A DNA stretch of 64,000 bases from Verrucomicrobiota bacterium. GTDB lineage: Bacteria; Pseudomonadota; Gammaproteobacteria; Nevskiales; Nevskiaceae. The stretch lies in contig CAJCJI010000178.1 in assembly GCA_903970595.1 (NCBI GenBank), positions 1 through 64,000 of the forward strand, in the 5' to 3' direction. The notes beneath the pieces were generated by a model. It saw only the letters and a program-made list of their open reading frames with translations, had not been told where the DNA came from and searched no databases. The position numbers and the translations under genes were made by a program. This document shows positions 1-64,000 of the stretch, piece by piece; positions within the stretch are counted from its first letter, which is position 1, and each line of letters starts with the position of its first letter.

Positions 1-1
1 C

Positions 2-268
2 AAGGAAGACGGACTGACGCAGGCGCATGAAGTCTTTCTTGGTCTGGGACGCAGCGATGCCGAGCGTCAGCGAGCCTACAGAGAGCTGTTCCGGCAATCC
101 CTTGATTCAACCGATGTGCAGAATCTGCGCACCGCCATCAACCTCTGCGTGCCGGTGGGCAATGACAAGTTCAAGGCACAGATCGAGCGTCGACTCAATC
201 AGCGCATCAGTTACCGGCCGTGTGGTCGGCCAAGAAAGGAACTATTGGCGGAAGAGACCGAGAGATAG
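2..268 (+). CDS. REP-associated tyrosine transposase (Y1/IS200-like), C-terminal part
   Basis: This reading frame is open from the window edge to a TAG stop and gives about 88 residues that begin KEDGLTQAHEVFLGLG and end CGRPRKELLAEETER. The pattern of a short acidic helix, the phrase LRTAINLCVPVGNDKF, then QIERRL and a basic GRPRK tail is typical of the C-terminal part of REP-associated tyrosine transposases. These single-copy HUH/Y1 nucleases act on REP hairpins. The catalytic HUH and Tyr residues would lie upstream, outside the window, so activity cannot be judged. It meets the broken hipA fragment tail to tail with only 18 nt between them. It may have been involved in the loss of the rest of hipA, but that is a guess. 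Confidence 0.75.
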   Translation, partial: KEDGLTQAHEVFLGLGRSDAERQRAYRELFRQSLDSTDVQNLRTAINLCVPVGNDKFKAQIERRLNQRISYRPCGRPRKELLAEETER

Positions 269-286
269 CAAAGTTGAATCGGCAAT

Positions 287-670
287 TCAGGCGTCCCTCA
301 GCACTACCCCTCTCACGGAGCGAATGGTTGCATCACTTATGACGCCGGTGCCGTGACCAGCGGCGAGGGCGAGTACCTCCAGGGGTGTCGCCGTGGCCAT
401 CCTTTTGGGGTGCAGCGCGGCGAGCACCCGCCGGCCCCAGGCATCCGGTCCGGCATCGGAAAACGCGCTGAAAACGCCGGAGTTGGCCCGCGTACGGAAC
501 TCTTCAGCTTGCAAGGGCAGATTCTTTGGGTCCAGCGGCGGCTTGCCCGAGCTCAAATATGAGAGGGCGTATTGGAAGATTCCCTCCTTGCCCTTGATCG
601 CCGCCGCGCCGACCAGTACCGGTGCTCCCCATAAGTCGGACCAGACATAGGTCGGCATGGTCAGAACCAT
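287..670 (-). pseudogene. HipA-type toxin kinase, N-terminal fragment
   Basis: The 127-residue product starts MVLTMPTYVWSDLWGAPVLVG and carries the phrases FSDAGPDAWGRR and PLEVLALAAGHGTGV. These match the N-terminal (HipA_N-like) subdomain of HipA Ser/Thr kinases. HipA proteins are usually a little over 400 aa. Here the kinase core is missing entirely, so no ATP-binding or catalytic residues exist and the toxin should be inactive. ATG codons at 670 and 658 are both possible starts. The fragment lies directly downstream of a HipB-like gene, in the usual antitoxin-then-toxin order. I class it as a remnant. Confidence 0.75.
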
Positions 671-701
671 TCGCTCCGCCGTGCCCGGGCGCGCCTGCTT
701 T

Positions 702-977
702 TCACGCCGGATTCGTCAACGATGGCCTCCAAGTTGGGTTGCGCCAGATGGATACGTCGAGAAACGCACTCGCCGCGAGATAGTAGCCCATCGATACGGC
801 CGGATCGCCGGATTCGATGCGCTGCAGCGTGTTGCGTCCCAGCAGAGGCTTTTCCGCCATCTGCGGTCGCGTGAGTCCGCGTCGTGTGCGCGCTGCGCGC
901 AGCGTCAGTACGAGTTGACGCAGGAGCCTGCGGCTCTCCTCGGAGATTTTGGCTGCGGCGGGCGATAGTGTCTTCAT
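702..977 (-). pseudogene. HipB-like XRE antitoxin, probably frameshifted
   Basis: The first 70 or so residues form a helix-turn-helix of the XRE/Cro type, with the phrases TLRAARTRRGLTRPQMAE, LLGRNTLQRIESG and AVSMGYYLAA. This is the usual layout of HipB-like antitoxins that autorepress and neutralise HipA. After YYLAA the present frame runs into an odd tail and stops at 91 aa. Another frame from the same point continues as LAQPNLEAIVDESGVKSRR and ends at a TGA overlapping the hipA start, as expected for a translationally coupled pair. I infer a frameshift near 760. Together with the truncated hipA it suggests a dead module, although the DNA-binding part could still be made. Confidence 0.7.
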
Positions 978-979
978 GA

Positions 980-1024
980 ACCCGTTATATGGGCATTTAG
1001 ACGCTTAAAAACCCATAAATGGGT
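980..1024. promoter_or_regulatory. Two palindromic boxes upstream of the hipB-like gene
   Basis: Just upstream of the antitoxin start are two similar inverted repeats. One is ACCC-GTTATAT-GGG (980-993) and the other ACCC-ATAAAT-GGGT (1011-1024). Their centres are about 31 bp apart, close to three helical turns. HipB proteins are known to repress their own operon through repeated inverted boxes, so these are good candidates for autoregulatory operators. The exact sequence differs from the E. coli hip boxes. Assignment rests on position and symmetry. Confidence 0.5.
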
Positions 1025-1064
1025 TAAATTATTGAGCTTCCTGATTCTTGAATAAAAATCCGGA

Positions 1065-4000
1065 CTAGGGGCCGTTGGTGACGACAAGCGTCGCACTCGT
1101 CGTGACCGAGGACTGGGGATCTATCACTGTGATCGTGGACGTCCCTTGGGTAATCGCGGTCGTAAGACCATTAGAACCGGGGACGTTGCTGACGTTGGAA
1201 ACAGTCGGCGCGCTGCTGGACCAGGTGACCTGGCTGGTCACATCGAATGTGGAGCTATCCGAATAAGTTCCGGTGGCCGTGAATTGCTGCGAGGAACCTG
1301 CGACGACGTTGGCACTTGCAGGGGTCAAGGTTATGGACGTCAAGGTGGCGGAGGTGATGGTGAATGTCGCTGTGCTGGTTATGGCGCCTTCAGTGGCCGC
1401 AATCGTTGAGGTCCCTGAGGTGTAGGTGGTGGCAAGCCCGCTGGTGCCGCTTGCATTGGCGATCGATGCCGCGGAGCCGTTGCTGGACGTCCAAATGGCC
1501 TCGCTAGTGAGGTCTCTCTGGGTTCCGTCCGAGTAGGTGCCGGTGGCCGTAAATTGCTGCCGTACCCCCGGAGGTGCGGTGGGGGCGGACGGCGCAATCG
1601 AGATCGATTGCAACGAGGCCGTATTCACGACGACTGCGACCGTGGAACTGCCAATGCTTCCGGTTGAAGCGCTGACATTGGTCGTGCCCGACGCCACTGA
1701 CTGCAGGAGACCATTCGAGCCGGAGGCGTTGCTGATGGTGGCAACGCCCGTATTGGAGGACTGCCAGGTTACCGTCGTCGTGATGTCTCTGGTGGTTCCG
1801 TCAGAGTATGTTCCAGTTGCAGAGAATTGCAGCGATTCGTTGATTGGCACGCTGGCTCCGCTTTGCGCGCCACCTATGGAAATTGATAACAGGCTCGCGG
1901 ACGAAACCGTCAAAGAAGCTGCTCCGCTCAGGCTCGATACCTGCGCGGAGATTGTGTAAGGACCACCTGCGTCAACTCCCGTTGCCAAGCCGTACGATCC
2001 GGAAGCGTCACTGATAGGGGCCGCCACTGTATTTGAAGACTGCCAGTCGACCTGTGTAGTCAGATCGAGCGTGGTGTTATCGGAAAACATTCCGGTCGCG
2101 TTGTACTGCTGGGTGGCGCCGACGGGGATGCTGGTTAAAAATGGCGCAGCTTGCACAGAACCCAATGTTGCGCCGGTGACGGTCAATCCAGTCGATCCCG
2201 ACATCGTCCCCAATTGTGCCGTGATGTTGGTGCTGCCTGCCGCAATGCCGCTTGCCACCCCGGCGGCGCCCTGCGCGTTGCTCACCACAGCGATGTTGGC
2301 GTTTGAGGATTGCCAGGAAGCCTGGCTTGTAACATCGCTCTTGCTGCTGTCCGAATAGAGCCCGGTTGCCTGAAGCTGGCGGCTGAATCCGGCCGGCACC
2401 GCCGAATTGGCAGGCGTCAACTGGATGGCCTTGAGCGTGGCGCTGGTGACTGTCAAGGCACTGGATCCGGACGCTCCGCTGTAGGCGGCCGATATGGCCG
2501 CAGTTCCGACGCCGGCGGCGGCAGCCAAACCATTCGTTCCCGCGGCATTGCTGATGGTAGCCACGTTGGTGTTCGACGAGCCCCAGCTTGCGCTGCCGGT
2601 CACGTCCTGTGTGCTTCCGTCGTTGAACGTCGCCGTGGCAGCGAATTGTTGCGATAGACCCTTGGCGATGGAAGCATTTGTGGGAGTCACCGCCACCGAT
2701 GTGGCCGCTGCGCTGCTGACAGTGAGCGTAGCAGAGCCGGTGAGACTGTCGAATGTCGCGGTAATTGCGGTTGAACCCGGTCCGACGGACTGGGCAAAGC
2801 CGATTGACCCGGCGTTGTTGCTGATTGTTGCCACCGTTGAGGCTGCCGATGCCCATGTGGCGGTTTGGGTAACGTTCTGTACTGTATGATCCGAAAATGT
2901 CGCGGTAGCCGTGAATTGCTGCGTAGTCCCATTGGCGATGGTGGGGTTCGCGGGGGTCACACTGACGCTCGTTGCTACGGCAGCGGTAACCGTCAGCGAA
3001 GCAGTGGCGGCCTGATTGCCAAAGCTCGCGCTGATGGTCGTTGAGCCGACGACCAAGGTTTGCGCCAGACCTGGGCTTCCGGCGTTACTGATCGTAGCCA
3101 CGGCCGTGTTCGAAGAGCTCCAAACCGCTGATTGTGTGACATCCTGCGTGTTGCTGTTGGAAAACGTCGCCGTTGCCGTGAATTGCTGGGTCATACCGTT
3201 GGCGATCGATGGCGTTGCCGGCGTTATCGCAAGGGAGGTCACAATGGCCGAAGACACGGTCAGTGTGGTCGATCCGGTTTGGCCATTGAGGGTGGCGGAA
3301 ATCGTGGTCGTGCCGGAGGCGATAGCCTGCGCTAGGCCTTCACTGCTGCTGGCATTGCTGATGGTCGCGACCCCAACGTTGGAAGAGCTCCAGGTCGCGG
3401 TGGAAGTAACATTCTGCGTGGTGTGGTCGGCGTAGGTTGCGGTGGCCGTGAATTGCTGCGTGGTACCGCTGCCGATGGTCGTCGCGGCTGGGGTTATCGC
3501 AATGGATGTAATGACCGTGGACGAAACAGTCAGCGTGGTCGATGCGGTCTGACCGCTGAATGCAGCGGTGATCATCGTCGTCCCGGCAGCCACTGCCTGG
3601 GCCAGGCCCTCACTGCCGCTGGCGTTGCTGATGGTTGCGACCCCGACATTGGAGGAAGCCCAGGTCGCGCTATTGGTGACGTCCTGCGTTGTTGCATCAG
3701 AAAAGGTCGCTGTGGCCTTGAACTGCTGCGTGGCACTGGCGCCGATTGAAGTTGATGCGGGAGTTACTGCAAGGCTTGAAATGACGGCGGCCGTCACGGT
3801 CAAGGTGGCCGAGCCCGATCCCCCCGGATATGCCGCCGTAATGGTCGTCGTTCCGGTTTCCAACGTCTTCGCCAAGCCGTACGTAGACGTCGTATTGCTG
3901 ATGGTGGCGACGGTTGCGTCGCTTGAGCTCCAGGTCACCGAGTCCGTTACGTCCTCGGTGTTGCCGTTTGAAAAAACCGCGACGGCCTTGAATTGCTGAC

Positions 4001-4160
4001 GGGTTCCGGCGGCGATGCTGGGGCTGTTTGGCGTGACCTCCACGTTTTGCAAAACAGGGCCAGAGCCATTTCCCGCGCTGCACGCGGACAGTGCCAGCGT
4101 TAGCAAGACCGCGCTATAGCGCAGCAGTGCACGAGTGTTTGGAAAGAGGCTGGCGCCCAT
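1065..4160 (-). CDS. Giant BIG2/Ig-like repeat lipoprotein
   Basis: The 1031-aa protein starts with a basic and hydrophobic signal (MGASLFPNTRALLRYSAVLLTLALSAC) with a good lipobox, LSAC, so a lipid-anchored surface or periplasmic protein is expected. The rest is eleven tandem modules of about 88 aa. Each follows the pattern V/ITPA..SI..G..QQFTATATFSD..TQDVT..ATWSSSN..VATISNA....GLA......GTTTI.A......G..TLTV, which is the BIG2 bacterial Ig-like fold seen in adhesins, intimins and cell-surface proteins. No catalytic domain is visible. It lies 97 nt downstream of the barrel-protein gene on the same strand, so the two may be co-transcribed. A role in adhesion or as a spacer is inferred from the fold only. 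Confidence 0.85.
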   Translation of the reverse strand: MGASLFPNTRALLRYSAVLLTLALSACSAGNGSGPVLQNVEVTPNSPSIAAGTRQQFKAVAVFSNGNTEDVTDSVTWSSSDATVATISNTTSTYGLAKTLETGTTTITAAYPGGSGSATLTVTAAVISSLAVTPASTSIGASATQQFKATATFSDATTQDVTNSATWASSNVGVATISNASGSEGLAQAVAAGTTMITAAFSGQTASTTLTVSSTVITSIAITPAATTIGSGTTQQFTATATYADHTTQNVTSTATWSSSNVGVATISNASSSEGLAQAIASGTTTISATLNGQTGSTTLTVSSAIVTSLAITPATPSIANGMTQQFTATATFSNSNTQDVTQSAVWSSSNTAVATISNAGSPGLAQTLVVGSTTISASFGNQAATASLTVTAAVATSVSVTPANPTIANGTTQQFTATATFSDHTVQNVTQTATWASAASTVATISNNAGSIGFAQSVGPGSTAITATFDSLTGSATLTVSSAAATSVAVTPTNASIAKGLSQQFAATATFNDGSTQDVTGSASWGSSNTNVATISNAAGTNGLAAAAGVGTAAISAAYSGASGSSALTVTSATLKAIQLTPANSAVPAGFSRQLQATGLYSDSSKSDVTSQASWQSSNANIAVVSNAQGAAGVASGIAAGSTNITAQLGTMSGSTGLTVTGATLGSVQAAPFLTSIPVGATQQYNATGMFSDNTTLDLTTQVDWQSSNTVAAPISDASGSYGLATGVDAGGPYTISAQVSSLSGAASLTVSSASLLSISIGGAQSGASVPINESLQFSATGTYSDGTTRDITTTVTWQSSNTGVATISNASGSNGLLQSVASGTTNVSASTGSIGSSTVAVVVNTASLQSISIAPSAPTAPPGVRQQFTATGTYSDGTQRDLTSEAIWTSSNGSAASIANASGTSGLATTYTSGTSTIAATEGAITSTATFTITSATLTSITLTPASANVVAGSSQQFTATGTYSDSSTFDVTSQVTWSSSAPTVSNVSNVPGSNGLTTAITQGTSTITVIDPQSSVTTSATLVVTNGP
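1090..4060. repeat. Eleven tandem repeats of about 265 nt within the BIG2 gene
   Basis: The DNA repeats with a period near 265 nt. Recurring words such as GAATTGCTGC appear near 1274, 1550, 2920, 3179 and 3449, and GCGTTGCTGATGGT-like words also recur. The modules are diverged rather than identical. The two ends of the array differ most from the middle: repeats 7 to 9 have WQSSN where the others have WSSSN or WASSN. The array could expand or contract by recombination. Confidence 0.75.
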
Positions 4161-4257
4161 GCAGGTTCCCCAAGATCCAGTAGGCTAAAAATTGATCCCG
4201 GCCGGCATCAGATGATCACTCGTTGCTGCCGGCATTGCGCTTGAACGGCGGCCGGCA

Positions 4258-5079
4258 TTACTTGCGCAAGTAGAGCAGGCAGCCGTCCGCATCCACCACG
4301 GCGTTCGGGGGGGTGTCTGGGCATTTGTCCTGGGCGTCAGGCACCCCGTCGCCATCTTGGTCGGGGAGCCCCGAGCAGGTGACGGTCTTGGAATCCACTG
4401 TGCAATTGCTTGGCTTGGCACGGGACTCTGCCGGCGCGGCGCTTTGCGTTGTAAGTGGAAATTTGTCGAATGCATCTGCGGGGGTCGGCGTTTGCAGCTC
4501 CGCGGTTTGCTGGTGATCGCCACCAAACGAATACTGGACACTCAGTGAGTAAATTTCGTCATTCTGGTCGCGTTTGGCATAGAACGGAATGGCCGAGTTG
4601 CCGATGACGTGGCGCAAGTCGGCATCGGCTCGGAAGCTCCACGGTTGCTGGGGCAGGTCCCAGATCAGCCCACCGCCGCCGCGCACCAGCGGAGCGTTAT
4701 TGGACAAGTTGTCATACTTGCTGTGAAGCCAGCCCGCGCCGAGTACTGCAAAGGGCGAGAACTGCGAATCGGGAAGTTTGTAGCGAAACATTCCCTGAAG
4801 ACTCGCACCCAGCTCGTTCAGTGCTCCGCTGCCGTCGTTGAATTCAAACCGGCTGCTCTCTGACAGTAGCTCGGCACCCCAGTGCGGCGTGAAGCGGAAG
4901 CCTACGTTTACGCCACCACCGAAGTCCGACTTGGCGTGCAGACTAGAATCAGGCGTCGCGTAATAGGCGGATGGGCCGAGATAAATCTCTCCTGCGCCGG
5001 CCGGCGACGCAGTCACAGCCAAAGAAACCAGCAGAGCGCAAGCCGCCCCAGCGGCGGTGCGCTTGGCTTTGCTCCTCAT
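4258..5079 (-). CDS. OmpA-like beta-barrel outer-membrane protein with a type-3 calcium repeat
   Basis: I place the start at 5079 (MRSKAKRTAAGAACALLVSL...), which gives a 273-aa precursor with a clear signal peptide ending near SPAGA. The upstream in-frame codons look non-coding. The mature part (GEIYLGPSAYYATPDSSL, VGFRFTPHWGAELLSESS, FSPFAVLGAGWLHSKYD, YSLSVQYSFGG) has the alternating pattern of an eight-stranded OmpA-type barrel. A linker leads to DQDGDGVPDAQDKCPDTPPN, a thrombospondin type-3 calcium-binding repeat of the OprF/OmpA kind. The protein then stops (LLYLRK) where OprF-like proteins continue into the peptidoglycan-binding OmpA domain. That domain is missing, so it should not anchor to the wall. 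Likely in one unit with the BIG2 lipoprotein. Confidence 0.8.
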   Translation of the reverse strand: MRSKAKRTAAGAACALLVSLAVTASPAGAGEIYLGPSAYYATPDSSLHAKSDFGGGVNVGFRFTPHWGAELLSESSRFEFNDGSGALNELGASLQGMFRYKLPDSQFSPFAVLGAGWLHSKYDNLSNNAPLVRGGGGLIWDLPQQPWSFRADADLRHVIGNSAIPFYAKRDQNDEIYSLSVQYSFGGDHQQTAELQTPTPADAFDKFPLTTQSAAPAESRAKPSNCTVDSKTVTCSGLPDQDGDGVPDAQDKCPDTPPNAVVDADGCLLYLRK

Positions 5080-5375
5080 GAATTGAATTCCCCTATCGCC
5101 CATGCCAGGATGAATCTGGGGCCGGCGAGTACACCCAATAGGCCCTCCAATGAGCATATAGGAAGTGCCGGCAGCTTTCACTACTATTAATGTACTTTTT
5201 TGAGTACTGTAGAGTTGAAGGCGGACCAAGTGCCGAAGGTGCGCCGGGTAACATAGAGAAAATCTAAGATAGATTCCGCGTTTCCTGCTGCCAGTGGCGG
5301 CAGGAGCGCGTAAAGTAAGGACTGATCGAAGCGCTAGCCCTGACGCTAACCCTAACAATAGAGGATTGCATTTTT
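5080..5375. promoter_or_regulatory. Divergent intergenic region between the barrel and TPR genes
   Basis: About 300 nt separate the leftward barrel gene from the rightward TPR/flagellar block, so promoters for both should lie here. I see an inverted repeat GTACT-TTTTTG-AGTAC at 5192-5207 and an AGAGGA ribosome-binding site before the GTG at 5376. No convincing -35/-10 pair or sigma-54 or FliA-type promoter was found. Confidence 0.4.
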
Positions 5376-5921
5376 GTGAGCACCGATCTTCTGGACAAAC
5401 AGGAACTCCTGGCCTTGGCCCGTCTCGACTTCGAGAAGGAACGGTTCGACCAGGCCTTGATCCGGCTGAAGCAGGCCGCGGCGCTGCCGGGCGACGATCT
5501 GCCTGAGATTTTCGCGCTGTTGGGCGTCACCTACGCACGCCTACGTCTCTGGAGCAAAGCCCAGGCGTCCCTCACTGGCTTCCTGAAGCTGCAGCCGAAT
5601 GCCTTGAACGAGCGTTTTCAGTTGGGAAAAATCTATTTCGACTCGGGTGACAGCGCGCAGGCACTAGAAGTCTGGCAGCAGGTTCTGGCCAGGGAAAAAA
5701 TGCACCCGCCCGCCCTATACCATTCCGCCCTGGCTCATGTCAGATTGGGTCGCCCGGCGCGCGCAATCGAATGTTGCGATATAGTGTTGTCCTCGGCGGC
5801 GCCGGACAACCTGTTCTTCGGGCGGGCCAAGGAATTGGTCGAGCAGTTGCGTAAGGGTCCTAGCCGCGAACCCTCGGTTGAAGCCTCGGGCACCAGCGGC
5901 GCGCCGCGTAAGCGGCACTAG
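5376..5921 (+). CDS. TPR-repeat protein 1 at the head of the flagellar block
   Basis: The product is 181 aa with a GTG start preceded by AGAGGA. It is built of helical 34-residue repeats: LLALARLDFEKERFDQALIRLKQAAAL, FALLGVTYARLRLWSKAQASLTGFLKLQP, FQLGKIYFDSGDSAQALEVWQQVLA and YHSALAHVRLGRPARAIECCDIVL. These are TPR motifs, which bind other proteins. There is no signal peptide, so it is probably cytoplasmic. Its stop is two bases before a possible start of the second TPR gene, so the two are co-translated. The position ahead of fliQ suggests a chaperone or assembly factor for this system, which is inference. It does not resemble FliS, FliT or FlgN. Confidence 0.7.
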   Translation: MSTDLLDKQELLALARLDFEKERFDQALIRLKQAAALPGDDLPEIFALLGVTYARLRLWSKAQASLTGFLKLQPNALNERFQLGKIYFDSGDSAQALEVWQQVLAREKMHPPALYHSALAHVRLGRPARAIECCDIVLSSAAPDNLFFGRAKELVEQLRKGPSREPSVEASGTSGAPRKRH

Positions 5922-5922
5922 A

Positions 5923-7110
5923 TTGGCCGTGCCGACGCTCGCCGACGAAGCTCAGCGCCTACAGCGCCTTCTCGGCTATTTGAAGCAAGACCCTGGAAAT
6001 GTCCGGCTGATCCTGGACGCGGTGGAATTGGGAGTGCGTACAGGCCGCGGAGAGGAGGCCCAGGAGTGGCTCGACACGGCGCTCCAGGCAAAGCCAGAAG
6101 AGCCAAGCCTGCTGTCTGCCAAGGGAAATCTTCTCTTGACCCTGGGTAAGCCCCGGGACGCAGCATCGGTATTCGAGGATCTCATCCGCGGTGCTGGCCC
6201 CAACTCTGTGCTGAGCTTCAATCTGGCGCATGCGCGCCTCTATGAAGGGCGAATGCAAGAATCGCTTGCCTTGCTGGATTCTGTGCCAGAGGCGGAGCGT
6301 GGCGCTTTGCCGAGGTTTGACCTTAGTTATGCCCGCGTTGCGTACCAACTGCTGCGCTACGACGACGCTCTGGCGGCAATTGATCGGTTCCTGACCGCCA
6401 ACGCAGGGGATCTCGAAGCGTCCGGAATCAAGGCTATGGTGCTTTTTGACAACAATCGGGAGGAAGAGGCAGTAGCCATGGCGAAAGCCTTACTACGCCA
6501 AAGCTCTGAGCAATGGGAGGCGCACCTGGTTCTCGGCTCGGCCGCGCTACCCGCGCAGGATGCAGCAGCGGCCGAAATACATTTCACCAAAGTCGTGGGG
6601 CAGGTACCGGACGCGGGTCGTGCTTGGTCCGGCCTCGGTTTTGCATCACTAATGAGACGGGATCTTAACGGCGCCAGGGAGCGCTTCGAAAAAGCTGTGC
6701 TTTATATGACGGACCATCCTGGCACCTGGCACGGCCTTGCCTGGACCTGCATCCTGCTCGGGGACCGGGGTCGGGCGCGGGCGGCAATCGACCGTTCCAT
6801 GCTGGTGGACCGCAACTTCGCGGACAACCACGGCACTCTGGCCGTACTGGAGTTTCTGCAGGGTCGGCGGACCGAGGCGGAATTGGCGGTGCGCAAGGCT
6901 TTGCGTTTGAATCCTGCCGCGCCGTCCGCCCTATACGCGCGTTCGCTTCTGCTTGACGCCGCCGGACAAAATCAGGCGGCGGAAGAGATTGTTACATCAA
7001 TTTTATCCAGCTTGAAAGGACCCAAGGGCCCTGCCTTGCTAAAGATGTACAAAGATAGCCGGCATGGCGGCCGTGCCGGCGCGCCGCCAACTCCAAACCG
7101 CCTTCATTAG
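5923..7110 (+). CDS. TPR-repeat protein 2 at the head of the flagellar block
   Basis: I choose TTG 5923 (GTG 5929 is equally possible) directly after the previous stop, giving 395 aa. ATG 5878 would overlap the upstream gene by 44 nt. The protein is TPR-like helices almost throughout: AKGNLLLTLGKPRDAASVFEDLI, FNLAHARLYEGRMQESLALLDSV, WSGLGFASLMRRDLNGARERFEKAVLY and LAVLEFLQGRRTEAELAVRKALRLNP. No enzyme domain, signal peptide or membrane segment is seen. It ends 16 nt before fliQ on the same strand. Such proteins can be chaperones or scaffolds. A dedicated substrate chaperone for the export gate next door is possible but unproven. Confidence 0.65.
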   Translation: MAVPTLADEAQRLQRLLGYLKQDPGNVRLILDAVELGVRTGRGEEAQEWLDTALQAKPEEPSLLSAKGNLLLTLGKPRDAASVFEDLIRGAGPNSVLSFNLAHARLYEGRMQESLALLDSVPEAERGALPRFDLSYARVAYQLLRYDDALAAIDRFLTANAGDLEASGIKAMVLFDNNREEEAVAMAKALLRQSSEQWEAHLVLGSAALPAQDAAAAEIHFTKVVGQVPDAGRAWSGLGFASLMRRDLNGARERFEKAVLYMTDHPGTWHGLAWTCILLGDRGRARAAIDRSMLVDRNFADNHGTLAVLEFLQGRRTEAELAVRKALRLNPAAPSALYARSLLLDAAGQNQAAEEIVTSILSSLKGPKGPALLKMYKDSRHGGRAGAPPTPNRLH

Positions 7111-7126
7111 TCTGCTCGAGGCAGTC

Positions 7127-7396
7127 ATGACCACGGATGTTGCCCTGCAGCTGATGCGCGAAATGCTCTGGACGGCTCTTTGGGTGGGCGCGCCGATCAT
7201 CGCAGTGAGCATGCTTGTCGGCTTGCTGGTCAGTGTGTTCCAGGTGGTGACACAGCTGCAGGAGATGACGCTCACCTTTGTGCCCAAGCTGGTGGCGATT
7301 TTCTTCACTTTGCTGCTAGGTGGTGGCTGGATGCTGTCCAAGCTGGTGGTCTACAGCTCGAAACTGATCGCGAGCATCCCGCAGCTGGTTCATTGA
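7127..7396 (+). CDS. fliQ: Flagellar export gate protein FliQ
   Basis: The 89-aa protein has two transmembrane helices (AMLWTALWVGAPIIAVSMLVGLLVSVFQ and FVPKLVAIFFTLLLGGGWMLSKLVV) joined by the family loop VVTQLQEMTLTFVPK. Length and sequence are normal for FliQ. With FliP and FliR it forms the helical export gate in the MS-ring pore. The ATG at 7127 is chosen because translation from farther upstream adds a non-family leader that overlaps the TPR gene. It opens the fliQ-fliR-flhB-flhA run. Confidence 0.95.
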   Translation: MTTDVALQLMREMLWTALWVGAPIIAVSMLVGLLVSVFQVVTQLQEMTLTFVPKLVAIFFTLLLGGGWMLSKLVVYSSKLIASIPQLVH

Positions 7397-7414
7397 CGCG
7401 GGGCCGGCCCTGGC

Positions 7415-8170
7415 ATGAATCTCACGCTGAATCCAGCTTGGCTGCTGGGGGTATACCTGATCGCCTGCCGCCTTGCGGGCGTGCTGGTGCTTTCCCCGAT
7501 CCTCGGCATGGCAACATTGCCGACCCAGGTGCGCGTGATTTTTGTGGTGCTGATGGCGGTGGTGATGGCCGCGCCGGCAGGAATGCAGATTCCACCCGGA
7601 GGCCTCGGGCTCGGCGAATTGGGCATTCTCGCCGCGGTGGCCGTGCTGCAGGGGGCAATAGTCGGAGCCGCCGTGCGCGCTGCCGTGGCTGCCTTTGGCT
7701 TTGGCGGCCAACTGATCGACTTTCAGATCGGATTCAACGCGGCTGGAATTCTCAATCCGGCTACGCAGGTGCAAAGCTCGCTGATCAGCACCATTTTGGA
7801 GCTGTTTGGTGTGCTTTTATTCCTGCTGTTGGACCTTCACCACGTATTGCTGAGGGGGATGGCGGGAATTTTTCGGGCCTCAGCAGGCAATCCAATCGTC
7901 CCGCAGTCCTTTGTAGAGTCCGTCATCTCGCAATCGACGCTGGTATTTGCCTACGGACTCGCGTTGGTGATGCCGGTCGTGGTCGGACTGTTCCTGGTTG
8001 ACCTGACGATCGCCGTGTTTTCCAGGTCGATGCCGCAGATCAACATCTATTTTGTGGCATTGCCGCTCAAGGTGTTCGCCGGGCTGGCCCTGCTGGCGGC
8101 ATCCGTCCGTTACGTGATGCCACTGGCGGGCCGAGTTTTCGGCTTGGCGCTGGCGGGCCTGACGCCCTAG
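7415..8170 (+). CDS. fliR: Flagellar export gate protein FliR
   Basis: The 251-aa product is a multi-spanning membrane protein of standard FliR length. Family features include LAGVLVLSPILGMATLPTQVRV near the N-terminus, the conserved FGGQLIDFQIGFNAAGILNP segment, and LFLLLDLHHVLLRG. It completes the FliPQR gate and contacts FlhB. The gene follows fliQ by 18 nt and precedes flhB by 11 nt. Nothing looks degenerate. Confidence 0.95.
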   Translation: MNLTLNPAWLLGVYLIACRLAGVLVLSPILGMATLPTQVRVIFVVLMAVVMAAPAGMQIPPGGLGLGELGILAAVAVLQGAIVGAAVRAAVAAFGFGGQLIDFQIGFNAAGILNPATQVQSSLISTILELFGVLLFLLLDLHHVLLRGMAGIFRASAGNPIVPQSFVESVISQSTLVFAYGLALVMPVVVGLFLVDLTIAVFSRSMPQINIYFVALPLKVFAGLALLAASVRYVMPLAGRVFGLALAGLTP

Positions 8171-8181
8171 AGGCCGCTGAA

Positions 8182-9264
8182 ATGGCCGAACAACCGGAAC
8201 AAGACCGCACTGAGCAGGCGACGCCATTCAAGCTGGACGAGGCGCGGGACAAGGGCCTGGTGCCCCGCAGCGGGGAAGTCAGTGTGGCCGCCGGCTTGAT
8301 CGGCGCGGTGCTGTGTGTGGCGATGTTCTCCGGCTGGATGATGCAGCAATTGCTGCAGTTGCAGCGGCGAACGCTGCTGCAGGCGGGGGGCTGGAGCTTT
8401 GACGTCTCGCATGTGACACATTGGCTGGCGCTGCTCGGCGGGCGCGGTCTTTACATCCTCAGCCCCTTGTTCGCGCTGGTCGTCGTGGCCGCCGTGCTGG
8501 GCAATTTTCTGCAAGTGGGCCCGGTTTTCAGCACGACCGCCCTGAAACCGGATTTCACGCGGCTCAACCCCGCCACCGGCCTGCGTCGCATCTTCTCCAG
8601 CCGCAGCGTCTTCGAGCTGATCAAGGTTCTGGCCAAGCTGCTGCTGTTCGGGGGTATCGCCTATGCGGTGATGAGCGGCTTGTTCGCGCGCCTGCCGCAG
8701 TTTTATCAGATGCCCGTTGCGGGCTATCCTTCGGCCCTGCGGCACGAGGTGATGCGCCTGTTGGAGGCGTTGACCGGCGCGGCAATTTTCGTCGCGATCG
8801 CTGACCTGGTCTTTACCCGCTGGGAATTCGGCCGCCGTATGCGCATGAGTCGGCGGGAACTGCGCGACGAGCTCAAGCGGCGGGAAGGCGACCCCCAGAT
8901 CCGCAGCCGGCGGCGGGCTGCGATGCGGGAAATGCGCAAGCGCACCGCCGCCCTGGGCAAGGTCAAGGACGCCGATGTGATCATCACCAATCCCACGCAC
9001 TATGCGGTTGCGCTCAAGTACCGGCGGGGCAAGGCGCCGGCCCCGGAAGTCATTGCCAAGGGTTCCGGCGGCATGGCACGGGCGATGCGCGAGCTGGGCT
9101 TCCGTTACCAGGTACGTATCGTATCCAGCCCTGAACTGGCGCGTGCCCTGTTTCGGGACGTGCCGCTTGGCGGCATGATTCCGGTCAAGCACTATGACGA
9201 AGTGGCGGCAATCCTGCGCCGCGTATACGAAGCCATGGGCCGAAAAATGGACAAGTTGAGATGA
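8182..9264 (+). CDS. flhB: Flagellar export switch protein FlhB
   Basis: The 360-aa protein has the N-terminal EQDRTEQATPFKLDEARDKGLVPRS signature, four membrane helices and a cytosolic domain with the self-cleaving NPTH motif (Asn270) in VIITNPTHYAVALKY. Cleavage at this site switches export from rod/hook to late substrates, so an intact NPTH suggests the switch is kept. The C-terminal region (VRIVSSPELARALFRDVPLGGMIP) is complete. It overlaps flhA by four bases. Confidence 0.95.
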   Translation: MAEQPEQDRTEQATPFKLDEARDKGLVPRSGEVSVAAGLIGAVLCVAMFSGWMMQQLLQLQRRTLLQAGGWSFDVSHVTHWLALLGGRGLYILSPLFALVVVAAVLGNFLQVGPVFSTTALKPDFTRLNPATGLRRIFSSRSVFELIKVLAKLLLFGGIAYAVMSGLFARLPQFYQMPVAGYPSALRHEVMRLLEALTGAAIFVAIADLVFTRWEFGRRMRMSRRELRDELKRREGDPQIRSRRRAAMREMRKRTAALGKVKDADVIITNPTHYAVALKYRRGKAPAPEVIAKGSGGMARAMRELGFRYQVRIVSSPELARALFRDVPLGGMIPVKHYDEVAAILRRVYEAMGRKMDKLR

Positions 9265-11318
9265 ATATCCTGAAGATGGCGTTCGGCTCCCGCAGTGATC
9301 TGGCAATCATCCTGGCGGTGCTTGGCATCCTGTTCGTGCTGTTCTTTCCGATTCCGTCGCCGCTGCTGGATTTCCTGCTGATCCTGAACCTCAGCTTTGC
9401 CATGCTGATCCTGCTCCTGACCTTTTATACGGACAAACCGCTGGGGTTTTCCACCTTTCCCTCACTGCTACTGATCGCCACGCTGTTCCGGTTGTCCCTC
9501 AACGTCGCCGCGACCCGGCTGATCCTGTCGAAAGGGGACGCCGGGCATGTCATCGCCACTGTCGGTACCCATGTAGTAGCCGGTAACTATGTGATCGGCC
9601 TGGTAGTTTTCCTGATTCTCATCGTGGTGCAGTACGTGGTTGTGACGAGCGGCGCGCAGCGTGTCGCCGAAGTGGCTGCGCGATTCACCCTGGACGCCAT
9701 GCCGGGCAAGCAAATGAGCGTCGACGCCGAAATGAACATGGGCCTGATCGATGAGAAGGAGGCCAGGCGCCGCCGCTCGGAGATCGAAAAGGAGGCCAAT
9801 TTCTACGGCGCGATGGATGGGGCCAGCAAGTTCGTCAAGGGCGATGCGGTCGCCGGCATCATCATCATCCTGATCAACATCATTGGCGGCCTGTCGGTCG
9901 GTTTGGTGCAGCGGGGGCTTTCGTGGGCGCAGGCGCTAAATTTGTACACGCTGCTGACCGTAGGCGATGGCATTGTGACGCAGATCCCGGCATTGGTGAT
10001 CGCCACCGCCACCGGCATCATCGTCACGCGCGCGGCCACCGACGCGCATCTGAGCGAGGAAATCGCCAAACAGGTCACGCGCTATCCTAAATCGCTGGTG
10101 ACGGTTGGGGTGGCCCTGATGCTGTCCCTGTTCATGCCCGGAATTCCAGTATTTCCCGTGCTCATCCTGCTTGCTGTGGATGCGGGCCTGCTGGCTATTG
10201 CCGTCCGAACGAAGGGTAGGGAAGCAACCGACGCCGCCGCGGCACTAGTGGGTCCCAGCGACGGCTTGCCCGCGCAGGAGGACCTCACAGCGTTGCTTCC
10301 GGTAGATCCTATCGAGGTCCAGATTGGACCCGCGCTGGTGCCGGTACTGGGTCAGACGGAGGGGCCTTTCATGCGTCGCGTTCAGGCATTCCGTCGCCAG
10401 TATGCAATCGATTACGGCTTCGTCTTTCCGCCGGTCCGCGTGCGCGAGATTGCCAAGAAAAGCGGCGACGAATACGAAGTTCGGATTCAGGGCGCGAAGA
10501 TCGCCTCTGGGCAACTGCTACCCGAGCAGGTGTTGGCGATCAACCCTGGCGGCGAGCGGGCCCGCCTGGCCGGAACCGCAACCCGCGACCCGACATTCGG
10601 CCTGGCGGCGGTGTGGGTTCCGGAGCGCGAACGCGAGCGTGCGCAGCGGGCGGGCTATACGGTGGTTGATCCGGTGACCGTCATCAGCACCCATTTCAAT
10701 GAACTGATCAAGACCCATGCGGCCGACCTGCTGTCCCGGCCGGAAACCGAGGCCCTGCTGGGGCGTGTACGCCAGAAATATCCGACACTGGTCGAGGAAC
10801 TGCTACCTGGAATCCTGTCCTTTGGTGAGGTACAGCGCGTTTTGCAGAATCTGTTGCGCGAGAAGGTCTCGATCCGAAATCTGGAGTACATCGTCGAGCT
10901 GCTGCTGGAGCAAGGGCGCCTGACGCGGGACACCGATGTGTTGACTGAATCGGTGCGGGAACGCCTGGGCAACATCATTTGCGACCGTCTGGGCGCCAGC
11001 GACGGTTCAATGCACGTGCTGACGTTCGACCCCAAGATCGAGGAGCGACTGCGTGCAGGTCTGCGCCAGACCGACAAGCACACCGCCCTGATCATTGATC
11101 CGCCGATGGCGGAAACCCTGCTGCGACGCCTGGCACAGCGTTGCGAGGAAATGATGCTGCAGAATTTGATGCCAATTCTGTTGTGCACGCCATCGCTGCG
11201 GCGGCATGTGCGCCGGCTGACCGAGCGGGCGCTTCCGCATCTGACGGTTCTATCGGTCAACGAGGTGCCGCAAACCAGGACCATTCGGGCCTTCGCGATG
11301 GTTGAAAAAATAGCCTGA
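9261..11318 (+). CDS. flhA: Flagellar export protein FlhA
   Basis: The 685-aa product has the full FHIPEP family layout. About eight N-terminal membrane helices contain the conserved FSTFPSLLLIATLFRLSLNVAATRLIL and the cytosolic FHIPEP loop (SVDAEMNMGLIDEKEARRRR). A large soluble domain follows from about residue 320 (VQIGPALVPVLGQTEGPFMRRVQAFRRQ) to the C-terminus. FlhA forms the nonameric ring that docks chaperone-substrate complexes and uses the proton gradient. Length is normal. It ends the first gene run and is followed by the only long gap inside the block. Confidence 0.95.
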   Translation: MNILKMAFGSRSDLAIILAVLGILFVLFFPIPSPLLDFLLILNLSFAMLILLLTFYTDKPLGFSTFPSLLLIATLFRLSLNVAATRLILSKGDAGHVIATVGTHVVAGNYVIGLVVFLILIVVQYVVVTSGAQRVAEVAARFTLDAMPGKQMSVDAEMNMGLIDEKEARRRRSEIEKEANFYGAMDGASKFVKGDAVAGIIIILINIIGGLSVGLVQRGLSWAQALNLYTLLTVGDGIVTQIPALVIATATGIIVTRAATDAHLSEEIAKQVTRYPKSLVTVGVALMLSLFMPGIPVFPVLILLAVDAGLLAIAVRTKGREATDAAAALVGPSDGLPAQEDLTALLPVDPIEVQIGPALVPVLGQTEGPFMRRVQAFRRQYAIDYGFVFPPVRVREIAKKSGDEYEVRIQGAKIASGQLLPEQVLAINPGGERARLAGTATRDPTFGLAAVWVPERERERAQRAGYTVVDPVTVISTHFNELIKTHAADLLSRPETEALLGRVRQKYPTLVEELLPGILSFGEVQRVLQNLLREKVSIRNLEYIVELLLEQGRLTRDTDVLTESVRERLGNIICDRLGASDGSMHVLTFDPKIEERLRAGLRQTDKHTALIIDPPMAETLLRRLAQRCEEMMLQNLMPILLCTPSLRRHVRRLTERALPHLTVLSVNEVPQTRTIRAFAMVEKIA

Positions 11319-11476
11319 CCTGCCGGGCGCTCCTTCGCCCCAAGATATTCTTACGTTTACTTTACATTGCGCCCCGCCGCGGTGCATTGCTTCTCCGGCA
11401 GAACCGGGCACGGAGTACCGGCTTGAACGGGACTACGCAAGCGCCTGTTTCATTCAGATGTCAGCTTGGCATTGCG

Positions 11477-11504
11477 CTCGAATGTGACCTGGACCACATT
11501 CGAG
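11477..11504. promoter_or_regulatory. CRP/Vfr/Clp-type operator
   Basis: A perfect 10-bp inverted repeat, CTCGAATGTG and CACATTCGAG, is separated by 8 bp. Its core reads TGTGA-CCTGGA-CCACA. The known CRP consensus is TGTGA-N6-TCACA within a 22-bp palindrome. By eye 17 of the 20 inner bases agree with the ideal E. coli site. No T-tract follows, so it is not a terminator. CRP-family proteins control flagellar master genes in several gammaproteobacteria. The site would place the flgF-to-fliA genes under cAMP or a related signal. Confidence 0.65.
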
Positions 11505-11550
11505 GCCGATTCCTAAGTCGAATCAGCAAAAAAATTTACGCAAAAGGGTC

Positions 11551-11580
11551 TTTCTGGGCGGCGATCCGGTGATATATGAT
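11551..11580 (+). promoter_or_regulatory. Possible sigma-70 promoter for the flgF run
   Basis: TTTCTG (11551-11556) and TATGAT (11575-11580) are separated by 18 bp. The -10 matches consensus at five of six positions, while the -35 is poor, as is usual at activator-dependent promoters. The CRP-type site would be centred roughly 95 bp upstream of the predicted start, a distance that is permitted on the right helical face but is not optimal. This is a weak call. Confidence 0.3.
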
Positions 11581-11701
11581 GAATGCGATTTCGCAGGGAA
11601 TCGGCGGAAGTAACGAGGGAGCAGGTGCAAAGCCTAGCTCAGGGATCAGGGAGTGCAATTTACGACTTAGCGCGGCTTAAACTGTGCGCCTTGGGGGAAA
11701 T

Positions 11702-12421
11702 TTGGACAGCGTATTTGCGGTAGCCCGCATTGGCATGCTTGCCGATTTTGCGCGCTTATCCGTTCAGTCGCAGAATCTTGCCAATGTCGATACCGTCGGT
11801 TACAAGCGACAGGTATCAGTGACCACGGGTTTTGACGCTCGCCTTGACAGTGTGCAGCAGATCGACGACGTCAGCCTGGCGAGCACTTCGCTTACGGACG
11901 TACAGGCCGGTGTTCTCAAGGGGACCACCCGCCCGCTGGACCTTGCCTTAGACGGGGACGGCTTTTTTTCAGTTCGCACGTCCTCCGGAGTGCGGTACAC
12001 CCGGCGCGGGGATTTCTCCCTTGACGCGACTGGACGATTGGTCAATTCCGCCGGCGATCCGGTTCTGGGAGGTGGCGGCGAACTCGTATTGCCGAATATG
12101 GCTGTCACCATCGACAGTACCGGCAAGATCTTCGATTCCAATCAGCAACCGCTCGGGCAACTCGATATTGCACAGTTTTCCGATCCCAAGCGGCTTCGTT
12201 ATCTCGGCGCAGGGCAGTTCGACGCCGCGGGCCAGGCACCAACGGGAGAGGTGACCGCGACCAGGGTGCGTTCCGGATACCTTGAAGCGTCCAATGTGCA
12301 GCCGGCACACGAGATGATCGGCTTGATGGATGTATCGCGGCAGTTTCAGCTGACCAAAAGCGTACTCACGGCCCGCGACGAGATGCTGGACAGTGCGGCA
12401 AACACCCTGGCCCAGTTCTGA
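11702..12421 (+). CDS. flgF: Flagellar proximal rod protein FlgF
   Basis: The 239-aa protein belongs to the FlgF/FlgG rod-hook family. Features include the N-terminal SQNLANVDTVGYKRQ motif, LDLALDGDGFFSVRTSSGVRYTRRGDFSLDATGRLV in the middle, and SGYLEASNVQPAHEMIGLMDVSRQFQLTKSVL at the C-terminus. TTG 11702 is preferred because a GGGGGAA stretch lies just upstream and the protein then begins MDSVFAVA, parallel to FlgG. GTG 11684 is possible but has no ribosome-binding site. FlgF sits before flgG in the usual order and should form the proximal rod. Confidence 0.88.
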   Translation: MDSVFAVARIGMLADFARLSVQSQNLANVDTVGYKRQVSVTTGFDARLDSVQQIDDVSLASTSLTDVQAGVLKGTTRPLDLALDGDGFFSVRTSSGVRYTRRGDFSLDATGRLVNSAGDPVLGGGGELVLPNMAVTIDSTGKIFDSNQQPLGQLDIAQFSDPKRLRYLGAGQFDAAGQAPTGEVTATRVRSGYLEASNVQPAHEMIGLMDVSRQFQLTKSVLTARDEMLDSAANTLAQF

Positions 12422-12454
12422 TCGGAACGGGCACTATATACCGGAGCATGAAAC

Positions 12455-13237
12455 TTGCTTGACTCGATCTACATCGCGGCAACCGGTATCGGCGCTCAAC
12501 AGACCCGCATTGATGCGATTTCCAATGACGTCGCCAACGTGAATACCACCGCCTACAAGATGCAGCGGGCCAATTTCGAGGACGTATTCTATCGTCGGGC
12601 CGCGCAGAGATCGGGCGACTCAGCGCCACTGGCGCTACCCGCGCCGGTCGGTCTGGGCGTGGCTGTGTCTGGAACCCAGACGATCTTCACCCCGGGCAGT
12701 CTGACGCAAACGAACAATCCACTGGATCTTGCGATCAGCGGCAATGGATTCTTCGAGGTGCAGATGTCGGACGGCGCCACGGCCTATACCCGTCTGGGGT
12801 CCCTTGGCCTGGATGAGAAGGGCGAATTGGTCACCCAGGGTGGTGACCCGCTCAAAGTGCGCTTCGTGGTGCCATCGACTGCGACGGCGGTACAGGTGGC
12901 GGCCAATGGCCAGGTCACCGCCAACGTGGCAGGGCAGGCAAACCCGGTGGTTCTCGGCACGCTGGAGCTGGCGAATTTTGTCAACCCCGAAGGCCTGACG
13001 CCCCTGGGTTCGGGCCTCTACGCAGCAACCAACGATTCGGGGCCCGCATTCCAGGCGGTGCCGGGCCAGGAGGGCATGGGGACCTTAAGTCAGGGCTACC
13101 TTGAGTCCTCGAATGTGGACCTGACCTCGGAACTGGTGTCGTTGACCCTCGCCCAGCAGGCCTACCAGCTGAGTTCGAGAGTGCTGCAGGTGTCCGACGA
13201 CATCCTGTCCACCATCACCAACTTCCGTCGCAGTTGA
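12455..13237 (+). CDS. flgG: Flagellar distal rod protein FlgG
   Basis: The 260-aa product starts at TTG with GGAG just upstream. It shows the FlgG hallmarks: MLDSIYIAATGIGAQQTRIDAISNDVANVNTTAYK, NPLDLAISGNGFFEVQMSDG, and the C-terminal YLESSNVDLTSELVSLTLAQQAYQLSSRVLQ. FlgG forms the distal rod, which crosses the peptidoglycan and reaches the L ring. Length is normal. Confidence 0.93.
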   Translation: MLDSIYIAATGIGAQQTRIDAISNDVANVNTTAYKMQRANFEDVFYRRAAQRSGDSAPLALPAPVGLGVAVSGTQTIFTPGSLTQTNNPLDLAISGNGFFEVQMSDGATAYTRLGSLGLDEKGELVTQGGDPLKVRFVVPSTATAVQVAANGQVTANVAGQANPVVLGTLELANFVNPEGLTPLGSGLYAATNDSGPAFQAVPGQEGMGTLSQGYLESSNVDLTSELVSLTLAQQAYQLSSRVLQVSDDILSTITNFRRS

Positions 13238-13241
13238 GCCC

Positions 13242-14225
13242 GTGTCCCCAGCGCGCCGCTACTTGGGCTTGTTGTTGGCCTCAGCATGCTGCTGCGCAGC
13301 CACGGCAGCTGCACTCGAGCCGCTCACGCTGGAGCTCCAGCCGGCTTTGACAAGTGGTTCGGCCGTGGTGCGTCTGGATCAGTTCGTCTCGATCAGCGGC
13401 GGCGATGAGGCGCTTCGGTCGCGGCTGGGTTCTGTAGAGTTGCGGCTGGTCAGCCCGCCTGGCGCCGAAGAGCGTGTCACTCGCGATGACGTATCGGCCC
13501 TGGTGGCGCTGCGCATGCCGGATCTGGCCAGCCCCCTGCTGTGGAAAGGCTCCTCGACGATTTCGCGGATTCGGGTTCAGGGCCGGCCGTTGGACTTGCA
13601 GCAACTAACGCAGGAAGGGCAGGCCTTGCTGGAAGATTGGCTGCGCGCCCGCGTCGAGCGATTCAAGGTCGTGCCGCTTTCCGACAGGCAGATCGCCGAG
13701 GCCGAGTCGGCGGCAGACGAAACCGCGACGCTGCGCCCGTTCGCCGGACCGGTGTCGGCCAGGACGGCACTCTGGGTAGATCTGGCGCGACCCGGCCGGC
13801 CTGCTCGCGGCGGCTTTCCCATCTGGTTCGCGGTGGAAGCCTGGGCCGACGCGCCGGTGGCCGCCACCGATATCATCGCCGGTACGCGGCTCAGTGCCGA
13901 GCAGGTGAGCCGATCGCTCCAGGACATCGCCGCGCTGGGTCCGAGGCCCCTGCTGACCGATGCCGACATCCCGGAGAGTGTCGCGGTAGCTCCGATACGG
14001 CAGGGAGAGGCGCTGACCAGAGACCGATTTCGCCAAGCGACGCCGGTGGTGGCCGGTGACGAGGTCCGTCTTCGCGTACAGGATGGGCCGATGCGGGTGG
14101 AAGCTCACGGCATTGCATTGGAGTCAGGAGGCAACGGCCAGCGCATCCGCGTGCGCAATTCCGGCAGTGGCGAGGTGCTGGTCGCCAGCGTGGCCGGCAA
14201 GGGGCTGGTCGAGGTGGCCCCATGA
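13242..14225 (+). CDS. flgA: P-ring assembly chaperone FlgA
   Basis: The 327-aa protein has a signal peptide (MSPARRYLGLLLASACCCAATAAA) and a C-terminal SAF/FlgA domain with DIIAGTRLSAEQVSRSLQDIA, IRQGEALTRDRFRQ and GDEVRLRVQDGPMRVEAHGIALESGGNGQRIRVRN. FlgA is the periplasmic chaperone that helps FlgI assemble the P ring. It is somewhat longer than the E. coli protein because of the N-terminal half, as in many other Pseudomonadota. It overlaps flgH by four bases. Confidence 0.88.
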   Translation: MSPARRYLGLLLASACCCAATAAALEPLTLELQPALTSGSAVVRLDQFVSISGGDEALRSRLGSVELRLVSPPGAEERVTRDDVSALVALRMPDLASPLLWKGSSTISRIRVQGRPLDLQQLTQEGQALLEDWLRARVERFKVVPLSDRQIAEAESAADETATLRPFAGPVSARTALWVDLARPGRPARGGFPIWFAVEAWADAPVAATDIIAGTRLSAEQVSRSLQDIAALGPRPLLTDADIPESVAVAPIRQGEALTRDRFRQATPVVAGDEVRLRVQDGPMRVEAHGIALESGGNGQRIRVRNSGSGEVLVASVAGKGLVEVAP

Positions 14226-14806
14226 GAAGAGATTTGTCGCAGGTCCTTATCGGCCTGTGCTGCTTGGCGGCAGGGATTTCCCAATGCACGCACGCCGGGG
14301 GTCTGTACCACCCGGATGCTTATGCACCACTGACGTCGGACTACCGCGCCTTCAAGGTTGGTGATGCCATTACCGTGATGATCGTGGAATCGGCTAGCGC
14401 CGAGAGCGACGCCGAATCCGACACCAACCGCAATCTGCAGATCACCGCCGGGCTGCAGGGTAGTTCCACGCAGCACACCGCCGGCGCCTCGCTGAGCCGT
14501 CAAAACACCAACAATGGGACCACCACCCGCAATGGCTCGCTCCAGGCGGAGATCACCGCCCGCGTGCAGTCGATCGCCGCAAACGGCGACCTGGCAATCC
14601 ACGGGACGCAATCCATCACGGTGAACGGCGAAACGCAGCGTATCGAACTGTCCGGCGTGGTGCGCTCGATCGACGTATCCGCGGGTAACGTGGTGCAATC
14701 GACGCGACTGTCGAATGCCAGTATCGAATATTCGGGGAAGGGCTTCGTCGATCGCAGCCAGAGCGAAGGCATCATTTCCCGCGTGCTCGATTTCTTCGGG
14801 CTCTGA
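14222..14806 (+). CDS. flgH: Flagellar L-ring protein FlgH (short, no clear lipobox)
   Basis: The 194-aa protein carries FlgH features: GGLYHPDAYAPLTSDYRAFKVGDAITVMIVESASA, the long Ser/Thr/Asn-rich middle, and ITVNGETQRIELSGVVRSIDVSAGNVVQSTRLSNASIEYSGKGFV. FlgH normally is an outer-membrane lipoprotein. Here the signal sequence reads LIGLCCLAAGISQCTHAGGLY and the residue before Cys is Gln, so the usual lipobox is missing. It may be cut by signal peptidase I after THA. The protein is also shorter than the usual 220 to 230 aa. Confidence 0.88.
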   Translation: MRRDLSQVLIGLCCLAAGISQCTHAGGLYHPDAYAPLTSDYRAFKVGDAITVMIVESASAESDAESDTNRNLQITAGLQGSSTQHTAGASLSRQNTNNGTTTRNGSLQAEITARVQSIAANGDLAIHGTQSITVNGETQRIELSGVVRSIDVSAGNVVQSTRLSNASIEYSGKGFVDRSQSEGIISRVLDFFGL

Positions 14807-14808
14807 GC

Positions 14809-15954
14809 GTGCGCCCGCACTTGGCCATGTTCCTACTTTGCGCCTGCGCTGCTGCTGCGGGGGTCCAGGCGAGCGCCGGGGTGCCGGTACTGGCGAAGGT
14901 GCGCGATATCGCCCGCGTCCAGGGTGTGCGTGACAATCCGCTGGTGGGCTATGGCATCGTCGCTGGCCTTGCCGGCACCGGCGATTCGGCCCGCAGCATC
15001 GCAACGCTGCAGTCCATCTCCAACGCGTTGGCACGATTCGGGGTGCGTGTGACCCCCGACCAGATCAACTCGCGCAACGTCGCCGCGGTAATCCTCAGCG
15101 CAACGTTGCCGCCGTTCGCAACGAGCGGCGACAAGCTGGACGTCAACGTGGCATCGCTTGGCGATGCGCGCAGCCTGACCGGCGGCACGCTGATGCTGGC
15201 CGCCCTGAAGGGGCCCGACGATGTCGTATACGCGCTGGCGCAGGGTCCGCTCTCGGTCGGCGGGTTCCGCTATGACGCTTACGGCAACCTGCTGGAAAAG
15301 AACCATCCGACGGTCGGCCAGATTCCCGGAGGCGCCATCATCGAGGCCGATGTGCCGACCAGCATCGTCAGCAAGGCCGGGAGTATTTATGTCGTCCTGG
15401 ACAGTCCCAACTACGTCACCGCACAGCGCATCACCGAGGCGCTCGAGGCCAAGCTTCCGCCGATGCCAGACGCCAGGATCGAACGGGTGCAGGCAGTGGA
15501 TGCCGGGCGGGTCGCCGTGCGTCTTACGCCGGAAGACCAGGCGCAGCTGGTCAGCTTCATGGCGCGGATCGAGGATGCCCAGGTAGTGCCTGATGAAGAG
15601 GCACGCATCGTGGTGAACGAGCGTACCGGCACCGTGGTGAGCGGCGGCGACGTCCGGCTGGGTCAGGTCAGCATCGCGCAAGGCGACCTGAAGGTCGACA
15701 TCTCCACGGATTATGCGCTGGCACAACCGCTGGGCATCGGCAGGGCTGGCAACCGGCCTTCCGGCCTGTTTCCCACTACCCAGATCAGTGCCGATGAAAC
15801 CACGAACGCGGCCGTCAGCCTGCCGTCGGGTACCAGCGTCGCCGACCTGGTTGCAGCCCTCAACCGGCTGAAGGTCGCGCCGCGCGACACTATTTCGATT
15901 TTGCAGGCGATCAAACGGGCGGGGGCGCTGAACGCCCAGCTCATCATTCAGTAA
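14809..15954 (+). CDS. flgI: Flagellar P-ring protein FlgI
   Basis: The 381-aa precursor has a signal peptide and the full FlgI sequence: VRDIARVQGVRDNPLVGYGIVAGLAGTGDS, NVAAVILSATLPPFATSGDKLDVNVASLGDARSLTGGTLMLAALKG, and the C-terminal LPSGTSVADLVAALNRLKVAPRDTISILQAIKRAGALNAQLIIQ. FlgI forms the periplasmic P ring. The GTG start follows the flgH stop by two bases. Presence of FlgA, FlgH and FlgI means the structure is built to cross a Gram-negative envelope. Confidence 0.95.
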   Translation: MRPHLAMFLLCACAAAAGVQASAGVPVLAKVRDIARVQGVRDNPLVGYGIVAGLAGTGDSARSIATLQSISNALARFGVRVTPDQINSRNVAAVILSATLPPFATSGDKLDVNVASLGDARSLTGGTLMLAALKGPDDVVYALAQGPLSVGGFRYDAYGNLLEKNHPTVGQIPGGAIIEADVPTSIVSKAGSIYVVLDSPNYVTAQRITEALEAKLPPMPDARIERVQAVDAGRVAVRLTPEDQAQLVSFMARIEDAQVVPDEEARIVVNERTGTVVSGGDVRLGQVSIAQGDLKVDISTDYALAQPLGIGRAGNRPSGLFPTTQISADETTNAAVSLPSGTSVADLVAALNRLKVAPRDTISILQAIKRAGALNAQLIIQ

Positions 15955-15965
15955 CGGGGGGACCT

Positions 15966-16367
15966 ATGGCAGAGGGCGCACTCATTCAGATTTCCGGCGT
16001 TACGCAACAGCTGGAGCACATGGCCTTGCGCGCCTTCGAGCTGCGGCAACGGGTCATTGCCCACAATATCGCGAACGTCGATTCCGTCGGCTTCCGTCCC
16101 TTGCGCGTCAATTTCGAAGAACAGCTGGGACCGCTGCGCGCGGCGATCGAGGCCCAGGATTCGCCCGACAGGATTGCTGCCCTAGCGGCGCAGGTCCGGC
16201 CCGAGGTGGAGACCGAGGACGCGACGGCGACTCCCTTCGCCACGCCGGGCGAGAACCTTGATGAGCAGCTCGTGGCGCTGACCAAGAACACCCTGGACTA
16301 CGAAGCCATGCTGACGGTTGTGTCGCGCCTCGGCGGACTGCGCCGTCTGGCCATCTCGGGGAGCTGA
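15966..16367 (+). CDS. flgB: Flagellar proximal rod protein FlgB
   Basis: The 133-aa product has the rod-family start LEHMALRAFELRQRVIAHNIANVDSVGFRPLRVNFEEQL and the C-terminal pattern LVALTKNTLDYEAMLTVVSRLGGLRRLAI. A GGGGGGAC ribosome-binding site precedes the ATG. It is the first gene of the flgB-flgC-fliE trio, which is usually kept together because these proteins join the MS ring to the rod. Confidence 0.9.
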   Translation: MAEGALIQISGVTQQLEHMALRAFELRQRVIAHNIANVDSVGFRPLRVNFEEQLGPLRAAIEAQDSPDRIAALAAQVRPEVETEDATATPFATPGENLDEQLVALTKNTLDYEAMLTVVSRLGGLRRLAISGS

Positions 16368-16370
16368 GTG

Positions 16371-16823
16371 ATGCAAGACTATGGTGGCTTGCTGGCAATC
16401 AGCGCGACCGGTATGCAGGCCGAGCGCCTGCGCCTGGAGGTGGCAGCCCAGAACCTGGCCAATGCGCATTCGGTGATCAGCGGTCAAGGCGAGCCCTATC
16501 GCGCGCTGCGCGTAGTGCCATATGCGGCCGGTAGCGAACTGTTCGACAACAAGTTGAAGATTTCAGCCGCTTCCGCAACAGCAGAGCTGCACGGCGTCGG
16601 TCATGTGGAGGTGGTCCCGACCGGCGCGGAGCCGAGGCTCGACCATGATCCGGGAAATCCGTTCGCCGATGCCCAGGGCATGGTGCGCGTGCCGCAAATT
16701 GATGTGGCCGATGAAATGCTCACGGTGCTGACCTCGGTCCGGGCCTACGAGGCAAACGTGCGGGCCATGGCGGCCGCGAAATCGATATTCATGAAAGCGC
16801 TCGACATCGGGAGCAACCACTGA
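16371..16823 (+). CDS. flgC: Flagellar proximal rod protein FlgC
   Basis: The 150-aa protein starts at ATG 16371 (GTG 16368 just before it is also open). It has GGLLAISATGMQAERLRLEVAAQNLANAHSVIS at the N-terminus and VPQIDVADEMLTVLTSVRAYEANVRAMAAAKSIFMKALDIG at the C-terminus, both diagnostic of FlgC. The stop overlaps the fliE start (TGATG). Confidence 0.92.
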   Translation: MQDYGGLLAISATGMQAERLRLEVAAQNLANAHSVISGQGEPYRALRVVPYAAGSELFDNKLKISAASATAELHGVGHVEVVPTGAEPRLDHDPGNPFADAQGMVRVPQIDVADEMLTVLTSVRAYEANVRAMAAAKSIFMKALDIGSNH

Positions 16824-17122
16824 TGAATCTTGCCGTGGAAGCTATTGCCGCAGCCGCACTGCCAGGGGCCGCTGGTGCCACCGCGAATGCGGGCGCTGCG
16901 ATGCCGGATTTCAGCCAGTGGCTTGAGCAGAACGTGAGCGGTGTCAATCAGGACGTGACCCGCGCCGAGCATGCAGCCCAGCTCCTTGCGGCGGGGCAGG
17001 CCGATAGCCTGCCTGACGTGATGATCGCCATCGAGCAGGCACGAGGATCGCTTTCGCTGATGCTGCAGGTGCGCGACCGCCTCGTCAGTGCCTATCAGGA
17101 CATTTTGCGGATGCAAATTTGA
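16823..17122 (+). CDS. fliE: MS ring-rod junction protein FliE
   Basis: The 99-aa product ends with PDVMIAIEQARGSLSLMLQVRDRLVSAYQDILRMQI, the conserved FliE C-terminus. FliE links FliF to the rod and is the first exported substrate. Translation is coupled to flgC through a TGATG overlap. Length is normal. Confidence 0.93.
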   Translation: MNLAVEAIAAAALPGAAGATANAGAAMPDFSQWLEQNVSGVNQDVTRAEHAAQLLAAGQADSLPDVMIAIEQARGSLSLMLQVRDRLVSAYQDILRMQI

Positions 17123-17171
17123 TGAAGAGGCCAAGACACATGGCGGTTAGGCGATTTGAGGGACCTCAAGG

Positions 17172-18590
17172 ATGAACGCCGCGGCTCGTTTTTCGGCTGC
17201 CACGTGGTGTGGCGACCTGGATAGAAACCGCCGCTTCGGCTTGGTTGGTGGCGTGGTAGCCATCTTGGCCGCTGCTACGGCTTTTGCCTGGTTTTCCCTG
17301 CATTCGGATTTTTTGCCCCTGACCGGCGGACTTTCGAAGGAGGATACGGCAGCGACGGTCGCGCAACTCGAGGACATCCGGGCACGTTACCGTGTCGACC
17401 CATCTACTGGTGCCGTGCTGGTTCCGGCGGCGGAAATCGACACGGTCCGGGCCCAGCTTGCACAGAAGGGATGGCCGCTCAAGCCAGCGGCGGGGTTTGA
17501 ACTATTCGACAGTGGCGATTTCGGCATGACCGAGTTCACCGAGCGGATCAACTACCAGCGAGCCCTGGAAGGCGAGCTCGCTCGCACCATTATGGAGCTC
17601 GACGAAGTGCGTTACGCACGCGTGCATCTGGTGCTGCCGCAGTCCAGTTTGTTCAAGAAGTCCGGTGAGCCGCCGAAAGCCTCGGTGTTGCTGGTGGGCC
17701 GTCACGGCGACGTGATGTCGGCGCCCCAAATCGCCGGCATTCAGCGCATGGTGGCCTCGGCAGTGCCCGAGTTGAAGGCAGAAAACGTCTCGGTGCACGA
17801 TCACAAGGGCGTTGAACTGACCAGCGGCGCCGCCGGCGCGCTTTCGCCGGAAGCGGTGGATACCGCAATTCGCGCACAGTCGGATGTCGAAGACTTTCTC
17901 TCCGCGAAAGCGGAAGAGATTCTTTTGCGGGTGTTTCCTGATGGAACGGCGACGGTCAGCGTCAATGCCACGTTGACGCGCAGTCAAGTGTCTAGTGTTC
18001 GTGACGAGGTCCTGCCGAGCGGGCAGGGCTCCGGAACGGTATCGCACATCCGGTCGGACACGCTGCCTGATGTCGTTTCCGCGGCATTGCCACATCTCGC
18101 ACGAGATCCCGCGGCCGCCCCGCACTCTGATGCTGCCGCGCCGGAATTTGATGTGGAATATCGGATTGGGCACCTTACCGAGCAATCCGAGTCGGCGCCG
18201 GGCGGTATTGAGCGTTTGTCCGTAGGGGTTGTCATTCCGGATCCGTCGGCTCAAGGCCTGACGGTGGACAACGTGCGGGAGTTGGTGGCTGCGGGCATTG
18301 GCATCGATGCTCAACGCGGTGATCGCATCGCCGTTTATCCCGTGGCGTCGCTGACGAAGAGCGTTGCCGCGGGCGGCGCGCATGGCAGCCCGAGTGTTAC
18401 TGGCCCGGACCGGGCCGCGCCCGGTCCGGGCCCGGCGGAGCCCAAACCTTATTGGGCATTGCTACTGGGTATTGCCGCCTTGCTCGGTGCGGTGTTGGTG
18501 TGGCTTGGCCGTCCCCGGCGCCACCAGACATTGACCGCGGCCGAGCGAGAGGAGCATCTCAACAAGGTGCGGCAATGGCTCCAGCAGTGA
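17172..18590 (+). CDS. fliF: MS-ring protein FliF (compact)
   Basis: The 472-aa protein has two membrane helices, VGGVVAILAAATAFAWFSL near residue 30 and YWALLLGIAALLGAVLVWLG near 440. Between them are the ring-building motifs, with FTERINYQRALEGELARTIMELDEVRYARVHLVLPQSSLF and VPELKAENVSVHDHKGVEL. It ends EREEHLNKVRQWLQQ, the short acidic/aromatic tail that binds FliG in other systems. It is shorter than the usual 530 to 570 aa, mainly in the periplasmic insertion before the second helix. FliF forms the inner-membrane ring that houses the export gate. Confidence 0.92.
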   Translation: MNAAARFSAATWCGDLDRNRRFGLVGGVVAILAAATAFAWFSLHSDFLPLTGGLSKEDTAATVAQLEDIRARYRVDPSTGAVLVPAAEIDTVRAQLAQKGWPLKPAAGFELFDSGDFGMTEFTERINYQRALEGELARTIMELDEVRYARVHLVLPQSSLFKKSGEPPKASVLLVGRHGDVMSAPQIAGIQRMVASAVPELKAENVSVHDHKGVELTSGAAGALSPEAVDTAIRAQSDVEDFLSAKAEEILLRVFPDGTATVSVNATLTRSQVSSVRDEVLPSGQGSGTVSHIRSDTLPDVVSAALPHLARDPAAAPHSDAAAPEFDVEYRIGHLTEQSESAPGGIERLSVGVVIPDPSAQGLTVDNVRELVAAGIGIDAQRGDRIAVYPVASLTKSVAAGGAHGSPSVTGPDRAAPGPGPAEPKPYWALLLGIAALLGAVLVWLGRPRRHQTLTAAEREEHLNKVRQWLQQ

Positions 18591-19147
18591 AAGCCGCGGC
18601 GGAATCCCCGGTTGTGGCTGGACGCAAGCGCGCTGCGGTGCATCTGGCGATGCTTGCGCCTTCTGATCGCAACTGGATATTGAGCCATTTACCGCCTGAG
18701 CTGCAGGATGAGATACGCACTCTGTTGAAATCGCTGCGGTCGCTGGGTTTGGCGAATTTGGCAGCCTTGCGTGCCGAGATTGAAGCACTGCTCGCAGCAC
18801 CGGGTGCCCCCAGGGAGGTGTCCGTCGTCCAGAGACAGCCGCCGGAGCAGGTCGCGACTACAGGGCCTCTGGAACGTGCCTCGGCGGACGAGCTCGGGGG
18901 CATCTTGCGCGAGCTTCCATTCGGATGTCTGGACTTACTCCGTGCACGCATGCCAGCCAGTCGAAGGCACATTGTCTCAGCGGTACAGTTGCGTCACGCA
19001 GGTGCCGATGACAGCCTCAGGTCCAGTCCCGACGTGAAACGGGTCACCGAGGCATTCATCGACGCGCTCGCAGTGATCGTGGAACAGCGCTTGGCGCAGA
19101 GCGAAACGAAGCCCTCAGGCATCGACCTTGCAACGAGTCCAGCATGA
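18575..19147 (+). CDS. Minimal FliG-like protein without a recognisable torque domain
   Basis: The gene sits in the fliG slot between fliF and fliH and overlaps fliF by 16 nt. The 190-aa product is only a little over half the length of FliG (about 330 aa). Its N-terminal part, GRKRAAVHLAMLAPSDRNWILSHLPPELQDEI, has the look of FliG's armadillo-like ring-forming helices, and a second similar piece is LERASADELGGILRELPFGCLDLLRARMP. The middle-domain EHPQ motif and the C-terminal charged helix that meets MotA in rotary motors are not found. I infer an adaptor that couples FliF to the FliM/FliN ring without torque. Homology to FliG is supported by position and weak pattern only. Confidence 0.55.
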   Translation: MAPAVKAAAESPVVAGRKRAAVHLAMLAPSDRNWILSHLPPELQDEIRTLLKSLRSLGLANLAALRAEIEALLAAPGAPREVSVVQRQPPEQVATTGPLERASADELGGILRELPFGCLDLLRARMPASRRHIVSAVQLRHAGADDSLRSSPDVKRVTEAFIDALAVIVEQRLAQSETKPSGIDLATSPA

Positions 19148-19908
19148 CGCCTGCCGAGCCAGATCGGTCAATTCTTCACTCTCCGCGAGTCGAGGCGGTA
19201 CCGCGTCGGCTCGGCAGCAGCGCCATTGCTAAAACCCTGCCATCGCCGAATCAGCGGTCCTCTTTGCCCGGATTCGCCGAGATCGCGTCGGAGTCAAACT
19301 CCGGCGTGAGTCCCGAGGCTATCCGGCAGCCTCTGCCGGCACAGATTCCGCCTGAGTTGATACGCGCTGCCGAACATCGCGGTTACGAGGCGGGATTTGC
19401 CAAGGGGAATCAAGCAGTTCGAGGCGAATTCAGGGCCGTTCTGGAACGGCTGGACATTTTGCTGGAGTCCATTGCACAGAAGCGGGATGACCTGCTTGAA
19501 GTCCTTGAAGACGATCTGGTGGAGCTTGCCTTCGAAGCCGCGGCTTTGGTCATAGGTGATGCCGGCGTGCAGCGCGACCTCGTGGTCGAAACGGTCCGGC
19601 GAGTTCTCGCCCAACGATCTGACGCGCATATTGTTGTGGTACGGATTGCTCCCGCGGATTTAAAGCTCGTGGCGGAGTCGGAATCCGGCGCCACCTTGGG
19701 ACTGGGATCGAGAATCAGGCTGCTGGGCGACCCGGAGATTGCCCTTGGCGGCTGCGTAATCGACACCGGGCAAGGTACTTTGGACGCGAGGCTGGAACTG
19801 CTGCTCGCCAAGCTGCGCAGCGCGCTGCTCGAGGCCCGCAGCAAGAGCGCGGACGCGGTGCGGACGCGTGTCCCGCCCTTGTTGGACGGCGCGAGCGGAT
19901 CCCCTTGA
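19144..19908 (+). CDS. fliH: Export ATPase regulator FliH
   Basis: The 254-aa protein has a variable N-terminus, the Gly-containing helix AAEHRGYEAGFAKGNQAVRGEF, a long coiled-coil stretch (LERLDILLESIAQKRDDLLEVLEDDLVELAFEAAALVIGD) and a C-terminal domain with VRIAPADLKLV and LGGCVIDTGQGTLDARLELLLAKLRSAL. This is the FliH/SctL layout. FliH tethers the FliI ATPase to the C-ring. It overlaps its neighbours on both sides by four bases. Confidence 0.88.
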   Translation: MTPAEPDRSILHSPRVEAVPRRLGSSAIAKTLPSPNQRSSLPGFAEIASESNSGVSPEAIRQPLPAQIPPELIRAAEHRGYEAGFAKGNQAVRGEFRAVLERLDILLESIAQKRDDLLEVLEDDLVELAFEAAALVIGDAGVQRDLVVETVRRVLAQRSDAHIVVVRIAPADLKLVAESESGATLGLGSRIRLLGDPEIALGGCVIDTGQGTLDARLELLLAKLRSALLEARSKSADAVRTRVPPLLDGASGSP

Positions 19909-21230
19909 TTCCGATGCTTGCCAAGTACGCCGACTCTCTGCGCCGCCAGGAATGGGTCCAGCGCACCGGCACCGTGCGTGAATGCGTGGGCTCGATCATC
20001 GTTGCCAATGGACCGGACGCTGCGCTGGGAGAACGCTGCCAGATCGTGATCGGTGGCGGCCGACAGTCCGTCGATGCCGAAGTTGTGGGCTTTCGCAGCG
20101 ACAGCGTGTTGCTGATGCCTTATGCGGAGCTGGCGGGGGTGCGCCCGGGCAGCAGCGTGATCGCTACCGGGCGATTTCCCGAGGTCGCGGTCGGGCAGGG
20201 GTTGCTCGGGCGGGTCGTCGACGCCTATGGCCAGCCGATCGACGGCAGGCCTCTGACTGGAATCGCGGGCCGCCGCCCGATCCACGGCCAGCCAATTAAC
20301 CCGCTCAATCGCCGGCGCATCCGGGAGATTTTCACAACCGGCGTCAAAGCGATAGACCTGTTTTTGACCCTGGGGGTCGGACAGCGCATTGGCTTGTTCG
20401 CCGGCAGTGGCATCGGCAAGAGCGCGTTACTGGGGATGATTGCCAAGAACAGCGCCGCCGACGTCAACGTCATCGCCTTGGTCGGCGAGCGCGGCCGTGA
20501 GGTGCGGGACTTCGTGGAAGATCACTTGGCCGACGGATTGAGCCGGTCGGTGGTGGTGGTGGCATCGGCGGAGCAGAGCCCTTTGGTCCGATCGCAGGCG
20601 GCATTCGCCGCCACCAGCATCGCGGAATATTTCCGTGATCAGGGGCTTTCCGTTTCACTGTTGCTGGATTCGATTACGCGTTTCGCCATGGCGCGACGCG
20701 AAATTGGCCTGGCTGTCGGGGAGCCGCCGACTGCTCGCGGCTACACGCCCACGGTGTTTTCCCTGCTGCCGCAGCTGCTGGAGCGCGCGGGGAGTTATTC
20801 GAAACAGGGTAAGGGCGCCATCACGGGGCTGTACACGGTTCTTGTCGAAGGCGACGACCTCAACGAGCCTGTCTCCGACAGCGTGCGCGCCATACTCGAT
20901 GGTCACATCGTGCTGTCCCGCGACATCGCCAATCATGGGCGCTATCCGGCGATTGACCTGATGGCCAGCGTCAGCCGGCTGTTTTCGGTTCTAGCCGACG
21001 AAGGGCAGAAGCGAGCGGTCTCGAAAGTGATCAGGCTGCTGGCGACCTACGCCGATTCGCGCGATGCGATCGATCTGGGCGCGTACAAAGCTGGAAGCAA
21101 CGCGGAGCTCGATGAAGCCATTAAACTGCTGCCCGGCATCGAGCAGTTGCTGCGACAGCCGGTCGAGCAAAGCGTGCCGCTGGATTTGGCGCGCAAGCAA
21201 TTGATCGCGCTCACCGGAGGCGCCACTTGA
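19905..21230 (+). CDS. fliI: Flagellar export ATPase FliI
   Basis: The 441-aa protein is a standard F1-like export ATPase. The Walker A motif is GLFAGSGIGKSALLGMIAK, Walker B lies in LSVSLLLDSITRFAMARREIGLAVGEPPTARGYTP, and the QPVEQ/AxK-type tail is present. TTG 19905 overlaps the fliH stop, and ATG 19914 is an alternative. It unfolds and delivers substrates to FlhA with FliH and FliJ. Confidence 0.96.
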   Translation: MIPMLAKYADSLRRQEWVQRTGTVRECVGSIIVANGPDAALGERCQIVIGGGRQSVDAEVVGFRSDSVLLMPYAELAGVRPGSSVIATGRFPEVAVGQGLLGRVVDAYGQPIDGRPLTGIAGRRPIHGQPINPLNRRRIREIFTTGVKAIDLFLTLGVGQRIGLFAGSGIGKSALLGMIAKNSAADVNVIALVGERGREVRDFVEDHLADGLSRSVVVVASAEQSPLVRSQAAFAATSIAEYFRDQGLSVSLLLDSITRFAMARREIGLAVGEPPTARGYTPTVFSLLPQLLERAGSYSKQGKGAITGLYTVLVEGDDLNEPVSDSVRAILDGHIVLSRDIANHGRYPAIDLMASVSRLFSVLADEGQKRAVSKVIRLLATYADSRDAIDLGAYKAGSNAELDEAIKLLPGIEQLLRQPVEQSVPLDLARKQLIALTGGAT

Positions 21231-21691
21231 GCCGGAATACAAACGGGCACTCGCGCGCGCTTCAGTTGGTGGAAGCCAATCTGCGGCAGGAACTGCGTGA
21301 GCGTGCAAGTGCGCACGCGCTGGATCTGGGGACCTTCCATTTCGCCGAAGCCGCGATGCGATCATTGGAATTGACGGTAACCGACCGGGAAGCCGCACTA
21401 CGTACCCGGCTCTCCGACGTCCGGGAAACATTGGATCCTGCCATGTTGCTTCTGTTCCATGCGGCGCTTGCCGACGGGCGGCAGGAGCATCATTTCGCAG
21501 CCCAGGTGGCGGATAAGGCCGAAGCGGACCTAGACGCCAGCCGCGACGCCTTGTATCAAACGCTCAAGCGGCGCAGCGTGCTGAAGGATGTCCGAAGGCA
21601 GCGAACTCGAGAGGATTCCCTCGAAGAATCGAAGCGGCAGGCATTCGAACTCGACGCCTTGTGGTTGCAGAGCCGGTACGGCCGGCCATGA
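21227..21691 (+). CDS. fliJ: Export ATPase stalk protein FliJ
   Basis: The 154-aa product is almost entirely helical and predicted to form an antiparallel coiled coil (LVEANLRQELRERASAHALDLG, ALYQTLKRRSVLKDVRRQRTREDSLEESKRQAFELDALWLQ). The end of the protein follows the FliJ/SctO pattern, and the gene follows fliI with a four-base overlap. FliJ is poorly conserved, so the call relies on size, coiled coil and position. Confidence 0.75.
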   Translation: MSRNTNGHSRALQLVEANLRQELRERASAHALDLGTFHFAEAAMRSLELTVTDREAALRTRLSDVRETLDPAMLLLFHAALADGRQEHHFAAQVADKAEADLDASRDALYQTLKRRSVLKDVRRQRTREDSLEESKRQAFELDALWLQSRYGRP

Positions 21692-22362
21692 TCTCCGTCC
21701 TGCAGGAGTCGTATCCAAGCGCGCTCCCTGCGAGGCTGGGTGAGCGCTTCGCTGAAAGCACCCGCCTGGGCTGGGAATTGTCAGACTTCACGAATCTCTT
21801 CGAGAATCAGCTGGTGCAGTTTGCGCGGGGTTCGGCGTCCGGCCTTCAACACGGCGGAGACGGGTTCCCGGATTTCGTCGCAGCGGCGGTTGCAGGTGCC
21901 GGCAACATCGCTACCCCCTTCACTGGAATCGCCCGGATTCCCCCTGAGGATTCGACGACCGGCCCGAGTCCGACGCAGGTAGATGCACTCAATGTGGCGG
22001 CACCCGTGGAGCAGCATGATGGAATCGCGTTGATCCAGGTGCAGAAGTCCCCTGCCGAGCCTACTACTGGAAGTACCGGCGAAGAATCAGTCGACACCTT
22101 GCCCGCATCGGGCCGTGCGATCGCGGTTGATGGCGATGCGGCGCAGCATCAGCAAAATCAAAGCGTAGTGTTGGCGTTGGGCCCCGGTGGCGCCGAGGTC
22201 TACATCCGTGATGCGGTTCTGGATGCGGATGCGGGCCTTGCCTTTGCGCGGACCGCCGCCGAGCTACTGCAGCACCATCGGCTGGTGCTGGGCCGGGTAC
22301 TAATCAACGGACAAAGGGTGCATTCGGAGCCGGGCTGGCCGGATGCAACGGATTCAGGCTGA
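21688..22362 (+). CDS. Unrecognised protein in the fliK position
   Basis: The 224-aa product starts MISVLQESYPSALPARLGERF at an ATGA overlap with fliJ. It has a low-complexity middle (IPPEDSTTGPSPTQVDALNV, VQKSPAEPTTGSTGEESVDTL) and a C-terminal part VVLALGPGGAEVYIRDAVLDADAGLAFARTAAELLQHHRLVLGRVLINGQRVH. FliK, the hook-length ruler, is normally found between fliJ and flgD, is Pro/Ser/Gln-rich in its first half and has a C-terminal switch domain. The general layout fits, but I cannot see the conserved FliK C-terminal motif. It could be a diverged ruler or a substrate peculiar to this system. Confidence 0.5.
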   Translation: MISVLQESYPSALPARLGERFAESTRLGWELSDFTNLFENQLVQFARGSASGLQHGGDGFPDFVAAAVAGAGNIATPFTGIARIPPEDSTTGPSPTQVDALNVAAPVEQHDGIALIQVQKSPAEPTTGSTGEESVDTLPASGRAIAVDGDAAQHQQNQSVVLALGPGGAEVYIRDAVLDADAGLAFARTAAELLQHHRLVLGRVLINGQRVHSEPGWPDATDSG

Positions 22363-22392
22363 ATAAGCAACGCGTTCAACGAGGAGCCAACC

Positions 22393-22815
22393 ATGGCGGT
22401 CAGCGCAATCGGCGGGTCCGTAGGCAGCGGAGCCGGACTGAGTACGGTCCAGCAAAGCGGGCTGAGCGAACAGGATTTCATCAATCTGTTTCTCACGCAG
22501 CTGACGTTCCAGGACCCGCTCAACCCGGTCGACAATCGCGAGTTCCTGGCTCAGTTGGCGGAATTCACCACCATCGAGCAGGATCAGATGATCAATGACA
22601 ATCTGACCGGCTTGTTGGAAATACAAGCATCCACGCAAGCTATCGGTCTGATCGGCAAATCGGTGCAGATTACGCAAAACGGCCAGAACATCATCGGATC
22701 CGTCACCGCCGTGAGCTTCCAGAACAATCAGGCGGCTCTGACGGTGACGGAGACCGGCGGGACCGTTCTTACCGATGTCAGTCCGTCTGAAGTTACCCTG
22801 ATCAACGGGACCTGA
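22393..22815 (+). CDS. flgD: Hook-capping scaffold FlgD (short form)
   Basis: The 140-aa protein contains the FlgD core, SEQDFINLFLTQLTFQDPLNPVDNREFLAQLAEFTTIEQDQMINDNL, followed by IGLIGKSVQITQNGQNIIGSVTAVSF. It ends after a short beta domain, so it lacks the Ig-like C-terminal domain of the longer E. coli protein. Short FlgD proteins are known in other phyla. A GAGGAG ribosome-binding site precedes the ATG. FlgD caps the growing hook. Confidence 0.9.
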   Translation: MAVSAIGGSVGSGAGLSTVQQSGLSEQDFINLFLTQLTFQDPLNPVDNREFLAQLAEFTTIEQDQMINDNLTGLLEIQASTQAIGLIGKSVQITQNGQNIIGSVTAVSFQNNQAALTVTETGGTVLTDVSPSEVTLINGT

Positions 22816-22819
22816 GGCC

Positions 22820-24028
22820 ATGACCGCATTTTCCGCCATCTACAGCAGCCTGACTGGCCTGCTCAGCTACACGACCGCGCTGGACGTGGTTAGCCAGAAC
22901 ATCTCCAACCTCAATACGCCTGGGTTCAAGAGCAACGAGTCGCTGTTTGAAGACCTGGGGCCTCTGCAAGTTGGCAACGAAGCGGTCGGCGGGTCGTTCG
23001 AGGACGCGATTGGCCAAGGCGTCACCGTGGACGGGCAGGTGACGAATTTCTCCGAAGGCCAGATCCAGTCCACCGGAAACCCGACTGACCTGGCGATCAA
23101 CGGCAACGGATTTTTTGTGGTGCAGGTTGGTAGCCAGCTGGTTTATACGCGCAACGGCCAGTTCACCTTCAATGGCGGTGGTCAGCTGGTCAACGCGACG
23201 GGCGACCCGGTGATGGCGATTGGTGCAAACGGCAATCTTTCGGACCTGATCGTGAACCAGACACAACAGTATCCGGCCACACCGTCGACGACGGTGAAAT
23301 TCGACAGCACGCTGTCCACTGGGCAGTCCGGCCCCTATACGGTGAGCAGCATCGATGTGGTTGACGCGAGCGGCACCAGTCAGACGCTGTCGGCAGCCTT
23401 TACCTTGGGAACCAATTCGAGCACCGGCTCGATCGAATGGACGGTGAACGTCACCAACAGCAGCGGCGTTACAGTTGGAACCGGCACCATTCAATTCAGC
23501 GGGGCAGGCACGCCGCAGGCCGGATCCGACACCATCACGGTGACGCTGCCTACCGCCAACAATACAAGCAGCCAGATCACCTTTGATTTCAGCGATGCCA
23601 CCTCCAATTCCAGTGGCGCGACCTCGTCACTGGCTGTGGAAAGTGTGGACGGCACGCCTTCTGGTTCGCTGACGGGAGTTACTTTCGACCAGAACGGCGT
23701 GGCGCAATTGGCATTTTCGAACGGCCAGACCCTTACCGGGTCGCAGCTTGCATTGGCCAGCTTTCCCAATCCGGGCTTGCTGGTCGAAGACGGCACCTCC
23801 GGGTACATCGTTCCGCCCGGCTCAACTCTCACACCGACGCTGGGTCACGCTGGCGAGGGGGGGTACGGCACCATAGAGGCGGGAAACCTGGAACTTGCGA
23901 ATGTGGATCTGGGCAATGAGTTTGCGGAGATTATCGTTCTGCAGCAAGGCTATGATGGTAGTTCGCAGGTTTTGAACGTGTCCAGCCAGCTCCTCGACAC
24001 CTTGTACAAAGCGCTCGGGCAGTCCTAG
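22820..24028 (+). CDS. flgE: Flagellar hook protein FlgE
   Basis: The 402-aa protein has the FlgE N-terminus (FSAIYSSLTGLLSYTTALDVVSQNISNLNTPGFKSNESLFEDL), a Gly/Ser/Thr-rich variable middle, and the C-terminus GNLELANVDLGNEFAEIIVLQQGYDGSSQVLNVSSQLLDTLYKAL. Size is typical. Presence of a full hook protein argues against this being an injectisome, which would have a needle and secretin. The stop overlaps the GTG of the fliM-like gene. Confidence 0.93.
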   Translation: MTAFSAIYSSLTGLLSYTTALDVVSQNISNLNTPGFKSNESLFEDLGPLQVGNEAVGGSFEDAIGQGVTVDGQVTNFSEGQIQSTGNPTDLAINGNGFFVVQVGSQLVYTRNGQFTFNGGGQLVNATGDPVMAIGANGNLSDLIVNQTQQYPATPSTTVKFDSTLSTGQSGPYTVSSIDVVDASGTSQTLSAAFTLGTNSSTGSIEWTVNVTNSSGVTVGTGTIQFSGAGTPQAGSDTITVTLPTANNTSSQITFDFSDATSNSSGATSSLAVESVDGTPSGSLTGVTFDQNGVAQLAFSNGQTLTGSQLALASFPNPGLLVEDGTSGYIVPPGSTLTPTLGHAGEGGYGTIEAGNLELANVDLGNEFAEIIVLQQGYDGSSQVLNVSSQLLDTLYKALGQS

Positions 24029-24846
24029 TGCAAGCGCTACATCGACCGTTCCGCCCGCTTGGCCCACTGCAACTGCAGCACCTGGGCACATGGCTCGAGA
24101 ACGCACATCAAGTTTGGCATCGTCGCTGGTTCAAGGATGGACTCGATCACGAGCTTAAGGTCCAATGTGAGGTCGCGACCGTTCCAGGTGGAATTTCCGC
24201 GGGCGATTGGTTGAAATGTCAAACCAGGTGCGGCGCAGTATTCCTCGCGCTTCCGGATTCACTGTGCGGAGAATTCGTCGAATCCTGGATCGGCACCAAG
24301 CCTGAACCAGAATGGCGCGATGGAGACGCAGCCAGCAGGCTGCTCGCGCAGCGCATTCTGGGAGACTGGTTCGGCAGGGTTGTCGGGGCCGAGTTGAAAG
24401 TGGAGGTTTCTCCGGCCGCGGTTGTCTGGAACCGTGCTGCACCTGACGAAGGAAGCTACGCGCCGGCCAGTGGGGCCGTTTGCGCAAGCTTTGAGACTTG
24501 GTTCGGAAACTTCCAAGCGATCTTCGACGGCGACTATGTGCAGGCAGTTCAGCCAACAGTCTTGCCGATGCCGCGCAACATTCCGCATCGGGTCCCCCTG
24601 CTTCAGGCGATCCGGTCGGCGCAGGTCAAACTCCAGGCGAGTGCCAATGCGAGCGCGCAGCTTTCGATCGGCTCTTTGCGCAACTTGTCCGTCGGCGACG
24701 TACTGTTGCTCGAACCGACAGTCACCGAAACATGGAACCTGGCGACGACAGCAGGACAACACGTCGCAGACTGCCACATCGGACGTAAGGCGACGAATCG
24801 CGCGGTCCTCATCTCTTCGAGCAAGGAATTCAAAGATGGTCGCTAA
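24028..24846 (+). CDS. fliM: FliM/SctQ-like C-ring protein without a CheY-binding peptide
   Basis: The 272-aa product sits directly before fliN and ends with a SpoA-type domain (LQASANASAQLSIGSLRNLSVGDVLLLEPTVTETWNLATTAGQHVADCHIGRKATNRAVLI). The first 190 residues are poorly conserved. Motile FliM proteins begin with a short acidic peptide of the L-S-Q-x-E-I-D-x-L-L type that binds phospho-CheY and have GGxxG in the middle domain. Neither is visible here. It looks more like the SctQ proteins of injectisomes, which serve as a sorting platform. Assembly with FliN is expected. I assign the name fliM by position. Confidence 0.7.
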   Translation: MQALHRPFRPLGPLQLQHLGTWLENAHQVWHRRWFKDGLDHELKVQCEVATVPGGISAGDWLKCQTRCGAVFLALPDSLCGEFVESWIGTKPEPEWRDGDAASRLLAQRILGDWFGRVVGAELKVEVSPAAVVWNRAAPDEGSYAPASGAVCASFETWFGNFQAIFDGDYVQAVQPTVLPMPRNIPHRVPLLQAIRSAQVKLQASANASAQLSIGSLRNLSVGDVLLLEPTVTETWNLATTAGQHVADCHIGRKATNRAVLISSSKEFKDGR

Positions 24847-25171
24847 GGAAACGGGTGGCACTGGCGCGCCCCCGCCGGTTCAGCCGGTTGAATTGCCGGA
24901 ACTGGGTACCTCGGATCGAGGTAAGCCTTTGGTCTTGCGTACGTTGGACGTGATTCGGGACGTACAGGTCCGAGCTTCTGCTGTGCTCGGTTCGACTTCG
25001 GTCTCCGTCGAGCACTTGTTTGGATTGAAGGAGGGCGACGTGCTGGAGTTGGACCAGGCAGTCAATGCCCCGGTAGAGGTGCTGGTCGAAGGGAATCTGG
25101 TAGCACACGGGCAGATCGTTGTAGTGGGTGAACGGTTTGGCATCCTCATCACGGGTATTTCGGAGCGATGA
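24836..25171 (+). CDS. fliN: C-ring protein FliN
   Basis: The 111-aa protein has a short variable N-terminus then the whole FliN SpoA domain: VLRTLDVIRDVQVRASAVLGSTSVSVEHLFGLKEGDVLELDQAVNAPVEVLVEGNLVAHGQIVVVGERFGILITGI. FliN forms the lower C-ring and binds FliH, bringing the ATPase complex to the gate. It overlaps the fliM-like gene by 11 nt. Confidence 0.93.
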   Translation: MVAKETGGTGAPPPVQPVELPELGTSDRGKPLVLRTLDVIRDVQVRASAVLGSTSVSVEHLFGLKEGDVLELDQAVNAPVEVLVEGNLVAHGQIVVVGERFGILITGISER

Positions 25172-25201
25172 TGTGGCTTTGGTCATTCAACGGATCGACC
25201 G

Positions 25202-25630
25202 ATGAGGCTGCGGTGCACAAACATCTCGTTACAATTTTGCGTGGCAACGTCTGCGTGGTTTGCCTCCAGGCAAGCTGTTGCGGTTGCTGACACGGGCGTT
25301 TTACCGACTGCCGACCAGCCCCACTTCGCCGCAGATGACCTCGGTTTGGTGCATCACCTTGCTGTCGGCCTGGGCAGTGTTGTGGTCCTTGCCCTGCTCG
25401 GCTGTCTGGCGGTCTACGTTGCGCGCAAATATGGTTTGGCGCTGCCCAGGACAGTAGCGGGCGGTGACTTTTCCCTGCGTATCCTCGCTAGCCGCCGTGT
25501 GAGTCCGAGGCTGCATGTCGCGGCGATCCAGATTTCGCATGATCGCATCGTCATTCTTGCGGACAACGGGCAGGCCATCGAAAAGTTGGCGGAGTTTCCT
25601 GTGGATTCGGCTCCAGGGACCCGACAATGA
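25202..25630 (+). CDS. fliO: Flagellar export gate assembly protein FliO
   Basis: The 142-aa product has an N-terminal hydrophobic segment, a membrane helix (LAVGLGSVVVLALLGCLAVYVARKYG) and a cytosolic tail with LRILASRRVSPRLHVAAIQISHDRIVILADNGQAIEKLAEFP, the FliO pattern. FliO helps FliP oligomerise. It lies between fliN and fliP as in many flagellar operons and overlaps fliP by four bases. A slightly earlier ATG at 25171 is in another frame and gives no FliO sequence. Confidence 0.85.
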   Translation: MRLRCTNISLQFCVATSAWFASRQAVAVADTGVLPTADQPHFAADDLGLVHHLAVGLGSVVVLALLGCLAVYVARKYGLALPRTVAGGDFSLRILASRRVSPRLHVAAIQISHDRIVILADNGQAIEKLAEFPVDSAPGTRQ

Positions 25631-26388
25631 CACGACGCTGGCAAACCGTACTTCGCTTGCTTGCCATAGCGATTGGGTTGGCGCTGTCCATCCTGCCGGC
25701 GCATGCGGCTGACGTCACCTTCAATGGCGGCTCCTTGTCGCTGACACCGGGTCACGACGGCCTAACTGGCCCGGTCAAGATTGTCCTGCTGCTTACCGCG
25801 CTGAGTTTCGCTCCGGCCTTGCTGATTGCGGCGACCTCATTCACCAGAATAATCATTGTCATGTCCATGCTGCGCCAGGCCATCGGCATGACCAATACGC
25901 CGCCGAACGCCGTATTGATCAGCTTGGCGCTGTTTCTGACTCTTTTCACGATGTCACCCGTGCTCAGTGCGGTGGACGATGCCGCGATCGAGCCATACCT
26001 GGCCGGAAAGCTCGATGAAAAGCCGGCGCTTGCCGCGGCGGAAGTTCCTATCCGGAAGTTTCTGGTGGCGCAGACGCGGGAAGCGGATCTCAAGCTTGTT
26101 ATTGAACTTTCCGGCAAGGCACAACCAGCATCTGTGGATGAGGTACCGCTGTTCACGCTGATTCCTGCGTTCATGCTCAGTGAATTGCGTATTGGGTTCG
26201 AAATCGGCTTCGTTATTTTTTTGCCGTTTGTCCTTATCGATCTGGTGGTCGCCAGTGTCCTGATGTCGCTGGGCATGATCATGGTGCCGCCTCTGGCAAT
26301 TTCTTTGCCGCTGAAAATCCTCGTTTTTATTCTGATCGACGGCTGGAGCCTGGTTACGGAAGTTCTGGTGCGGAGTTTTCAAACTTGA
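25627..26388 (+). CDS. fliP: Flagellar export gate protein FliP
   Basis: The 253-aa protein has a signal-like N-terminus (LLAIAIGLALSILPAHA) and the highly conserved FliP core: LLTALSFAPALLIAATSFTRIIIVMSMLRQAIGMTNTPPN, LFTLIPAFMLSELRIGFEIGFVIFLPFVLIDLVVASVLMSLGMIMVPP. It is full length and intact. With FliQ and FliR, encoded nearly 20 kb away at the other end of the block, it forms the export gate. Confidence 0.96.
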   Translation: MTRRWQTVLRLLAIAIGLALSILPAHAADVTFNGGSLSLTPGHDGLTGPVKIVLLLTALSFAPALLIAATSFTRIIIVMSMLRQAIGMTNTPPNAVLISLALFLTLFTMSPVLSAVDDAAIEPYLAGKLDEKPALAAAEVPIRKFLVAQTREADLKLVIELSGKAQPASVDEVPLFTLIPAFMLSELRIGFEIGFVIFLPFVLIDLVVASVLMSLGMIMVPPLAISLPLKILVFILIDGWSLVTEVLVRSFQT

Positions 26389-26403
26389 TTCGCCGCTACG
26401 TGG

Positions 26404-27213
26404 ATGGCTTGGACAATGGATCTCACCCCCGTCGCGGCTGAGCCTGAGCGTATGGAAGAGGCGGACCGGCCATCCGAAGATGACGCGGCAGCGCGCCAGG
26501 CCGCCGAGGCGGCCTTATGGACGCACTGGGTAACTGGGAAGGACCGAGGAGCGCGAACCAAGATCATTCTTCAATACCTGCCAATGGCCAGAGCCATAGC
26601 GCGGGACTTGATGTACAAAATCGGCAGTGACTACCTCGACTATGCCGACCTGATTCAAATGGCAACCGTAGGGCTCATCAACGCGGTTGATCGATTCGAC
26701 CCGCGGCGCTTGGTGCCGTTTCGGGCGTTTGCCGAAAAGCGTGTGAAGGGAGCCGTGTTAAATGGCGTTGCCAACAACTCCGAAATGCATGCCCAGGTGG
26801 CTTACAGGCAGCGTCACCGCCTCGAGCGCGTGGACGCGCTGCGCCCGGATCGGCCGGTGCACGACAGCGTGGAATATTTTTCCGAAATGGTAGAAATGGC
26901 AGTCGGTTTGGCGGTTGGTTTCATGCTGGAAGGTACCGGGCTGTTTAATGCAGCGCCCGATGCGCCCAATCTCGGGTACGGCGAGTCCGGCGAAATTGCC
27001 GCGCAGTCTGATCTATTCAGGAAGTTGCTGAGTCATCTCCCGGAAACGGAGCGCGCTGTTCTCGAACTCCACTACGCAAGCGGGCTTCAATTCGGAGAAG
27101 TTGGCCGATTACTTGGGTTGAGCAAGGGGCGCATTTCGCAGATACACAAAGCCGCGCTTTCCACTCTGCGACAGCTGGCGCGCTCTCATACCGGTCTTGA
27201 CCTACGCATTTAG
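26404..27213 (+). CDS. fliA: FliA/WhiG-type sigma factor
   Basis: The 269-aa protein has sigma region 2 (YLPMARAIARDLMYKIGSDYLDYADLIQMATVGLINAVDRFDPRRLVPFRAFAEKRVKGAVLNGV) and region 4 (LLSHLPETERAVLELHYASGLQFGEVGRLLGLSKGRISQIHKAALSTLRQL), the layout of sigma-28 proteins. It differs from E. coli FliA in region 3. In flagellar regulons FliA transcribes late genes such as flagellin and chemotaxis genes, yet none is present here and no anti-sigma FlgM gene is visible. It closes the block 15 nt after fliP, so it is probably co-transcribed and could drive genes located elsewhere or the block itself. Confidence 0.85.
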   Translation: MAWTMDLTPVAAEPERMEEADRPSEDDAAARQAAEAALWTHWVTGKDRGARTKIILQYLPMARAIARDLMYKIGSDYLDYADLIQMATVGLINAVDRFDPRRLVPFRAFAEKRVKGAVLNGVANNSEMHAQVAYRQRHRLERVDALRPDRPVHDSVEYFSEMVEMAVGLAVGFMLEGTGLFNAAPDAPNLGYGESGEIAAQSDLFRKLLSHLPETERAVLELHYASGLQFGEVGRLLGLSKGRISQIHKAALSTLRQLARSHTGLDLRI

Positions 27214-27228
27214 GTGATCTTTGCTCCG

Positions 27229-27250
27229 GGTTCGCTCTCTGCGACGAACC
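27229..27250. terminator. Weak hairpin between the sigma gene and the integrase
   Basis: GGTTCG (27229-27234) and CGAACC (27245-27250) can form a 6-bp stem with a 10-nt loop between two convergent genes. There is no T-tract. It could slow transcription or be chance. Confidence 0.3.
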
Positions 27251-27265
27251 ATACTCACACGAGGG

Positions 27266-28570
27266 TCAAGCAGCCCGAGGGAATTGCCCCAGGACTACGG
27301 TCTCAAGTCTTCCTCGAGCCAGTAGGCTGAGCCGGTCCCCCAGGACGGCAAAGGCTGCCTGGCGCTCCATCAGCATCTCTTGGCGCTGGTAAGTCTTCCG
27401 GAGCTTGTCACCGCCGATGTGGTTCAAGCAGCGGTCGATGACGTCAGGACGGATGCCGAGTTCCCCCATCATGGTAGCGCCAGTCCGGCGAAGGTCATGT
27501 GCGGTCCACGGCCCCCCCGTAAGCACCAAGGTTCCAGTGTCCTTTGAACGGCCCTTGAGCTTGGTGGTGCGCTGTCGGTCCTTAAACTGCTTCTGCAGCG
27601 CCTTGGTATCCATGTGGCAGTCACCACTGATGCCGGGGAACAGCCAAGTCTTGTCGACGCTCATATCCTCCAGCTTCTGGAACTGCTCCCTGGCAAAATT
27701 AGACAGGTGAACCAAGTGCGCCCGGCCATTCTTGGCGTTCTCGGCGCGGATCGTCCAGGTGCTTGCTTTAAAATCGATATCCTCCCATCGCGCGCGCGTG
27801 ATCTCGCCAACGCGGCAGCAGGTGGCGAGGATCGCCCAGAGGGCTGCCTGCGTACTCGGCAGCAGTCCTGAATCAGGAAGCTTTGCAACAAGGTCGAGGA
27901 TCTCATCTTCGCTCAAGGTGCGAGTCCGCTCCAACTCAGCGCCGCCAACATCCCGGCGCTTGATGCCGAAGGTAGGATCCGCCGCAACAATCTCCCGAAC
28001 CCCGGCAAACTGGAACATCTGGCGGAGGTACTGCAGCAGCTGGTTGGCGTACCGAGTGACGCCGCGTTCCTTCACCTTGTCGAGTACCTGCATGACGTGT
28101 CGCCGGCGCATCTCTTCGACGTACATGTCGCCGAACGTTGGCAGGACATCTTTCTCGAAGGCGCGCTTGATCTCGGCCCCGGCGTCCTTCCTGGACTTGC
28201 CCAACTCCATGTCGAGCCACAGCGTGAACAGCGTGCGTACGGTGTGCCGATTGGCCAGTGCTGCCGCCTGAGCACGCTCTTCGATCGCCTTGGCTTCCCG
28301 CGCAACCATGGGGTCATGCCCCTCGGCAACGATGCTACGGGCTTCCTGAGCCTTCTTTCGGGCACGCTCGAGGGAGACGTCGGGGTAGGGGCCAAGCCCC
28401 ATCTTGGGGCGTTTTCCGCCGAGGCTGTATTTGAATAGCCAGTCCTTTCCAGTCGGACGCACTCGTAGGTAGAGACCGTCGCCATCGGCCAACAGATACT
28501 CGGCGGCATCGGGCGCCGCTGTGCTTACCTTCCGATCCGTGAGCCGGTTTGAAGCCATCTGTTTCTCCAA
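27266..28570 (-). CDS. int: Tyrosine-type integrase of a tRNA-targeting island
   Basis: The 434-aa protein has the N-terminal arm-binding DUF4102-type domain (LTDRKVSTAAPDAAEYLLADGDGLYLRVRPTGKDWLFKYSLGGKRPKMGLGPYPDVSLERARKKA) and a C-terminal catalytic domain. The catalytic residues are visible: Arg in TCCRVGEITRARWEDI, His and Arg in WTAHDLRRTGAT, His in LNHIGG and Tyr in LRKTYQRQEM. It appears intact and of normal length for P4-type integrases, which insert into tRNA 3' ends. It points away from the tRNA-Pro remnant 270 bp upstream, which matches an integrase at the right end of an element that extends to the left. Confidence 0.95.
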   Translation of the reverse strand: MEKQMASNRLTDRKVSTAAPDAAEYLLADGDGLYLRVRPTGKDWLFKYSLGGKRPKMGLGPYPDVSLERARKKAQEARSIVAEGHDPMVAREAKAIEERAQAAALANRHTVRTLFTLWLDMELGKSRKDAGAEIKRAFEKDVLPTFGDMYVEEMRRRHVMQVLDKVKERGVTRYANQLLQYLRQMFQFAGVREIVAADPTFGIKRRDVGGAELERTRTLSEDEILDLVAKLPDSGLLPSTQAALWAILATCCRVGEITRARWEDIDFKASTWTIRAENAKNGRAHLVHLSNFAREQFQKLEDMSVDKTWLFPGISGDCHMDTKALQKQFKDRQRTTKLKGRSKDTGTLVLTGGPWTAHDLRRTGATMMGELGIRPDVIDRCLNHIGGDKLRKTYQRQEMLMERQAAFAVLGDRLSLLARGRLETVVLGQFPRAA

Positions 28571-28751
28571 AACTTTCCGAGAGGCCGTGGCGGTGGCCGG
28601 TCGCGAGGAGCATCTGTTCCCCTGACCGGTCCGTCAGCTGCGACTACCTGTCCCCCGTAAGATTTTGCCACGTAATGCCTGATCTGGGGGAACAGTTGGG
28701 GGAACACTTTGCGCTGGCTTGAACTGAACGGTCGTGGACTTCCTAGAACAA

Positions 28752-28779
28752 ATTATATAATAAAAATAGATAGTTGTAA
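28752..28779 (-). promoter_or_regulatory. Likely integrase promoter in an AT-rich tract
   Basis: On the minus strand a perfect TATAAT (28757-28752) is preceded at 16 bp by TTACAA (28779-28774). The whole stretch 28748-28783 is AT-rich in a GC-rich neighbourhood. It lies between the att remnant and the integrase start, with a leader of about 170 nt. The rest of 28571-28839 holds no gene I can support. Such tracts also often carry integrase arm-binding sites. Confidence 0.45.
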
Positions 28780-28839
28780 TTAACCCGTGAACTGCAGTGG
28801 TCTACTCCGGACGGGTTGAAATAGACTTATAGAGCAAGA

Positions 28840-28871
28840 GGTCGCAGGTTCGAATCCTGTCGCCCCGACCA
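28840..28871 (+). other. attR: 3' remnant of a tRNA-Pro gene
   Basis: The 32 nt read GGTCGCAGG, TTCGAAT, CCTGT, CGCCCCG, A, CCA. This is the T arm, the 3' acceptor strand and the encoded CCA of a tRNA whose acceptor would begin CGGGGCG, which fits tRNA-Pro. The sequence upstream does not fold as the rest of a tRNA, so this is only the 3' part. Integration into the 3' end of a plus-strand tRNA leaves an intact tRNA on the left and this kind of duplicate on the right. The element therefore lies to the left. I see no second copy inside the window. Confidence 0.8.
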
Positions 28872-29039
28872 TTGATTTCTCAATATATTTCAATCAGTTG
28901 TCACTGAAATGTGGTGTGGCGATCGCTGCTCTCGGAGCAGCGCAAATCCGTGCCGTTCCCCGCGTTCACCTTCCATTCAGCTGAGTTCAGGTATACGTAC
29001 CCACATCGCCCTAATCCAAGGGCTGGGGGTAAGCGCTGG

Positions 29040-29498
29040 ATGAACAAACAACTGGTTGGCGCTGCGGCGCTGGGTATCCTGGCACTGCTGCCGAGCATGG
29101 CGAGTGCCGATGGCTATTACGATCGTCCTCCGAACGGGCCGGGCGACGTGCTCGCCACCGTCATCACCATGCCGTTCGTTGCGGCGGGGGTGGCGCTGAA
29201 TACGGCGGCGGCTTTGGCCACGGCTCCGTTTACCGGCCGTTTCGAGGGGCCGCTTGGGCCGGCGTTCAACCCGCCGGTAGGGCCGGCGCCGCGTCCGGCT
29301 TACTATGCGCCGCCGCCCGTGACCTATGCTCCGGCACCGCGCCCGAGCTACTACGCGCCGCCCCCGGCGGTGACGTATGCGCCGGCACCCGCTGCCTACT
29401 ACGCACAGCCGGCGCCGGTTGTTTACTACGCACCGCGCGTGGCGTACCGGCCGTATTACGCGCCGGCACCGGTGTACTACGCCGCGCCGAGGTACTGA
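29040..29498 (+). CDS. Secreted Pro/Tyr/Ala-rich protein
   Basis: Start ATG 29040 is preceded by GGGGGT and gives 152 aa with a clean signal peptide (MNKQLVGAAALGILALLPSMASA). The mature part begins DGYYDRPPNGPGDVLATVITMPFVAAGVALNTAAALATAPFTG, then turns into repeats of YYAPPPV.YAPAP, YYAQPAP and YYAPRVAYRPYYAPAP. Such YAP repeats occur in small exported proteins of unknown function. No catalytic motif is seen. It is the first gene to the right of the att site and so probably belongs to the original chromosome. Confidence 0.65.
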   Translation: MNKQLVGAAALGILALLPSMASADGYYDRPPNGPGDVLATVITMPFVAAGVALNTAAALATAPFTGRFEGPLGPAFNPPVGPAPRPAYYAPPPVTYAPAPRPSYYAPPPAVTYAPAPAAYYAQPAPVVYYAPRVAYRPYYAPAPVYYAAPRY

Positions 29499-29521
29499 TC
29501 CGGCGCAGGCGGCGCGGTCCG

Positions 29522-29542
29522 GGCCTGCCGTTGCGGCAGGCC
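29522..29542. terminator. Strong hairpin between convergent genes
   Basis: GGCCTGCCG-TTG-CGGCAGGCC forms a 9-bp GC-rich stem with a 3-nt loop at the meeting point of the Pro/Tyr-rich gene and the LysR gene. It lacks a T-tract on either side, so it is only a probable terminator. Its position between convergent ends supports that role. Confidence 0.5.
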
Positions 29543-30504
29543 TAGTTCGCGCGTTTCGTGCGGGGCCGCCGCGTTGCCGCCGCCTCGGCTTTGAGGCGCT
29601 CGGTCTGCTCCATCATGAATTCGATGAATGCCCGCACCCGCGAAGGCAGCAGGCGGCCGTGCGGATAGAGCAAGCTGTAGGGACGCGAGCATCCCGCGAA
29701 CGGCTGCAGCACTTCCACCAGCGTGCCCCCGGCCAGTTCCTTCTCGACAATGAAGCGGTAGGTCTGGAACAGGCCGGCATCGGCCTTGGCCAGCGTTACG
29801 CCGCCGAGCACATCCTCCGAGCAGGCGTAGTTGCCGACCGAGAAGATCTCCTTCTCATGCCCATCCTCGTTGAACAACCATGAGATCTGCCGGCCGCTGC
29901 TCGGCAGGTCGAACTGGATGCACTCGTGCTGCTCCAGGTCCCTCAGTGTTCGCGGTATGCCCGCGCGCTTGAGATAGGCGGGGCTGGCAACCACGACCAA
30001 GGGCGCGTCTTCGAGCAGGCGGGCGACCAGGGTCGAGTCGGGCTGGGCGCGGACGCGGATGGCGAGGTCATAGTTCTCGTCGTGGAAGCCGACATTGCGG
30101 TTACTGATGTGCACTTCCAGCTTGATCAGCGGGTACTTCGCCCGGAACGCAGGCAGCAGCGGCAGCAGGCGGTGGTGGCCATAGGTCGTGGGCGTGCTGA
30201 TGCGCAGGGTGCCTGCCGGCTGCACCTGCTCGCCGCTCACCTTGCGCTCGGCCTCGATCAACTGGTTCAGCGCGAGGCGGCTCTGCTCGAAGTAGGTCTT
30301 GCCGCCCTCGGTGAGCCGGATGCTGCGGGTCGAGCGCACGAACAAGCGCACCCCCAATCGCTTCTCCAGCCGCGACACCGAGCGGCTGACCGCGGCGGGC
30401 GTCACCCCGGCGCTGTGCGCGGCGGCCGTGAAGCTGCCCGCCTCCGCGGCAAGGCAGAACAGTTCAATGCTCCCCAGCAGGACGTCGTCGAATTGCCGTT
30501 TCAT
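29542..30504 (-). CDS. LysR-family regulator, divergent from the SDR gene
   Basis: The 320-aa protein has the N-terminal winged helix-turn-helix (LLGSIELFCLAAEAGSFTAAAHSAGVTPAAVSRSVSRLEKRLGVRLFVRSTRSIRLTEGG) and the LysR substrate-binding domain (GTLRISTPTTYGHHRLLPLLPAFRAKYPLIKLEVHISNR). It has an extended basic C-terminal tail (RLKAEAAATRRPRTKRAN). It is divergent from an SDR and a tautomerase, with a LysR-type box between them. It most likely regulates that pair. The effector is unknown. Confidence 0.9.
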   Translation of the reverse strand: MKRQFDDVLLGSIELFCLAAEAGSFTAAAHSAGVTPAAVSRSVSRLEKRLGVRLFVRSTRSIRLTEGGKTYFEQSRLALNQLIEAERKVSGEQVQPAGTLRISTPTTYGHHRLLPLLPAFRAKYPLIKLEVHISNRNVGFHDENYDLAIRVRAQPDSTLVARLLEDAPLVVVASPAYLKRAGIPRTLRDLEQHECIQFDLPSSGRQISWLFNEDGHEKEIFSVGNYACSEDVLGGVTLAKADAGLFQTYRFIVEKELAGGTLVEVLQPFAGCSRPYSLLYPHGRLLPSRVRAFIEFMMEQTERLKAEAAATRRPRTKRAN

Positions 30505-30518
30505 GGTTGCCTGTCGTC

Positions 30519-30540
30519 ATTGATTACACCATGTATCAAT
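30519..30540. promoter_or_regulatory. LysR-type box in the LysR-SDR divergent promoter
   Basis: ATTGAT and ATCAAT form an inverted repeat with a 10-bp spacer (a T-N12-A variant of the LysR box) just upstream of the LysR start. This is the usual position for autoregulation and divergent control. It is the clearest symmetric element in the 158-bp intergenic region. Confidence 0.5.
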
Positions 30541-30662
30541 ACAAGTGTAGCAAACCCGGTTTATTGCGCCTCATCGCGGTAATACAGTCTCTCCTGTACC
30601 GGAACTGAGCGTCTTCGCCCAAGCCCGGAAACCCGATCAAGCCAACAAGCAAAGGTGCAAAC

Positions 30663-31397
30663 ATGAGCAAGTCAGACAAAACCGTAGTCATCACCGGCGC
30701 CAGCAGCGGCATTGGGCTGGGCCTGGCCGAGGCCTTCCTGAAAGAAGGCTATAACGTGGTCGGCAGTGGCCGTTCCGCCGGGCGCCTGCAGGCCGCAGCC
30801 GCTCAACTCAACGCGGGCGAGCGCTTCCTCGGCGTGGCCGGCGACGGCGGCAAGCCCGAGTCGGCCAAGAAACTGTTCGAGCAGGCCATCGCCAAGTACG
30901 GCAAGGTGGACGTGCTGGTCAACAACGCCGGCATCTTCAGCGCCAAGCCCTTCATCCAGTTCACGCCGGAGGAAATGGAAGAGCAGATCTCCACCAACCT
31001 GAAGGGTGTGCTGTATCCCTCGCAGGAAGCGGCGAAGCATATGAGCGAGCGCAAGCAGGGCAAGATCATCACGATCACCGCCTCGCTGGGGATGCAGCCC
31101 GCGGGCAATGTCCCGGCGCTGCTGGCCGTGGCGATCAAGGGCGGCCTCAACCAGGCTACCCGGGCCCTGGCCCTGGAGCTGGCGCCGTTCGGCGTGACCG
31201 TCAACGCGGTCGCCCCTGGCGTCGTCGCCAGCCCGATGCACGCGCCCGAATCGCATGCCGCGCTGGGCCGGCTGCATCCGTTGGGCCGCATCGCCACGAT
31301 AGGCGAGGTTGCCGCGGCCGTGCTCTACCTGGCCAGGGCCGACTACGTCACCGGCACTGTGATGCCGGTGGACGGCGGCTTCAGTGCCGGCAGGTAA
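30663..31397 (+). CDS. SDR-family protein lacking the catalytic tyrosine
   Basis: The 244-aa protein has a normal Rossmann fold: VVITGASSGIGLGLAEAFLKEGYNVVGSGRS with TGxxxGIG, VLVNNAGIF with NNAG, and VNAVAPGVVASPMH and GTVMPVDGGFSAG at the C-terminus. Classical SDRs have Tyr-x-x-x-Lys. Here the Lys is in AVAIKGGLNQATRALALELAPFGVTVNAV, but the residue four before it is Ala and no Tyr is nearby. A subset of SDRs has lost this Tyr, so the protein may bind NAD(P) without usual dehydrogenase activity or use another residue. It is divergent from a LysR regulator. Confidence 0.85.
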   Translation: MSKSDKTVVITGASSGIGLGLAEAFLKEGYNVVGSGRSAGRLQAAAAQLNAGERFLGVAGDGGKPESAKKLFEQAIAKYGKVDVLVNNAGIFSAKPFIQFTPEEMEEQISTNLKGVLYPSQEAAKHMSERKQGKIITITASLGMQPAGNVPALLAVAIKGGLNQATRALALELAPFGVTVNAVAPGVVASPMHAPESHAALGRLHPLGRIATIGEVAAAVLYLARADYVTGTVMPVDGGFSAGR

Positions 31398-31407
31398 CAG
31401 TGTGGAA

Positions 31408-31436
31408 CTGCGGCCGGAGACAGCCTCCGGCCGCAG
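31408..31436. terminator. Strong hairpin between the SDR and tautomerase genes
   Basis: CTGCGGCCGGA and TCCGGCCGCAG form an 11-bp stem with a 7-nt loop just after the SDR stop. No T-tract follows. It could be a factor-dependent terminator or stabilise the SDR mRNA end, with the tautomerase behind it. Confidence 0.5.
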
Positions 31437-31498
31437 CGGGATCATTCAGAACCCGTTCGACCAATCCCCTTAAACACATTCTCAAAAGGAGCAGTGCC

Positions 31499-31705
31499 AT
31501 GCCCTTCGTCAGCATCCGCATCACCCGTGAAGGCAACACCCCCGAGCAGAAAGCCCAGGTCATCAAGGAGGTGACTGAAACCCTGGAGCGCGTACTGCAC
31601 AAGCCGCCCGAGTGGACGCATATCGCGATAGAAGAAATCGATACCGACAACTGGGGTTTCGGCGGGCGGACTACTTCGGCCATTCGCAAGGCAGATGCCG
31701 CTTAG
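31499..31705 (+). CDS. 4-oxalocrotonate tautomerase family protein
   Basis: The 68-aa protein begins MPFVSIRITREGNTPEQKAQVIKEVTETLERVLHKPPEWTHIAIEEIDTDNWGFGG. Members of this family use the amino-terminal Pro, exposed after Met removal, as a general base for keto-enol tautomerisation, and Pro1 is present. Length is typical of the small hexameric forms. AGGAGC precedes the ATG. It is 100 nt behind the SDR on the same strand. Confidence 0.88.
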   Translation: MPFVSIRITREGNTPEQKAQVIKEVTETLERVLHKPPEWTHIAIEEIDTDNWGFGGRTTSAIRKADAA

Positions 31706-32073
31706 GTTAGTCCGATCGGGCGCTTGCGATGAATCACGCCAAGAAGAAGATCTTCAAGAAGATCTTCCTGCCAGCGTGGCAGCATCCTGGTGAATAATGA
31801 GGGGTATGGACACGAAGGCATGCTCGAAGAGCGGCTTGCCGATTGTTGGGGCCTCACGCGGATTGCAGCCGGGTTGTAAGATGTTGGGCACGGAGCTTCT
31901 CCGCAATTGGCAATGGATCAAGGTGTGAAGCCAAATGAGCGTCAGGATTAGGCTGGCGCAACCCTGGCAACAGGCGCCGCGGGATGAGTCGTGGTTTTGT
32001 CGTCCGCGTATCAGAACGCCGCTATTCAACGGAGGGGGCGCTTGCAATATTCCAGCGATCGCCTGATGCGGCG
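31706..32073. other. Intergenic region with tandem palindromes
   Basis: This 368-nt stretch has no gene I can support. It contains two exact copies of the palindrome GAAGATCTTC (31746-31755 and 31758-31767) two bases apart, followed at once by a hairpin CTGCCA-GCG-TGGCAG (31768-31782). The elements could be an operator or an RNA structure. A leader for the FAD oxidoreductase gene probably lies at its right end. Confidence 0.45.
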
Positions 32074-33183
32074 ATGACGGACCTTGTCGACTGCGTCGTC
32101 GTCGGCGCTGGAGTGATCGGTCTGGCCGTCGCGCGCCAACTCGCGCGCGACGGCCGCGAGACGCTGCTGATCGAGCGCCAGGACGCCTTCGGTACCGAGA
32201 CCAGTTCGCGCCACAGCGAAGTGATCCATGCCGGCATCTATTACCCGGCCGGCTCGCTCAAGGCGCAGCTGTGTGTGCGGGGGCGTGAGCTGCTGTATCG
32301 GTACTGCGCCGATCATGGTGTGGAACACCGTCGCTGCGGCAAGCTGATCGTCGCAACGCAGCCGCAGCAGATCGCCGAACTTGAGTGCATCGCCCGGGCG
32401 GCGCAGCGCAACGGCGTCGAGGATCTGTATGCGGTCGACCGCGGCGAAGCGCTGCGCCTGGAGCCGGACCTGAGCTGCGTGGCGGCGCTGGTATCGCCGT
32501 CCACCGGCATCATCGACTCGCACGGCTATATGCTCAGTCTCCTGGACGCGGCCGAGAGTGCCGGAGCGCAGCTGGCGCTGCTGAGCCCGGTGACCGCCTT
32601 GCGCCCGGCAGCGGACGGTATCGGCGTCTGCATCTCGGATGAAGCGGAGCCCTTGCTGCGGGCGCGCTGGGTTGTGAACTGCGCCGGTCTGCATGCCACG
32701 GCATTGGCAAGCCGCATCGAGGGTTTTCCCGCGGCGCATATTCCGCGCGCCTGGTACGCCAAGGGCAACTACTTCACCCTCAGCGGCCGTGCGCCGTTCT
32801 CGCGGCTGGTGTACCCGGTGCCCGAACCCGGCGGACTGGGCGTGCACCTGACGCTGGACCTCGGCGGCCAGGCACGCTTTGGTCCGGATGTGCAGTGGAT
32901 CGACGAGCTCGATTACAGCGTCGATCCGCGGCGCTCCGAAAAATTCTATGGCGCCATCCACGCGTACTGGCCGTCCTTGCGCGACGGCCAGCTGGCTCCG
33001 GGCTACGCCGGCATCCGGCCGAAGATCTCCGGTCCCGGCGAGCCCGCCGCCGATTTCCGCATCGACGGCCCGGATGCGCATGGCGTGCCCGGCATCGTCA
33101 ACCTGTTCGGCATCGAATCGCCGGGGTTGACCTCGTCGCTGGCCATCGCCGAGCGGGTCGGCGCCATCATCGCCGGCGCCTGA
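32074..33183 (+). CDS. FAD-dependent 2-hydroxyacid oxidoreductase, LhgO-like
   Basis: I choose ATG 32074, which starts [36 protein letters not shown] with a GxGxxG dinucleotide motif seven residues in. The upstream codons look non-coding. The 369-aa protein continues with [39 protein letters not shown] and has the C-terminal pattern [24 protein letters not shown]. This is the DAO-type fold of L-2-hydroxyglutarate dehydrogenases (LhgO/YgaF). The precise substrate is not proven. Confidence 0.82.
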
Positions 33184-33463
33184 ATACGCATCCAATCCCC
33201 GCACTGAGCCACCGAATTGGGTTTGGAGTTCGCCGGGAGTGAACGGCGGCCCCCTCAATTTGGAGGAATGGGTGTTCGGACCCCTTGCTCAGTGCCAAGC
33301 TCAGGTTTAACGCCGCCAAGCGCCTGCGCTATGCTGTAAAACGACTCAGGGTAGTCAAACGACGCAGATTGACGAGCGGGGCGCAGCGCGCGAACCTTTT
33401 TGCGCCGGATTTCGGGTTTGCGGTGCTTGGGGCGGCAGAGTTTTGGGCTGGGGGGCCAGAACC

Positions 33464-36400
33464 ATGAACAGTGAGCGCCAGTTGCGGGTTCGAGAGCTCT
33501 TTGCCGAGGCGCAAGCGCTGCCCGAAGATGCGCGGGCCGAATTCCTGGAAGGCGCCTGCGAGGGCGATGCCGGCTTGTGTGCCGAATTCGAATCCATGCT
33601 GGCCGCCGCGCAGGCGACCCGCGGCCTCCTCGACCGGCCCGAAGCCACCCGTCCCGGGGAGCGCTCGGACCGGCCGCTGGGTCCAGGCACCCGCCTGGGC
33701 CCGTGGAGCGTCGAGCGCCTGATCGGCCGCGGCGGCATGGGCGAAGTCTACGAAGCCCGGCGCGCCGACGGCGCTTTTGAATTGCGGATCGCCATCAAGC
33801 TGCTCAAGCGCGGCCTCGACACCGACGCGGTGGTCGCCCGCTTCGGCCGCGAGCGCCGCATCCTGGCGCAACTCGACCATCCCAACATCGCCCACGTGCT
33901 GGATGCCGGTGTCGCCGCAGACGGCCGGCCCTTCCTGGCCATGGAGTACGTCGAAGGCAGCGCCATCACCGAATACGCCCGGACGCATGGCTTGTCCACC
34001 GCCGGCGTGCTGCGCCTGATGATCACCGCATGCGAAGCGGCGCAAGCCGCCCACGCCAAGCGCATCGTTCACCGCGACTTGAAGCCCTCCAACGTGATGG
34101 TCAGCAGCCAAGGCCAGGTCAAGCTGCTGGATTTCGGCATCGCTAAGGCGCTGAGCGAAGAAGATGACGATGCCACACGGCTGGCCGGCGAGGCGACGGT
34201 GCTGACTCCCAGCTACGCGGCCCCGGAGCAACTGCTGGGCCGGCCGGCCACCCCCGCCAGCGACGTCTACGCACTGGGCGTGATCCTGTACCAGATGCTG
34301 GTCGAGCGCCTGCCGCACCGGCGCGCCGGACTTTCAAGCAGCCGGATCGCGCTGGAGTTGGATCGGGAGACGAGGGAACGGCCCAGCTCGGTATTGCGCC
34401 GCGAGCGCGGGCGGCTGCCGGAGCAGCAACGGATCGAACGGCTGCACGCGGTAAGCAAGGATCTGGACCTGATCGTGCTCAAGGCGCTGCATGCCGAAGC
34501 CGGGCATCGCTACCCCTCGGGACAGGAACTGGCCGACGACTTGCGGCGGCTGATGGAAAGCCGGCCGGTGCTGGCGCGACCGGATTCCATAGCCTACCGT
34601 GCCGGGCGGTTTGTACGAAGGAACCGGCGCGGCTTGTTGCAGCTGGGCGGTGCGGGATCGATCGCGGCGCTGATTGCGGCCGCAGCCCTGATCCATCAGG
34701 CCAGGATGGAACACCTACGCCGCCTGGTCGCCCTTGGCCAGGAGCAGTTGAGCACGCAGCACGCCGCCCGCGCGGCCGCCTACCTGAGCGCGGCCTATTC
34801 CCTGGGTGATCGCTCGGCGGATGTGCGCTTCGGCCTGGCCCGCGCCATGCCCGCGGTGGAAGCCATGATGGCCTGGTCGGTCGGCTACCCCGGCGCCGAA
34901 TACCAGGGTGTGTCTTACTCGCCGGACTCCGCCAGCGTGGTGCTCACCGACCTGGGCAAACGCAAGCCCTTTGCAACGGTATGGGACGTTAATAAGCAGA
35001 GCCTGAAGCACCGGCTCGAAGGCGCGCCGGCGCTGGCGCAAACGCTTTACAGTCGCGACAGCAGCCGGGTGCTGCTCGCCGGCACTCCCATATACATGCA
35101 AAGCGGGCAGCTTACCCAGGTCTGGGATCTGCGGACCGGGGCCAAGCTGTTCGAGACGGCTGGCAGTACCGGCCCCGGAGACAACGGCCCTTGTCCGGTT
35201 TTCATCGCCGCCGACCCTGACCTCAGCCGGGTACTTTCCATCAGTCCTGAAGGCAAGGCGCAGCTGTGGGACGTCTCGACGGGGCAGAAGTTGTTCACCC
35301 TGGATACGCCGGGAAAGGCGCTTTCGGCCGCCTTCAGCAGGGACGGCAGCCGCATCGTCACGGGCACGGACGACGGCATGGCAGCGATCTGGGACGCCGC
35401 AGCCGGCACCGTCAAGAACGTCATCCACATCACTCCTGCCACACCGGCGACGGCTTTCTTTGCCAACAAGGACAAATTCGTCGTGACCGCGAGCCGGTCC
35501 GGTGTGCTGCATCTTTGGGACGCCGACACCGGCATGTGGCTGGGCTCTCCCGGCGGGGCTGATGGGCCCTTGTTGTTTGCCGGCCTGGACACGGATGGAC
35601 GGCGCCTAGTAACCCTGGCCGGCGGCCAGGGCAACTTCAAAGTCTGGGATTTGATTACGCAGGAATTGGTGCCGCATTCGTTCACCACCAGCATCGATTA
35701 TTTCGGTGGATTTCGCTTGCAGCCGGGAGGCGACGGCATCGTCACCCCTGCCACCGATGGCGTACGCGTCTGGTCCCATTTCGGCGAGGATCTCAGTGGC
35801 CTGTTGGAAGCTAACAGCGAGGAATCGAGCGCGGTGGCCTACAGTCCTGACGGCAACCGGATTCTGACGGCTGCGGAGAAGGGGCTTGTGCGCATGTGGG
35901 ATGCGCGTGCTTTGCACGGCGAACCGGTCCTATCACTGCCGCATGAGCATGTCGCCCAGAATGAACAGTACGGGCCTTGGTGGGCGAGATACACGCCTGA
36001 TGGCAAACGCATCGTGTCCGGTGGAACTGACAGCACCGTGCGAATCTGGAACGCTGAGGATGGCAAGCTGCTTGCGGTCTTGCACGGACACAAGGGGCCG
36101 GTGTTTATTAGCAGCATCAGCCCGGACGGCAGGCTACTGGTTACTGGAAGCGAGGACCATACCGCCAGGATTTGGGATCTGCAAAGCGGCGAGACGCTTG
36201 CGGTGCTTGAAGGTCACACGGACAGGGTCGCCCCTCTAATCAGCCCCGATGGTGAATCCGTGATCACCTACACCGGCACGGAGCCGGCGCATTCGGCCAG
36301 GATCTGGGATATCCACAGCGGCAAGCTGCTGGGCACGCTGCAAGGCGATGCTCCTCGTTTCATCAGGATGCAGTTCAGTCCGGATAGCCGGCGTGTGGTG

Positions 36401-37093
36401 ACGTCGCATGCGGACGCGGCGGCCCGGATCTGGGACGCGCATACGGGCAGGTTGTTGCTCACGCTTGGTTGCGCCGGCGCGGTATGGTCGGCGGCATTCA
36501 GTCCCGATGGTTCGCACGTGCTGACCGTCAGCGAAAACAAAGCGGTGCAACTCTGGGATGCGGCCGACGGCCGATTGCTACGGCAGCCGGACCATCTCGA
36601 TTTTCAGCCGCGCATCGGGATTTTCAATCGGGCCGGTGATATTGTGGCAATCGGAGGCGGGACCGCCGTTTTTTTGTGGGAGCCGGCGACCGGGCGGCGT
36701 ACGGTTCTGCCATCGGGCGGCGGGGCCAAATTGAGCTTCAGCCCGGACGAGTCGCTGCTGGTCGGCGCCTCGAGCAACAATCGCGTGAACATCTGGTCGG
36801 TCTCCAGCGGCACACTGCTCGCCAGCTGGACCAATAGCCGTCAGCCGAACAATCCATCCCCTGCTTTCAGCCCCGACGGGCAGCGGCTGGTGACCGCCGG
36901 CATATCGCCGATTGGCGAAAGCGCCTATGTCTGGGACGTCAGCGAGGAGAGCCGCAGTCCCGAACAGATCGCTGCAATCGTCGCCTGCAAATCCGCCTGG
37001 GGCGTCGACGGCGAAAAGCTGGTGCCGCAGACACCGCATCCGGAAAACTGCGCCAAGCTTGCTGCAAGCGGCCCGGCGTCTGCGCAGCGCTGA
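33464..37093 (+). CDS. Ser/Thr protein kinase with a WD40-type beta-propeller region
   Basis: The 1209-aa protein has a helical leader (RELFAEAQALPEDARAEFLEGACEGDAGLCAEFESML), then a complete Hanks-type kinase: IGRGGMGEVYEARR, AIKLLKRG, HRDLKPSNVMV, LLDFGIAKAL and SYAAPEQL. A membrane helix follows near residue 390 (GLLQLGGAGSIAALIAAAALI), and the C-terminal two thirds consists of WD40-type repeats (FSPDGSHVLTVSENKAVQLWDAADG and many similar). All key kinase residues are present. The propeller should be outside the cytoplasm, as in other bacterial WD40 kinases. The kinase half is very similar to the second kinase at 39014. Confidence 0.92.
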   Translation: MNSERQLRVRELFAEAQALPEDARAEFLEGACEGDAGLCAEFESMLAAAQATRGLLDRPEATRPGERSDRPLGPGTRLGPWSVERLIGRGGMGEVYEARRADGAFELRIAIKLLKRGLDTDAVVARFGRERRILAQLDHPNIAHVLDAGVAADGRPFLAMEYVEGSAITEYARTHGLSTAGVLRLMITACEAAQAAHAKRIVHRDLKPSNVMVSSQGQVKLLDFGIAKALSEEDDDATRLAGEATVLTPSYAAPEQLLGRPATPASDVYALGVILYQMLVERLPHRRAGLSSSRIALELDRETRERPSSVLRRERGRLPEQQRIERLHAVSKDLDLIVLKALHAEAGHRYPSGQELADDLRRLMESRPVLARPDSIAYRAGRFVRRNRRGLLQLGGAGSIAALIAAAALIHQARMEHLRRLVALGQEQLSTQHAARAAAYLSAAYSLGDRSADVRFGLARAMPAVEAMMAWSVGYPGAEYQGVSYSPDSASVVLTDLGKRKPFATVWDVNKQSLKHRLEGAPALAQTLYSRDSSRVLLAGTPIYMQSGQLTQVWDLRTGAKLFETAGSTGPGDNGPCPVFIAADPDLSRVLSISPEGKAQLWDVSTGQKLFTLDTPGKALSAAFSRDGSRIVTGTDDGMAAIWDAAAGTVKNVIHITPATPATAFFANKDKFVVTASRSGVLHLWDADTGMWLGSPGGADGPLLFAGLDTDGRRLVTLAGGQGNFKVWDLITQELVPHSFTTSIDYFGGFRLQPGGDGIVTPATDGVRVWSHFGEDLSGLLEANSEESSAVAYSPDGNRILTAAEKGLVRMWDARALHGEPVLSLPHEHVAQNEQYGPWWARYTPDGKRIVSGGTDSTVRIWNAEDGKLLAVLHGHKGPVFISSISPDGRLLVTGSEDHTARIWDLQSGETLAVLEGHTDRVAPLISPDGESVITYTGTEPAHSARIWDIHSGKLLGTLQGDAPRFIRMQFSPDSRRVVTSHADAAARIWDAHTGRLLLTLGCAGAVWSAAFSPDGSHVLTVSENKAVQLWDAADGRLLRQPDHLDFQPRIGIFNRAGDIVAIGGGTAVFLWEPATGRRTVLPSGGGAKLSFSPDESLLVGASSNNRVNIWSVSSGTLLASWTNSRQPNNPSPAFSPDGQRLVTAGISPIGESAYVWDVSEESRSPEQIAAIVACKSAWGVDGEKLVPQTPHPENCAKLAASGPASAQR

Positions 37094-37151
37094 TTGATCA
37101 AGCTGGCATGGAGCAGGCGAGGCGCTGGCCGGTTGGGAAAGGAAGTCCTTC

Positions 37152-38381
37152 TCAGCTTGACGAACGGCTCTCCGCGGAGCGCGTGCTGCCCTTGGTCAGG
37201 GCCGACGCGGCCCAGAACACCAGTCCGCCGAGCGCCAGCGCGCAGCCCACCCAGCCGGTCGAGGTCCAGCCGTAGCCTGCCGCGATTGCAAGTCCGCCCA
37301 GCCAGGGTCCGAGCGCGTTGGCGGCGTTGAAAGCCGAGTGGTTGAGCGCCGCCGCCAGCCGCTGGGCGTCGCCCGCCACGTCCATCAGTCGGGTTTGCAA
37401 TACGGTGGCGAGGGCGGTGCCGCAGCCGATCGCGAACAGGTCCAGCGTGATGCTCCACAGATGGTGCGCGGCGAACGGAAACAGCGCGAGGCACAGAGCG
37501 GAATACACCAGCAGCGCCGCCGCGGTGTTCATCAATGCGCGATCCGCGAAGCGCGGGATGACGAGGTTACCGGCGGTCATGCCGATGCCGAAGACGGCAA
37601 GCACCAGGGGCAGCGCATGCGGGGACGCGCAGGTCACCTGCTCCAGCGTATCGGCCAGGTAGGTGTAAACCGAGAACACGCCGCCGAAACCGATCGCGCC
37701 GATCGCCAGGGTGAGCCACACCTGCCCGCGCCTGAGTGCGCCGAGTTCGCGCAGCGGGCTTGCATCCGTGCCGGCGCGGTCGCGAGGTGCGTACAGCGCG
37801 ACCATGGCGGCCGTCATCAGCGCCAGGAGCGCGACCACGCCGAAGCCCCAGCGCCAGCCCACGCTCTGTCCCAGCCAGTTCGCCAGGGGCACGCCGACGA
37901 TAGTGGCCACGGTCAGCCCGAGCAGTACCCGCCCTACCGCGGCGGTGCGCTGGTCCGGTGGCACCAGCATCGCGGCCACCAGCATGGCGATGCCGAAGTA
38001 CGCGCCATGCGGAAGACCGCTGCAAAAGCGGAACAGCAGCATCCAGCCATAGCTGGGCGCCAGCGCGGACAGGCCGTTGGCCAGCGCAAATGCACCCATC
38101 AAGAGGATCAGGACACTGCGTTTGGCCATTCGCGCCGAGAGCACGGCGATCAGCGGAGCGCCCACCACGACGCCAAGCGCATAGGCGCTGATCACATGGC
38201 CGGCGGTCGGCGCATCCACACCCAGGTCACGCCCGAAGTATGGCAGCAGGCTCATCGTCGCAAACTCGGTGGTGCCGATGGCGAAGCCGCCCATGGCAAG
38301 CGCGAATTGAATCAGTCCTACACTCGCGCCGTCCTTGGGCTGGGCGATGGCGGAGTCGGGTATTGGCGCGCCGGCTTCCAT
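37152..38381 (-). CDS. MFS efflux transporter, AraJ/DHA1-type
   Basis: The 409-aa protein has 12 predicted membrane helices and family features such as FALAMGGFAIGTTEFATMSLLPYFGRDLGVDAPTAGHVISAYALGVVVGAPLIAVLSARMAKR (helices 1-2 with the loop 2-3 motif) and FRFCSGLPHGAYFGIAMLVAAMLVPPDQRTAAVGRVLLGLTVATIVGVPLANWLGQSVGWRWGF. This pattern is shared with sugar and drug efflux proteins such as AraJ and YdhP. Substrate is unknown. It is inserted between the two kinases, convergent with the first. Confidence 0.88.
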   Translation of the reverse strand: MEAGAPIPDSAIAQPKDGASVGLIQFALAMGGFAIGTTEFATMSLLPYFGRDLGVDAPTAGHVISAYALGVVVGAPLIAVLSARMAKRSVLILLMGAFALANGLSALAPSYGWMLLFRFCSGLPHGAYFGIAMLVAAMLVPPDQRTAAVGRVLLGLTVATIVGVPLANWLGQSVGWRWGFGVVALLALMTAAMVALYAPRDRAGTDASPLRELGALRRGQVWLTLAIGAIGFGGVFSVYTYLADTLEQVTCASPHALPLVLAVFGIGMTAGNLVIPRFADRALMNTAAALLVYSALCLALFPFAAHHLWSITLDLFAIGCGTALATVLQTRLMDVAGDAQRLAAALNHSAFNAANALGPWLGGLAIAAGYGWTSTGWVGCALALGGLVFWAASALTKGSTRSAESRSSS

Positions 38382-39013
38382 TCGTCAAGAGCCTCATTTT
38401 GAATCATCAAACGCCCGCTTCGCGGGACGTTGTGGGGGTAAATAAAGTCGGGAACCAGCGAAGCCGGGGCTGATGAGCGGCTTGCCGAACTTCCGACGTC
38501 TGCAATGTACGGGCCATCGTGCCCCGTTCAAGCGTCTGACCGGCGATCGGCCGGTGGGATTTGCCATGCCGAAACTGTGCGGTCGCGCACAGGAAGGGCT
38601 CGGAAAGGGTTCAATCCGGCGCGATTCTCAAATAATTCACCTTTTCCGCACAAATTCGTAAAGCCTCTTGTCACCAACCTGACTAAGGTGTAGCAGCGGT
38701 CAAGCGGAGGTTCGGCTGGGGAATCCAGACAAGGGCGGCATGCTTTATTCAACGGGAGTCTTTGAACATGACGATGATATGTCCTGGGGCCTATTCGCTG
38801 TTGGTGTGGATGCCGCTGCTGCTGACCGCGGGTTCTATTTGCGCTTTGTTGTGGATGATCTGGTCGGATACGGTCAGAACATCGCGTGTCGGCGCCAGGA
38901 CATCGCGGTACCGGCTAACGGCCTCGCCGCGGGAGGAGAACGGGCATCGCTGGGTCCGCATGTTGCTTAGCTGAGCGGCGGTTTGTAGGCTCGACTCGGC
39001 AAACGGCACGTCC
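38382..39013. other. Long intergenic region with little visible content
   Basis: Promoters for the leftward MFS gene and the rightward kinase gene should lie in these 632 nt. The only coding candidate is a small membrane ORF at 38768-38974, listed separately. I find no RNA gene and no convincing promoter. Confidence 0.4.
38768..38974 (+). CDS. Possible small membrane protein
   Basis: A GGGAG element nine bases before ATG 38768 opens a 68-aa frame, MTMICPGAYSLLVWMPLLLTAGSICALLWMIWSDTV followed by a basic tail. It would have one membrane helix. It lies 39 nt before the second kinase gene. No family is recognised and the frame may be chance. Confidence 0.3.
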   Translation: MTMICPGAYSLLVWMPLLLTAGSICALLWMIWSDTVRTSRVGARTSRYRLTASPREENGHRWVRMLLS

Positions 39014-41860
39014 ATGAGCACGGAGCGCTGGTCCCAGGTGCAAGCGCTCTACCTGGAAGCTGAGGCGCTGCCTGAAGATGCGCGTGCCGAGTTCCTGAGC
39101 GACAACTGTGGCGACGACGCCGCAATGCGCGCGGAAGTCGAGCGCCTGCTGCTGTCGTCCCAGGCCACCAGCGGCGCATTCCAGCGGACCGATTCAACCC
39201 AGCCGAGCGAGCCAGTCGAGCGGCCGCTGACCGCCGGCACCCGCCTGGGCCCCTGGAGTATCGAGCGGCTGGCCGGCCGCGGCGGCATGGGGGAAGTCTA
39301 CGAAGCCAAGCGCGCCGACGGCGCCTTCGAGCTGCGGGTCGCTATCAAGCTGCTCAAACGTGGGCTGGACAGCGAGGCATTTGTGGCCCGGTTCAGCCGC
39401 GAGCGCAGGATTCTGGCTCAGCTCGATCATCCGAACATCGCCCGCGTGCTGGATGCGGGCGTTACCGGCGATGGCCGCCCGTTCCTGGTGATGGAATACG
39501 TTGAAGGCAGGTCGTTGGTGGAGTACGCCCGGATGCTGGAGTTGGGCGTTCGGGCACGCCTGTCCCTGACTATCACCATCTGCGAAGCGGTGCAGGCAGC
39601 ACATGCCCGGCACATTGTCCACCGCGATTTGAAGCCGGGCAACGTGCTGGTGACTGCGCAGGGCCAGGTCAAGCTGCTGGACTTCGGCGTCGCCAAGGCC
39701 CTCGCCGAGGAAGACACAGATTCCACCCGCCTGGCCGGAGAGGTCAGCGCACTGACTCCGGCTTACGCCTCCCCCGAGCAGCTGCTCGGGCAGTCCGCTA
39801 CCCCAGGCGGCGATGTTTACGCGCTGGGCGTGATGCTTTTTCAGCTGCTGACCGACCGCCTGCCGCATCAGCGCAGCGGACGCTCGGTGAACGAGATCAT
39901 GCTTGGGCTGAGCCATGAAACCACTCAGCGGCCCAGCGTCGCCCTGCGCAAGGAGCGTGGGCGGCTGCAGGAAGCGCATCGCAGGGAACGCATCCATGCC
40001 ATCTCCGGCGACCTGGACCGGATTGTGCTCAAGACTCTGCACGCCGAAGCCTCGCGGCGCTATGCCGACGCAGGCGAATTGGCGCAGGACCTGCGCCGCT
40101 TCCTCGAGCACAAACCGGTGCTGGCGCGTCCCGACTCGCTCGCCTATCGCGCCAGTCGCTTCGCGCGCCGCAATCGCCTTGCGGTATTGGCCATGGCGGG
40201 GATCCTATTGTCTTTGTCCGGCGGCCTGGCGGCGGCGCTGTGGCAGGCGCAACGGGCGACGCGAGAGGCCTTGGCGGCGCAGCATGTCGAGCAGTTCATG
40301 CTCGATTTCGTGCGCGAACAGGATCGCTACCGGCGCGGCAAGAGCCATGCGCGATCGCTGGACGACATCATCCAGCAGGCGATCGACCGCGCCGCGACGC
40401 AGTTGCGCGATGAGCCCGCGGCACGCCTGGAAGTATTGCGGGCCTTGGGCTACATCGCGGTCGATACCGGACAGATTGAACTGGTGCGCAAGACGCTTTT
40501 GCCCTTGCTGCGCGACAGCAAAAAAATCTTCGGCGCGCGCAGCAAGCAGGTCGCCGACGTACTGGCCGATCTGGCCAATGCCGAGTACTTCGCCGACCGC
40601 GGCGCCGCCCTGTTGTATGCGCGCGAAGCCGTCTCCATCAAGCGCGAAAACGGCGATGCTCACAACTCCGGTTTCGCGGAGCTGGAGGCGCGTCTCGGGG
40701 CGCTTGAGGCCCAGGACGAAGGCTTGCTTGACCCAGGCCTTGCGTTGTTGCGGGACGCGGTGGAGACCTTTGCCGGCACTGCCGGCGCAGAATCACCCGA
40801 TACGGCCTTTACGCGTTTTCAATTATCCGCTGTGCTGATCCAGTTTCGGCTCGACAGGCGAGGCGAAGAGCCCTTGCTGGGCGCTATTGACACGCTCGAA
40901 CGCGTGCTCGGGGCCAACAGCATCCGGTTGCAGGCGCCGTTGCGCGTGCTGAGCGAACTGCGGGCGCGTCAAGGGCGTTTCTCGGAGGCAGTTGCCGCCG
41001 CGGATCGCAGCATCGAGGTGGCTCGCTCCAATGCCCAAGGCCGGGATATGCGGGTGGGCGATGCCCTCAAAGCGAAGATCGGCGTCCTCACCCGCATGCA
41101 TCGCTACCGTGAAGCGCAAGCCTTGGCGCCGCAAGCCCTTGCGGCCATTCCCGAGGATGCGCTCACCTTTTTGTCGGCCGCCCGGCATGCCGTCGCAGAC
41201 CTGGACCTGGCGACAGGGCGCTGGGACGAGGCCGAAGCCTTGCTTGCTCAAAATCTGGAAACGCGCCGGCGGACCCTGGCAGATCCGGACCTGTCGCACA
41301 TGCAGCAGTTGCAGCGCAGCCGCCGCGCGGTCGCGCTGGCCCATCTGGGCCGCATGGCGGAGGCGGAAAGCGAGCAACGGCAGGCGCTGGAAATCTACAC
41401 ACGGCTGTTCGGCTTAAGCGGTCCCGAGCTGCCGGAAGTGCGGGAGGACTTGGCCCAGACACTGGAGCTGCGCGGAGCGTTCGAGGAAGCGGCGGTGCAG
41501 CGTCGCCTGGCCCTGGCCACCGCAGCGGCCAGCTACGGCGAATCCTCGGCAGTGTGGGCGCGCAGCGCGCAGGCCCTGGCGCACACGCTGATCCCGCAAG
41601 GTGGCCCGCAGCGCCTGGCCGAAGCGCAAAGCTTGTTGGACAAGGCGCTTGCTGCGTACACGGCGCTACCGGATCCGCAGCCGGAGGCCGCCGCACTGAT
41701 GCTCGACCAGGGACAAGCCTGGCTCCTGCTAGGACACCCGGAGCGGGCCAGGCCGGTCCTCGCCGCCGCGCGGCTGCTATTGCAAAGCGACGAAGCGGCG
41801 CGGACTGGAGATCAAGCGGACTTGCTACGGCGTCTGGAACAGCAGGCTGGATCGCAATAA
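39014..41860 (+). CDS. Ser/Thr protein kinase with a C-terminal TPR-like region
   Basis: The 948-aa protein has the same layout as the kinase at 33464 for its first 400 residues: leader YLEAEALPEDARAEFLSDNCGDDAAMRAEVERLLLSSQATSG, kinase with IGRGGMGEVYEAKR-type loop (LAGRGGMGEVYEAKRADGAFELRVAIKLLKRG), HRDLKPGNVLV, LLDFGVAKAL and AYASPEQLL, and a membrane helix (LAVLAMAGILLSLSGGLAAALW). The rest is helical, with TPR-like repeats in place of WD40 blades (LARDAVETF, LDTLERVL, RRALALA patterns). All key kinase residues are present. It may sense a signal through the extracytoplasmic helical region. Confidence 0.9.
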   Translation: MSTERWSQVQALYLEAEALPEDARAEFLSDNCGDDAAMRAEVERLLLSSQATSGAFQRTDSTQPSEPVERPLTAGTRLGPWSIERLAGRGGMGEVYEAKRADGAFELRVAIKLLKRGLDSEAFVARFSRERRILAQLDHPNIARVLDAGVTGDGRPFLVMEYVEGRSLVEYARMLELGVRARLSLTITICEAVQAAHARHIVHRDLKPGNVLVTAQGQVKLLDFGVAKALAEEDTDSTRLAGEVSALTPAYASPEQLLGQSATPGGDVYALGVMLFQLLTDRLPHQRSGRSVNEIMLGLSHETTQRPSVALRKERGRLQEAHRRERIHAISGDLDRIVLKTLHAEASRRYADAGELAQDLRRFLEHKPVLARPDSLAYRASRFARRNRLAVLAMAGILLSLSGGLAAALWQAQRATREALAAQHVEQFMLDFVREQDRYRRGKSHARSLDDIIQQAIDRAATQLRDEPAARLEVLRALGYIAVDTGQIELVRKTLLPLLRDSKKIFGARSKQVADVLADLANAEYFADRGAALLYAREAVSIKRENGDAHNSGFAELEARLGALEAQDEGLLDPGLALLRDAVETFAGTAGAESPDTAFTRFQLSAVLIQFRLDRRGEEPLLGAIDTLERVLGANSIRLQAPLRVLSELRARQGRFSEAVAAADRSIEVARSNAQGRDMRVGDALKAKIGVLTRMHRYREAQALAPQALAAIPEDALTFLSAARHAVADLDLATGRWDEAEALLAQNLETRRRTLADPDLSHMQQLQRSRRAVALAHLGRMAEAESEQRQALEIYTRLFGLSGPELPEVREDLAQTLELRGAFEEAAVQRRLALATAAASYGESSAVWARSAQALAHTLIPQGGPQRLAEAQSLLDKALAAYTALPDPQPEAAALMLDQGQAWLLLGHPERARPVLAAARLLLQSDEAARTGDQADLLRRLEQQAGSQ

Positions 41861-41967
41861 GGAACGGCGAGCGTACCGTTGTGCCTGCCGTGCCGGGTCG
41901 GGTTCCGCGCCACAACACGGCTGCTAAGCTAGCGCATCCGGTTCGACCACATTTTCCAAGGAACTTC

Positions 41968-43044
41968 ATGCCCACGCTTTTCGATCCAATCGACATCTGC
42001 GGCCTGAATTGCCCGAACCGCATCTGGATGGCCCCGCTCACCCGCGGCCGCGGCACGCGGGAGCATGTGCCCACCGAATTGATGGCCACCTACTATGCGC
42101 AGCGCGCTTCGGCTGGCCTGATCCTCACCGAGGCCACCGGCATCAGCGTCGAAGGCAGCGGCTGGCCTTACGCGGGCGGTCTGTGGGGGGCTGAGCATGT
42201 GGCGCATTGGAAGGCGGTGACCGATGCCGTGCACCAGGCCGGCGGCCGCATTTTCGCCCAGCTTTGGCACATGGGCCGGCTGGTCCATCCCTCCCTGCAC
42301 GGAGTGCACCCGGTTTCCGCCAGCGCTACCACCGGGCCGGGCAAGGCCCACACCTACGAAGGCAAGCAGCCCTACGTCGAGGCGCGGCCGCTGGCGCTGG
42401 AGGAGATCCCGCGCCTGATCGGCGACTACGTGACGGCGGCCCGCAACGCCATCGAGGCCGGCTTCGACGGCGTGCAACTCCACGCCGCCAACGGCTACCT
42501 CATCGACCAGTTCCTGCGCGACGGCAGCAACCACCGCACCGATGCCTATGGCGGCTCCATCGAAAGCCGCATCCGCCTGCTGCGCGAAGTGGCGCAGGCC
42601 CTGATCGGCGCGGTGGGCGCGGAGCGTACCGCCGTGCGCCTGTCGCCCAATGGCGATTCGCAAGGCGTGGACGACAGTCACCAGGAAGTCCTGTTCCCCG
42701 CCGCCGCCGCCGCGCTGCAGGACCTGGGCATCGCTTTCCTGGAGCTACGCGAGCCGGGGCCCAACGGCACCTTCGGCAAATCCGAGCGCCCTCCGGTCGC
42801 CCCGCTGATCCGCAAGGCGTTCAAGGGCGTGCTGGTGCTCAACTCCGACTACGATTTCGCCAGCGGCCAAGCCGCCGTGGCCGAAGGCGCCGCGGACGCC
42901 ATCACCTTTGGCCGCAAATTCCTCGCCAACCCGGACCTGCCGTACCGCTTCGCCCACGGCCTAGCGCTCACTCCGGATGACCCGAAGACCTGGTATACGC
43001 AGGGACCCGAAGGGTATATCACTTATCCAGCGGCGACGGCATAG
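41968..43044 (+). CDS. Old Yellow Enzyme family FMN oxidoreductase (NemA-like)
   Basis: ATG 41968 follows AAGGAA and begins MPTLFDPIDICGLNCPNRIWMAPLTRGRGTREHVPTELMATYYAQRASAGLILTEATGIS, a typical OYE start. The 358-aa sequence has FAQLWHMGRLVHP, VQLHAANGYLIDQFLRDGSNHRTDAYGGSIESRIRLLREV and a C-terminal FGRKFLANPDLPYRF. These FMN enzymes reduce activated C=C bonds, maleimides and nitro esters with NAD(P)H. It stands alone after the kinase gene. Confidence 0.92.
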   Translation: MPTLFDPIDICGLNCPNRIWMAPLTRGRGTREHVPTELMATYYAQRASAGLILTEATGISVEGSGWPYAGGLWGAEHVAHWKAVTDAVHQAGGRIFAQLWHMGRLVHPSLHGVHPVSASATTGPGKAHTYEGKQPYVEARPLALEEIPRLIGDYVTAARNAIEAGFDGVQLHAANGYLIDQFLRDGSNHRTDAYGGSIESRIRLLREVAQALIGAVGAERTAVRLSPNGDSQGVDDSHQEVLFPAAAAALQDLGIAFLELREPGPNGTFGKSERPPVAPLIRKAFKGVLVLNSDYDFASGQAAVAEGAADAITFGRKFLANPDLPYRFAHGLALTPDDPKTWYTQGPEGYITYPAATA

Positions 43045-43300
43045 TCCTCATCCGCCAGCTACTGACGGAGATACAGCCTCAGCCGCGGGATGTTGCGTTT
43101 CGCTGACGCTTCGGCACAAGGCAATCAGATAGGCAGCCATGATTTCCTCCTATGCAGCATCGGCTGGCAGTTGTCAGGTCCAGAACCAAGCTCCGGATTC
43201 CCAGCTCGGGACGCGATTCGATGGGCCGCATGGTAGTCCACAAATACGCTTCATGTAGACACGATGCGGGACTTTTTGTTCGCCATTGGGAGAGAATGCT

Positions 43301-43327
43301 TTGACGGCTGAACTGCATACGTATACT
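43301..43327 (+). promoter_or_regulatory. Promoter-like sequence before the SnoaL gene
   Basis: TTGACG (43301-43306) and TATACT (43322-43327) are separated by 15 bp, each with one mismatch from consensus, but the spacing is short. An ATACGTAT palindrome (43317-43324) overlaps the -10, which could be a repressor site. The rest of the 306-nt gap from 43045 to 43350 shows no gene. Confidence 0.45.
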
Positions 43328-43350
43328 GTTCTTTCAAATTGCTGGAGGAG

Positions 43351-43815
43351 ATGAACTTGGTCTGGTTCACCGGGGAACAATCCGCGGCTGCCGCGGCGAT
43401 CCACCAGCTCATCAACGCATGGGCGGCCACGCTGGATCGCAGCAACGGCCTCGACCTGGGTCCGCTGATCGCCGAAGAATGCGTCTACATAGTCCGCGGC
43501 ATTCCGCGCCGCAGCCGCGACGATGTATTGAAGTTCTACTGCGACCGCCTGGCCGAGCTCGAGCGTACGCCGGCCGGGCCGCCGACGCAGCGGCACGTGA
43601 TCTCGAACCTGCTGCTTGACTTCACTGCAGACGGCAAGGTGGGCGTGGATTTCCTGCTGACCTACTACATGTCGCCGAAAAAGCCGCCGGTCATGGACAT
43701 GCAGGGCCCTACGGCGGTCGCCGACTGCCATATGGATTGCAGCCGGGCGGAGGATGGTCATTGGCGGATCGCTTCGTTCGACAGCGTGCAGAGCTTCGTG
43801 CGCGGGCCGGCCTGA
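43351..43815 (+). CDS. SnoaL-like/NTF2-fold protein 1
   Basis: The product of about 154 aa has the NTF2-like pattern: AAAAIHQLINAWAATLDRSNGLDLGPLIAEECVYIVRGIPRRSRDDVLKFYCDRLAEL and a C-terminal DCHMDCSRAEDGHWRIASF. This fold hosts isomerases, dehydratases and small accessory proteins of ring dioxygenases. A GGAGGAG element (43344-43350) lies directly against ATG 43351 and seven bases before TTG 43357, so TTG 43357 may be the true start. It shares the fold with the protein at 48530. It opens the catabolic cluster. Confidence 0.65.
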   Translation: MNLVWFTGEQSAAAAAIHQLINAWAATLDRSNGLDLGPLIAEECVYIVRGIPRRSRDDVLKFYCDRLAELERTPAGPPTQRHVISNLLLDFTADGKVGVDFLLTYYMSPKKPPVMDMQGPTAVADCHMDCSRAEDGHWRIASFDSVQSFVRGPA

Positions 43816-43827
43816 ATGGCGCGCCTG

Positions 43828-44706
43828 TTATTGAAGCATTTCCAGATGCGCCTTGACGTGCCGGATGGCCGCGTTCGCCAGAGGCGAGGGGACCCGTCCA
43901 CGCAGTTTCGCCAGGTAAATTGTGATTTCCGGAGGGATGAAGTTCTTGACCTGGATCTCGCAGAGGCTGCCCTCGGAGACATCCTGGGCGACGAAGTCCC
44001 TGCTGCAGATGCAGACGAGGTCCGTTTGCCTGACCGCTTCGCGCAGGACATGGTAATTGTCGCAAAGCAGGCGGGCGGGATTGAGCTGCTTGCCCATCGC
44101 CGGCGGCTCCACCGAGCTCGCCCAGGGAAATTCGCCGAGGTCGTCCACGGTCAAGTCATGGCGCGATGTCAGCGGATGACCGCTGCGCACCACGCAGGCC
44201 GGACGGAGCACGCCCACCGGCTCGGTCTCGATCTCTGGATTGGTTTCAATCTGCGATTCGACAAAGAAGAACATCTCGATCTTGTCGTTCTTCAATTCAT
44301 CCAGCAGGGCAGGGCCCGAGCGGATCGATACGCGGATTTCCGCCCGCATCGCCGGCGAGAAGAAATCGCAGGTCAGCTTGGCCAGCAACTGGCTGGCCAG
44401 CAGCGGGGGCAGGCCCAGCTTCAGGGTGCCGGCGGCGCCCGAAGCCAGGTGCCCGATGTTGCTTTCGAAGGTGCGCATGGTCTGCAGCAGGAGTTCCGCC
44501 TGGGCGATGACCTGCGCGCCCACGGCGGTCGGCAGCACGCCGTGCCCGATGCGGTTGAAGATCTGCATCTTGTAGCGCTTTTCAAGCGCCGCAATGCTTC
44601 GGCTCAGCGCCGGCTGGCTGATGTACAGCTCGGCGGCGGCGCGGGAAAAGCTGCCGCAGCGCGCCACCGTGAGCAACTGGTGCAGGCTTTTAAGCGAAAC
44701 GTCCAT
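43828..44706 (-). CDS. LysR-family regulator of the catabolic cluster
   Basis: The 292-aa protein has the N-terminal helix-turn-helix (LKSLHQLLTVARCGSFSRAAAELYISQPALSRSIAALEKRYKMQIFNR) and the effector domain (GTLKLGLPPLLASQLLAKLTCDFFSPAMRAEIRVSIRSGPALLDELKNDKIEMFFFVESQ). It is divergent from the EthD gene, with a canonical T-N11-A box between them, so it most likely controls that gene and those behind it. Effector unknown. Confidence 0.9.
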   Translation of the reverse strand: MDVSLKSLHQLLTVARCGSFSRAAAELYISQPALSRSIAALEKRYKMQIFNRIGHGVLPTAVGAQVIAQAELLLQTMRTFESNIGHLASGAAGTLKLGLPPLLASQLLAKLTCDFFSPAMRAEIRVSIRSGPALLDELKNDKIEMFFFVESQIETNPEIETEPVGVLRPACVVRSGHPLTSRHDLTVDDLGEFPWASSVEPPAMGKQLNPARLLCDNYHVLREAVRQTDLVCICSRDFVAQDVSEGSLCEIQVKNFIPPEITIYLAKLRGRVPSPLANAAIRHVKAHLEMLQ

Positions 44707-44734
44707 GATGTAAACGCATAGACCTGTGAAATTT

Positions 44735-44757
44735 CGGCATTAGACAGCATGATGCCG
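44735..44757. promoter_or_regulatory. LysR box between the LysR and EthD genes
   Basis: CGGCAT and ATGCCG form a perfect 6-bp inverted repeat with an 11-bp spacer. T-N11-A is the defining LysR-type box. It lies 29 bp upstream of the LysR start and about 70 bp upstream of the EthD start, the expected place in a divergent pair. Confidence 0.6.
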
Positions 44758-44824
44758 GGCGTCTTAGGCTTTGACAACCGGAACTGTGGGCGTCCGCAGC
44801 GATATACCTAAAGAGGAGAATCGG

Positions 44825-45244
44825 ATGCTCAAGCAATTGTGTTTCTTCCGGAAGCGGCCGGACATGTCGATGGAGGAATTCATGGACTACTATGAAAACC
44901 ATCATACGAAGCTTGGCAAAAAGATCGGCAAGTCCGGCATTCCAAACGCGGTGCGCTACGTCCGGCGCTATCTGACACCGGTGAAGAACCCGGTGACGGG
45001 CCAGATTCACGATCCCGGCTACGACTGTCTGATGGAAATCTGGTGGAACAGCCGGGAGGATTTCGAGCGGTCGCAAGCCCTGATTTCCGATCCGGCGCGT
45101 CTGCCGTTCACGCTGGAGGACGAGAAGAAACTGTTCGCCTCCCACGCCAATCCGATCTGCCTGGTCGAGGAACATGATTCTCCGGTCGGGTCCGACGGTG
45201 TGATCTACGACTGGTTTCCGTCACCGCGCGTCGATAAACCCTGA
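44825..45244 (+). CDS. EthD-family protein
   Basis: ATG 44825 follows AGGAGAA and gives 139 aa: MLKQLCFFRKRPDMSMEEFMDYYENHHTKLGKKIGKSGIPNAVRYVRRYLTPVKNP. The RKRPDMSxEEFxxYxExxHxxL pattern is the EthD/ABM-like ferredoxin fold. EthD is needed for ethyl tert-butyl ether breakdown in Rhodococcus through an unknown mechanism, and relatives sit beside many monooxygenases. It starts a plus-strand run with the PNPOx-like gene. Confidence 0.8.
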   Translation: MLKQLCFFRKRPDMSMEEFMDYYENHHTKLGKKIGKSGIPNAVRYVRRYLTPVKNPVTGQIHDPGYDCLMEIWWNSREDFERSQALISDPARLPFTLEDEKKLFASHANPICLVEEHDSPVGSDGVIYDWFPSPRVDKP

Positions 45245-45272
45245 ATCAAAGCCTGAATCGGAAACGGCCCCT

Positions 45273-46313
45273 ATGAGCAGCTTGAATGACTTGCCCAGGC
45301 ACGTCTTCGCCATGATCGAATCCGGCGTGGTCGCGGAGTTCGCGACGGTCAGCGCCGCAGGCGTGCCGATCGATACGCCGACCTATTATTTCCCCGCCGA
45401 CGACATGTCGACCCTCGACCTCGCGACAGGCCTGCCCAACCCGGCCAAGGCCGAGCGGGCGCGGCACAACTCGAAGGTCGGGCTGCTGATCGAGGGCCGG
45501 CCGGAAGAACCCGTGGTGGTGGTGCGCGCGCACGCCGCGGTGCGCGACAGCGATATCCAGTCCAACGCCATCCGCTACCTGGCGGAGACCGGCTACAAAG
45601 GCGTCAGCCACGGCATCACCTGGGAGCAGGCGCGCCAAGCGATCACTTACTGGTCACGCATCATCATCGAGAACAAGCCGGAGCGGATCTACTGGTGGGA
45701 CAACCATGCGGCGCTGGCCGGCCCCCCGCAGGTCTGGAACGCGGCAGCCGACACCATCTATCCCGCGTCCGATCCCGAGCCGTCCGGCAAGATGAAACCG
45801 TCCGCCTGGGCCGTGCGGGACTGGAAGATCGTGGTCGAGGATGCGGTGAAAAGCGGCAAAACCGGGCACTTGTCGGTGCTGGATCAGGATGGCTTTCCGG
45901 TGCCGATGCGGACCCTGGGCTTCGAGGTTGTAGACCAGGGCTTCCGGCTGCAGGTGCCGAAGGGTGTGCCCTGGCGCCTGGAAGGCAAGGCCTCCCTGAC
46001 CTTCGCCGGCTTCCAGACCTTTATCGGCGTGGTCAGCCCAGCGGCCGATGTCGCGTTGTTCCGCGTCGAGCGCGCCCTGCCGCAGCACCCCGCGACTTAT
46101 GACACCAAGCAGGTGCTGCGGCCCAGCGAGGACACCAAGGCCAAGGCCTGGGCCAGGCTGGAATACGAGGCGCAGCGGCGGGGGCAATCCTTGCCCGTCA
46201 TTCCGCCCGAACCCCCGGAGCGGACCCGGATCGCCCGCATCCGGATGGCCCGGATCGAAAGTGACGCCCCCATCACCGGGATCACCGTGGAGCATGGCAA
46301 CAGAATGACCTGA
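45273..46313 (+). CDS. Double flavin split-barrel (PNPOx-like) protein
   Basis: The 346-aa product has two related halves. The N-terminal one, LNDLPRHVFAMIESGVVAEFATVSAAGVPIDTPTYYFPADDMSTLDLATGLPNPAKAERARHNSKVGLLIEG, and the second from about residue 185, VEDAVKSGKTGHLSVLDQDGFPVPMRTLGFEVVDQGFRLQVPKG, both resemble the pyridoxamine-phosphate oxidase split barrel. This fold binds FMN, F420 or haem. The C-terminus is a basic tail rich in Arg and Pro. It follows the EthD gene by 28 nt. A flavin-linked reductase or oxidase role in the cluster is possible. No exact family was recognised. Confidence 0.6.
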   Translation: MSSLNDLPRHVFAMIESGVVAEFATVSAAGVPIDTPTYYFPADDMSTLDLATGLPNPAKAERARHNSKVGLLIEGRPEEPVVVVRAHAAVRDSDIQSNAIRYLAETGYKGVSHGITWEQARQAITYWSRIIIENKPERIYWWDNHAALAGPPQVWNAAADTIYPASDPEPSGKMKPSAWAVRDWKIVVEDAVKSGKTGHLSVLDQDGFPVPMRTLGFEVVDQGFRLQVPKGVPWRLEGKASLTFAGFQTFIGVVSPAADVALFRVERALPQHPATYDTKQVLRPSEDTKAKAWARLEYEAQRRGQSLPVIPPEPPERTRIARIRMARIESDAPITGITVEHGNRMT

Positions 46314-46371
46314 GCGGGGCGGTGGGCTAATATAAACAGCCCCGAGAAGTGGACGACAGTGTTGTACACTG
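46305..46371 (+). promoter_or_regulatory. Promoter and palindromic operator before the MaoC-like gene
   Basis: ATGACC (46305-46310) and TAATAT (46328-46333) are spaced by 17 bp. Downstream lies ACGACA-G-TGTTGT (46353-46365), one mismatch from the perfect palindrome at 60528, overlapping CAGTGT-TGT-ACACTG (46357-46371). The -10 is itself embedded in a GGGCT/AGCCC inverted repeat. A repressor bound here would block transcription. The leader up to the gene start is about 100 nt. Confidence 0.5.
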
Positions 46372-46475
46372 CCCTGACGATCAGGCGCCTGATCGCGCGC
46401 CGCCTGTTCGTCCGTCGATCCCGCCGGGGCGAAGCGCCGGTCAGTGCAGCAGCCTGAAGCAGGACCACGCCCGAT

Positions 46476-47675
46476 TTGAGCAGCCCCGGAATCCGGAGAA
46501 GAACGATTACCACCCAAGCATTCGACACCGCCGACATCGACCAATACCTCGGCAAGCCAATTACCTCGTCCACGCTGCGCGAGCCGCTCGCCAACAACGA
46601 CATCCGGCGCTGGGTGCACGCGATGCACTATGCCAACCTGCTGCACTTCGATCCCGACTACGCCGCCGCCAGCCGCTTCGGCCGACTGGTCGCCCCGCAG
46701 AGCTTTCCCATCGTCGCTGATGAGAGCCACGGTTCGGCCCCCGCCTGCGTCGGCTGCATTCCCAACTCCCACCTGTTGTTCGGCGGAGACGAATGGTGGT
46801 TCTACGGGCCGCGCATCTATGGCGGCGACGTGGTCACCAATGAGCGCATTCCCTTCGACTACGTGGTCAAGGAGACCAAGTTCGCCGGTCCGACCTGTTT
46901 CCAGCGCGGCGACAACTTCTACCGCAACCAGGACGGCGACCTGATCGCCAAGCAGCGCTCGACTTCGATCCGCTATCGCGCCGAGGCCGGCGGAGCGGCC
47001 GTCAACCCGGAGGAGTTCGAAGAGCCGGTTTGGGACGAGGAACAACTCGCCGTGCTCGACGAGCGAAAGTTCGCCTGGGTGCGAATGCTCCATGATCTGG
47101 GTCACAAGGAGCGCTGGTGGGACGACGTGAAGGTCGGCGACCAGCTGCCCGAGCGCGTGTTCGGACCGCATTCGGTGGCGAGCTTCACCACCGAATGGCG
47201 CGCCTACCTGGTCAACACCTGGGGCACCATCAACCTGCGCAAGCTCGACCTGGCGGCGCTGGGGTTCACCGCGGAAATGGCGGGCTACGAAAACGACCCC
47301 GACATGCAGCGGATCAACCCGCACATCACAGACGGGGCTTACTACGGCCCTTCGCGCGGCCACCTCTTCCCCCGCTGGGCGCGCAGGATCGGCATGCCGC
47401 GCGCCTATGGTTATGGCGCATCCATGGGGGCGTGGGTGACCGACTACCTGGCGGGCTGGGCCGGGGAGCACGGCATGGTGGTGCATTCGGCCGCCAATTA
47501 CCGCGGCCCTGCGCTTGCCGGCGACATCACCGTGCAGACGGGCGAAGTGGTCGACAAGTTGGTCGACGGCGAAGGCCGTCATCTGCTCCAGGTCAAGCAC
47601 AAGATGGCGAACCAGAAAGGAACCATCCTGTGCACGGCGACGGCGGAAATCGAACTGCCGAAGCGCGCCGCCTGA
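46476..47675 (+). CDS. MaoC/FAS1-type acyl dehydratase 1
   Basis: The 399-aa product has an N-terminal region similar to the FAS1-like dehydratase domain (NNDIRRWVHAMHYANLLHFDPDYAAASRFGRLVAPQSFPIVADE) and a C-terminal MaoC-like hot-dog domain (ASMGAWVTDYLAGWAGEHGMVVHSAANYRGPALAGDITVQTGEVVDKLVDGEGRHLLQVKHKMANQKGTILCTATAEIELP). Such proteins hydrate or dehydrate acyl-CoA thioesters. The reported start is TTG 46476. An ATT at 46506, just behind GGAGAA, would fit the ribosome-binding site better. A second member is at 63171. Confidence 0.75.
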   Translation: MSSPGIRRRTITTQAFDTADIDQYLGKPITSSTLREPLANNDIRRWVHAMHYANLLHFDPDYAAASRFGRLVAPQSFPIVADESHGSAPACVGCIPNSHLLFGGDEWWFYGPRIYGGDVVTNERIPFDYVVKETKFAGPTCFQRGDNFYRNQDGDLIAKQRSTSIRYRAEAGGAAVNPEEFEEPVWDEEQLAVLDERKFAWVRMLHDLGHKERWWDDVKVGDQLPERVFGPHSVASFTTEWRAYLVNTWGTINLRKLDLAALGFTAEMAGYENDPDMQRINPHITDGAYYGPSRGHLFPRWARRIGMPRAYGYGASMGAWVTDYLAGWAGEHGMVVHSAANYRGPALAGDITVQTGEVVDKLVDGEGRHLLQVKHKMANQKGTILCTATAEIELPKRAA

Positions 47676-47724
47676 AGGCGGCCTGACTAAGCGCCTCGAT
47701 TAGTTACCCCGACTAAACTAAAGT

Positions 47725-48426
47725 TCACTTCGAGCGCTTTTTCGGGGCTTTCGGCTTCACCGCTTCGTTATTTCTGGCGTCGAGATCCGGAAACTTCTCC
47801 GGGCGCATCGTGCCGTGCAGGCTCAGCCGCAACAGCTCGTTCGAAAAGCGCCGCGCCAGTTGCTGGCGCCCTTTGGCGTTGTTCACATGCGCGCTGGCGA
47901 ATACCGGCCAAAGGAACACGCCCGTGAGCGTCAGCACGGCATGCACATCGCAGTCGATCCCCGGCTGGGCGTTGTCCGACTGCGCGAACCGTTCAAATTG
48001 TTTTCTGTAGTACTTCCAGAACGGATCCGCGGCCGGACGGCTGGAACTGAGCACCTCGAATAGCCAGACGCGGCCTAGCTCGGGATTTTCCATGGCGAAA
48101 TCGGCAAGATGCTCGCACACCCGCTGCGGGGCAAACTGCCGGATGTCGCCCCCGTCGGCCGGTATCAGGTCGCCAAACACCGATTGACAGAGCTTTTCAC
48201 TGACCCATGCGGTGGTGGCGTTCAGCAGCTGATCGCGGGTCTGGAAGTGCTGATAGGCCGTGCCGCGGTTGACCCCCGCCGACTGCGCCACCTGGGATAC
48301 GCTCAAGCCCTCGGGGCCATCCTTGGCCAGCAGTTTGCCGGCGGCTTCCAGTATCGCCTCACGCGTACCATCGGGATTGCGTTTCCCCCTGGTCTTCTTG
48401 CCTGCAACCGTCGCCTTTTCCGGCAT
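47725..48426 (-). CDS. TetR-family regulator of the catabolic cluster
   Basis: I place the start at 48426, because GGGAG is eight bases upstream. ATG 48480 has no such site. The 233-aa protein has the TetR helix-turn-helix (REAILEAAGKLLAKDGPEGLSVSQVAQSAGVNRGTAYQHFQTRDQLLNAT) and a longer ligand-binding part that ends with basic Pro/Lys residues (AVKPKAPKKRSK). It is the only TetR protein in the window and lies in the middle of genes that share a TetR-like palindrome upstream, so it is the favoured regulator of them. Confidence 0.88.
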   Translation of the reverse strand: MPEKATVAGKKTRGKRNPDGTREAILEAAGKLLAKDGPEGLSVSQVAQSAGVNRGTAYQHFQTRDQLLNATTAWVSEKLCQSVFGDLIPADGGDIRQFAPQRVCEHLADFAMENPELGRVWLFEVLSSSRPAADPFWKYYRKQFERFAQSDNAQPGIDCDVHAVLTLTGVFLWPVFASAHVNNAKGRQQLARRFSNELLRLSLHGTMRPEKFPDLDARNNEAVKPKAPKKRSK

Positions 48427-48529
48427 TTTATTAGCTCCCAATCCGGACCCGGGATGTGCCGCATCCGGGTCATGTGCCATCGGCGATATTACCGCGTGGG
48501 AAGTAAACGCGCTCGCCAGGGTCCCGGGT

Positions 48530-49018
48530 TCAGCTTTTCAGCAGGGCTTTCTTCGAAACGGGATCGTCGCCGACGAACAAGGGCCGCCCGCTGAACGAGA
48601 CGATCTGCCAGTCCCCGGCAGCATCGCGGCGGAAGTCCATACGGCAGTGGGTGACCATGGACGGAGTGATCGTGCCCAGTACCGGCGGGTGCCCTTCGCC
48701 TCCGTAATTGACATTGGTGAAATGGACCACGGCGTTGTCCTGGTTATCGACCGTCACCCGGACGTTGAGGAAGGTGTGGGCTGCCACGCGGATGCCGTCC
48801 TTGAGCTGCAGGGCCAGGCGCTCCGCCCGATCCGCATAGAACTTACGTATGGCCGGCCGGCCCTTGTAGCTGAAGTCGCCGACGGCGAAGACGCCGTCCT
48901 CCGCGTAGAAATCCGCGATGTTCAAGCCGTTGTTGAAATCCAGATCATGGGCAAATTCCGCCACGATGTGCTGCAACTCGATGGCGATGATGGCCGTGTC
49001 CTGATTGAACTTACGCAT
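48530..49018 (-). CDS. SnoaL-like/NTF2-fold protein 2
   Basis: The true start is 49018, with AAGGAGAACAC directly upstream on the minus strand, giving 162 aa. The sequence MRKFNQDTAIIAIELQHIVAEFAHDLDFNNGLNIADFYAEDGVFAVGDFSYKGRPAIRKFYADRAERLALQL and MVTHCRMDFRRDAAGDWQIVSFSGRPLFVG fits the SnoaL-like NTF2 fold. It shares the HCRMDxxR-x-W-I/R-I-x-SF ending with the product of 43351, so the two are distant paralogues. It is followed by the TetR gene and preceded by the thioesterase gene on the same strand. Confidence 0.7.
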   Translation of the reverse strand: MRKFNQDTAIIAIELQHIVAEFAHDLDFNNGLNIADFYAEDGVFAVGDFSYKGRPAIRKFYADRAERLALQLKDGIRVAAHTFLNVRVTVDNQDNAVVHFTNVNYGGEGHPPVLGTITPSMVTHCRMDFRRDAAGDWQIVSFSGRPLFVGDDPVSKKALLKS

Positions 49019-49075
49019 GTGTTCTCCTTGATGGGTAGCGTTGAAGCTTGCCGGCAATTGCCTGTGGTATCGGCA

Positions 49076-49861
49076 TCAACCGCCTGCGGTGAAAAACGAG
49101 ATCGCCTGGGAGCCGGAAAGCACGGCATGACCCGCCCGGTTCCATACGGTCATCGACTGGGTGCTGATGCCCGCGATGGCCGACTCCGCCTTGTCCTGCA
49201 ACAGCCACCAGCCGTCTTGCGCGGCGATGGAGGATCGATGCAGGTAAACGGTCCAGTTCGCCGAGCTTACGATGGGCGGAACCTCGAACTTGGGCATGAT
49301 CGCGGGCGGAAGCGCGTCGCCGATGAGCAGCAGTTCCGCAACCGGGTCTACGCCTTCACGCTCGCGCAAGCGCACCCAGCGCAGGAACTCGGTCTTGCCC
49401 CGGTACTGCAGCCCGGCCGCGTGGCGAAATTCCAGCTGGCTTCGATAGGCCGGGCCTTTGCCGCGCATGGCCGGTTCCGCGGTCTCGGGCGGGGGTGCCG
49501 TCGGCGCATCCGGTGGAGCCAGGTCCACCGGCGAAGGACGGTCGGCCATGAACAGGAACGTTCCCACCGCGGCCAGCTCGCCTTCCGAGCTGATTCGCGC
49601 CTCGACAAAAACACTGGATTTGCCCCGCCGCAGCAGGGTGGCGCGGGCGTGCAACGCCGCGCCTGCCGGTCCTACAAAAGCGATCTGGGCCGAGCGCAGG
49701 GCAGGTAAATGCGCTTCGATGCCGAAGGCCGCGTGATAGGCAATGGCGGCAATCAGGCCGCCATAAGCGGTCCGCCCCTGACGCCAGTCATCCGGCAAGT
49801 TACAGGCAAACGATCCGTCCCCCTGCCGCGCGGAAGAGATGAGGTCGGCGAAGCCTGCCAT
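49076..49861 (-). CDS. Acyl-CoA thioesterase, TesB-like
   Basis: The 261-aa product has the double hot-dog pattern: CNLPDDWRQGRTAYGGLIAAIAYHAAFGIEAHLPALRSAQIAFVGPAGAALHARATLLRRGKSSVFVEARISSEGELAAVGTFLFM in the first half and PPIVSSANWTVYLHRSSIAAQDGWWLLQDKAESAIAGISTQSMTVWNRAGHAVLSGSQAISFF in the second. This is the TesB-like thioesterase arrangement, which hydrolyses acyl-CoA. It is divergent from the Baeyer-Villiger monooxygenase. Confidence 0.8.
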   Translation of the reverse strand: MAGFADLISSARQGDGSFACNLPDDWRQGRTAYGGLIAAIAYHAAFGIEAHLPALRSAQIAFVGPAGAALHARATLLRRGKSSVFVEARISSEGELAAVGTFLFMADRPSPVDLAPPDAPTAPPPETAEPAMRGKGPAYRSQLEFRHAAGLQYRGKTEFLRWVRLREREGVDPVAELLLIGDALPPAIMPKFEVPPIVSSANWTVYLHRSSIAAQDGWWLLQDKAESAIAGISTQSMTVWNRAGHAVLSGSQAISFFTAGG

Positions 49862-49993
49862 GTCGATTGAATCTCCAAAAATCCGCGGCGGCGGTACCGG
49901 ACAGCGGCGTCGCCACGATCATAGTCCAACGGCCGCGGGGCGGTGCGTGGCGGCCCTTTGAGCAGGCAAGAGGCGGGGGCAGGCCTATTGTCC

Positions 49994-50033
49994 GGCGATT
50001 GACAGTTATTCGCCAAATAAACACCATTGTTGT
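49994..50033. promoter_or_regulatory. Divergent control region of the thioesterase and BVMO genes
   Basis: A perfect -35, TTGACA (49999-50004), lies inside a GGCGA-N11-TCGCC inverted repeat (49994-50014). It is followed by ACACCA-T-TGTTGT (50021-50033), a one-mismatch version of the palindrome at 60528. No good -10 at the standard distance is visible. The same 10-mer AAATAAACAC occurs here (50015-50024) and upstream of the Rieske gene (51979-51988). Confidence 0.45.
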
Positions 50034-50062
50034 ATTCTAATTATTATGGAGACCCGGTCAAT

Positions 50063-51892
50063 ATGAAAATGAATTGCGAGCCGACGCATACCCCTGACCA
50101 GCCCGATATCCCCGCGCTGCGGGAAAAGTATCGTCAGGAGCGCGAGCGGCGCATTCAAGTCGACGGCCAGAAGCAGTATGTCCGGCCGACCGGAGAGTTT
50201 GCGGAAAATTACGAAGCCGATCCGCACCTGCCGGTGGTGCCGCGGGACCCGCTCAGCGAGGATCTCGACGTCGCCATCCTGGGCGCGGGCTGGAGCGGCA
50301 TCATGGCCGCCTATCACCTGAGAAACGCAGGGGTCAGCACTTTCCGCCATATCGATCACGCCGGCGACTTCGGCGGCGTGTGGTACTGGAACCGCTACCC
50401 AGGCCTGCAGTGCGACAACGATGCCTATTGCTATCTGCCGCTGCTTGAGGAAATGGGCTTCATGCCCTCGAAGAAGTACGCCGATGGGCAGGAAATCTAC
50501 GAGTACTGCCAGCGGATCGCCAAGCGGTTCGAATTCTACGGCAAGGCCCTGTTCCATACCCTGGTCACGGCGATGCGCTGGGATGAAGGCATCAAGCGCT
50601 GGCGGGTCAGCACCAGCCGCGGCGACGAGATCCGCGCCCGCTTCGTGATCATGGCCAATGGCCTGCTGAACATCCCCAAGCTGCCCGGCATTCCCGGCAT
50701 CCATGATTTCAAAGGGCGCATGTTCCATACGGCGCGCTGGGATTACGACTATACCGGTGGAAGCCGCGAGAAGCCGGTTCTCGACAGGCTGGCGGACAAG
50801 AGCGTGGCGATCGTCGGCACCGGTGCCACCGCGATCCAGGCGACGCCCTATCTGGGCAAGTACGCCAGGCAGCTTTATGTCCTGCAACGCACGCCGTCTA
50901 CGGTGGACGAGCGCTCCAACCCGCCCACCGATCCGGACTGGGTGAAAACCCTGAAGCCCGGGTGGCAGAAGGAGCGGCAAGCCAATTTTCACCGGGCCGC
51001 GATGGAGTTCCTGGGCCCCGGGGAGCCGGACGCGATCTGCGACATCTGGACCGAGATCAGCCGCAACCTGGCCGCCGAGATGGAAGCCGCGGGATGGCCG
51101 CAGGAGTCGTTCGAGCAGTTCATGACCCGGCGGGAAGTTGTCGACTACCGGGTGATGGAACGCCTGCGCAACCGGGCGGCAGCCATGGTCAAGGATCCGG
51201 CAACGGCCGAGGCCTTGAAACCCTGGTATCGATTCCTGTGCAAGCGCCCGCTTTCAAACGATGAGTTCTATCCGACCTTCAACCGTCCCAACGTCAAACT
51301 GATCGACGTTTCGGCGAGCCTGGGTGTCCAGGCCATGACGGAGAAGGGCTTCATGCACGACGGCGTCGAATATGCGGTCGATTGCATGATCTTCGCCAGC
51401 GGTTTCGAGGTCACCAGCGACCTGGATCGCCGCTGGGGCATCAATGTATTCGAAGGCCGCGGCGGCAAGTCGATTTACCGGCATTGGGCCGAAGGTCCCA
51501 AGACCTTCCACGGCATCATGACGCATGGATTTCCGAACCAGTTTTACACCGGGTATATCCAGGGCGGCCTGAACGCCACCACCACCGAGCAATTCGGCAG
51601 GCAGGGCTATCACATTGCCTATGTGATCAGCGAGACGCTCAAGCGCGGCGCCAAAGTGGTCGAGCCAAGCCAGGCGGCGCAAGACGCCTACGTCAAGCAC
51701 TTCCAGGAAGTGGAGTTCGACTCCTCGCAGTTCCAGCGTGAATGCACGCCCAGCTATTTTACCAACGAGGGACAGGTCAAGGCGCCGTGGGCCTTGTTCC
51801 GCTCCTACGGTCCCGGCTGGACCGCGTTCCAGAAACTGCTGGAGGATTGGCGGACCCGGCAGGATCTGGAGGGGCTCGTTCTCGAGCAATGA
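50063..51892 (+). CDS. Type I Baeyer-Villiger monooxygenase
   Basis: ATG 50063 follows GGAGACC and gives 609 aa. The FAD-binding motif is AILGAGWSGIMAAYHL near residue 75. The fingerprint FxGxxxHxxxW is intact in FKGRMFHTARWDYD, and the NADPH-binding GxGxxG is AIVGTGATAIQATPYL. It has an extended N-terminus of about 70 aa, as in several ketone and steroid BVMOs. BVMOs insert oxygen next to a ketone to give an ester or lactone. It lies just ahead of the Rieske oxygenase and the aldehyde dehydrogenase. Confidence 0.9.
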   Translation: MKMNCEPTHTPDQPDIPALREKYRQERERRIQVDGQKQYVRPTGEFAENYEADPHLPVVPRDPLSEDLDVAILGAGWSGIMAAYHLRNAGVSTFRHIDHAGDFGGVWYWNRYPGLQCDNDAYCYLPLLEEMGFMPSKKYADGQEIYEYCQRIAKRFEFYGKALFHTLVTAMRWDEGIKRWRVSTSRGDEIRARFVIMANGLLNIPKLPGIPGIHDFKGRMFHTARWDYDYTGGSREKPVLDRLADKSVAIVGTGATAIQATPYLGKYARQLYVLQRTPSTVDERSNPPTDPDWVKTLKPGWQKERQANFHRAAMEFLGPGEPDAICDIWTEISRNLAAEMEAAGWPQESFEQFMTRREVVDYRVMERLRNRAAAMVKDPATAEALKPWYRFLCKRPLSNDEFYPTFNRPNVKLIDVSASLGVQAMTEKGFMHDGVEYAVDCMIFASGFEVTSDLDRRWGINVFEGRGGKSIYRHWAEGPKTFHGIMTHGFPNQFYTGYIQGGLNATTTEQFGRQGYHIAYVISETLKRGAKVVEPSQAAQDAYVKHFQEVEFDSSQFQRECTPSYFTNEGQVKAPWALFRSYGPGWTAFQKLLEDWRTRQDLEGLVLEQ

Positions 51893-51978
51893 GTCAAGCG
51901 CGCGTTCCTGAGCGGTGCAGTGGAGCTGAGCGCTCCCGTACGGCAGGGACAGCGGTCGAAGTGGTATGGAACAAGACG

Positions 51979-52003
51979 AAATAAACACATACCATGGGTG
52001 GTA
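51979..52003. promoter_or_regulatory. Elements upstream of the Rieske oxygenase gene
   Basis: AAATAAACAC (51979-51988) repeats the 10-mer found in the BVMO promoter region. Next to it, TACCA-TGGG-TGGTA (51990-52003) is an inverted repeat. A GGAGGAAG ribosome-binding site precedes the GTG start at 52037. These are probable parts of one promoter and operator, not confirmed. Confidence 0.35.
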
Positions 52004-52036
52004 AAACCAAGGTCTGGTTCCTTGTAGGAGGAAGTC

Positions 52037-53410
52037 GTGAACAAACCAGTCACAGCTGACATCGAAGCACTGTCGGAGCCGCTCACCTTTCCGGTGGAAG
52101 CCTACATTTCCGAAGAGTATGCCCGGGCCGAGGGCGACAAGCTGTGGGCCAAGGTCTGGCAGCACGCGGGCCGCGTCGAAGACATCCCCAATGTCGGCGA
52201 CTACATCACCTACGAAGTCGGCACCGAAGGCTTCGTGATCGTGCGCACCACGCCCGACACGATCAGGGCTTATTACAACGTCTGTTCGCATCGCGGCCGG
52301 CGGCTGGTGGATCCGCCCGCGGGTGCCAACTGCGGCCAGGGCCACAAGAACCAGTTTGTCTGCGGTTTTCACGGCTGGCGCTACGACCTGGACGGCAATT
52401 GCACGTTCAAGCTCGACGAACCGGACTGGAAAGGGGCCTTGAACGATCAGCGCACGCACCTGAATGCCGTCAAGGTGGATACCTGGGGCGGCTGGATCTT
52501 CATCAACATGGATCCCGACTGCGTGCCCTTGCGCGAATTCCTCGAGCCGGCCGCCGGCATCCTCGATCCGTTTGAATTCGAGAAGATGCGCTACAAGTGG
52601 CGCCAATGGGTAATCTTCGACTGCAACTGGAAGGGCGCGCTGGAAGCCTTCATGGAGCCCTACCATGTCGCCGGCACGCATACGCAGCTGCTGACCCATG
52701 GCGACTACTACGCCTATAGCGCGGCGTATGGCTTGCACGGGGTCAGCGGTTTCGACCAGCGCGATCCCAGCTTCAAGATGAAGCAGAGCAGCACCATCAC
52801 CCGCGCCGGCAAGGGAAAAGACGCGCGCATCTCGACGTATGAACTGCAGAACGAAATCTACACCACGGTCAACAATGCCAGCACCACCGAGACCCTGGTC
52901 AACGCAGCCAGGCGGCTGGTCGACGAACTGCCGGAAGGCACTGCGCCGGAAGCGGTCATCAAGCACTGGCTGGCATCCGCCAAGGCCGACGATGCGGCGC
53001 GCGGCGTGATCTGGCCGACGATTACACCGGAGCAAATGTCGGTGGCCGGCCTTGCCTGGCATATCTTCCCCAACATGGCGGTGCTGCAGGGAATCACCTT
53101 CGCGCTGTGTTACCGCGCGCGGCCTTACGGCGACAATCCCCACAAGTGCATCTTCGAATCCTATGCGATCGAGCGCTTCCCGGCCGGACAGGAGCCGAAG
53201 ACCTCGTGGGTGTATGCCGACCCGGTCGCGGAAAAATGGGGCCTGGTGCTGTCGCAGGATTTCTCGAACATGGCCTCCGTGCACAAGGGCATCCGGTCGC
53301 GCGGCTTCCGCGGTACCCTGCCCAATCCGCACCAGGAACGGAAGATCACCAATTTCCACCGCAACCTGGCCGAGTACATGGGCACGGGCGCGCCGAAACT
53401 GCTCGATTGA
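52037..53410 (+). CDS. Rieske aromatic-ring oxygenase, alpha subunit
   Basis: The 457-aa product has a Rieske centre in VCSHRG... and VCGFHGWRYDLDG. The gap between the C-S-H and C-G-F-H pairs is 23 residues, longer than the 15 to 17 usual in this family. The mononuclear iron site is in EAFMEPYHVAGTHTQL, with the two His ligands. The rest is the C-terminal catalytic domain (starting near 180). These enzymes hydroxylate rings or demethylate with a ferredoxin and reductase. No redox partner is nearby. It sits between the BVMO and the aldehyde dehydrogenase. Confidence 0.9.
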   Translation: MNKPVTADIEALSEPLTFPVEAYISEEYARAEGDKLWAKVWQHAGRVEDIPNVGDYITYEVGTEGFVIVRTTPDTIRAYYNVCSHRGRRLVDPPAGANCGQGHKNQFVCGFHGWRYDLDGNCTFKLDEPDWKGALNDQRTHLNAVKVDTWGGWIFINMDPDCVPLREFLEPAAGILDPFEFEKMRYKWRQWVIFDCNWKGALEAFMEPYHVAGTHTQLLTHGDYYAYSAAYGLHGVSGFDQRDPSFKMKQSSTITRAGKGKDARISTYELQNEIYTTVNNASTTETLVNAARRLVDELPEGTAPEAVIKHWLASAKADDAARGVIWPTITPEQMSVAGLAWHIFPNMAVLQGITFALCYRARPYGDNPHKCIFESYAIERFPAGQEPKTSWVYADPVAEKWGLVLSQDFSNMASVHKGIRSRGFRGTLPNPHQERKITNFHRNLAEYMGTGAPKLLD

Positions 53411-53505
53411 AGGCCGCGGCCGCATTGACGCCGCTTTAAGCTGAGCAAACTTTCCGCAGGCCCCTTACCGTCTGCAATGCATTGAAGAATGAGGTTGAGC
53501 CGATC

Positions 53506-54930
53506 ATGCGCGAATATCTGAAGTTCTATATCGACGGCCAGTGGGTTGATCCGGTCGAGTTCAAGACCGTGGAGACCATCAATCCCGCGACCGAGCAGGT
53601 ATCCGGCAAGATCGCCCTGGGCTCCACCGCCGATGTGGACAAGGCAGTCAAGGCCGCCAGGAAGGCGTTCGCAACCTGGTCGCGGACGACCAGGGAGCAA
53701 CGCCTCGAAGTGATGCAGCGCATCCTGGTCCAGTACCAGGCGCGTTCCGCCGAGATTGCCGAGGCGATCACCGAAGAGATGGGGGCACCGGCTTCGCTCG
53801 CCGGGAGTTTTCACATCGGGCTGGGACTGGGCCACCTGAACACGGCCATGGAAGTGCTGAAGAATTTCCAGTTCGAGGAGCAGCGCGGAGCGACGCGGAT
53901 TGTGAAGGAGCCGATCGGCGTCTGCGGCATGATCGCGCCGTGGAACTGGCCCATCAACCAGATCACCGTCAAGGTGTTTCCCGCGCTCGCGGCCGGCTGC
54001 ACCATGGTGCTGAAGCCCTCGCAGGAGTCGCATTTCTCCGCCCAGATCTTCGCCGAGGTCATGGATGCCGCCCAGGTTCCCGCCGGCGTATTCAACATGA
54101 TCCAGGGCAAGGGCTCCGTCGTCGGCGCGGCGATGTCCCGGCATCCGGACATTGACATGATTTCCTTCACCGGGTCCAATCCCGCCGGCGTCGAGATTTC
54201 AAAGGATGCGGCCGCGACGGTGAAGCGCGTCTGCCTGGAGCTGGGCGGCAAGAGCGCGAACATCGTTCTCGACGATGCGGCCTTCGCCGAGAACGTCCGC
54301 AAGGGCGTCACCGGCATGATGGTCAACTCCGGTCAGACTTGCAGCGCCACGTCCCGCATGCTGGTGCCCAAGGCCCGCATGAGCGAAGCCATCGCCGCCG
54401 CTCGCGAGGCAGCGGCTGCGGTGACTGTGGGTGACCCCAAGGGCAATGTCGCGATGGGGCCGGTGGTTTCGAAAGCCCAGTTCAACTCGATCCAGGAATA
54501 CATACACAAGGGCGTCGACGAGGGCGCCACGCTCGTGGCCGGCGGCGTCGGCCGTCCGGAAGGCCTCAGCAAGGGCTTTTTTGTGAAGCCCACGGTGTTC
54601 GCCAATGTATCCAACAGCATGGTCATTGCCCGCGAGGAAATCTTCGGTCCGGTGCTGGTGATCATCGGCTACGGGAACGTCGATGAAGCCGTCCAGATCG
54701 CCAACGATTCGGAATTCGGCTTGGCCGGTAATGTCGCGGGTGCGGATCTCGACAAGGCGCGCGCCGTGGCCCGGCAGATCCGCGCGGGTTGGATCTCCAT
54801 CAACGACGGCTTCGATTTCCACGCCGCCTTCGGCGGCTACAAGAAAAGCGGCAATGGGCGCGAATGGGGTGAGTTCGGCTTCCACGAGTACCTGGAAGTC
54901 AAATCGCTCCTGGGTTACGTTCCAGGTTGA
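53506..54930 (+). CDS. NAD(P)-dependent aldehyde dehydrogenase
   Basis: ATG 53506 is preferred over TTG 53482, giving 474 aa that start MREYLKFYIDGQWVDPVEFKTVETINPATEQVSGKIALGSTADVDKAV. The catalytic Cys is in NSGQTCSATSRML, the general base Glu is in LELGGKSANIVLDD, and the NAD-binding FTGSNPAGVEIS loop is present. The family is broad, so the substrate is unknown. It follows the Rieske oxygenase on the same strand and would oxidise an aldehyde from the BVMO or later steps to an acid. Confidence 0.9.
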   Translation: MREYLKFYIDGQWVDPVEFKTVETINPATEQVSGKIALGSTADVDKAVKAARKAFATWSRTTREQRLEVMQRILVQYQARSAEIAEAITEEMGAPASLAGSFHIGLGLGHLNTAMEVLKNFQFEEQRGATRIVKEPIGVCGMIAPWNWPINQITVKVFPALAAGCTMVLKPSQESHFSAQIFAEVMDAAQVPAGVFNMIQGKGSVVGAAMSRHPDIDMISFTGSNPAGVEISKDAAATVKRVCLELGGKSANIVLDDAAFAENVRKGVTGMMVNSGQTCSATSRMLVPKARMSEAIAAAREAAAAVTVGDPKGNVAMGPVVSKAQFNSIQEYIHKGVDEGATLVAGGVGRPEGLSKGFFVKPTVFANVSNSMVIAREEIFGPVLVIIGYGNVDEAVQIANDSEFGLAGNVAGADLDKARAVARQIRAGWISINDGFDFHAAFGGYKKSGNGREWGEFGFHEYLEVKSLLGYVPG

Positions 54931-54947
54931 TTGTCGGGCCGCCCTTA

Positions 54948-54972
54948 CATCCCCCGGCTTTGCCGGGGGATG
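54948..54972. terminator. Bidirectional terminator hairpin
   Basis: CATCCCCCGGC-TTT-GCCGGGGGATG forms an 11-bp stem with a 3-nt loop between the aldehyde dehydrogenase and the convergent beta-propeller gene. The stem is strong. A T-tract is absent, as for most hairpins in this window. Confidence 0.65.
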
Positions 54973-54983
54973 ATGCGTGAAGA

Positions 54984-56591
54984 TCAGGACTTGCCTTGAA
55001 CCTTGCGGATCGCCAGTACGCTGCCTTCGGCATCGCCTGACAGGTATAGCGTACCGTCCGGGCCGGCGGCGATCCCCGCGAACGGACCCATCGGCCCGGA
55101 CATTGTTCCGATGGGCCCCAGCACCTTCGGCGTGACGCCCTGCGGAGCGCCAACCGGCAGGCCGGAGGCCAGGGTGCGGCGCCCGCCGCCGCCCAGATCG
55201 CATTTGATGAGTTCCTTGCCGCCCGCATCGAGGATGTAGAGCGATCCGCCGAGGGCCAGTATGCCTTGGGGCTTCTGCAGTCCATCCAGCACGGTTTCAG
55301 CACGACCTCCGCTGAGCTTGACGACACGGCCTCCCGCCGACTCGGATACATAAGCAGTACCGTCAGAGGCGACGGTGACTCCCGAGGGTTTGCGCAGGCC
55401 GGTGGCCAGCGTCTCCACATTGCCCGACTGCACCGACAGCACGCGCCCGGTGCCCTGTTCCGCGAAGACCACGGCGCCCTTGGGGGCAATCGCCACGCCG
55501 TAAAGCTGGTCGAATCCGCTGGTGAGCACTTCGCTTCGCTGTTCCGCGGGCCAGTAGCGGGCGACGGCGCCGTTTGCAGTGGTGATGATGAATTCTCCCG
55601 GCCCCGCCGCGGCCACGCCGCGCGAATATCCCGGATAGCCGGGCGAGAACAGCATGCCGGCCAGGTGGCGGCTGCTGCCCGGCCGCAACGTGTAGGAGAA
55701 AGGCCCATCGGCCACATAGAGCAGGCCTGCGGTGTCCATTCCCAGCCCCAGCGGCCAGATCAGTCCGTCCGGGACCAGTTCCCGGGATTTGCCGCCATCG
55801 AGTATTTCGACGACATAGCCGGAAATATTCGAGACGAACATGCGCTCGCCGACGAAGGTCACGTTGTCCAGCCCAGGGGTGAGATTGGCCAGCACGGTGC
55901 GCTCGCCGCTGCGCGGGTCGATGCGCAGCACCTGGCCGCTGCCCACCTGGGTGGTGACGATATTGCCCTTGGAATCGAACTTGACCGAGTCCGGCACTCC
56001 GAGGTTGTCCGCCACTGTTTCCGGCGCGCCGCCGTCGAGGCTGACGCGCCAGATCTCATTGGTGCCCATGACCGGGAAGTACAGCATGCCGTCCGGCCCT
56101 ACTTCAAAGGCATTGGGCATGGGTACGTTTTCCAGCAGGATGCGCGGCGCGCCGCCATTGCGGTCCAGCTCCATGATCCGTCCGCCGACCCGGCATTCGC
56201 CGGCAATCAGCCGTCCCTGGTAAAAGGTGATCGGGTTGGCGACCGGGATGTCGCCGTACACCACCCGGGTGGTCCCATTGGGGGCGAGCATGCTGACCCG
56301 CCCTTCGGTGATTTCGGTGACGTACAGATTGCCTTCGGGATCGAACACCAGGTCATCGGGCGCGACGATGTCGCTGCCCATCGGGCTGACCGTTTCGATG
56401 GCGCCGGTGTTGATGTCGATCGCGCTGACCTGGCTGCCCGAAACCTGCGCCACGTAGATGCGGCCGTCAGGCCCGGTGCGCAGGCCATTGGCGCCGAACA
56501 GGCGGCTGGGCGGCGTGAGCCGCTCCAAGGCCCAGCCTTCGGAAACGGTTGCGGAACCTGGAGCTTTATAACGCTCGAATTGCTGCGACAT
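54984..56591 (-). CDS. Double SMP-30/NHL-type beta-propeller protein
   Basis: The 535-aa product is made of repeats such as GLRTGPDGRIYVAQVSGSQVSAIDINTGAIETVSPMG, DLVFDPEGNLYVTEITEGRVSMLAPNG, GVAIAPKGAVVFAEQGTGRVLSVQSGNVETLATG and GVTVASDGTAYVSESAGGRVVKLSGG. Two six-bladed SGL-like propellers seem to be joined near residue 285. The fold hosts gluconolactonases and other lactone hydrolases, and a BVMO in the same cluster makes lactones. No signal peptide is evident. The catalytic metal ligands could not be assigned by eye. Confidence 0.7.
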   Translation of the reverse strand: MSQQFERYKAPGSATVSEGWALERLTPPSRLFGANGLRTGPDGRIYVAQVSGSQVSAIDINTGAIETVSPMGSDIVAPDDLVFDPEGNLYVTEITEGRVSMLAPNGTTRVVYGDIPVANPITFYQGRLIAGECRVGGRIMELDRNGGAPRILLENVPMPNAFEVGPDGMLYFPVMGTNEIWRVSLDGGAPETVADNLGVPDSVKFDSKGNIVTTQVGSGQVLRIDPRSGERTVLANLTPGLDNVTFVGERMFVSNISGYVVEILDGGKSRELVPDGLIWPLGLGMDTAGLLYVADGPFSYTLRPGSSRHLAGMLFSPGYPGYSRGVAAAGPGEFIITTANGAVARYWPAEQRSEVLTSGFDQLYGVAIAPKGAVVFAEQGTGRVLSVQSGNVETLATGLRKPSGVTVASDGTAYVSESAGGRVVKLSGGRAETVLDGLQKPQGILALGGSLYILDAGGKELIKCDLGGGGRRTLASGLPVGAPQGVTPKVLGPIGTMSGPMGPFAGIAAGPDGTLYLSGDAEGSVLAIRKVQGKS

Positions 56592-56744
56592 GGTTACGGA
56601 CTCCTCACTTTATTCGACCGGGATCTTGCTGATGTTTCCGTTCCGGTTGTTCCACCGCTGATCCGGAACGCTGTATACGGAAAAAGCTGTTTTGGTCCTT
56701 GCGCTGGAGCGAACGCCTGCCATTCGTCGAAACGGCGCCCGTCA

Positions 56745-58589
56745 TCAGCCTGGCGCCTCGTCGATCCGCGCCAGCAGCGCTTCCACCTGCACCTGCGCGC
56801 CGGCAGCGGTATTGAGTTCGGCCACCACGCCATCGAATGGCGCGATCAGCGTATGTTCCATTTTCATCGCTTCGAGCGTCAGCAGCTTCTGGCCCTTTTT
56901 CACCTTGTCGCCCGCGGCCACCTCGACGACGATGACCCGGCCCGGCATGGGGGCGAGAATCGCGCCCGTCGCGGCGCTGCCTCCGGCGGTGCCTTCCTTG
57001 CGCCAGGGCGTCAACAGCCAGGCCTGGCCGCGTTCGATGACAAAGGCCGATGCGGCCGGCCGGCCTTCCCCGCGGTGTTCCAGTCCTACTTCGACCGGGA
57101 CGCCGTCGCACAGGAAGTGCGCCGTACGCACGGGTGCGGCATTCACCCTGAAGCCGGGCTGATGCGTGGGGGCTGCCAGCTTCATTGCGGCGCGGCTCAG
57201 GGCTGCGGGCGAAGGGGAGGGCGGCACCGCCATGGCCTCGCCGTCCCGGCCGATCAGGCCGGTATCGACGTCGCCGGCAACAAAGCTGGGATGTTCCAGC
57301 GCATTGACCAGGAAGGAGGCATTGGTCTTCACCGGCCAGGCCGCGGAACCGGCCAGTATCTGGTGCAGGCGGACGCGCGCCTGTTCCCGGTCCCGGCCAT
57401 GGGCGATGATCTTGGCAATCATCGGGTCGTAGAAGGGAGAAACCTCGGCGCTCTGGAAGACGCCTGTGTCGATGCGGCTGCCTTCACCCGCGCCGAATTG
57501 CAGCAACTGCAGCGTGCCGATACTGGGCAGGAAACCTTTGGCGGGGTCTTCCGCGTACAGCCGCGCTTCCATCGCCGCGCCCTTGATCTCCAGCTGGTTC
57601 TGGCTCCTGGGCAGCGGCTCGCCGCTGGCTACGCGCAACTGCCATTCGACCAGATCGACACCGGTGATCTGCTCGGTGACCGGGTGCTCGACCTGCAGGC
57701 GGGTATTCATCTCCATGAACCAGATGCGGTCCGCCCGCAGGCCCTGCGAAGCGTCCGCAATGAATTCGATGGTTCCCGCGCCGACGTAGTCCACTGCCCT
57801 GGCCGCCTGCACCGCGGCGGCGCAGATGGTCTTGCGGGTCGCCTCGTCCATGCCGGGCGCGGGGGCTTCTTCGATCACCTTCTGGTGGCGGCGCTGCAGC
57901 GAGCAGTCGCGCTCGAACAGGTGGACGATGTTGCCGTGGCTGTCGCCGAACACCTGCACCTCGATATGGCGCGGGCGCAGGATGTATTTCTCGATCAGGA
58001 CGTGACTGTTGCCGAAGGATGCAGCCGCCTCGCGCTGGCAGGAGGCGAGCGCGTCGGCGAAATCCCCGGTGCGCTTGACCAGCCGCATGCCTTTGCCGCC
58101 GCCCCCGGCCACCGCCTTGATTAGCACCGGGAAGCCGATTTCGCCGGCGCGCTGCGCCAGGAATGCCGGTTCCTGGTTCTGGCCCATATAGCCGGGAGTC
58201 ACGGCAACGCCGGCATCGGTCATCCGCTGCTTGGCGGCGTCCTTGAGGCCCATGGCGCGGATTGAATGCGGCTTCGGTCCAACCCAGATGAGCCCGGCGT
58301 CAATCACCGCCTGCGCGAAATCGGCATTCTCTGAAAGAAAGCCATAGCCTGGGTGGATGGCCTGCGCGCCGCTCGCCTTGGCGGCGCCGAGTATTTTCTC
58401 CGCGACCAGGTAGCTTTCCCGTGCGGGAGAGGGGCCGATGTGGACCGCCTCGTCAGCCTCGCGCACGTGCAGCGCGCCGGCGTCGGCATCGGAGTAAACC
58501 GCGATGACGCGAATGCCCATGCGGCGCGCGGTGCGGGTGATGCGGCAGGCGATTTCGCCCCGGTTGGCGATGAGCAGGGAAGAGATCAT
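56745..58589 (-). CDS. Biotin-dependent acyl-CoA carboxylase, alpha subunit (BC-BCCP)
   Basis: Start 58589 (MISSLLIANRGEIACRITRTARRMGIRVIAVYSDADAGALHVREADEAVHIG) is the normal biotin-carboxylase beginning. The 614-aa protein has ATP-grasp motifs KAVAGGGGKGMRLV and EMNTRLQVEHPVTEQITGVDLVEWQ, and a C-terminal biotinyl domain with the EAMKMEH biotin-attachment site. It is of the MccA, AccA3 or AtuF type. It follows the carboxyltransferase gene by 5 nt. Substrate (3-methylcrotonyl, geranyl or another branched acyl-CoA) is undetermined. Confidence 0.9.
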   Translation of the reverse strand: MISSLLIANRGEIACRITRTARRMGIRVIAVYSDADAGALHVREADEAVHIGPSPARESYLVAEKILGAAKASGAQAIHPGYGFLSENADFAQAVIDAGLIWVGPKPHSIRAMGLKDAAKQRMTDAGVAVTPGYMGQNQEPAFLAQRAGEIGFPVLIKAVAGGGGKGMRLVKRTGDFADALASCQREAAASFGNSHVLIEKYILRPRHIEVQVFGDSHGNIVHLFERDCSLQRRHQKVIEEAPAPGMDEATRKTICAAAVQAARAVDYVGAGTIEFIADASQGLRADRIWFMEMNTRLQVEHPVTEQITGVDLVEWQLRVASGEPLPRSQNQLEIKGAAMEARLYAEDPAKGFLPSIGTLQLLQFGAGEGSRIDTGVFQSAEVSPFYDPMIAKIIAHGRDREQARVRLHQILAGSAAWPVKTNASFLVNALEHPSFVAGDVDTGLIGRDGEAMAVPPSPSPAALSRAAMKLAAPTHQPGFRVNAAPVRTAHFLCDGVPVEVGLEHRGEGRPAASAFVIERGQAWLLTPWRKEGTAGGSAATGAILAPMPGRVIVVEVAAGDKVKKGQKLLTLEAMKMEHTLIAPFDGVVAELNTAAGAQVQVEALLARIDEAPG

Positions 58590-58594
58590 GGCCG

Positions 58595-60196
58595 CTACAT
58601 CCTGAACACGCCGAAGCGGGGATGCTCGGGGATGGGCGCCTCGAGGCACGCTTCCAAGGCGAGTCCCAGCACGTCGCGGGTCTGTACCGGATCGATCACG
58701 CCGTCGTCCCACAAGCGGGCGGTGGCGAAGTAGGGATTGCCCTCGTCTTCGTATTTCTGGCGGATCGGTGCCTTGAAGGCTTCGGCCTCCTGCGGTGTCC
58801 ACTGGTCCGCGTCGCGGTGCACCGTGGCCAGGACGCTTGCCGCCTGCTCTCCACCCATCACGCTGATGCGGCTGTTCGGCCAGGTGAAGAGGAAGCGCGG
58901 TGAATAGGCCCTCCCGCACATGCCGTAGTTGCCTGCACCGAAACTGCTGCCGATCAGGACCGTGAGCTTGGGTACGCTGGCGGTGGCGACCGCCGTAACC
59001 AGCTTGGCGCCATGCTTGGCGATGCCCTCCGCCTCGTACTTGCCGCCGACCATGAAGCCCGAGATGTTCTGCAGGAACAGCAGCGGTATGCGCCGCTGGC
59101 AGGCGAGCTCGATGAAATGCGCGCCCTTCTGCGCGCTTTCCGAGAACAACACGCCGTTGTTGGCCAGGATGGCGACCGGGATTCCCCAGATATGCGCGAA
59201 GCCGCAGACCAGCGTCGAGCCGTACAGCGGCTTGAATTCGTGGAACTCGGAGCCATCGACCAGCCGCGCGATCACCTCGTGCACGTCGTAAGGCGCGCGC
59301 ACGTCGTCAGGCACCACGGCGTAAAGCTCCTCGGGCGCATATTTCGGCGGGCGCGGGTCCCTGAGCGGCAGATGGTGGGCGTGACGGGGCCCCAGGTGAC
59401 TGACGATGTCGCGGACGATGCTGAGGGCGTGTTCGTCGTTCTCGGCCAGGTGATCGGCCACGCCCGACTTGCGCGTGTGCAATTCTCCGCCCCCGAGTTC
59501 TTCGGCGCTGATTTCCTCGCCGATCGCCGCCTTCACCAGCGGCGGTCCGGCCAGGAAGATCGTGCCCTGGTTCCGGACGATCACGGTCTCGTCGCTCATG
59601 GCCGGCACATAGGCGCCGCCGGCGGTGCAACTGCCCATGACGCAGGCGATCTGCGGGATGCCCTTGGCGCTCATGTTGGCCTGGTTGAAGAAAATGCGTC
59701 CGAAATGCTCGCGATCCGGGAACACCTCGGACTGGTGCGGCAGGTTGGCGCCGCCGGAGTCCACCAGGTAGATGCAGGGCAGGCGGTTTTGCTCGGCGAT
59801 CTCCTGGGCGCGCAGGTGCTTTTTCACTGTGAGCGGGTAATAGGTGCCGCCCTTCACCGTGGCGTCGTTTGCCACGATCATGCACAGGCGGCCGGATACG
59901 CGGCCAACGGCGGTGATGATGGCGGCCCCCGGAATTTCGCCGTCGTACAAGTCGCTGGCGGCAAGCTGTCCGATCTCGAGCATCGGCGAGCCCGGATCCA
60001 GCAGGCGCTCCACGCGTTCGCGCGGCAGCAGCTTGCCCCGGCTCGTGTGGCGCTTGCGCGAGACCTCGTTGCCGCCGAGCGCGGCGGCGGCGACCTTTGC
60101 GCGCAAGGCTTCCGCCAGGCGCCTGTGGTGAGCGCTTCGCGCCTTGGCCTCAGCGCTTTCAGACTGGAGCAAGGAAGAAAGGATGGGGGCACTCAT
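58595..60196 (-). CDS. Acyl-CoA carboxylase, carboxyltransferase subunit
   Basis: The 533-aa product follows the MccB-type carboxyltransferase pattern: [129 protein letters not shown] and [13 protein letters not shown]. It pairs with the alpha subunit. Unlike leucine or citronellol operons, no acyl-CoA dehydrogenase or enoyl-CoA hydratase gene stands beside it. It starts an operon that runs leftward to the beta-propeller gene. Confidence 0.92.
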
Positions 60197-60636
60197 AGTG
60201 CAGTTCGGTCCACACCGCGCTCAAACTGCAAGCCGGAGGGCAAATACCGCATCAGGGATTTCACGGTAGCGGCAATGAACATGATCTTCGACCAATTCTT
60301 TTGTGTGCATGGAGAAAATCAATGTACCAGTTGCGGCCTGCGGTGTTGCTAGCGCTTGTCGTTCGGCCGGCCAAGCCAAGCATCGCCCGAAGCCCATCCC
60401 GCGGGCACAAATCCATGATCAGGGCACTTATCGCCGCAAAGCAGGCTTGCAGTATGCTGCGCAGCGCAGACGACGATCCTCCTCCGATCCTCCGGCTCTT
60501 CTGGTCGGGGCCAAGGCAATTTACTGGACAACAGTGTTGTTGCGCAAGCGCAGTGCCCGGTGCGCTGTCCGGTCTGCCGGCAGCGCTTCGGGCCCTGGAC
60601 CCCGGCTTTCGCCGGCGTGACGATTTGATAGGATCT
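60197..60636 (-). promoter_or_regulatory. Control region of the carboxylase operon with a palindromic operator
   Basis: The 440-nt gap carries no gene I can support. On the minus strand TTGCGC (60547-60542) and TAAATT (60523-60518) are separated by 18 bp, and the perfect palindrome ACAACA-G-TGTTGT (60528-60540) lies exactly between them, so a bound repressor would block polymerase. The leader to the carboxyltransferase start would be about 315 nt. Confidence 0.5.
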
Positions 60637-61461
60637 TCATTCCGGAGATGCCTCGCCGCAAAGCTGCGTCGACAAGGTCCGGGCGGCGGTCCGCAGGGCA
60701 TCTTGCAGCGCCGGGAGTCCGTTTCGCTTGAGTGCGCTGCCGATGCCGATGGCGACCAGCGCATGGCCCAGTTTATGGCGCGCCTTCCATACCGGGGCGG
60801 CGACCACCGTTACTCCGGAGATGTAGTTGCCGGAATCGACCGCAAAGCCCTGCGTCTTGGTCTGGCCGACTTGCGCCTTCCACTCCTCGAAGCTCGGCGG
60901 TTCGTCCCAGCGCAGCGTGTTGAACCGGGCCTTCAACTCGGCTTCGGCATGGTCGCCGAACGCGGCGATGCAGCGGCCCGTGGCGCTGATCAGCGCCGGA
61001 AAGCGGCTGCCGATCTGGGTGCTGAGCTGGAAATTGTGCCCGGTCTGGGACACCGCCACCACCACGATATGGTCGAGCCCGACGATGTGAACGCCGAGCA
61101 GGGTGACGTCGAAAGTCTGGCTGAGACGGTCCAATACCGGTTGGGCCAGGTCGTTGAAGCGGTTGCGCCTGAGCCACTGCCGCGCCAGGGTGAGTACGCC
61201 CGCCTCGAGGGAGTAGCGCTTGGTATCGGGATCGAAGGAGACGAATTCCTCTTCGAGCAAGGCCCTGAGAATGTACAGGCAGGTGCTTGGCACCAGCCCT
61301 AGCTCGCGCGCGATGGCCTGCACGCCCAGCGGTACGTCGCTTTTGCCGAGCAGGCGCAGTACAGCCGCGGCACGCGAGATGGCGGGCGCCTTGCTCGCCT
61401 TCACAACCTGGCTGAGTTCGCGCTCGGGGGAAGCCGGATGCTGCCGCTTGCTGATGGGCAT
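60637..61461 (-). CDS. IclR-family regulator
   Basis: The 274-aa protein has an N-terminal winged helix (SRAAAVLRLLGKSDVPLGVQAIARELGLVPSTCLYILRALLEEEFVSFDPDTKRYSLEAGVLTLA) and the C-terminal IclR effector domain (LDRLSQTFDVTLLGVHIVGLDHIVVVAVSQ and VAAPVWKARHKLGHALVAIGIG). It is divergent from the acyl-CoA synthetase and shares a symmetric operator with it. These regulators bind small acids, CoA esters or lactones. Effector unknown. Confidence 0.9.
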   Translation of the reverse strand: MPISKRQHPASPERELSQVVKASKAPAISRAAAVLRLLGKSDVPLGVQAIARELGLVPSTCLYILRALLEEEFVSFDPDTKRYSLEAGVLTLARQWLRRNRFNDLAQPVLDRLSQTFDVTLLGVHIVGLDHIVVVAVSQTGHNFQLSTQIGSRFPALISATGRCIAAFGDHAEAELKARFNTLRWDEPPSFEEWKAQVGQTKTQGFAVDSGNYISGVTVVAAPVWKARHKLGHALVAIGIGSALKRNGLPALQDALRTAARTLSTQLCGEASPE

Positions 61462-61494
61462 GAGGGGTCTGAAGAATAATGAAAGTTGTTCAAT

Positions 61495-61515
61495 ATATAG
61501 AAAGTAATTCTATAT
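61495..61515. promoter_or_regulatory. IclR-type operator between the IclR and synthetase genes
   Basis: ATATAGAA-AGTAA-TTCTATAT is a perfect 8-bp inverted repeat with a 5-bp spacer, in an AT-rich patch 34 bp upstream of the IclR start and 81 bp upstream of the synthetase start. IclR sites are palindromes of similar size. The most likely ligand is the neighbouring IclR protein. Confidence 0.65.
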
Positions 61516-61595
61516 TTGCAATGACTGCAAGCCTGTGGCATCGTACGTCCGCCGCAAATCCGCCCCGCGGCCTGGACAGGAATACCGATCGATCG

Positions 61596-63152
61596 ATGGC
61601 GAAGCTCACGGACTACGCCAGTTACGCAGACGCCCAGCGCTTTGCCAATTCGACGGCACTGTGGGAGTTGTTTGACGGCAACAGCGAACAGCTCAACATC
61701 GCCCACGAATGCATCAGCCGCCACGCGGACGGCTCCGGGCGCACGGCGGTGCGCATTGCGCATGCGGACGGGGCCGACGAGATCCTGAGCTTCGACAAAA
61801 TCGGCGCCGACTCCGCGCGCTTCGCGCATTGGCTGGTCGCCAACGGCATTCAGCCCGGGGACCGCATCGCTTTTATGCTCGATCCCTCGCTGCCCTTCTA
61901 CGTCAGCCTGTTCGGCGCGATGATGATGGGCGCGATCAGCGTGCCCTTGTTCACGCTGTTTGGCCTCGACGGCCTGCGGCTGCGGGTCGACGACTGCAAG
62001 CCCAGGCTGCTGATCACCAACGCCGAAAAGGCGGAGATCGCCAGGCAGATCGAGGGCGTTCGCGTGGTGGTGGCCGATGCGGACCTGCTCGAGGACATCG
62101 CACGCCTGCCCGGCCGCTATCAGTCAAGCTCACGCGCCAACGATCTGGCGGTTTTCCAATACACATCCGGCACCACGCGCGAGTTGCCGGCGGCGGTCAA
62201 GCATACCCACCGCTCTATCGTAACGCTGATGTTTGCCGCGTTGTATGGAACCGGCATCCGGCCGGGCGATGAATATTTCTGTCCCTCCTCGCCGGCCTGG
62301 GGGCATGGCCTCTGGCACGGCACGCTGGCGCCGCTGGCGCTGGGCGTCACGACCGGCACGTTTTCGGGCCGCTTCGACGCCATACGCCTGATGAAGGCCT
62401 TGCAAGACTACAAGATCACCAACATGTCGGCCGCGGCCACGCACTACCGGATGATGAAGAACTCCGGCAAGGCCTCGGAATTCAGGTTTTACTTCAAGAA
62501 GCTGTCCTACACCGGCGAGCCGATCGATCCGGCCACCCTGCAATTCATCGAGGACACGTTCGGCGTGCCGGCCTGCAGCATGTATGGCACCACCGAGATC
62601 GGCGTGGTCCTGGTCAACTATCCCGGCGCCGGCGACTACGTCGTGAAGCCGGGCTCCTTGGGCAAGCCGATCCCCGGACTCAAGCTCCAGGTGCAGAAGC
62701 CGGACGGAACGCCGGCGGAACCCGGCGTCGTCGGCGAACTGATGCTGTGGAAGCGCAACGGCTGGGAGACCACCAAGGACCTCGCCAAGACCGACGAGGA
62801 CGGGTACCTCTATCACTGCGGCCGGGCCGACGACGTGATCATCTCCGCCGGCTGGACCATGAGCGCGGTGGAAATAGAAAACACCTTGCTCAAGCACCCG
62901 GACGTGAGGGAAGCGGCGATCATCGGCGTGCCGGATGCCACACGCGGCCAGGTGGCAAAGGCTTTCATCGTTTCGGAGCGCGCAGCGAGCGACGACTTTG
63001 CCGATGAACTGAAGAAATTCACGCGCGAGCGCTTGAGCCAGCACGAATTCCCGCGCCACATCGCCTTTGTGGGCGAGCTTCCCAAGACCCCGGCGGGAAA
63101 GGTTCACCGCAAAATTTTGCGCGAACGAGAGGCCGCCGCCGTCGGCAGTTGA
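61596..63152 (+). CDS. AMP-forming acyl-CoA synthetase/ligase
   Basis: I choose ATG 61596, because the earlier ATG at 61479 would put the operator inside the coding region. The 518-aa protein has the ANL-family motifs: FQYTSGTTRELPAAVKHTHRSIVT (the usual GxPKG is replaced), YGTTEIGVVLVNY, DGYLYHCGRADDVIISAGWTMSAVEIENTLLKHPDVREAAIIGVPDATRGQVAKAFIV and the catalytic Lys in TPAGKVHRKIL. It resembles benzoate and medium-chain acid ligases. It activates an acid to its CoA ester, the likely entry or middle step of the pathway. Confidence 0.9.
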   Translation: MAKLTDYASYADAQRFANSTALWELFDGNSEQLNIAHECISRHADGSGRTAVRIAHADGADEILSFDKIGADSARFAHWLVANGIQPGDRIAFMLDPSLPFYVSLFGAMMMGAISVPLFTLFGLDGLRLRVDDCKPRLLITNAEKAEIARQIEGVRVVVADADLLEDIARLPGRYQSSSRANDLAVFQYTSGTTRELPAAVKHTHRSIVTLMFAALYGTGIRPGDEYFCPSSPAWGHGLWHGTLAPLALGVTTGTFSGRFDAIRLMKALQDYKITNMSAAATHYRMMKNSGKASEFRFYFKKLSYTGEPIDPATLQFIEDTFGVPACSMYGTTEIGVVLVNYPGAGDYVVKPGSLGKPIPGLKLQVQKPDGTPAEPGVVGELMLWKRNGWETTKDLAKTDEDGYLYHCGRADDVIISAGWTMSAVEIENTLLKHPDVREAAIIGVPDATRGQVAKAFIVSERAASDDFADELKKFTRERLSQHEFPRHIAFVGELPKTPAGKVHRKILREREAAAVGS

Positions 63153-63170
63153 ATATCCAGGAGAGAAGTC

Positions 63171-64000
63171 ATGACGATGCCCGAGCAAACCATCACGAGC
63201 CGCTTTCCCAAGATCACGGAAGAGGGTCTTAACGATCTGCGCCAGCGGATCGGCGTCAAGATCACCGATACCATCGAGCCGTGGAACTACGAGGCGACCC
63301 GCGACGCCATCCGGCACTATGCGCATGGCATCGGCGACGACAACCCGCTGTGGTGCGATCCCGCCTATGCCGAAAAGACCCGGTACGGCAGCATTGTGGC
63401 CTTGCCGAGTTTCCTGTTCAGCAGCAGCCGCATCGTATCGGGCTACTGCGGCGGCCTTTCGGGAATCCATGCCATGTGGGCGGGCGCCGACTGGGTCTGG
63501 CACAAGCCGGTTTTGCGTAACGACCAGATCACCACCGAGGCTTACCTGAAGGATCTGATCGAGCATCAGACCCGCTTCGCGGGCCGCAGCTTCCAGCAGA
63601 TCTACCATGTCGACTTCTTCAATCAGAAGGGCGACAAGGTTGCGGAATGCGACTCCTGGGTGTTCCGCACCGATCGGGACGAAGCACGTGAGCGCGGAAC
63701 CAAGTACACCGAGGCGCGCGGGCGCGTGGAGCCATACACTGAGGAACAGCTCGCGGAGTTCTCCAAGCTGTATCAGGCCGAGGAAATTCGCGGCGCCAAG
63801 CCGCGCTATTGGGAAGACGTGAAGGAAGGCGAAGAACTGCCGCGCATGATGAAGGGCCCGATGACGGTCACCGGCTTCATCTGCTACGCGCAAGGCTGGG
63901 GCGGTCTCTACATCCGCGCCAACAAGCTCGCCTGGAAGATGCAGACCAAGCACCCAGGACTGGGCATCAAGAATCGCTTCAACGTGCCCGACTGCCCCGA
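63171..64000 (+). CDS. MaoC/FAS1-type acyl dehydratase 2 (runs off the window)
   Basis: An AGGAGAGA site precedes ATG 63171, and the frame stays open to the end of the window (276 codons). The protein starts MTMPEQTITSRFPKITEEGLNDLRQRIGVKITDTIEPWNYEATRDAIRHYAHGIGDDNPLWCDPAYAEKTRYGSIVALPSFLFSSSRIV. This is the FAS1-like dehydratase N-terminal domain, which has the A-x-x-I-x-D/N-P-x-x dehydratase pattern (GIGDDNPLW). It follows the synthetase closely and is related to the product of 46476. The MaoC domain would be beyond the window. Confidence 0.8.
   Translation, partial: MTMPEQTITSRFPKITEEGLNDLRQRIGVKITDTIEPWNYEATRDAIRHYAHGIGDDNPLWCDPAYAEKTRYGSIVALPSFLFSSSRIVSGYCGGLSGIHAMWAGADWVWHKPVLRNDQITTEAYLKDLIEHQTRFAGRSFQQIYHVDFFNQKGDKVAECDSWVFRTDRDEARERGTKYTEARGRVEPYTEEQLAEFSKLYQAEEIRGAKPRYWEDVKEGEELPRMMKGPMTVTGFICYAQGWGGLYIRANKLAWKMQTKHPGLGIKNRFNVPDCP

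What the first reader, a model, noticed from the sequence alone, without database searches (positions are those of the whole stretch)
7127..27213. A complete hook-basal body and export system with no filament, stator or chemotaxis genes
The block has fliOPQR, flhAB, fliHIJ, fliE, fliF, flgBCFG, flgAHI, flgD and flgE, most looking intact, so a gate, ATPase, rod, rings and hook could be built. No fliC, fliD, flgK, flgL, fliS, motA/B, flgJ, flgN, flgM, fliL or che gene is present, and neither flank in the window supplies them. It is also not an injectisome, since there is no secretin or needle gene. A flagellum-derived secretion channel or a non-rotating surface hook is a reasonable reading.
Basis: partly seen in the sequence, partly recalled or inferred. 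Interest (0 to 1): 0.88.

Follow-up and report, generated by a model that had tools for sequence, protein, structure and literature searches.

The report
Filament-less flagellum, likely a toxin exporter
The window holds an intact, widely conserved relative of the bacterial flagellum that has an export gate, rings, rod and hook but no filament or motor, and in most relatives it travels with giant toxin genes, so it is probably a protein-export machine for fighting other bacteria rather than a swimming organ.

Summary
Window 5376-27213 (+) is one intact operon: two TPR genes, fliQ, fliR, flhB, flhA, flgF, flgG, flgA, flgH, flgI, flgB, flgC, fliE, fliF, a short FliG-like gene, fliH, fliI, fliJ, a FliK-like gene, flgD, flgE, fliM-like, fliN, fliO, fliP and a sigma-28-like factor. 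The organism (a Nevskiaceae MAG) has a separate motility flagellum on other contigs. The window system is an independent clade, syntenic in 29 mapped loci. Three genomes carry it without any flagellin, FliG torque domain or MotB. Its FliG-like protein matches only FliG's N and middle domains; 27 of 27 FliM-like proteins lack the CheY-binding motif. Giant Rhs/YD-repeat proteins (up to 12,948 aa) sharing a conserved N-terminus without signal peptide co-occur with it: 25 of 29 genomes with the system, 0 of 51 without (14 of 18 excluding profile-building genomes). Some end in known interbacterial toxin domains. Best reading: a non-rotary flagellar-type exporter of giant polymorphic toxins. Transport is inferred, and no partner was found in the window's own incomplete genome. 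Closest known relative: the retained flagellar type III system of Lysobacter (membership untested).

The parts
5376..5921 (+). TPRa, small TPR protein (181 aa), first gene of the operon; candidate export chaperone
   Evidence: Pfam TPR; homologue at the same place in G005, G066, G064, G065
5878..7110 (+). TPRb, TPR protein (410 aa); candidate export chaperone
   Evidence: Pfam TPR; 35-40% identical syntenic homologues in five Nevskiaceae loci; TPR genes up- or downstream of the operon in other loci
7127..7396 (+). fliQ
   Evidence: PF01313 4.6e-27; TIGR01402 above cut-off; start taken at ATG 7127
7415..8170 (+). fliR
   Evidence: PF01311 3.1e-45; TIGR01400 2.3e-42, below its cut-off
8182..9264 (+). 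flhB
   Evidence: PF01312 1.1e-105
9261..11318 (+). flhA
   Evidence: PF00771 5e-246; TIGR01398 above cut-off; marker of the clade
11684..12421 (+). flgF (proximal rod)
   Evidence: TIGR02490 4.9e-49, below cut-off; TIGR03506 above cut-off
12455..13237 (+). flgG (distal rod)
   Evidence: TIGR02488 3.4e-83, above cut-off
13242..14225 (+). flgA (P-ring chaperone)
   Evidence: PF13144 1.4e-22
14222..14806 (+). flgH (L-ring)
   Evidence: PF02107 2.5e-45
14809..15954 (+). flgI (P-ring)
   Evidence: PF02119 4.4e-112
15966..16367 (+). flgB (rod)
   Evidence: PF00460, TIGR01396
16368..16823 (+). flgC (rod)
   Evidence: TIGR01395 3.4e-34, above cut-off
16823..17122 (+). fliE
   Evidence: PF02049 2.5e-24; TIGR00205 above cut-off
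17172..18590 (+). fliF (MS ring)
   Evidence: PF01514, PF08345; TIGR00206 above cut-off
18575..19147 (+). orfG: short FliG-superfamily protein (190 aa) at the fliG position, without the FliG torque domain
   Evidence: no own Pfam hit; family members hit MgtE_N (25/50, best 5e-7), FliG_N and FliG_M; AlphaFold model's best solved-structure matches are FliG N and middle domains; homologue in 62 of 80 named loci
19144..19908 (+). fliH
   Evidence: PF02108 2.7e-16
19905..21230 (+). fliI (export ATPase)
   Evidence: PF00006, PF18269; TIGR01026 above cut-off
21227..21691 (+). fliJ-like coiled-coil gene
   Evidence: position after fliI; ~150-aa gene at the same place in most loci; no database hit
21661..22362 (+). 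fliK-like gene: variable region plus conserved C-terminal segment
   Evidence: position before flgD; C-terminal 'RDY...NG' pattern shared across loci; no database hit
22393..22815 (+). flgD (hook cap), N-terminal part only
   Evidence: PF03963 9.7e-17
22820..24028 (+). flgE (hook)
   Evidence: TIGR03506 4.9e-70
24028..24846 (+). fliM-like C-ring protein without CheY-binding motif
   Evidence: PF01052 1.9e-5; N-terminus
24836..25171 (+). fliN
   Evidence: PF01052 3.7e-20, TIGR02480 4.2e-20; start
25202..25630 (+). fliO-like
   Evidence: PF04347 0.0065, weak; position before fliP; 41% homologue in G051
25627..26388 (+). fliP
   Evidence: PF00813 6.5e-73; TIGR01103 above cut-off
26404..27213 (+). 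FliA/WhiG-like sigma factor, last gene
   Evidence: PF04545/PF04542; TIGR02479 4.5e-29, below cut-off; conserved after fliP in most loci

Best explanation
The operon encodes a dedicated, non-motile flagellar-type protein export machine: export gate and ATPase, MS ring, a C-ring scaffold, rod, P and L rings and a short hook. It cannot rotate by the known mechanism, because it has no stator and its FliG-like protein lacks the torque domain, and it makes no filament. Proposed mechanism: giant Rhs (YD-repeat) polymorphic toxins carrying a conserved, signal-peptide-free N-terminus, possibly chaperoned by the TPR proteins, are exported through the rod-hook channel and end up outside the cell or at a neighbour's surface, where the C-terminal toxin is delivered; the operon's own sigma factor coordinates expression. 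Shown: gene content, conservation, independence from motility flagella, and co-occurrence and linkage with the giant Rhs genes in relatives. Inferred: assembly, export of the Rhs proteins, the TPR chaperone role, the sigma factor's targets and delivery. In the window's own genome no such Rhs gene was found, so there the cargo is inferred from relatives.
For: Intact operon with the same gene order in 29 mapped loci; 404 candidate relatives in GTDB. FlhA of the system forms a clade of 85 without outsiders, local support 0.90, long stem. Genomes with the system but no flagellin, FliG_C or MotB: G005, Kangiella HZ709, Caenimonas koreensis. FliG-like protein ends before the torque domain; no CheY-binding motif in 27 of 27 FliM-like proteins, whereas the own motility cluster has it. 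Profile of the giant Rhs N-terminus: 25 of 29 genomes with the system, 0 of 51 without, 16 of these in the same genus; excluding the 11 genomes used to build the profile, 14 of 18, Fisher p 2e-11. In 369 genomes drawn evenly from the class, hits of E <= 1e-20 fell only in three of the four genomes with the system. In 20 of the 25 the hit is on the same contig, within about 38 kb of flhA. Plasmid members found by FlhA alone also have it: B. ubonensis 4897 aa, Undibacterium 12,948 aa, and a Variovorax megaplasmid. Tails match Colicin-DNase/WHH, CdiA_C_tRNase, Tox-MPTase5 and Deam_C. Lysobacter enzymogenes has a functional filament-less flagellar export system that exports FliC and FlgD (PMC7277350, PMC9927559).
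Against: No Rhs N-terminus found in the window's own genome (87% complete, 534 contigs) or in Hahella CCB-MM4 and G051. Weaker relatives of that N-terminus (E 1e-7 to 1e-13) occur in small genomes where no window-type FlhA was found, so it may be a feature of an Rhs subfamily rather than a flagellar export signal. In five of the 25 genomes the Rhs hit is on another contig. Chains of 5,000-13,000 residues would be extreme for a type III channel. No experiment. Flagellar export genes in Lysobacter have been tied to twitching motility.
Confidence: 0.68

Rival explanations
1. A flagellar-type export machine that displays giant proteins as surface-anchored adhesins or a non-rotating hook, without injecting toxins.
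For: The Undibacterium partner contains tandem-95 repeats (annotated so), typical of large adhesins; a hook gene is kept in every complete locus.
Against: Several partners end in toxin domains; the YD-repeat architecture is that of polymorphic toxins.
Confidence: 0.14
2. The apparatus exports something else, or does another job such as supporting twitching motility, and the Rhs genes merely travel on the same islands.
For: Integrases lie beside the operon in the window, and near plasmid copies; FlhA, FlhB, FliI and FliR of Lysobacter affect twitching (PMC7277350); five of 25 genomes have the Rhs hit on another contig.
Against: The same Rhs N-terminus is kept in nearly every lineage while the tails differ, and none of 51 relatives without the system has it.
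Confidence: 0.12
3. A decayed second (lateral) flagellum that borrows filament, hook-associated and stator proteins from the motility flagellum of the same cell.
For: The own genome has a motility cluster with flhA, FliG, MotB and flagellins.
Against: Intact and syntenic over long divergence; occurs in genomes with no flagellin, FliG_C or MotB; its C-ring parts lack torque and CheY features.
Confidence: 0.04
4. An injectisome (non-flagellar type III system).
For: Shared export core; PGAP calls the FlhB relative EscU/YscU/HrcU.
Against: FlhA, FliP, FliQ, FliF and FliE pass flagellar, not SctV/R/S/J, cut-offs; FlgH, FlgI, rod and hook genes are present; no secretin or needle gene matched in the block.
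Confidence: 0.02

Closest known systems
[quoted passage not shown]
   Same: Flagellar export genes kept while fliC, fliD, flgK, flgL, motA, motB and recognisable fliG and fliM are missing; exports heterologous FliC and the hook cap FlgD; does not make flagella (PMC7277350, PMC9927559).
   Different: Described as leftover genes said not to form an operon, tied to twitching and antifungal toxins; BLAST from Xanthomonas found no flgB or fliE there. No Rhs link reported in the texts I could search. I could not test whether it belongs to this clade.
Motility flagellum of the same organism (contig C355) and of relatives
   Same: Homologous gate, ATPase, MS ring, rod, P/L rings and hook.
   Different: FlhA only about 40% identical; the window system has no filament, hook-associated proteins, stator, FliG torque domain or CheY-binding FliM.
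Needleless T3SS* of Myxococcus xanthus
   Same: A type III basal apparatus lacking its external parts, used between bacteria.
   Different: Injectisome-like sorting platform working with a Tad-like Kil pilus; lacks secretin, needle and translocon (PMC12075869). The window system keeps flagellar rod, P/L rings and hook.
flag-2 (secondary, lateral) flagellar loci of Enterobacterales
   Same: Second flagellar locus beside a primary one, carries cargo genes.
   Different: flag-2 encodes flagellin LafA among its conserved proteins (PMC6993521).
Rhs polymorphic toxins delivered by type VI secretion
   Same: YD-repeat proteins with exchangeable C-terminal toxins.
   Different: Here the giant Rhs genes sit beside a flagellar-type apparatus and share a distinct N-terminus.

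Membership tests
Motility flagellum | Export gate, ATPase, MS ring, rod, P/L rings, hook | tested here: met
Motility flagellum | Flagellin and hook-associated proteins for this system | tested here: not met
   none matched in the block; flagellin absent from whole genomes G005, Kangiella HZ709, Caenimonas and G347 that have the system; hook-associated proteins were searched only in the block
Motility flagellum | Stator MotA/MotB | tested here: not met
   none in the block; MotB absent from G005, Kangiella HZ709 and Caenimonas; MotA not searched genome-wide
Motility flagellum | FliG with C-terminal torque domain | tested here: not met
   FliG_C: one copy in dual genomes checked for place (motility cluster), none in G005, Kangiella, Caenimonas; short FliG-like protein covers N and middle domains only
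Motility flagellum | CheY-binding N-terminus of FliM | tested here: not met
   0 of 27 FliM-like proteins; present in the own motility cluster
Injectisome (non-flagellar T3SS) | Secretin, needle, translocon | tested here: not met
   no such Pfam match among the block's genes; flagellar P/L rings, rod and hook instead
Injectisome (non-flagellar T3SS) | Sct-type export core | tested here: not met
   FlhA, FliP, FliQ above flagellar cut-offs and below Sct equivalog cut-offs
Lysobacter-type FT3SS | Filament-less flagellar export genes | tested here: met
   pattern compared with PMC9927559
Lysobacter-type FT3SS | Sequence membership in the same FlhA clade | not tested
Rhs polymorphic toxin (partner genes in relatives) | YD/RHS repeats and C-terminal toxin domain | tested here: met
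   RHS_repeat hits in the G064, G065, G066 and G005 giants; toxin domains in 4 of 8 tails, none in the other 4
Rhs polymorphic toxin (partner genes in relatives) | Partner present in the window's own genome | tested here: not met
   no N-terminal match in G000; four RHS_repeat matches whose places were not listed; genome 87% complete
Rhs polymorphic toxin (partner genes in relatives) | Export by the flagellar-type apparatus | not testable with these tools
   needs secretion assays

The most novel reading that the evidence does not exclude
A widespread, previously unrecognised toxin-delivery system: a non-rotary flagellar hook-basal body, spread by plasmids and islands through Proteobacteria, that exports or injects giant Rhs proteins of 5,000-13,000 residues through a conserved N-terminal signal.
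Probability: 0.5. Interest if true: 0.93.

Novelty: new variant of a known kind. Interest (0 to 1): 0.86.

Why it matters
If right, it shows flagellar export machines repeatedly kept without motility as weapons, gives a secretion route for a class of giant Rhs toxins, and names candidate substrates for the puzzling retained flagellar export systems of non-flagellated bacteria. It would also test how large a protein a type III channel can pass. Genome annotation currently labels these operons as ordinary flagellar genes, so motility predictions for such genomes would be wrong.

Tried and rejected
A decayed flagellum was rejected because the operon is intact and syntenic across classes and occurs in genomes without motility genes. 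An injectisome was rejected on NCBIfam scores. Pfam and NCBIfam gave no hit for the window's own fliG-position gene, the fliJ-like and the fliK-like genes; family-level scans, hhalign (probability 57%, E 1e-4) and an AlphaFold model (pTM 0.42, FliG Z 5-6) settled only the first, and only moderately. A simple promoter scan found nothing. Paper searches for a Rhs link to flagellar-type export found no report; the library is open-access only, so absence there is weak evidence. One relevant Lysobacter paper (CSBJ 2020, doi 10.1016/j.csbj.2020.10.029) is not held.
Full report
What is in the window. The block at 7127-27213 is real and intact; the operon in fact starts at 5376 with two TPR genes. Pfam and NCBIfam identify fliQ, fliR, flhB, flhA, flgF, flgG, flgA, flgH, flgI, flgB, flgC, fliE, fliF, fliH, fliI, flgD (N-terminal part), flgE, a FliM-like protein, fliN, a weak fliO, fliP and a FliA/WhiG-like sigma factor. 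FlhA passes the flagellar equivalog cut-off and fails the SctV one, so the core is flagellar, not injectisome-like. Three genes without database hits sit where fliG, fliJ and fliK would be. No filament, hook-associated, stator or chemotaxis gene was matched in the block, and the rest of the 102-kb contig looks metabolic from its gene calls.

A second system, not the motility flagellum. The window's genome (G000, 87% complete, 534 contigs) has another flhA on contig C355 at 40% identity. That contig also holds the only FliG_C match, MotB and a FliM with the CheY-binding motif; the flagellin-family genes are on C526. So the organism has a separate motility flagellum.

An old, widespread clade. 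Within the order, FlhA of the window type is found in G051 and G005 (73%) and G064-G066 (59%), and elsewhere in the class in G303, G347 and G382 (55-57%), with a clear gap to all others at 45% or less. A FlhA motif peculiar to the type found 404 candidate relatives in GTDB genomes, 80 of which were returned: Dyella, Rhodanobacter, Hahella, Kangiella, Pseudoalteromonas, Catenovulum, Teredinibacter, Variovorax, Ralstonia, Burkholderia, Paraburkholderia, Duganella, Roseateles, and the alphaproteobacterium Ponticaulis. Names of relatives (Nevskia RYN_595, Solimonas SE-A11) place the window in Nevskiaceae. In a FlhA tree the type is a clade of 85 with no outsiders (local support 0.90). Across 29 loci mapped at up to 40 kb the gene order is the same; every complete locus keeps the gate, rings, rod and hook.

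It does not look able to rotate. The gene at the fliG position is a conserved family (62 of 80 named loci). Half of 50 members match MgtE_N, and some FliG_N or FliG_M. An AlphaFold model (mean pLDDT 78, pTM 0.42) has FliG N and middle domains as its best matches among solved structures (Z 5-6). That is moderate evidence, but the FliG rows stand above the unrelated ones. The FliG torque domain is not found in this operon. All 27 FliM-like proteins lack the CheY-binding motif. Three genomes with the system - Nevskia MAG G005, Kangiella sp. HZ709 and Caenimonas koreensis - have no flagellin, no FliG_C and no MotB; G347 has no flagellin and only a marginal MotB match (1e-4). The system therefore exists where no flagellum can be made.

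The giant partners. Giant proteins lie beside the operon in many loci: Rhs/YD-repeat proteins of up to 6,661 aa. Their N-termini are alike and have no signal peptide by eye: MVAIIxGxGLGLxNxSLxxLG...YVNAATGNLVIQ...RTYNS (alignment A2). A profile of this region hits 25 of 29 genomes with the system and 0 of 51 without, 16 of which share the window's genus. The profile was built from 11 of the positive genomes; without these it is 14 of 18 against 0 of 51, p = 2e-11 (genomes are related, so this p-value is optimistic). In an even draw of 369 genomes from the class, strong hits (E <= 1e-20) fell in three of the four genomes with the system and nowhere else. In 20 of the 25 the Rhs gene is on the same contig, within about 38 kb of flhA; Catenovulum has two copies of the system on chromosome 2, each with its own Rhs hit about 20 kb away. 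A separate search of plasmids by FlhA alone gave three more members: all three have a protein with this N-terminus nearby, 4,897 aa in Burkholderia ubonensis, 12,948 aa in Undibacterium, and a 96-residue open frame, perhaps cut off, in Variovorax. Four of eight tails tested match toxin domains: Colicin-DNase/WHH, CdiA_C_tRNase, Tox-MPTase5 and Deam_C.

How it most likely works. A non-rotary hook-basal body exports the giant Rhs proteins by their N-terminus. The TPR genes, which lie beside the operon, are candidate chaperones, and the sigma factor at the operon's end is a candidate regulator. Gene content, independence from motility and linkage are shown; export, chaperoning, regulation and delivery are inferred. 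Limits: no partner was found in the window's own incomplete genome, in G051 (whose contig starts inside the operon's first genes) or in Hahella CCB-MM4; G005 has the giant gene but cut off at a contig end. Weaker relatives of the N-terminus occur in small genomes where no window-type FlhA was found, so the N-terminus is not exclusive to the system.

What is known. The nearest published case is the 'retained' flagellar type III system of non-flagellated Lysobacter enzymogenes, which exports FliC and FlgD and whose native cargo was left open (PMC7277350, PMC9927559). Its list of missing genes resembles the pattern here, but I could not test membership, and the authors report that its genes do not form an operon. 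Myxococcus uses a needleless injectisome-like T3SS* with a Tad-like pilus against prey (PMC12075869). I found no report of a Rhs link to flagellar-type export in the library searched. I rate it a new variant of a known kind: the parts are flagellar, and the use and partner are new as far as I could see.

Noticed in passing
window 27266-28570 (-): Tyrosine integrase directly after the sigma gene; integrases also lie near the operon in Undibacterium and B. ubonensis plasmids, so the system may be mobile.
   Followed up: partly
window 1065-4160 (-) and 4258-5358 (-): Lipoprotein-like protein with eleven Big_2 Ig-like domains next to an outer-membrane beta-barrel protein, divergent from the operon.
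   Followed up: no
L292 4284-43130 (Undibacterium pUYM01): A 12,948-aa open reading frame beside the operon, with tandem-95 and YD-type repeats and the shared N-terminus.
   Followed up: partly
L278, L280, L282, L283, L285-L288 (G257, G363, G175, G088, G183, G108, G389): Small, mostly AT-richer genomes carry giant YD-repeat proteins with a weaker form of the same N-terminus, each preceded by a ~500-1250-aa gene, and no window-type FlhA was found in them.
   Followed up: partly
L124 and L138 (Catenovulum sediminis chromosome 2): Two nearly identical copies of the system on one chromosome, each with its own giant Rhs hit.
   Followed up: partly
G020, G042, G044 (same family as the window); L068: A third kind of FlhA-like protein (37-38% identity, motif VVQFIVVAKGAERVAEVAARF seen among the loci), perhaps an injectisome SctV.
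   Followed up: no
downstream of the sigma gene in many loci (e.g. L057, L205, L223): A conserved divergent pair of about 120 and 210 aa, the second TPR-like; not seen in the window, where the integrase sits.
   Followed up: no
L185: A MAG labelled Klebsiella pneumoniae carries the system; the label is doubtful.
   Followed up: no

Follow-up and report, generated by a model that had tools for sequence, protein, structure and literature searches.

In the described systems closest to the one analysed here, a CRP-type protein acts on a flagellar master regulator. According to the cited parts of the respective papers, cAMP-CRP controls flhDC in Escherichia coli, tying flagella to cAMP (PMC7247823), Vfr and CyaA activate flhDC for the second flagellum of Pseudomonas fluorescens F113 (PMC5031763), and Vfr represses fleQ in Pseudomonas aeruginosa (PMC8036289). 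Clp of Xanthomonas is also a CRP-family protein; the cited part of PMC6637768 describes inhibition of its DNA binding by c-di-GMP and an effect on motility.

The locus presented here lies in a 64,000-nucleotide stretch of DNA (the window) from an uncultured Nevskia-like gammaproteobacterium, known from a metagenome-assembled genome (MAG; 86.9% complete, 534 contigs). As far as the cited parts of these papers go, it would resemble E. coli in a link of flagella to cAMP by CRP, F113 in that a second, rare flagellar system stands under a CRP-type regulator, and P. aeruginosa in that a CRP homologue controls flagella in a gammaproteobacterium. It differs from E. coli, where CRP acts on the master regulator, in that the predicted site precedes a structural operon and the genome contains no FlhC match; from F113, where the effect passes through flhDC, in that the site stands directly before flgF; and from P. 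aeruginosa, where a master regulator is repressed, in its proposed structural target. Compared with these three cases, the target is changed but the kind of system is not new: the site itself is ordinary, and its location is unusual. No CRP site before flgF was found in the literature by title and start of abstract, a weak absence, as subscription journals are thinly covered.

We propose, with a probability of roughly 70%, that positions 11477–11504 are an operator of the host CRP/Vfr-type protein, which would regulate, and most likely activate, a spacer promoter for flgF onward. The relevant features are as follows.

9261–11318, + strand: flhA (export gate), the gene that precedes the spacer (TIGR01398)
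11319–11701, no strand: flhA-flgF spacer, 383 bp, 54% GC versus 62% for the flagellar block
11477–11504, no strand: predicted palindromic CRP-type operator, 28 bp, perfect 10-bp arms (from the sequence and shuffles)
11483–11498, + strand: TGTGA-N6-CCACA core, one base off in the right half-site
11528–11537, + strand: A7T3 tract, possible UP-like element (direct reading of the sequence)
11573–11580, + strand: TATATGAT, weak candidate -10 (direct reading; absent from the promoter scans)
11702–12421, + strand: flgF-like rod gene, presumed first downstream target (TIGR02490, 167.0 bits, below the cut-off of 178.5)
12455–16823, + strand: flgG, flgA, flgH, flgI, flgB-like gene and flgC, remaining genes of the presumed first target operon
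17172–27213, + strand: fliF, a hypothetical gene, fliH, fliI, flgD, flgE, fliM/fliN-like gene, fliP and a FliA/WhiG-like sigma factor gene, possible extension of the transcript

The operator reads CTCGAATGTG-ACCTGGAC-CACATTCGAG, with perfect 10-bp arms (CTCGAATGTG and CACATTCGAG) around an 8-nt centre (ACCTGGAC). The sequence-only reading had described a symmetric 28-bp element with a TGTGA-N6-CCACA core and extended perfect arms, and its coordinates, sequence and core were all exact. It had also called the CRP match near-perfect. The E. coli CRP consensus is AAATGTGATCTAGATCACATTT; the operator agrees with it at 17 of 22 positions, on either strand alike, and nine of the 10 core bases match TGTGA-N6-TCACA. 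The right half-site reads TGTGG where TGTGA is expected, which makes ‘near-perfect’ generous. The second-best + strand score within the window was 14, and the top score in 30 dinucleotide-shuffled windows was 14 or 15 every time, never 17; 17 was likewise reached by none of 2000 shuffles of the 383-bp gap. The exact TGTGA-N6-YCACA core occurs a single time in the window. The palindrome on its own is not rare: 10-bp arms with a loop of up to 12 were present in 7 of 2000 gap shuffles, and the real window has them at roughly seven places (17 register hits), versus a shuffle mean of 3.0. A smaller inverted repeat, GCCGATTC ... GAATCAGC, recognized by eye at 11505–11527, directly adjoins the operator.

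As the 28-mer folds to -13.7 kcal/mol and its stem is present in a larger fold, it might act as an RNA hairpin (the end of the flhA transcript, a processing site or a riboswitch) and not as a DNA operator. We regard this as very improbable: no T-run follows the stem and the terminator scan did not return the 28-mer, so that an intrinsic terminator was rejected; folding of the leader was no better than that of shuffles (z of -0.37 and 0.54); and an Rfam search gave nothing up to E 10, which led us to discard a riboswitch or other known RNA.

The outer CTCG/CGAG symmetry of the operator lies outside the CRP consensus, and its arms continue beyond the core for six perfectly paired bases on each side, a length that none of the other eight core sites of the genome attains. 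These arms would also suit another dimeric regulator, either a Clp-like c-di-GMP responder or an unrelated protein that binds the full 10 bp of each arm. This alternative appears quite unlikely, since no other place in the genome repeats the extended pattern, the best of them having two mismatches in the arms, and since the only host protein with a CRP-type helix is nearer Vfr and CRP than Clp.

The preferred reading, a CRP operator, presupposes a CRP-family gene in the host, and such a gene was found. The genome contains 15 PF00027 matches, and recognition helices were read in eight CRP/FNR-type helix-turn-helix proteins: one, encoded on contig C217, has SREMAGR, six are of the RREG(V/I)T type and one is different. 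The C217 protein is the only one of the eight with R-E-x-x-x-R, which we take to be the recognition helix motif of CRP. It carries the cNMP_binding, HTH_Crp_2 and Crp domains, and passes the NCBIfam CRP equivalog NF008732 by 0.3 bits (266.3 bits, cut-off 266). In the PDB it scores highest against Vfr (206.9 bits) and CRP (up to 202.6 bits), and lower against Clp (184.8 bits). Residues of Vfr known to hold cAMP are retained in it: the Glu of FFGE, Arg in the R-S/T pair, and the Thr-Ser/Thr pair. After the conserved Arg it has Thr where Vfr has Ser, the position at which we assume Clp Glu99 to align. Xanthomonas Clp is alike as a CRP-family regulator, but the host protein is nearer Vfr and CRP. 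Six class III cyclase (PF00211) matches and two FleQ-domain matches were also present in the host genome. Cyclic AMP appears favoured over c-di-GMP as the signal, because the C217 protein is nearer Vfr and CRP, keeps the cAMP residues and is accompanied by six cyclase matches. Of the signals named in the sequence-only reading (cAMP-CRP, Vfr or Clp), cAMP-CRP or Vfr would be the best-supported, and Clp with c-di-GMP seems less likely.

The genome carries TGTGA-N6-YCACA at nine places (8 forward and 6 reverse matches); the reversed control gave one match on each strand. In a survey of 41 genomes, that of the host among them, the 18 belonging to the same genus gave 81 forward matches versus 14 for the control (hand-summed); no excess was observed in several further genomes from the family and order, nor, within the genus, in genome G005 (1 and 1). 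The operator has the best consensus score among the nine core places (17; next 16). Of the other eight, one lies upstream of sdhC, next to a gene with a GCV_T domain; one separates divergent EAL and GGDEF genes; one precedes an ECF sigma gene; one falls between an unassigned ORF and a gene with FHA and a weak cyclase match; two, in obscure contexts, are next to a panC-like gene and a transposase-like ORF, respectively; one is at a contig end; and one is within the flgE coding sequence. A core match alone is no proof of function, given the one inside flgE, the one beside a contig end and the two in obscure contexts. A CRP-type operator is nevertheless the best reading of 11477–11504, because the host CRP helix matches, cyclases are present and CRP-type sites are in excess. 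The core between the EAL response-regulator and GGDEF genes (L056 1817–1832; G000:C526:11316–11331) lies on the same contig as another flagellar set, hinting at cAMP control of c-di-GMP turnover at that site.

The flagellar block of the window extends from TPR genes (5376) to the FliA/WhiG-like sigma factor gene (27213; 101.8 bits to TIGR02479, below the cut-off of 189.6), all on the + strand, in the order fliR, flhB, flhA, the 383-bp spacer, flgF, flgG, flgA, flgH, flgI, flgB-like, flgC, fliF, fliH, fliI, flgD, flgE, fliM/N-like and fliP. As had been stated from the sequence, the operator occupies the single long gap of this block: among the genes considered, the other gaps above 30 bp measure 33, 49 and 66 bp (gene ends of fliQ, fliE and a fliO-like frame taken by eye from the reading frames). 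The only convincing downstream gene that the spacer can serve is flgF, for which TTG 11702 is a more likely start than GTG 11684, a choice that rests on comparison with relatives.

The part of the spacer 3′ of the operator is AT-richer (51% GC). If TATATGAT were a -10, the centre of the operator would be placed near -95, and together with the A7T3 tract this would suit a class I arrangement. A sigma70 promoter scan of the spacer returned none; the only promoter-like pair, a weak one of 8 points, is TTTACA-16-TGCATT, upstream of the operator. Other candidates for the spacer were rejected: the best match to a sigma54 (FleQ-type) promoter has two mismatches to the pattern, nothing under four mismatches was found for sigma28, and ORFs reach only 61 aa, none judged gene-like. 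Copied DNA was likewise dismissed, as DNA matching the spacer was found neither in the rest of its own genome nor in 60 relatives.

These promoter scans bear on the sign of the regulation. CRP bound to the operator might be repressive or silent, flgF being transcribed by read-through from flhA with CRP as a roadblock or without effect. The lack of a clear promoter downstream, the weak pair upstream, the probable transcription through this junction in relatives (judged by gene order) and the repression of fleQ by Vfr in Pseudomonas, according to the part of that paper cited above, are in keeping with such an arrangement. We nevertheless consider it unlikely, as the spacer far exceeds every other gap of the block in length, and the stretch 3′ of the operator is AT-richer, as promoters tend to be. 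In the preferred reading, activation by CRP, a rise in cAMP would cause CRP to bind 11477–11504; bound CRP would regulate, most likely activate, a promoter in the flgF-proximal half of the spacer; and this promoter would drive flgF-flgG-flgA-flgH-flgI, then rod and hook genes. Half of the second flagellum would probably be under cAMP control.

A search for flgF in 58 genomes of the family and 369 of the class (own included in both; E 1e-30) identified the flgF of the second system in eight other genomes, five of the family and three of the class. In seven of these eight, the end of flhA is separated from flgF by 10–33 bp to the likely start codon (by eye), or 19–58 bp when counted to the first aligned residue. 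The fetched stretch of the eighth contains no flhA upstream of flgF. A FlgF search of named genome contigs gave two loci, one from a Nevskiaceae MAG and the other from a Nevskia sp. MAG, and a search of viral contigs gave none; the host shares genus or family with the genomes that match these loci, hence its Nevskia-like identity. The core was scanned in three of the eight relatives: around the same genes, G005 (17.3 kb) and G026 (20 kb) had no match with 0–1 mismatch, and the 3.7-kb G034 locus had none with up to two mismatches. Conservation of the operator before the same gene is absent, seven of the eight relatives lacking the spacer; for a lineage-specific site such conservation is inessential. 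Since the junction is closed in relatives, by parsimony it was closed in the ancestor and opened in the host lineage along with the operator; the ancestral flhA-flgF junction thus seems to have been opened, and the operator gained, in this lineage. More tentatively, and with some doubt on our part, the new CRP-regulated spacer may have split an ancestral flhA-flgF operon, so that export-gate genes and rod, ring and hook genes would be controlled separately, cAMP gating structural assembly and bypassing FlhDC/FleQ. If true, this would be a regulatory rewiring, with an operator-bearing spacer exactly where the two flagellar genes of relatives nearly touch and a cAMP input directly on structural flagellar genes, not on a master regulator; it would point to a means by which a bacterium carrying two flagellar systems could switch just one of them.

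The block of the window is called a second flagellar system because another set, with hook genes, sits on contig C526. The second block encodes rod, ring and hook parts and export components but no flagellin, the assembly's only two flagellin-domain matches (PF00669) being in the other set; it may be filamentless or borrow flagellin, or the genes may be absent from the 87%-complete MAG. A tyrosine integrase gene (Arm-DNA-bind_3, Phage_integrase; 27266–28570, - strand) immediately follows the sigma factor gene at the end of the block, which suggests an island. On the other side, the block is adjoined by a gene (1065–4160, - strand) for a protein of 1031 aa that contains ten stretches of the group 2 bacterial Ig-like type (Big_2). 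The window also encodes two Ser/Thr protein kinases (33443–37093 and 39014–41860), of which one carries WD40 repeats and the other TPR repeats.

What the first reader, a model, noticed from the sequence alone, without database searches (positions are those of the whole stretch)
18575..19147. FliG-like protein of 190 aa with no recognisable torque domain
FliG is normally about 330 aa and its C-terminal charged helix contacts MotA. The gene in the fliG slot encodes just two possible armadillo-like pieces and then a tail. If real, the C-ring adaptor has been reduced so that it cannot transmit torque, which agrees with the lack of stator genes.
Basis: partly seen in the sequence, partly recalled or inferred. 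Interest (0 to 1): 0.75.

Follow-up and report, generated by a model that had tools for sequence, protein, structure and literature searches.

The report
Torque-less FliG of flagellum-like machine
The gene encodes a shortened FliG that keeps the parts that build the flagellar switch ring but has lost the part the motor pushes on, and it sits in a distinct, conserved, filament-less flagellum-like apparatus, scattered among proteobacteria, that probably exports proteins rather than driving swimming.

Summary
The 190-aa ORF is real, intact and overlaps fliF and fliH. It belongs to a family found between fliF and fliH in 20 genomes (usually 160-206 aa, 94 aa in one). Profile, Pfam and AlphaFold/Foldseek searches all point to FliG: an N-terminal FliF-gripping unit plus a FliG_M-like unit, with no FliG_C in any member. 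The FliM-like protein keeps the FliM middle fold and SpoA domain but lacks the CheY-binding N-segment. FlhA of 18 such clusters forms one clade (100/100) apart from ordinary flagella. The host genome has a separate ordinary flagellum with full-length FliG, but three genomes with the short-FliG cluster have no FliG_C and no flagellin anywhere, so full-length FliG is not required. Best explanation: a static C-ring platform of a hook/basal-body export conduit. In Burkholderiales, giant RHS-repeat proteins with a conserved signal-less N-terminus co-occur with the cluster (in 10 of 13 carriers; 14 of 399 genomes overall) and often adjoin it: candidate cargo. None was found in the window's own draft genome. 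Export and non-rotation are inferred, not shown.

The parts
18575..19147 (+). fliG* (190 aa): FliG_N-like unit (res. about 9-58) + linker + FliG_M-like unit (res. about 96-145) + tail; no FliG_C
17172..18590 (+). fliF* (472 aa) MS-ring protein; C-terminal 'LTAAEREEHLNKVRQWLQQ' resembles the FliG-binding tail of canonical FliF
   Evidence: TIGR00206 over cut-off; tail L and W invariant in 9
19144..19908 (+). fliH (254 aa)
   Evidence: PF02108
19905..21230 (+). fliI export ATPase (441 aa)
   Evidence: homologues in the 16 clusters compared
21227..21691 (+). fliJ-like (154 aa), by position
21661..22362 (+). fliK-like (233 aa), by position, no family match
22393..22815 (+). flgD hook cap (140 aa)
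22820..24028 (+). flgE hook protein (402 aa)
24028..24846 (+). fliM* (272 aa): FliM middle (CheC-like) fold and SpoA domain; no N-terminal CheY-binding segment
24833..25171 (+). fliN (112 aa; exact start uncertain)
   Evidence: PF01052
25202..25630 (+). fliO-like (142 aa)
   Evidence: FliO E 0.0065, below cut-off
25627..26388 (+). fliP (253 aa)
26404..27213 (+). fliA-type sigma factor (269 aa)
16823..17122 (+). fliE (99 aa)
16368..16823 (+). flgC rod protein
15966..16367 (+). flgB rod protein
14809..15954 (+). flgI P-ring
14222..14806 (+). flgH L-ring
13242..14225 (+). flgA
12455..13237 (+). flgG distal rod
   Evidence: TIGR02488 over cut-off
11684..12421 (+). flgF
9261..11318 (+). flhA export gate; member of the short-FliG clade
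8182..9264 (+). flhB
7415..8170 (+). fliR
7064..7396 (+). fliQ
5878..7110 (+). TPR2, TPR protein typical of this system (410 aa)
5376..5921 (+). TPR1, TPR protein typical of this system (181 aa)

Best explanation
The ORF is a FliG shortened to its ring-building half. Its first helical unit grips the C-terminal helix of the MS-ring protein FliF, and its second, FliG_M-like unit holds FliM*/FliN. The third part of canonical FliG, the FliG_C domain that MotA pushes on, is gone, and so is FliM's N-terminal CheY-binding segment. The result is a static, non-rotating, non-switching C-ring that serves as docking and sorting platform (FliH-FliI-FliM-FliN) for the export gate of a hook/basal-body apparatus with no filament. 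The apparatus exports something other than flagellin; giant signal-less RHS-repeat proteins are the best candidate in related bacteria. Shown here by computation: the gene, its family, homology to FliG N/M, the missing FliG_C, the clade, the gene order, the co-occurrence. Inferred: FliF and FliM contacts, absence of rotation, export function, cargo.
For: FliG homology: PDB profile hit 3hjl, E 0.0041, the only hit below 0.1; Pfam MgtE_N/FliG_M/FliG_N in 6/5/2 of 18 members; whole-genome profile hits on true FliG and shuffle control; fold matches (best T. maritima FliGn of the FliFc:FliGn complex, Z 6.7, 46 residues, 2.6 A; FliG of the Salmonella C-ring aligned over model residues 16-177). FliF tail 'LT..ERE..L..VR.WL' conserved. 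FliM* keeps the FliM_M fold, Z about 11.5 over 160-171 residues, starting at canonical residue about 45. No FliG_C and no flagellin genome-wide in G323, G426 (Lacisediminimonas profundi) and G816, which carry the cluster; no MotB_plug in G426 and G816. Single FlhA clade of 18 clusters, 100/100, long stem. Gene content and order conserved in 16 clusters. Purifying selection.
Against: Every FliG match is weak on its own: no Pfam FliG model passes its cut-off in the window protein, Foldseek has no E under 0.05, hhalign against three canonical FliGs gives E 0.0068 with low probability, and the model has pTM 0.41. Z values of 5-7 for a helical protein can arise from common arrangements. G323 has one weak MotB_plug match (E 1e-4). 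The EHPQR motif by which FliG_M binds FliM is not conserved. No complex was modelled and nothing here shows export or absence of rotation.
Confidence: 0.74

Rival explanations
1. The cluster is a decaying second flagellum in this one genome: fliG lost its 3' end and the machine is on its way out.
For: The ordinary flagellum is present elsewhere in the genome; 60 relatives of the same genus, family and order gave no match to the protein; an integrase gene lies next to the cluster; the assembly is 87% complete.
Against: All genes are intact and overlapping; the same short FliG occurs in 19 other genomes, with deep FlhA divergence and dN/dS about 0.18 in one pair.
Confidence: 0.06
2. The system is a rotary flagellum that borrows full-length FliG, stators and flagellin from the ordinary flagellar cluster of the same cell.
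For: The own genome has one full-length FliG and MotB on contig C355 and flagellins on C526.
Against: G323, G426 and G816 carry the cluster with no FliG_C and no flagellin anywhere. FlhA belongs to a separate deep clade. FliM* also lacks the CheY segment.
Confidence: 0.05
3. The protein is not FliG-derived but an unrelated helical adaptor that took the same place, like SctK between SctJ and SctL in injectisomes.
For: Size and gene position resemble those of SctK (general knowledge); sequence similarity to FliG is weak; the EHPQR motif is absent.
Against: FliG is the top hit in PDB by profile and by fold, and the profile recovers true FliG in whole genomes; the machine is otherwise flagellar (rod, P and L rings, hook).
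Confidence: 0.12
4. FliG* is part of a torque-competent motor in which another protein supplies the FliG_C function.
For: Two conserved TPR proteins of unknown role accompany the cluster.
Against: FliG_C matches in 20 genomes lie only in frames of 330-362 aa, as in canonical FliG; no MotB_plug in G426 and G816.
Confidence: 0.03

Closest known systems
Canonical FliG (flagellar motor switch protein)
   Same: Gene between fliF and fliH; N-terminal FliF-binding unit and FliG_M-like unit by profile and fold.
   Different: 190 instead of about 340 aa; no FliG_C; no EHPQR motif; no match above any FliG cut-off of its own.
Buchnera flagellar basal bodies
   Same: Flagellar basal body and hook genes kept without flagellin and motor proteins; proposed to secrete proteins (PMC8109811, PMC3459982).
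   Different: Buchnera keeps FliG of about 38 kDa and FliM of about 37 kDa (PMC8109811) and derives from an ordinary flagellum; here FliG and FliM are shortened, and FlhA forms its own deep clade, with TPR proteins typical of the system.
Injectisome (NF-T3SS) with SctK/SctQ sorting platform
   Same: Works like it: a non-rotating cytoplasmic platform linking the inner ring to SpoA proteins and the ATPase; the adaptor gene lies between the ring gene and the FliH/SctL gene.
   Different: This machine has rod, P/L-ring and hook genes; FliM* has the FliM middle fold; no secretin or needle gene was recognised in the cluster.
RHS/YD-repeat polymorphic toxins
   Same: Candidate cargo in related genomes has DUF6531, 17 or more RHS repeats and LysM.
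   Different: 4,300-5,600 aa, with a conserved N-terminus (MVAIV.GN.LGL..SS) and no PAAR domain among its Pfam hits; linked to a flagellar-type cluster, a link not seen in the passages found in the survey PMC3482391.

Membership tests
Canonical FliG | FliG_N domain that binds the FliF C-terminal tail | tested here: inconclusive
   Fold match to FliGn, Z 6.7 over 46 residues; Pfam FliG_N in 2 of 18 members, best E 0.056. Binding not tested.
Canonical FliG | FliG_M (ARM) domain | tested here: inconclusive
   Pfam FliG_M in 5 of 18 members (best E 0.0012) and profile alignment to FliG_M of true FliGs; no match in the window protein alone.
Canonical FliG | EHPQR motif in FliG_M for FliM binding | tested here: not met
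   Family consensus reads 'EPxW' at the aligned place; the window protein has 'ELPFGC'.
Canonical FliG | FliG_C domain with the charged torque helix | tested here: not met
   No FliG_C match in the protein; the only match in the genome is on another contig; 0 of 18 members above cut-off.
Canonical FliG | Gene between fliF and fliH | tested here: met
   Window and 19 other clusters.
Canonical FliM (for fliM*) | Middle CheC-like domain and SpoA domain | tested here: met
   Model matches FliM_M/FliY, Z 11-12; PF01052 in 15 of 15.
Canonical FliM (for fliM*) | N-terminal CheY-binding segment | tested here: not met
   Model residue about 10 aligns with canonical residue about 45; no extension upstream.
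Motile flagellum | Flagellin, stator and FliG_C available to the machine | tested here: not met
   None found in the cluster; G426 and G816 lack all three genome-wide, G323 lacks flagellin and FliG_C. In the window's own genome they exist on other contigs.
Injectisome (NF-T3SS) | No flagellar rod and hook genes; secretin and needle instead | tested here: not met
   flgB, C, F, G, E, D, H and I present.
SctK | SctK sequence family or fold | tested here: inconclusive
   No SctK match reported by Pfam, PDB profile or fold search; absence from these lists does not exclude it.

The most novel reading that the evidence does not exclude
A separate class of flagellum-derived secretion machine, distinct from injectisomes, has shed torque (FliG_C), switching (FliM N-segment) and filament, and exports giant (4,300-5,600 aa) RHS-repeat proteins through a hook conduit.
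Probability: 0.42. Interest if true: 0.87.

Novelty: new variant of a known kind. Interest (0 to 1): 0.72.

Why it matters
It gives a natural dissection of the flagellar switch complex: the torque and switching parts are missing while the ring-building parts are kept, so what the C-ring does for export alone becomes testable. Lacisediminimonas profundi, a named strain whose genome holds only this system, is a ready test organism. If export of giant RHS proteins is confirmed, it would be a further turning of the flagellum to secretion, independent of injectisomes.

Tried and rejected
Single-sequence searches gave several false hits (L004, L006, L008), rejected because no flagellar genes lie nearby. 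I first thought fliM* was SctQ-like because Pfam sees only SpoA; the fold search rejected this. The 'hat-like' fT3SS-related structure (PMC9380563) was considered and rejected: it occurs in species with ordinary flagella and persists without FliF. SctK did not appear in the fold or profile lists, which proves nothing. The RHS giant's N-terminus was sought in the window's own genome and not found at E 1e-5. The small conserved protein of other clusters was not found in the window. No tRNA next to the integrase; GC shows no sharp step. Paper searches found no description of this machine, in an open-access library only.

Full report
What is there. The window holds a nearly complete flagellar-type cluster between 5376 and 27213: TPR1, TPR2, fliQ, fliR, flhB, flhA, flgF, flgG, flgA, flgH, flgI, flgB, flgC, fliE, fliF, fliG*, fliH, fliI, fliJ, fliK, flgD, flgE, fliM*, fliN, fliO, fliP, fliA. 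fliG* (18575-19147, 190 aa) overlaps both neighbours. No flagellin, hook-filament junction, filament cap or stator gene was recognised in the cluster. The same genome has an ordinary flagellar cluster on contig C355 with a 341-aa FliG (FliG_C at E 4e-42) and with MotB on that contig.

Family. The window protein as query found true relatives, vetted by fliF before and fliH after, in G279, G323 and G358. A TPR2 alignment found Lacisediminimonas profundi and Paucibacter sp. KBW04. A six-member FliG* profile over 399 genomes of Burkholderiales found 13 carriers, Paucibacter among them; two more (G604, G682) came to light through their RHS neighbours. That makes 20 genomes with the window's own. 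Sixty genomes of the same genus, family and order gave no match, so the system is patchy. The usual length is 160-206 aa; G604 has only 94 aa, roughly the first unit. Gene order is nearly the same in the 16 clusters compared; the TPR genes, and in a few the export-gate block, move. FlhA of 18 clusters is one clade with support 100/100 and a long stem, separate from 25 other FlhA sequences including that of the own genome's flagellum.

Is it FliG? The window protein alone has only MgtE_N at E 0.097. The family does better. Among 18 members, MgtE_N is found in 6 (best 1.7e-5), FliG_M in 5 (0.0012) and FliG_N in 2. The profile's best hit among 177,635 PDB sequences is full-length Aquifex FliG, residues 12-162, E 0.0041. 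Run on whole genomes, the profile also found two canonical FliG genes next to canonical fliF, and one unrelated helicase; the own canonical FliG aligns in the same register over its N-M region. Three true FliGs scored 12.0-13.6 bits against a maximum of 8.8 in 900 shuffles. hhalign against three FliGs gave E 0.0068 but low probability. AlphaFold (mean pLDDT 75, pTM 0.41; most of the N-terminal unit above 90) gives two helical units and a linker. Foldseek's first three matches are FliG, though none has E under 0.05. The first 14 matches of the VIA second look are all FliG chains, led by FliGn of the FliFc:FliGn complex. Each line is weak; together they support FliG N + M. FliG_C is absent throughout.

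The partners fit. The FliF tail keeps an invariant leucine and tryptophan in 'LT..ERE..L..VR.WL', like the end of the own genome's canonical FliF 'DPKRVAQVVKTWLGENG'; that this tail is the FliG-binding helix is general knowledge. FliM* has the FliM middle fold (Z about 11.5) and SpoA, but starts at about canonical residue 45, so the CheY-binding segment is missing. The parts lost are thus those for torque and switching; the parts kept are those that build the ring.

Full-length FliG elsewhere? Of the 20 genomes, 17 also have FliG_C and flagellin; G323 (97% complete), G426 (L. profundi) and G816 have neither. G426 has a single FliF in total, the one in this cluster. MotB_plug is absent from G426 and G816 and weak in G323. 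The cluster therefore persists without an ordinary flagellum.

Possible cargo. In ten genomes a giant RHS-repeat ORF lies beside the cluster, in G358 cut by the contig end. One in G483 has 4,331 aa with DUF6531, RHS repeats, DUF4214 and LysM. The N-terminus is conserved and has no evident Sec signal. Over 399 Burkholderiales genomes, 14 have this N-terminus and 13 have FliG*, with 10 in common (Fisher p 1e-14; 9e-8 after removing the five genomes that contributed to the profile; relatedness not corrected). Two of the four giant-only genomes turned out to carry the cluster. The window's own genome has no match, so for the window the cargo is unknown.

Mechanism. The best-supported reading is a static C-ring adaptor, working like the platform of an injectisome but built from FliG and FliM, in a hook/basal-body export machine. 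Non-rotation and export are inferred. It is not filed as canonical FliG, because FliG_C and the EHPQR motif were tested and not met; it is a FliG-derived N-M protein.

Known context. Flagellar systems turned to secretion are known or proposed (Buchnera: PMC8109811; exaptation: PMC3459982). I found no paper describing this machine, within an open-access library.

Noticed in passing
L030:10573 onward (G427), L101:546-13541 and L102:414-13835 (G483), L061:10776 onward (G816), L011:7562 onward (G279), L012:246-1145 (G323), L054 (G504), L066 (G814), L106:1-11214 (G682), L103:15323 onward (G604): Giant RHS-repeat ORFs with a conserved signal-less N-terminus beside the short-FliG clusters; in G483 two in tandem.
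   Followed up: partly
L030:8147-8563, L064:11059-11442 and 9 other clusters: Conserved small protein (about 120-150 aa, no Pfam match in two members) near fliA or TPR1 in 11 clusters; not found in the window. Possible chaperone or regulator.
   Followed up: partly
L117:14814-15098: In G604 the fliG slot encodes only 94 aa, a further reduction.
   Followed up: partly
L033-L045, C-terminal ends of FliG*: Many FliG* proteins end in a basic-aromatic tail (WVRKWLP, WRR), possibly a membrane or partner contact; the window copy lacks it.
   Followed up: no
window 27266-28570 (-): Phage-type integrase directly after fliA, at the cluster's edge; no tRNA in the window.
   Followed up: partly
window 1065-4160 (-): 1031-aa predicted lipoprotein with many Ig-like repeats, just upstream of the cluster.
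   Followed up: no
L148 (G725:C1:1408867) and G676:C1:252856: Second FlhA genes (that of G725 on a long branch) in two genomes that have the RHS N-terminus but in which no short-FliG cluster was found; may be another divergent export system.
   Followed up: no
G483 chromosome: Three FlhA and two FliG_C genes in one chromosome: apparently two ordinary flagella plus the short-FliG machine.
   Followed up: no
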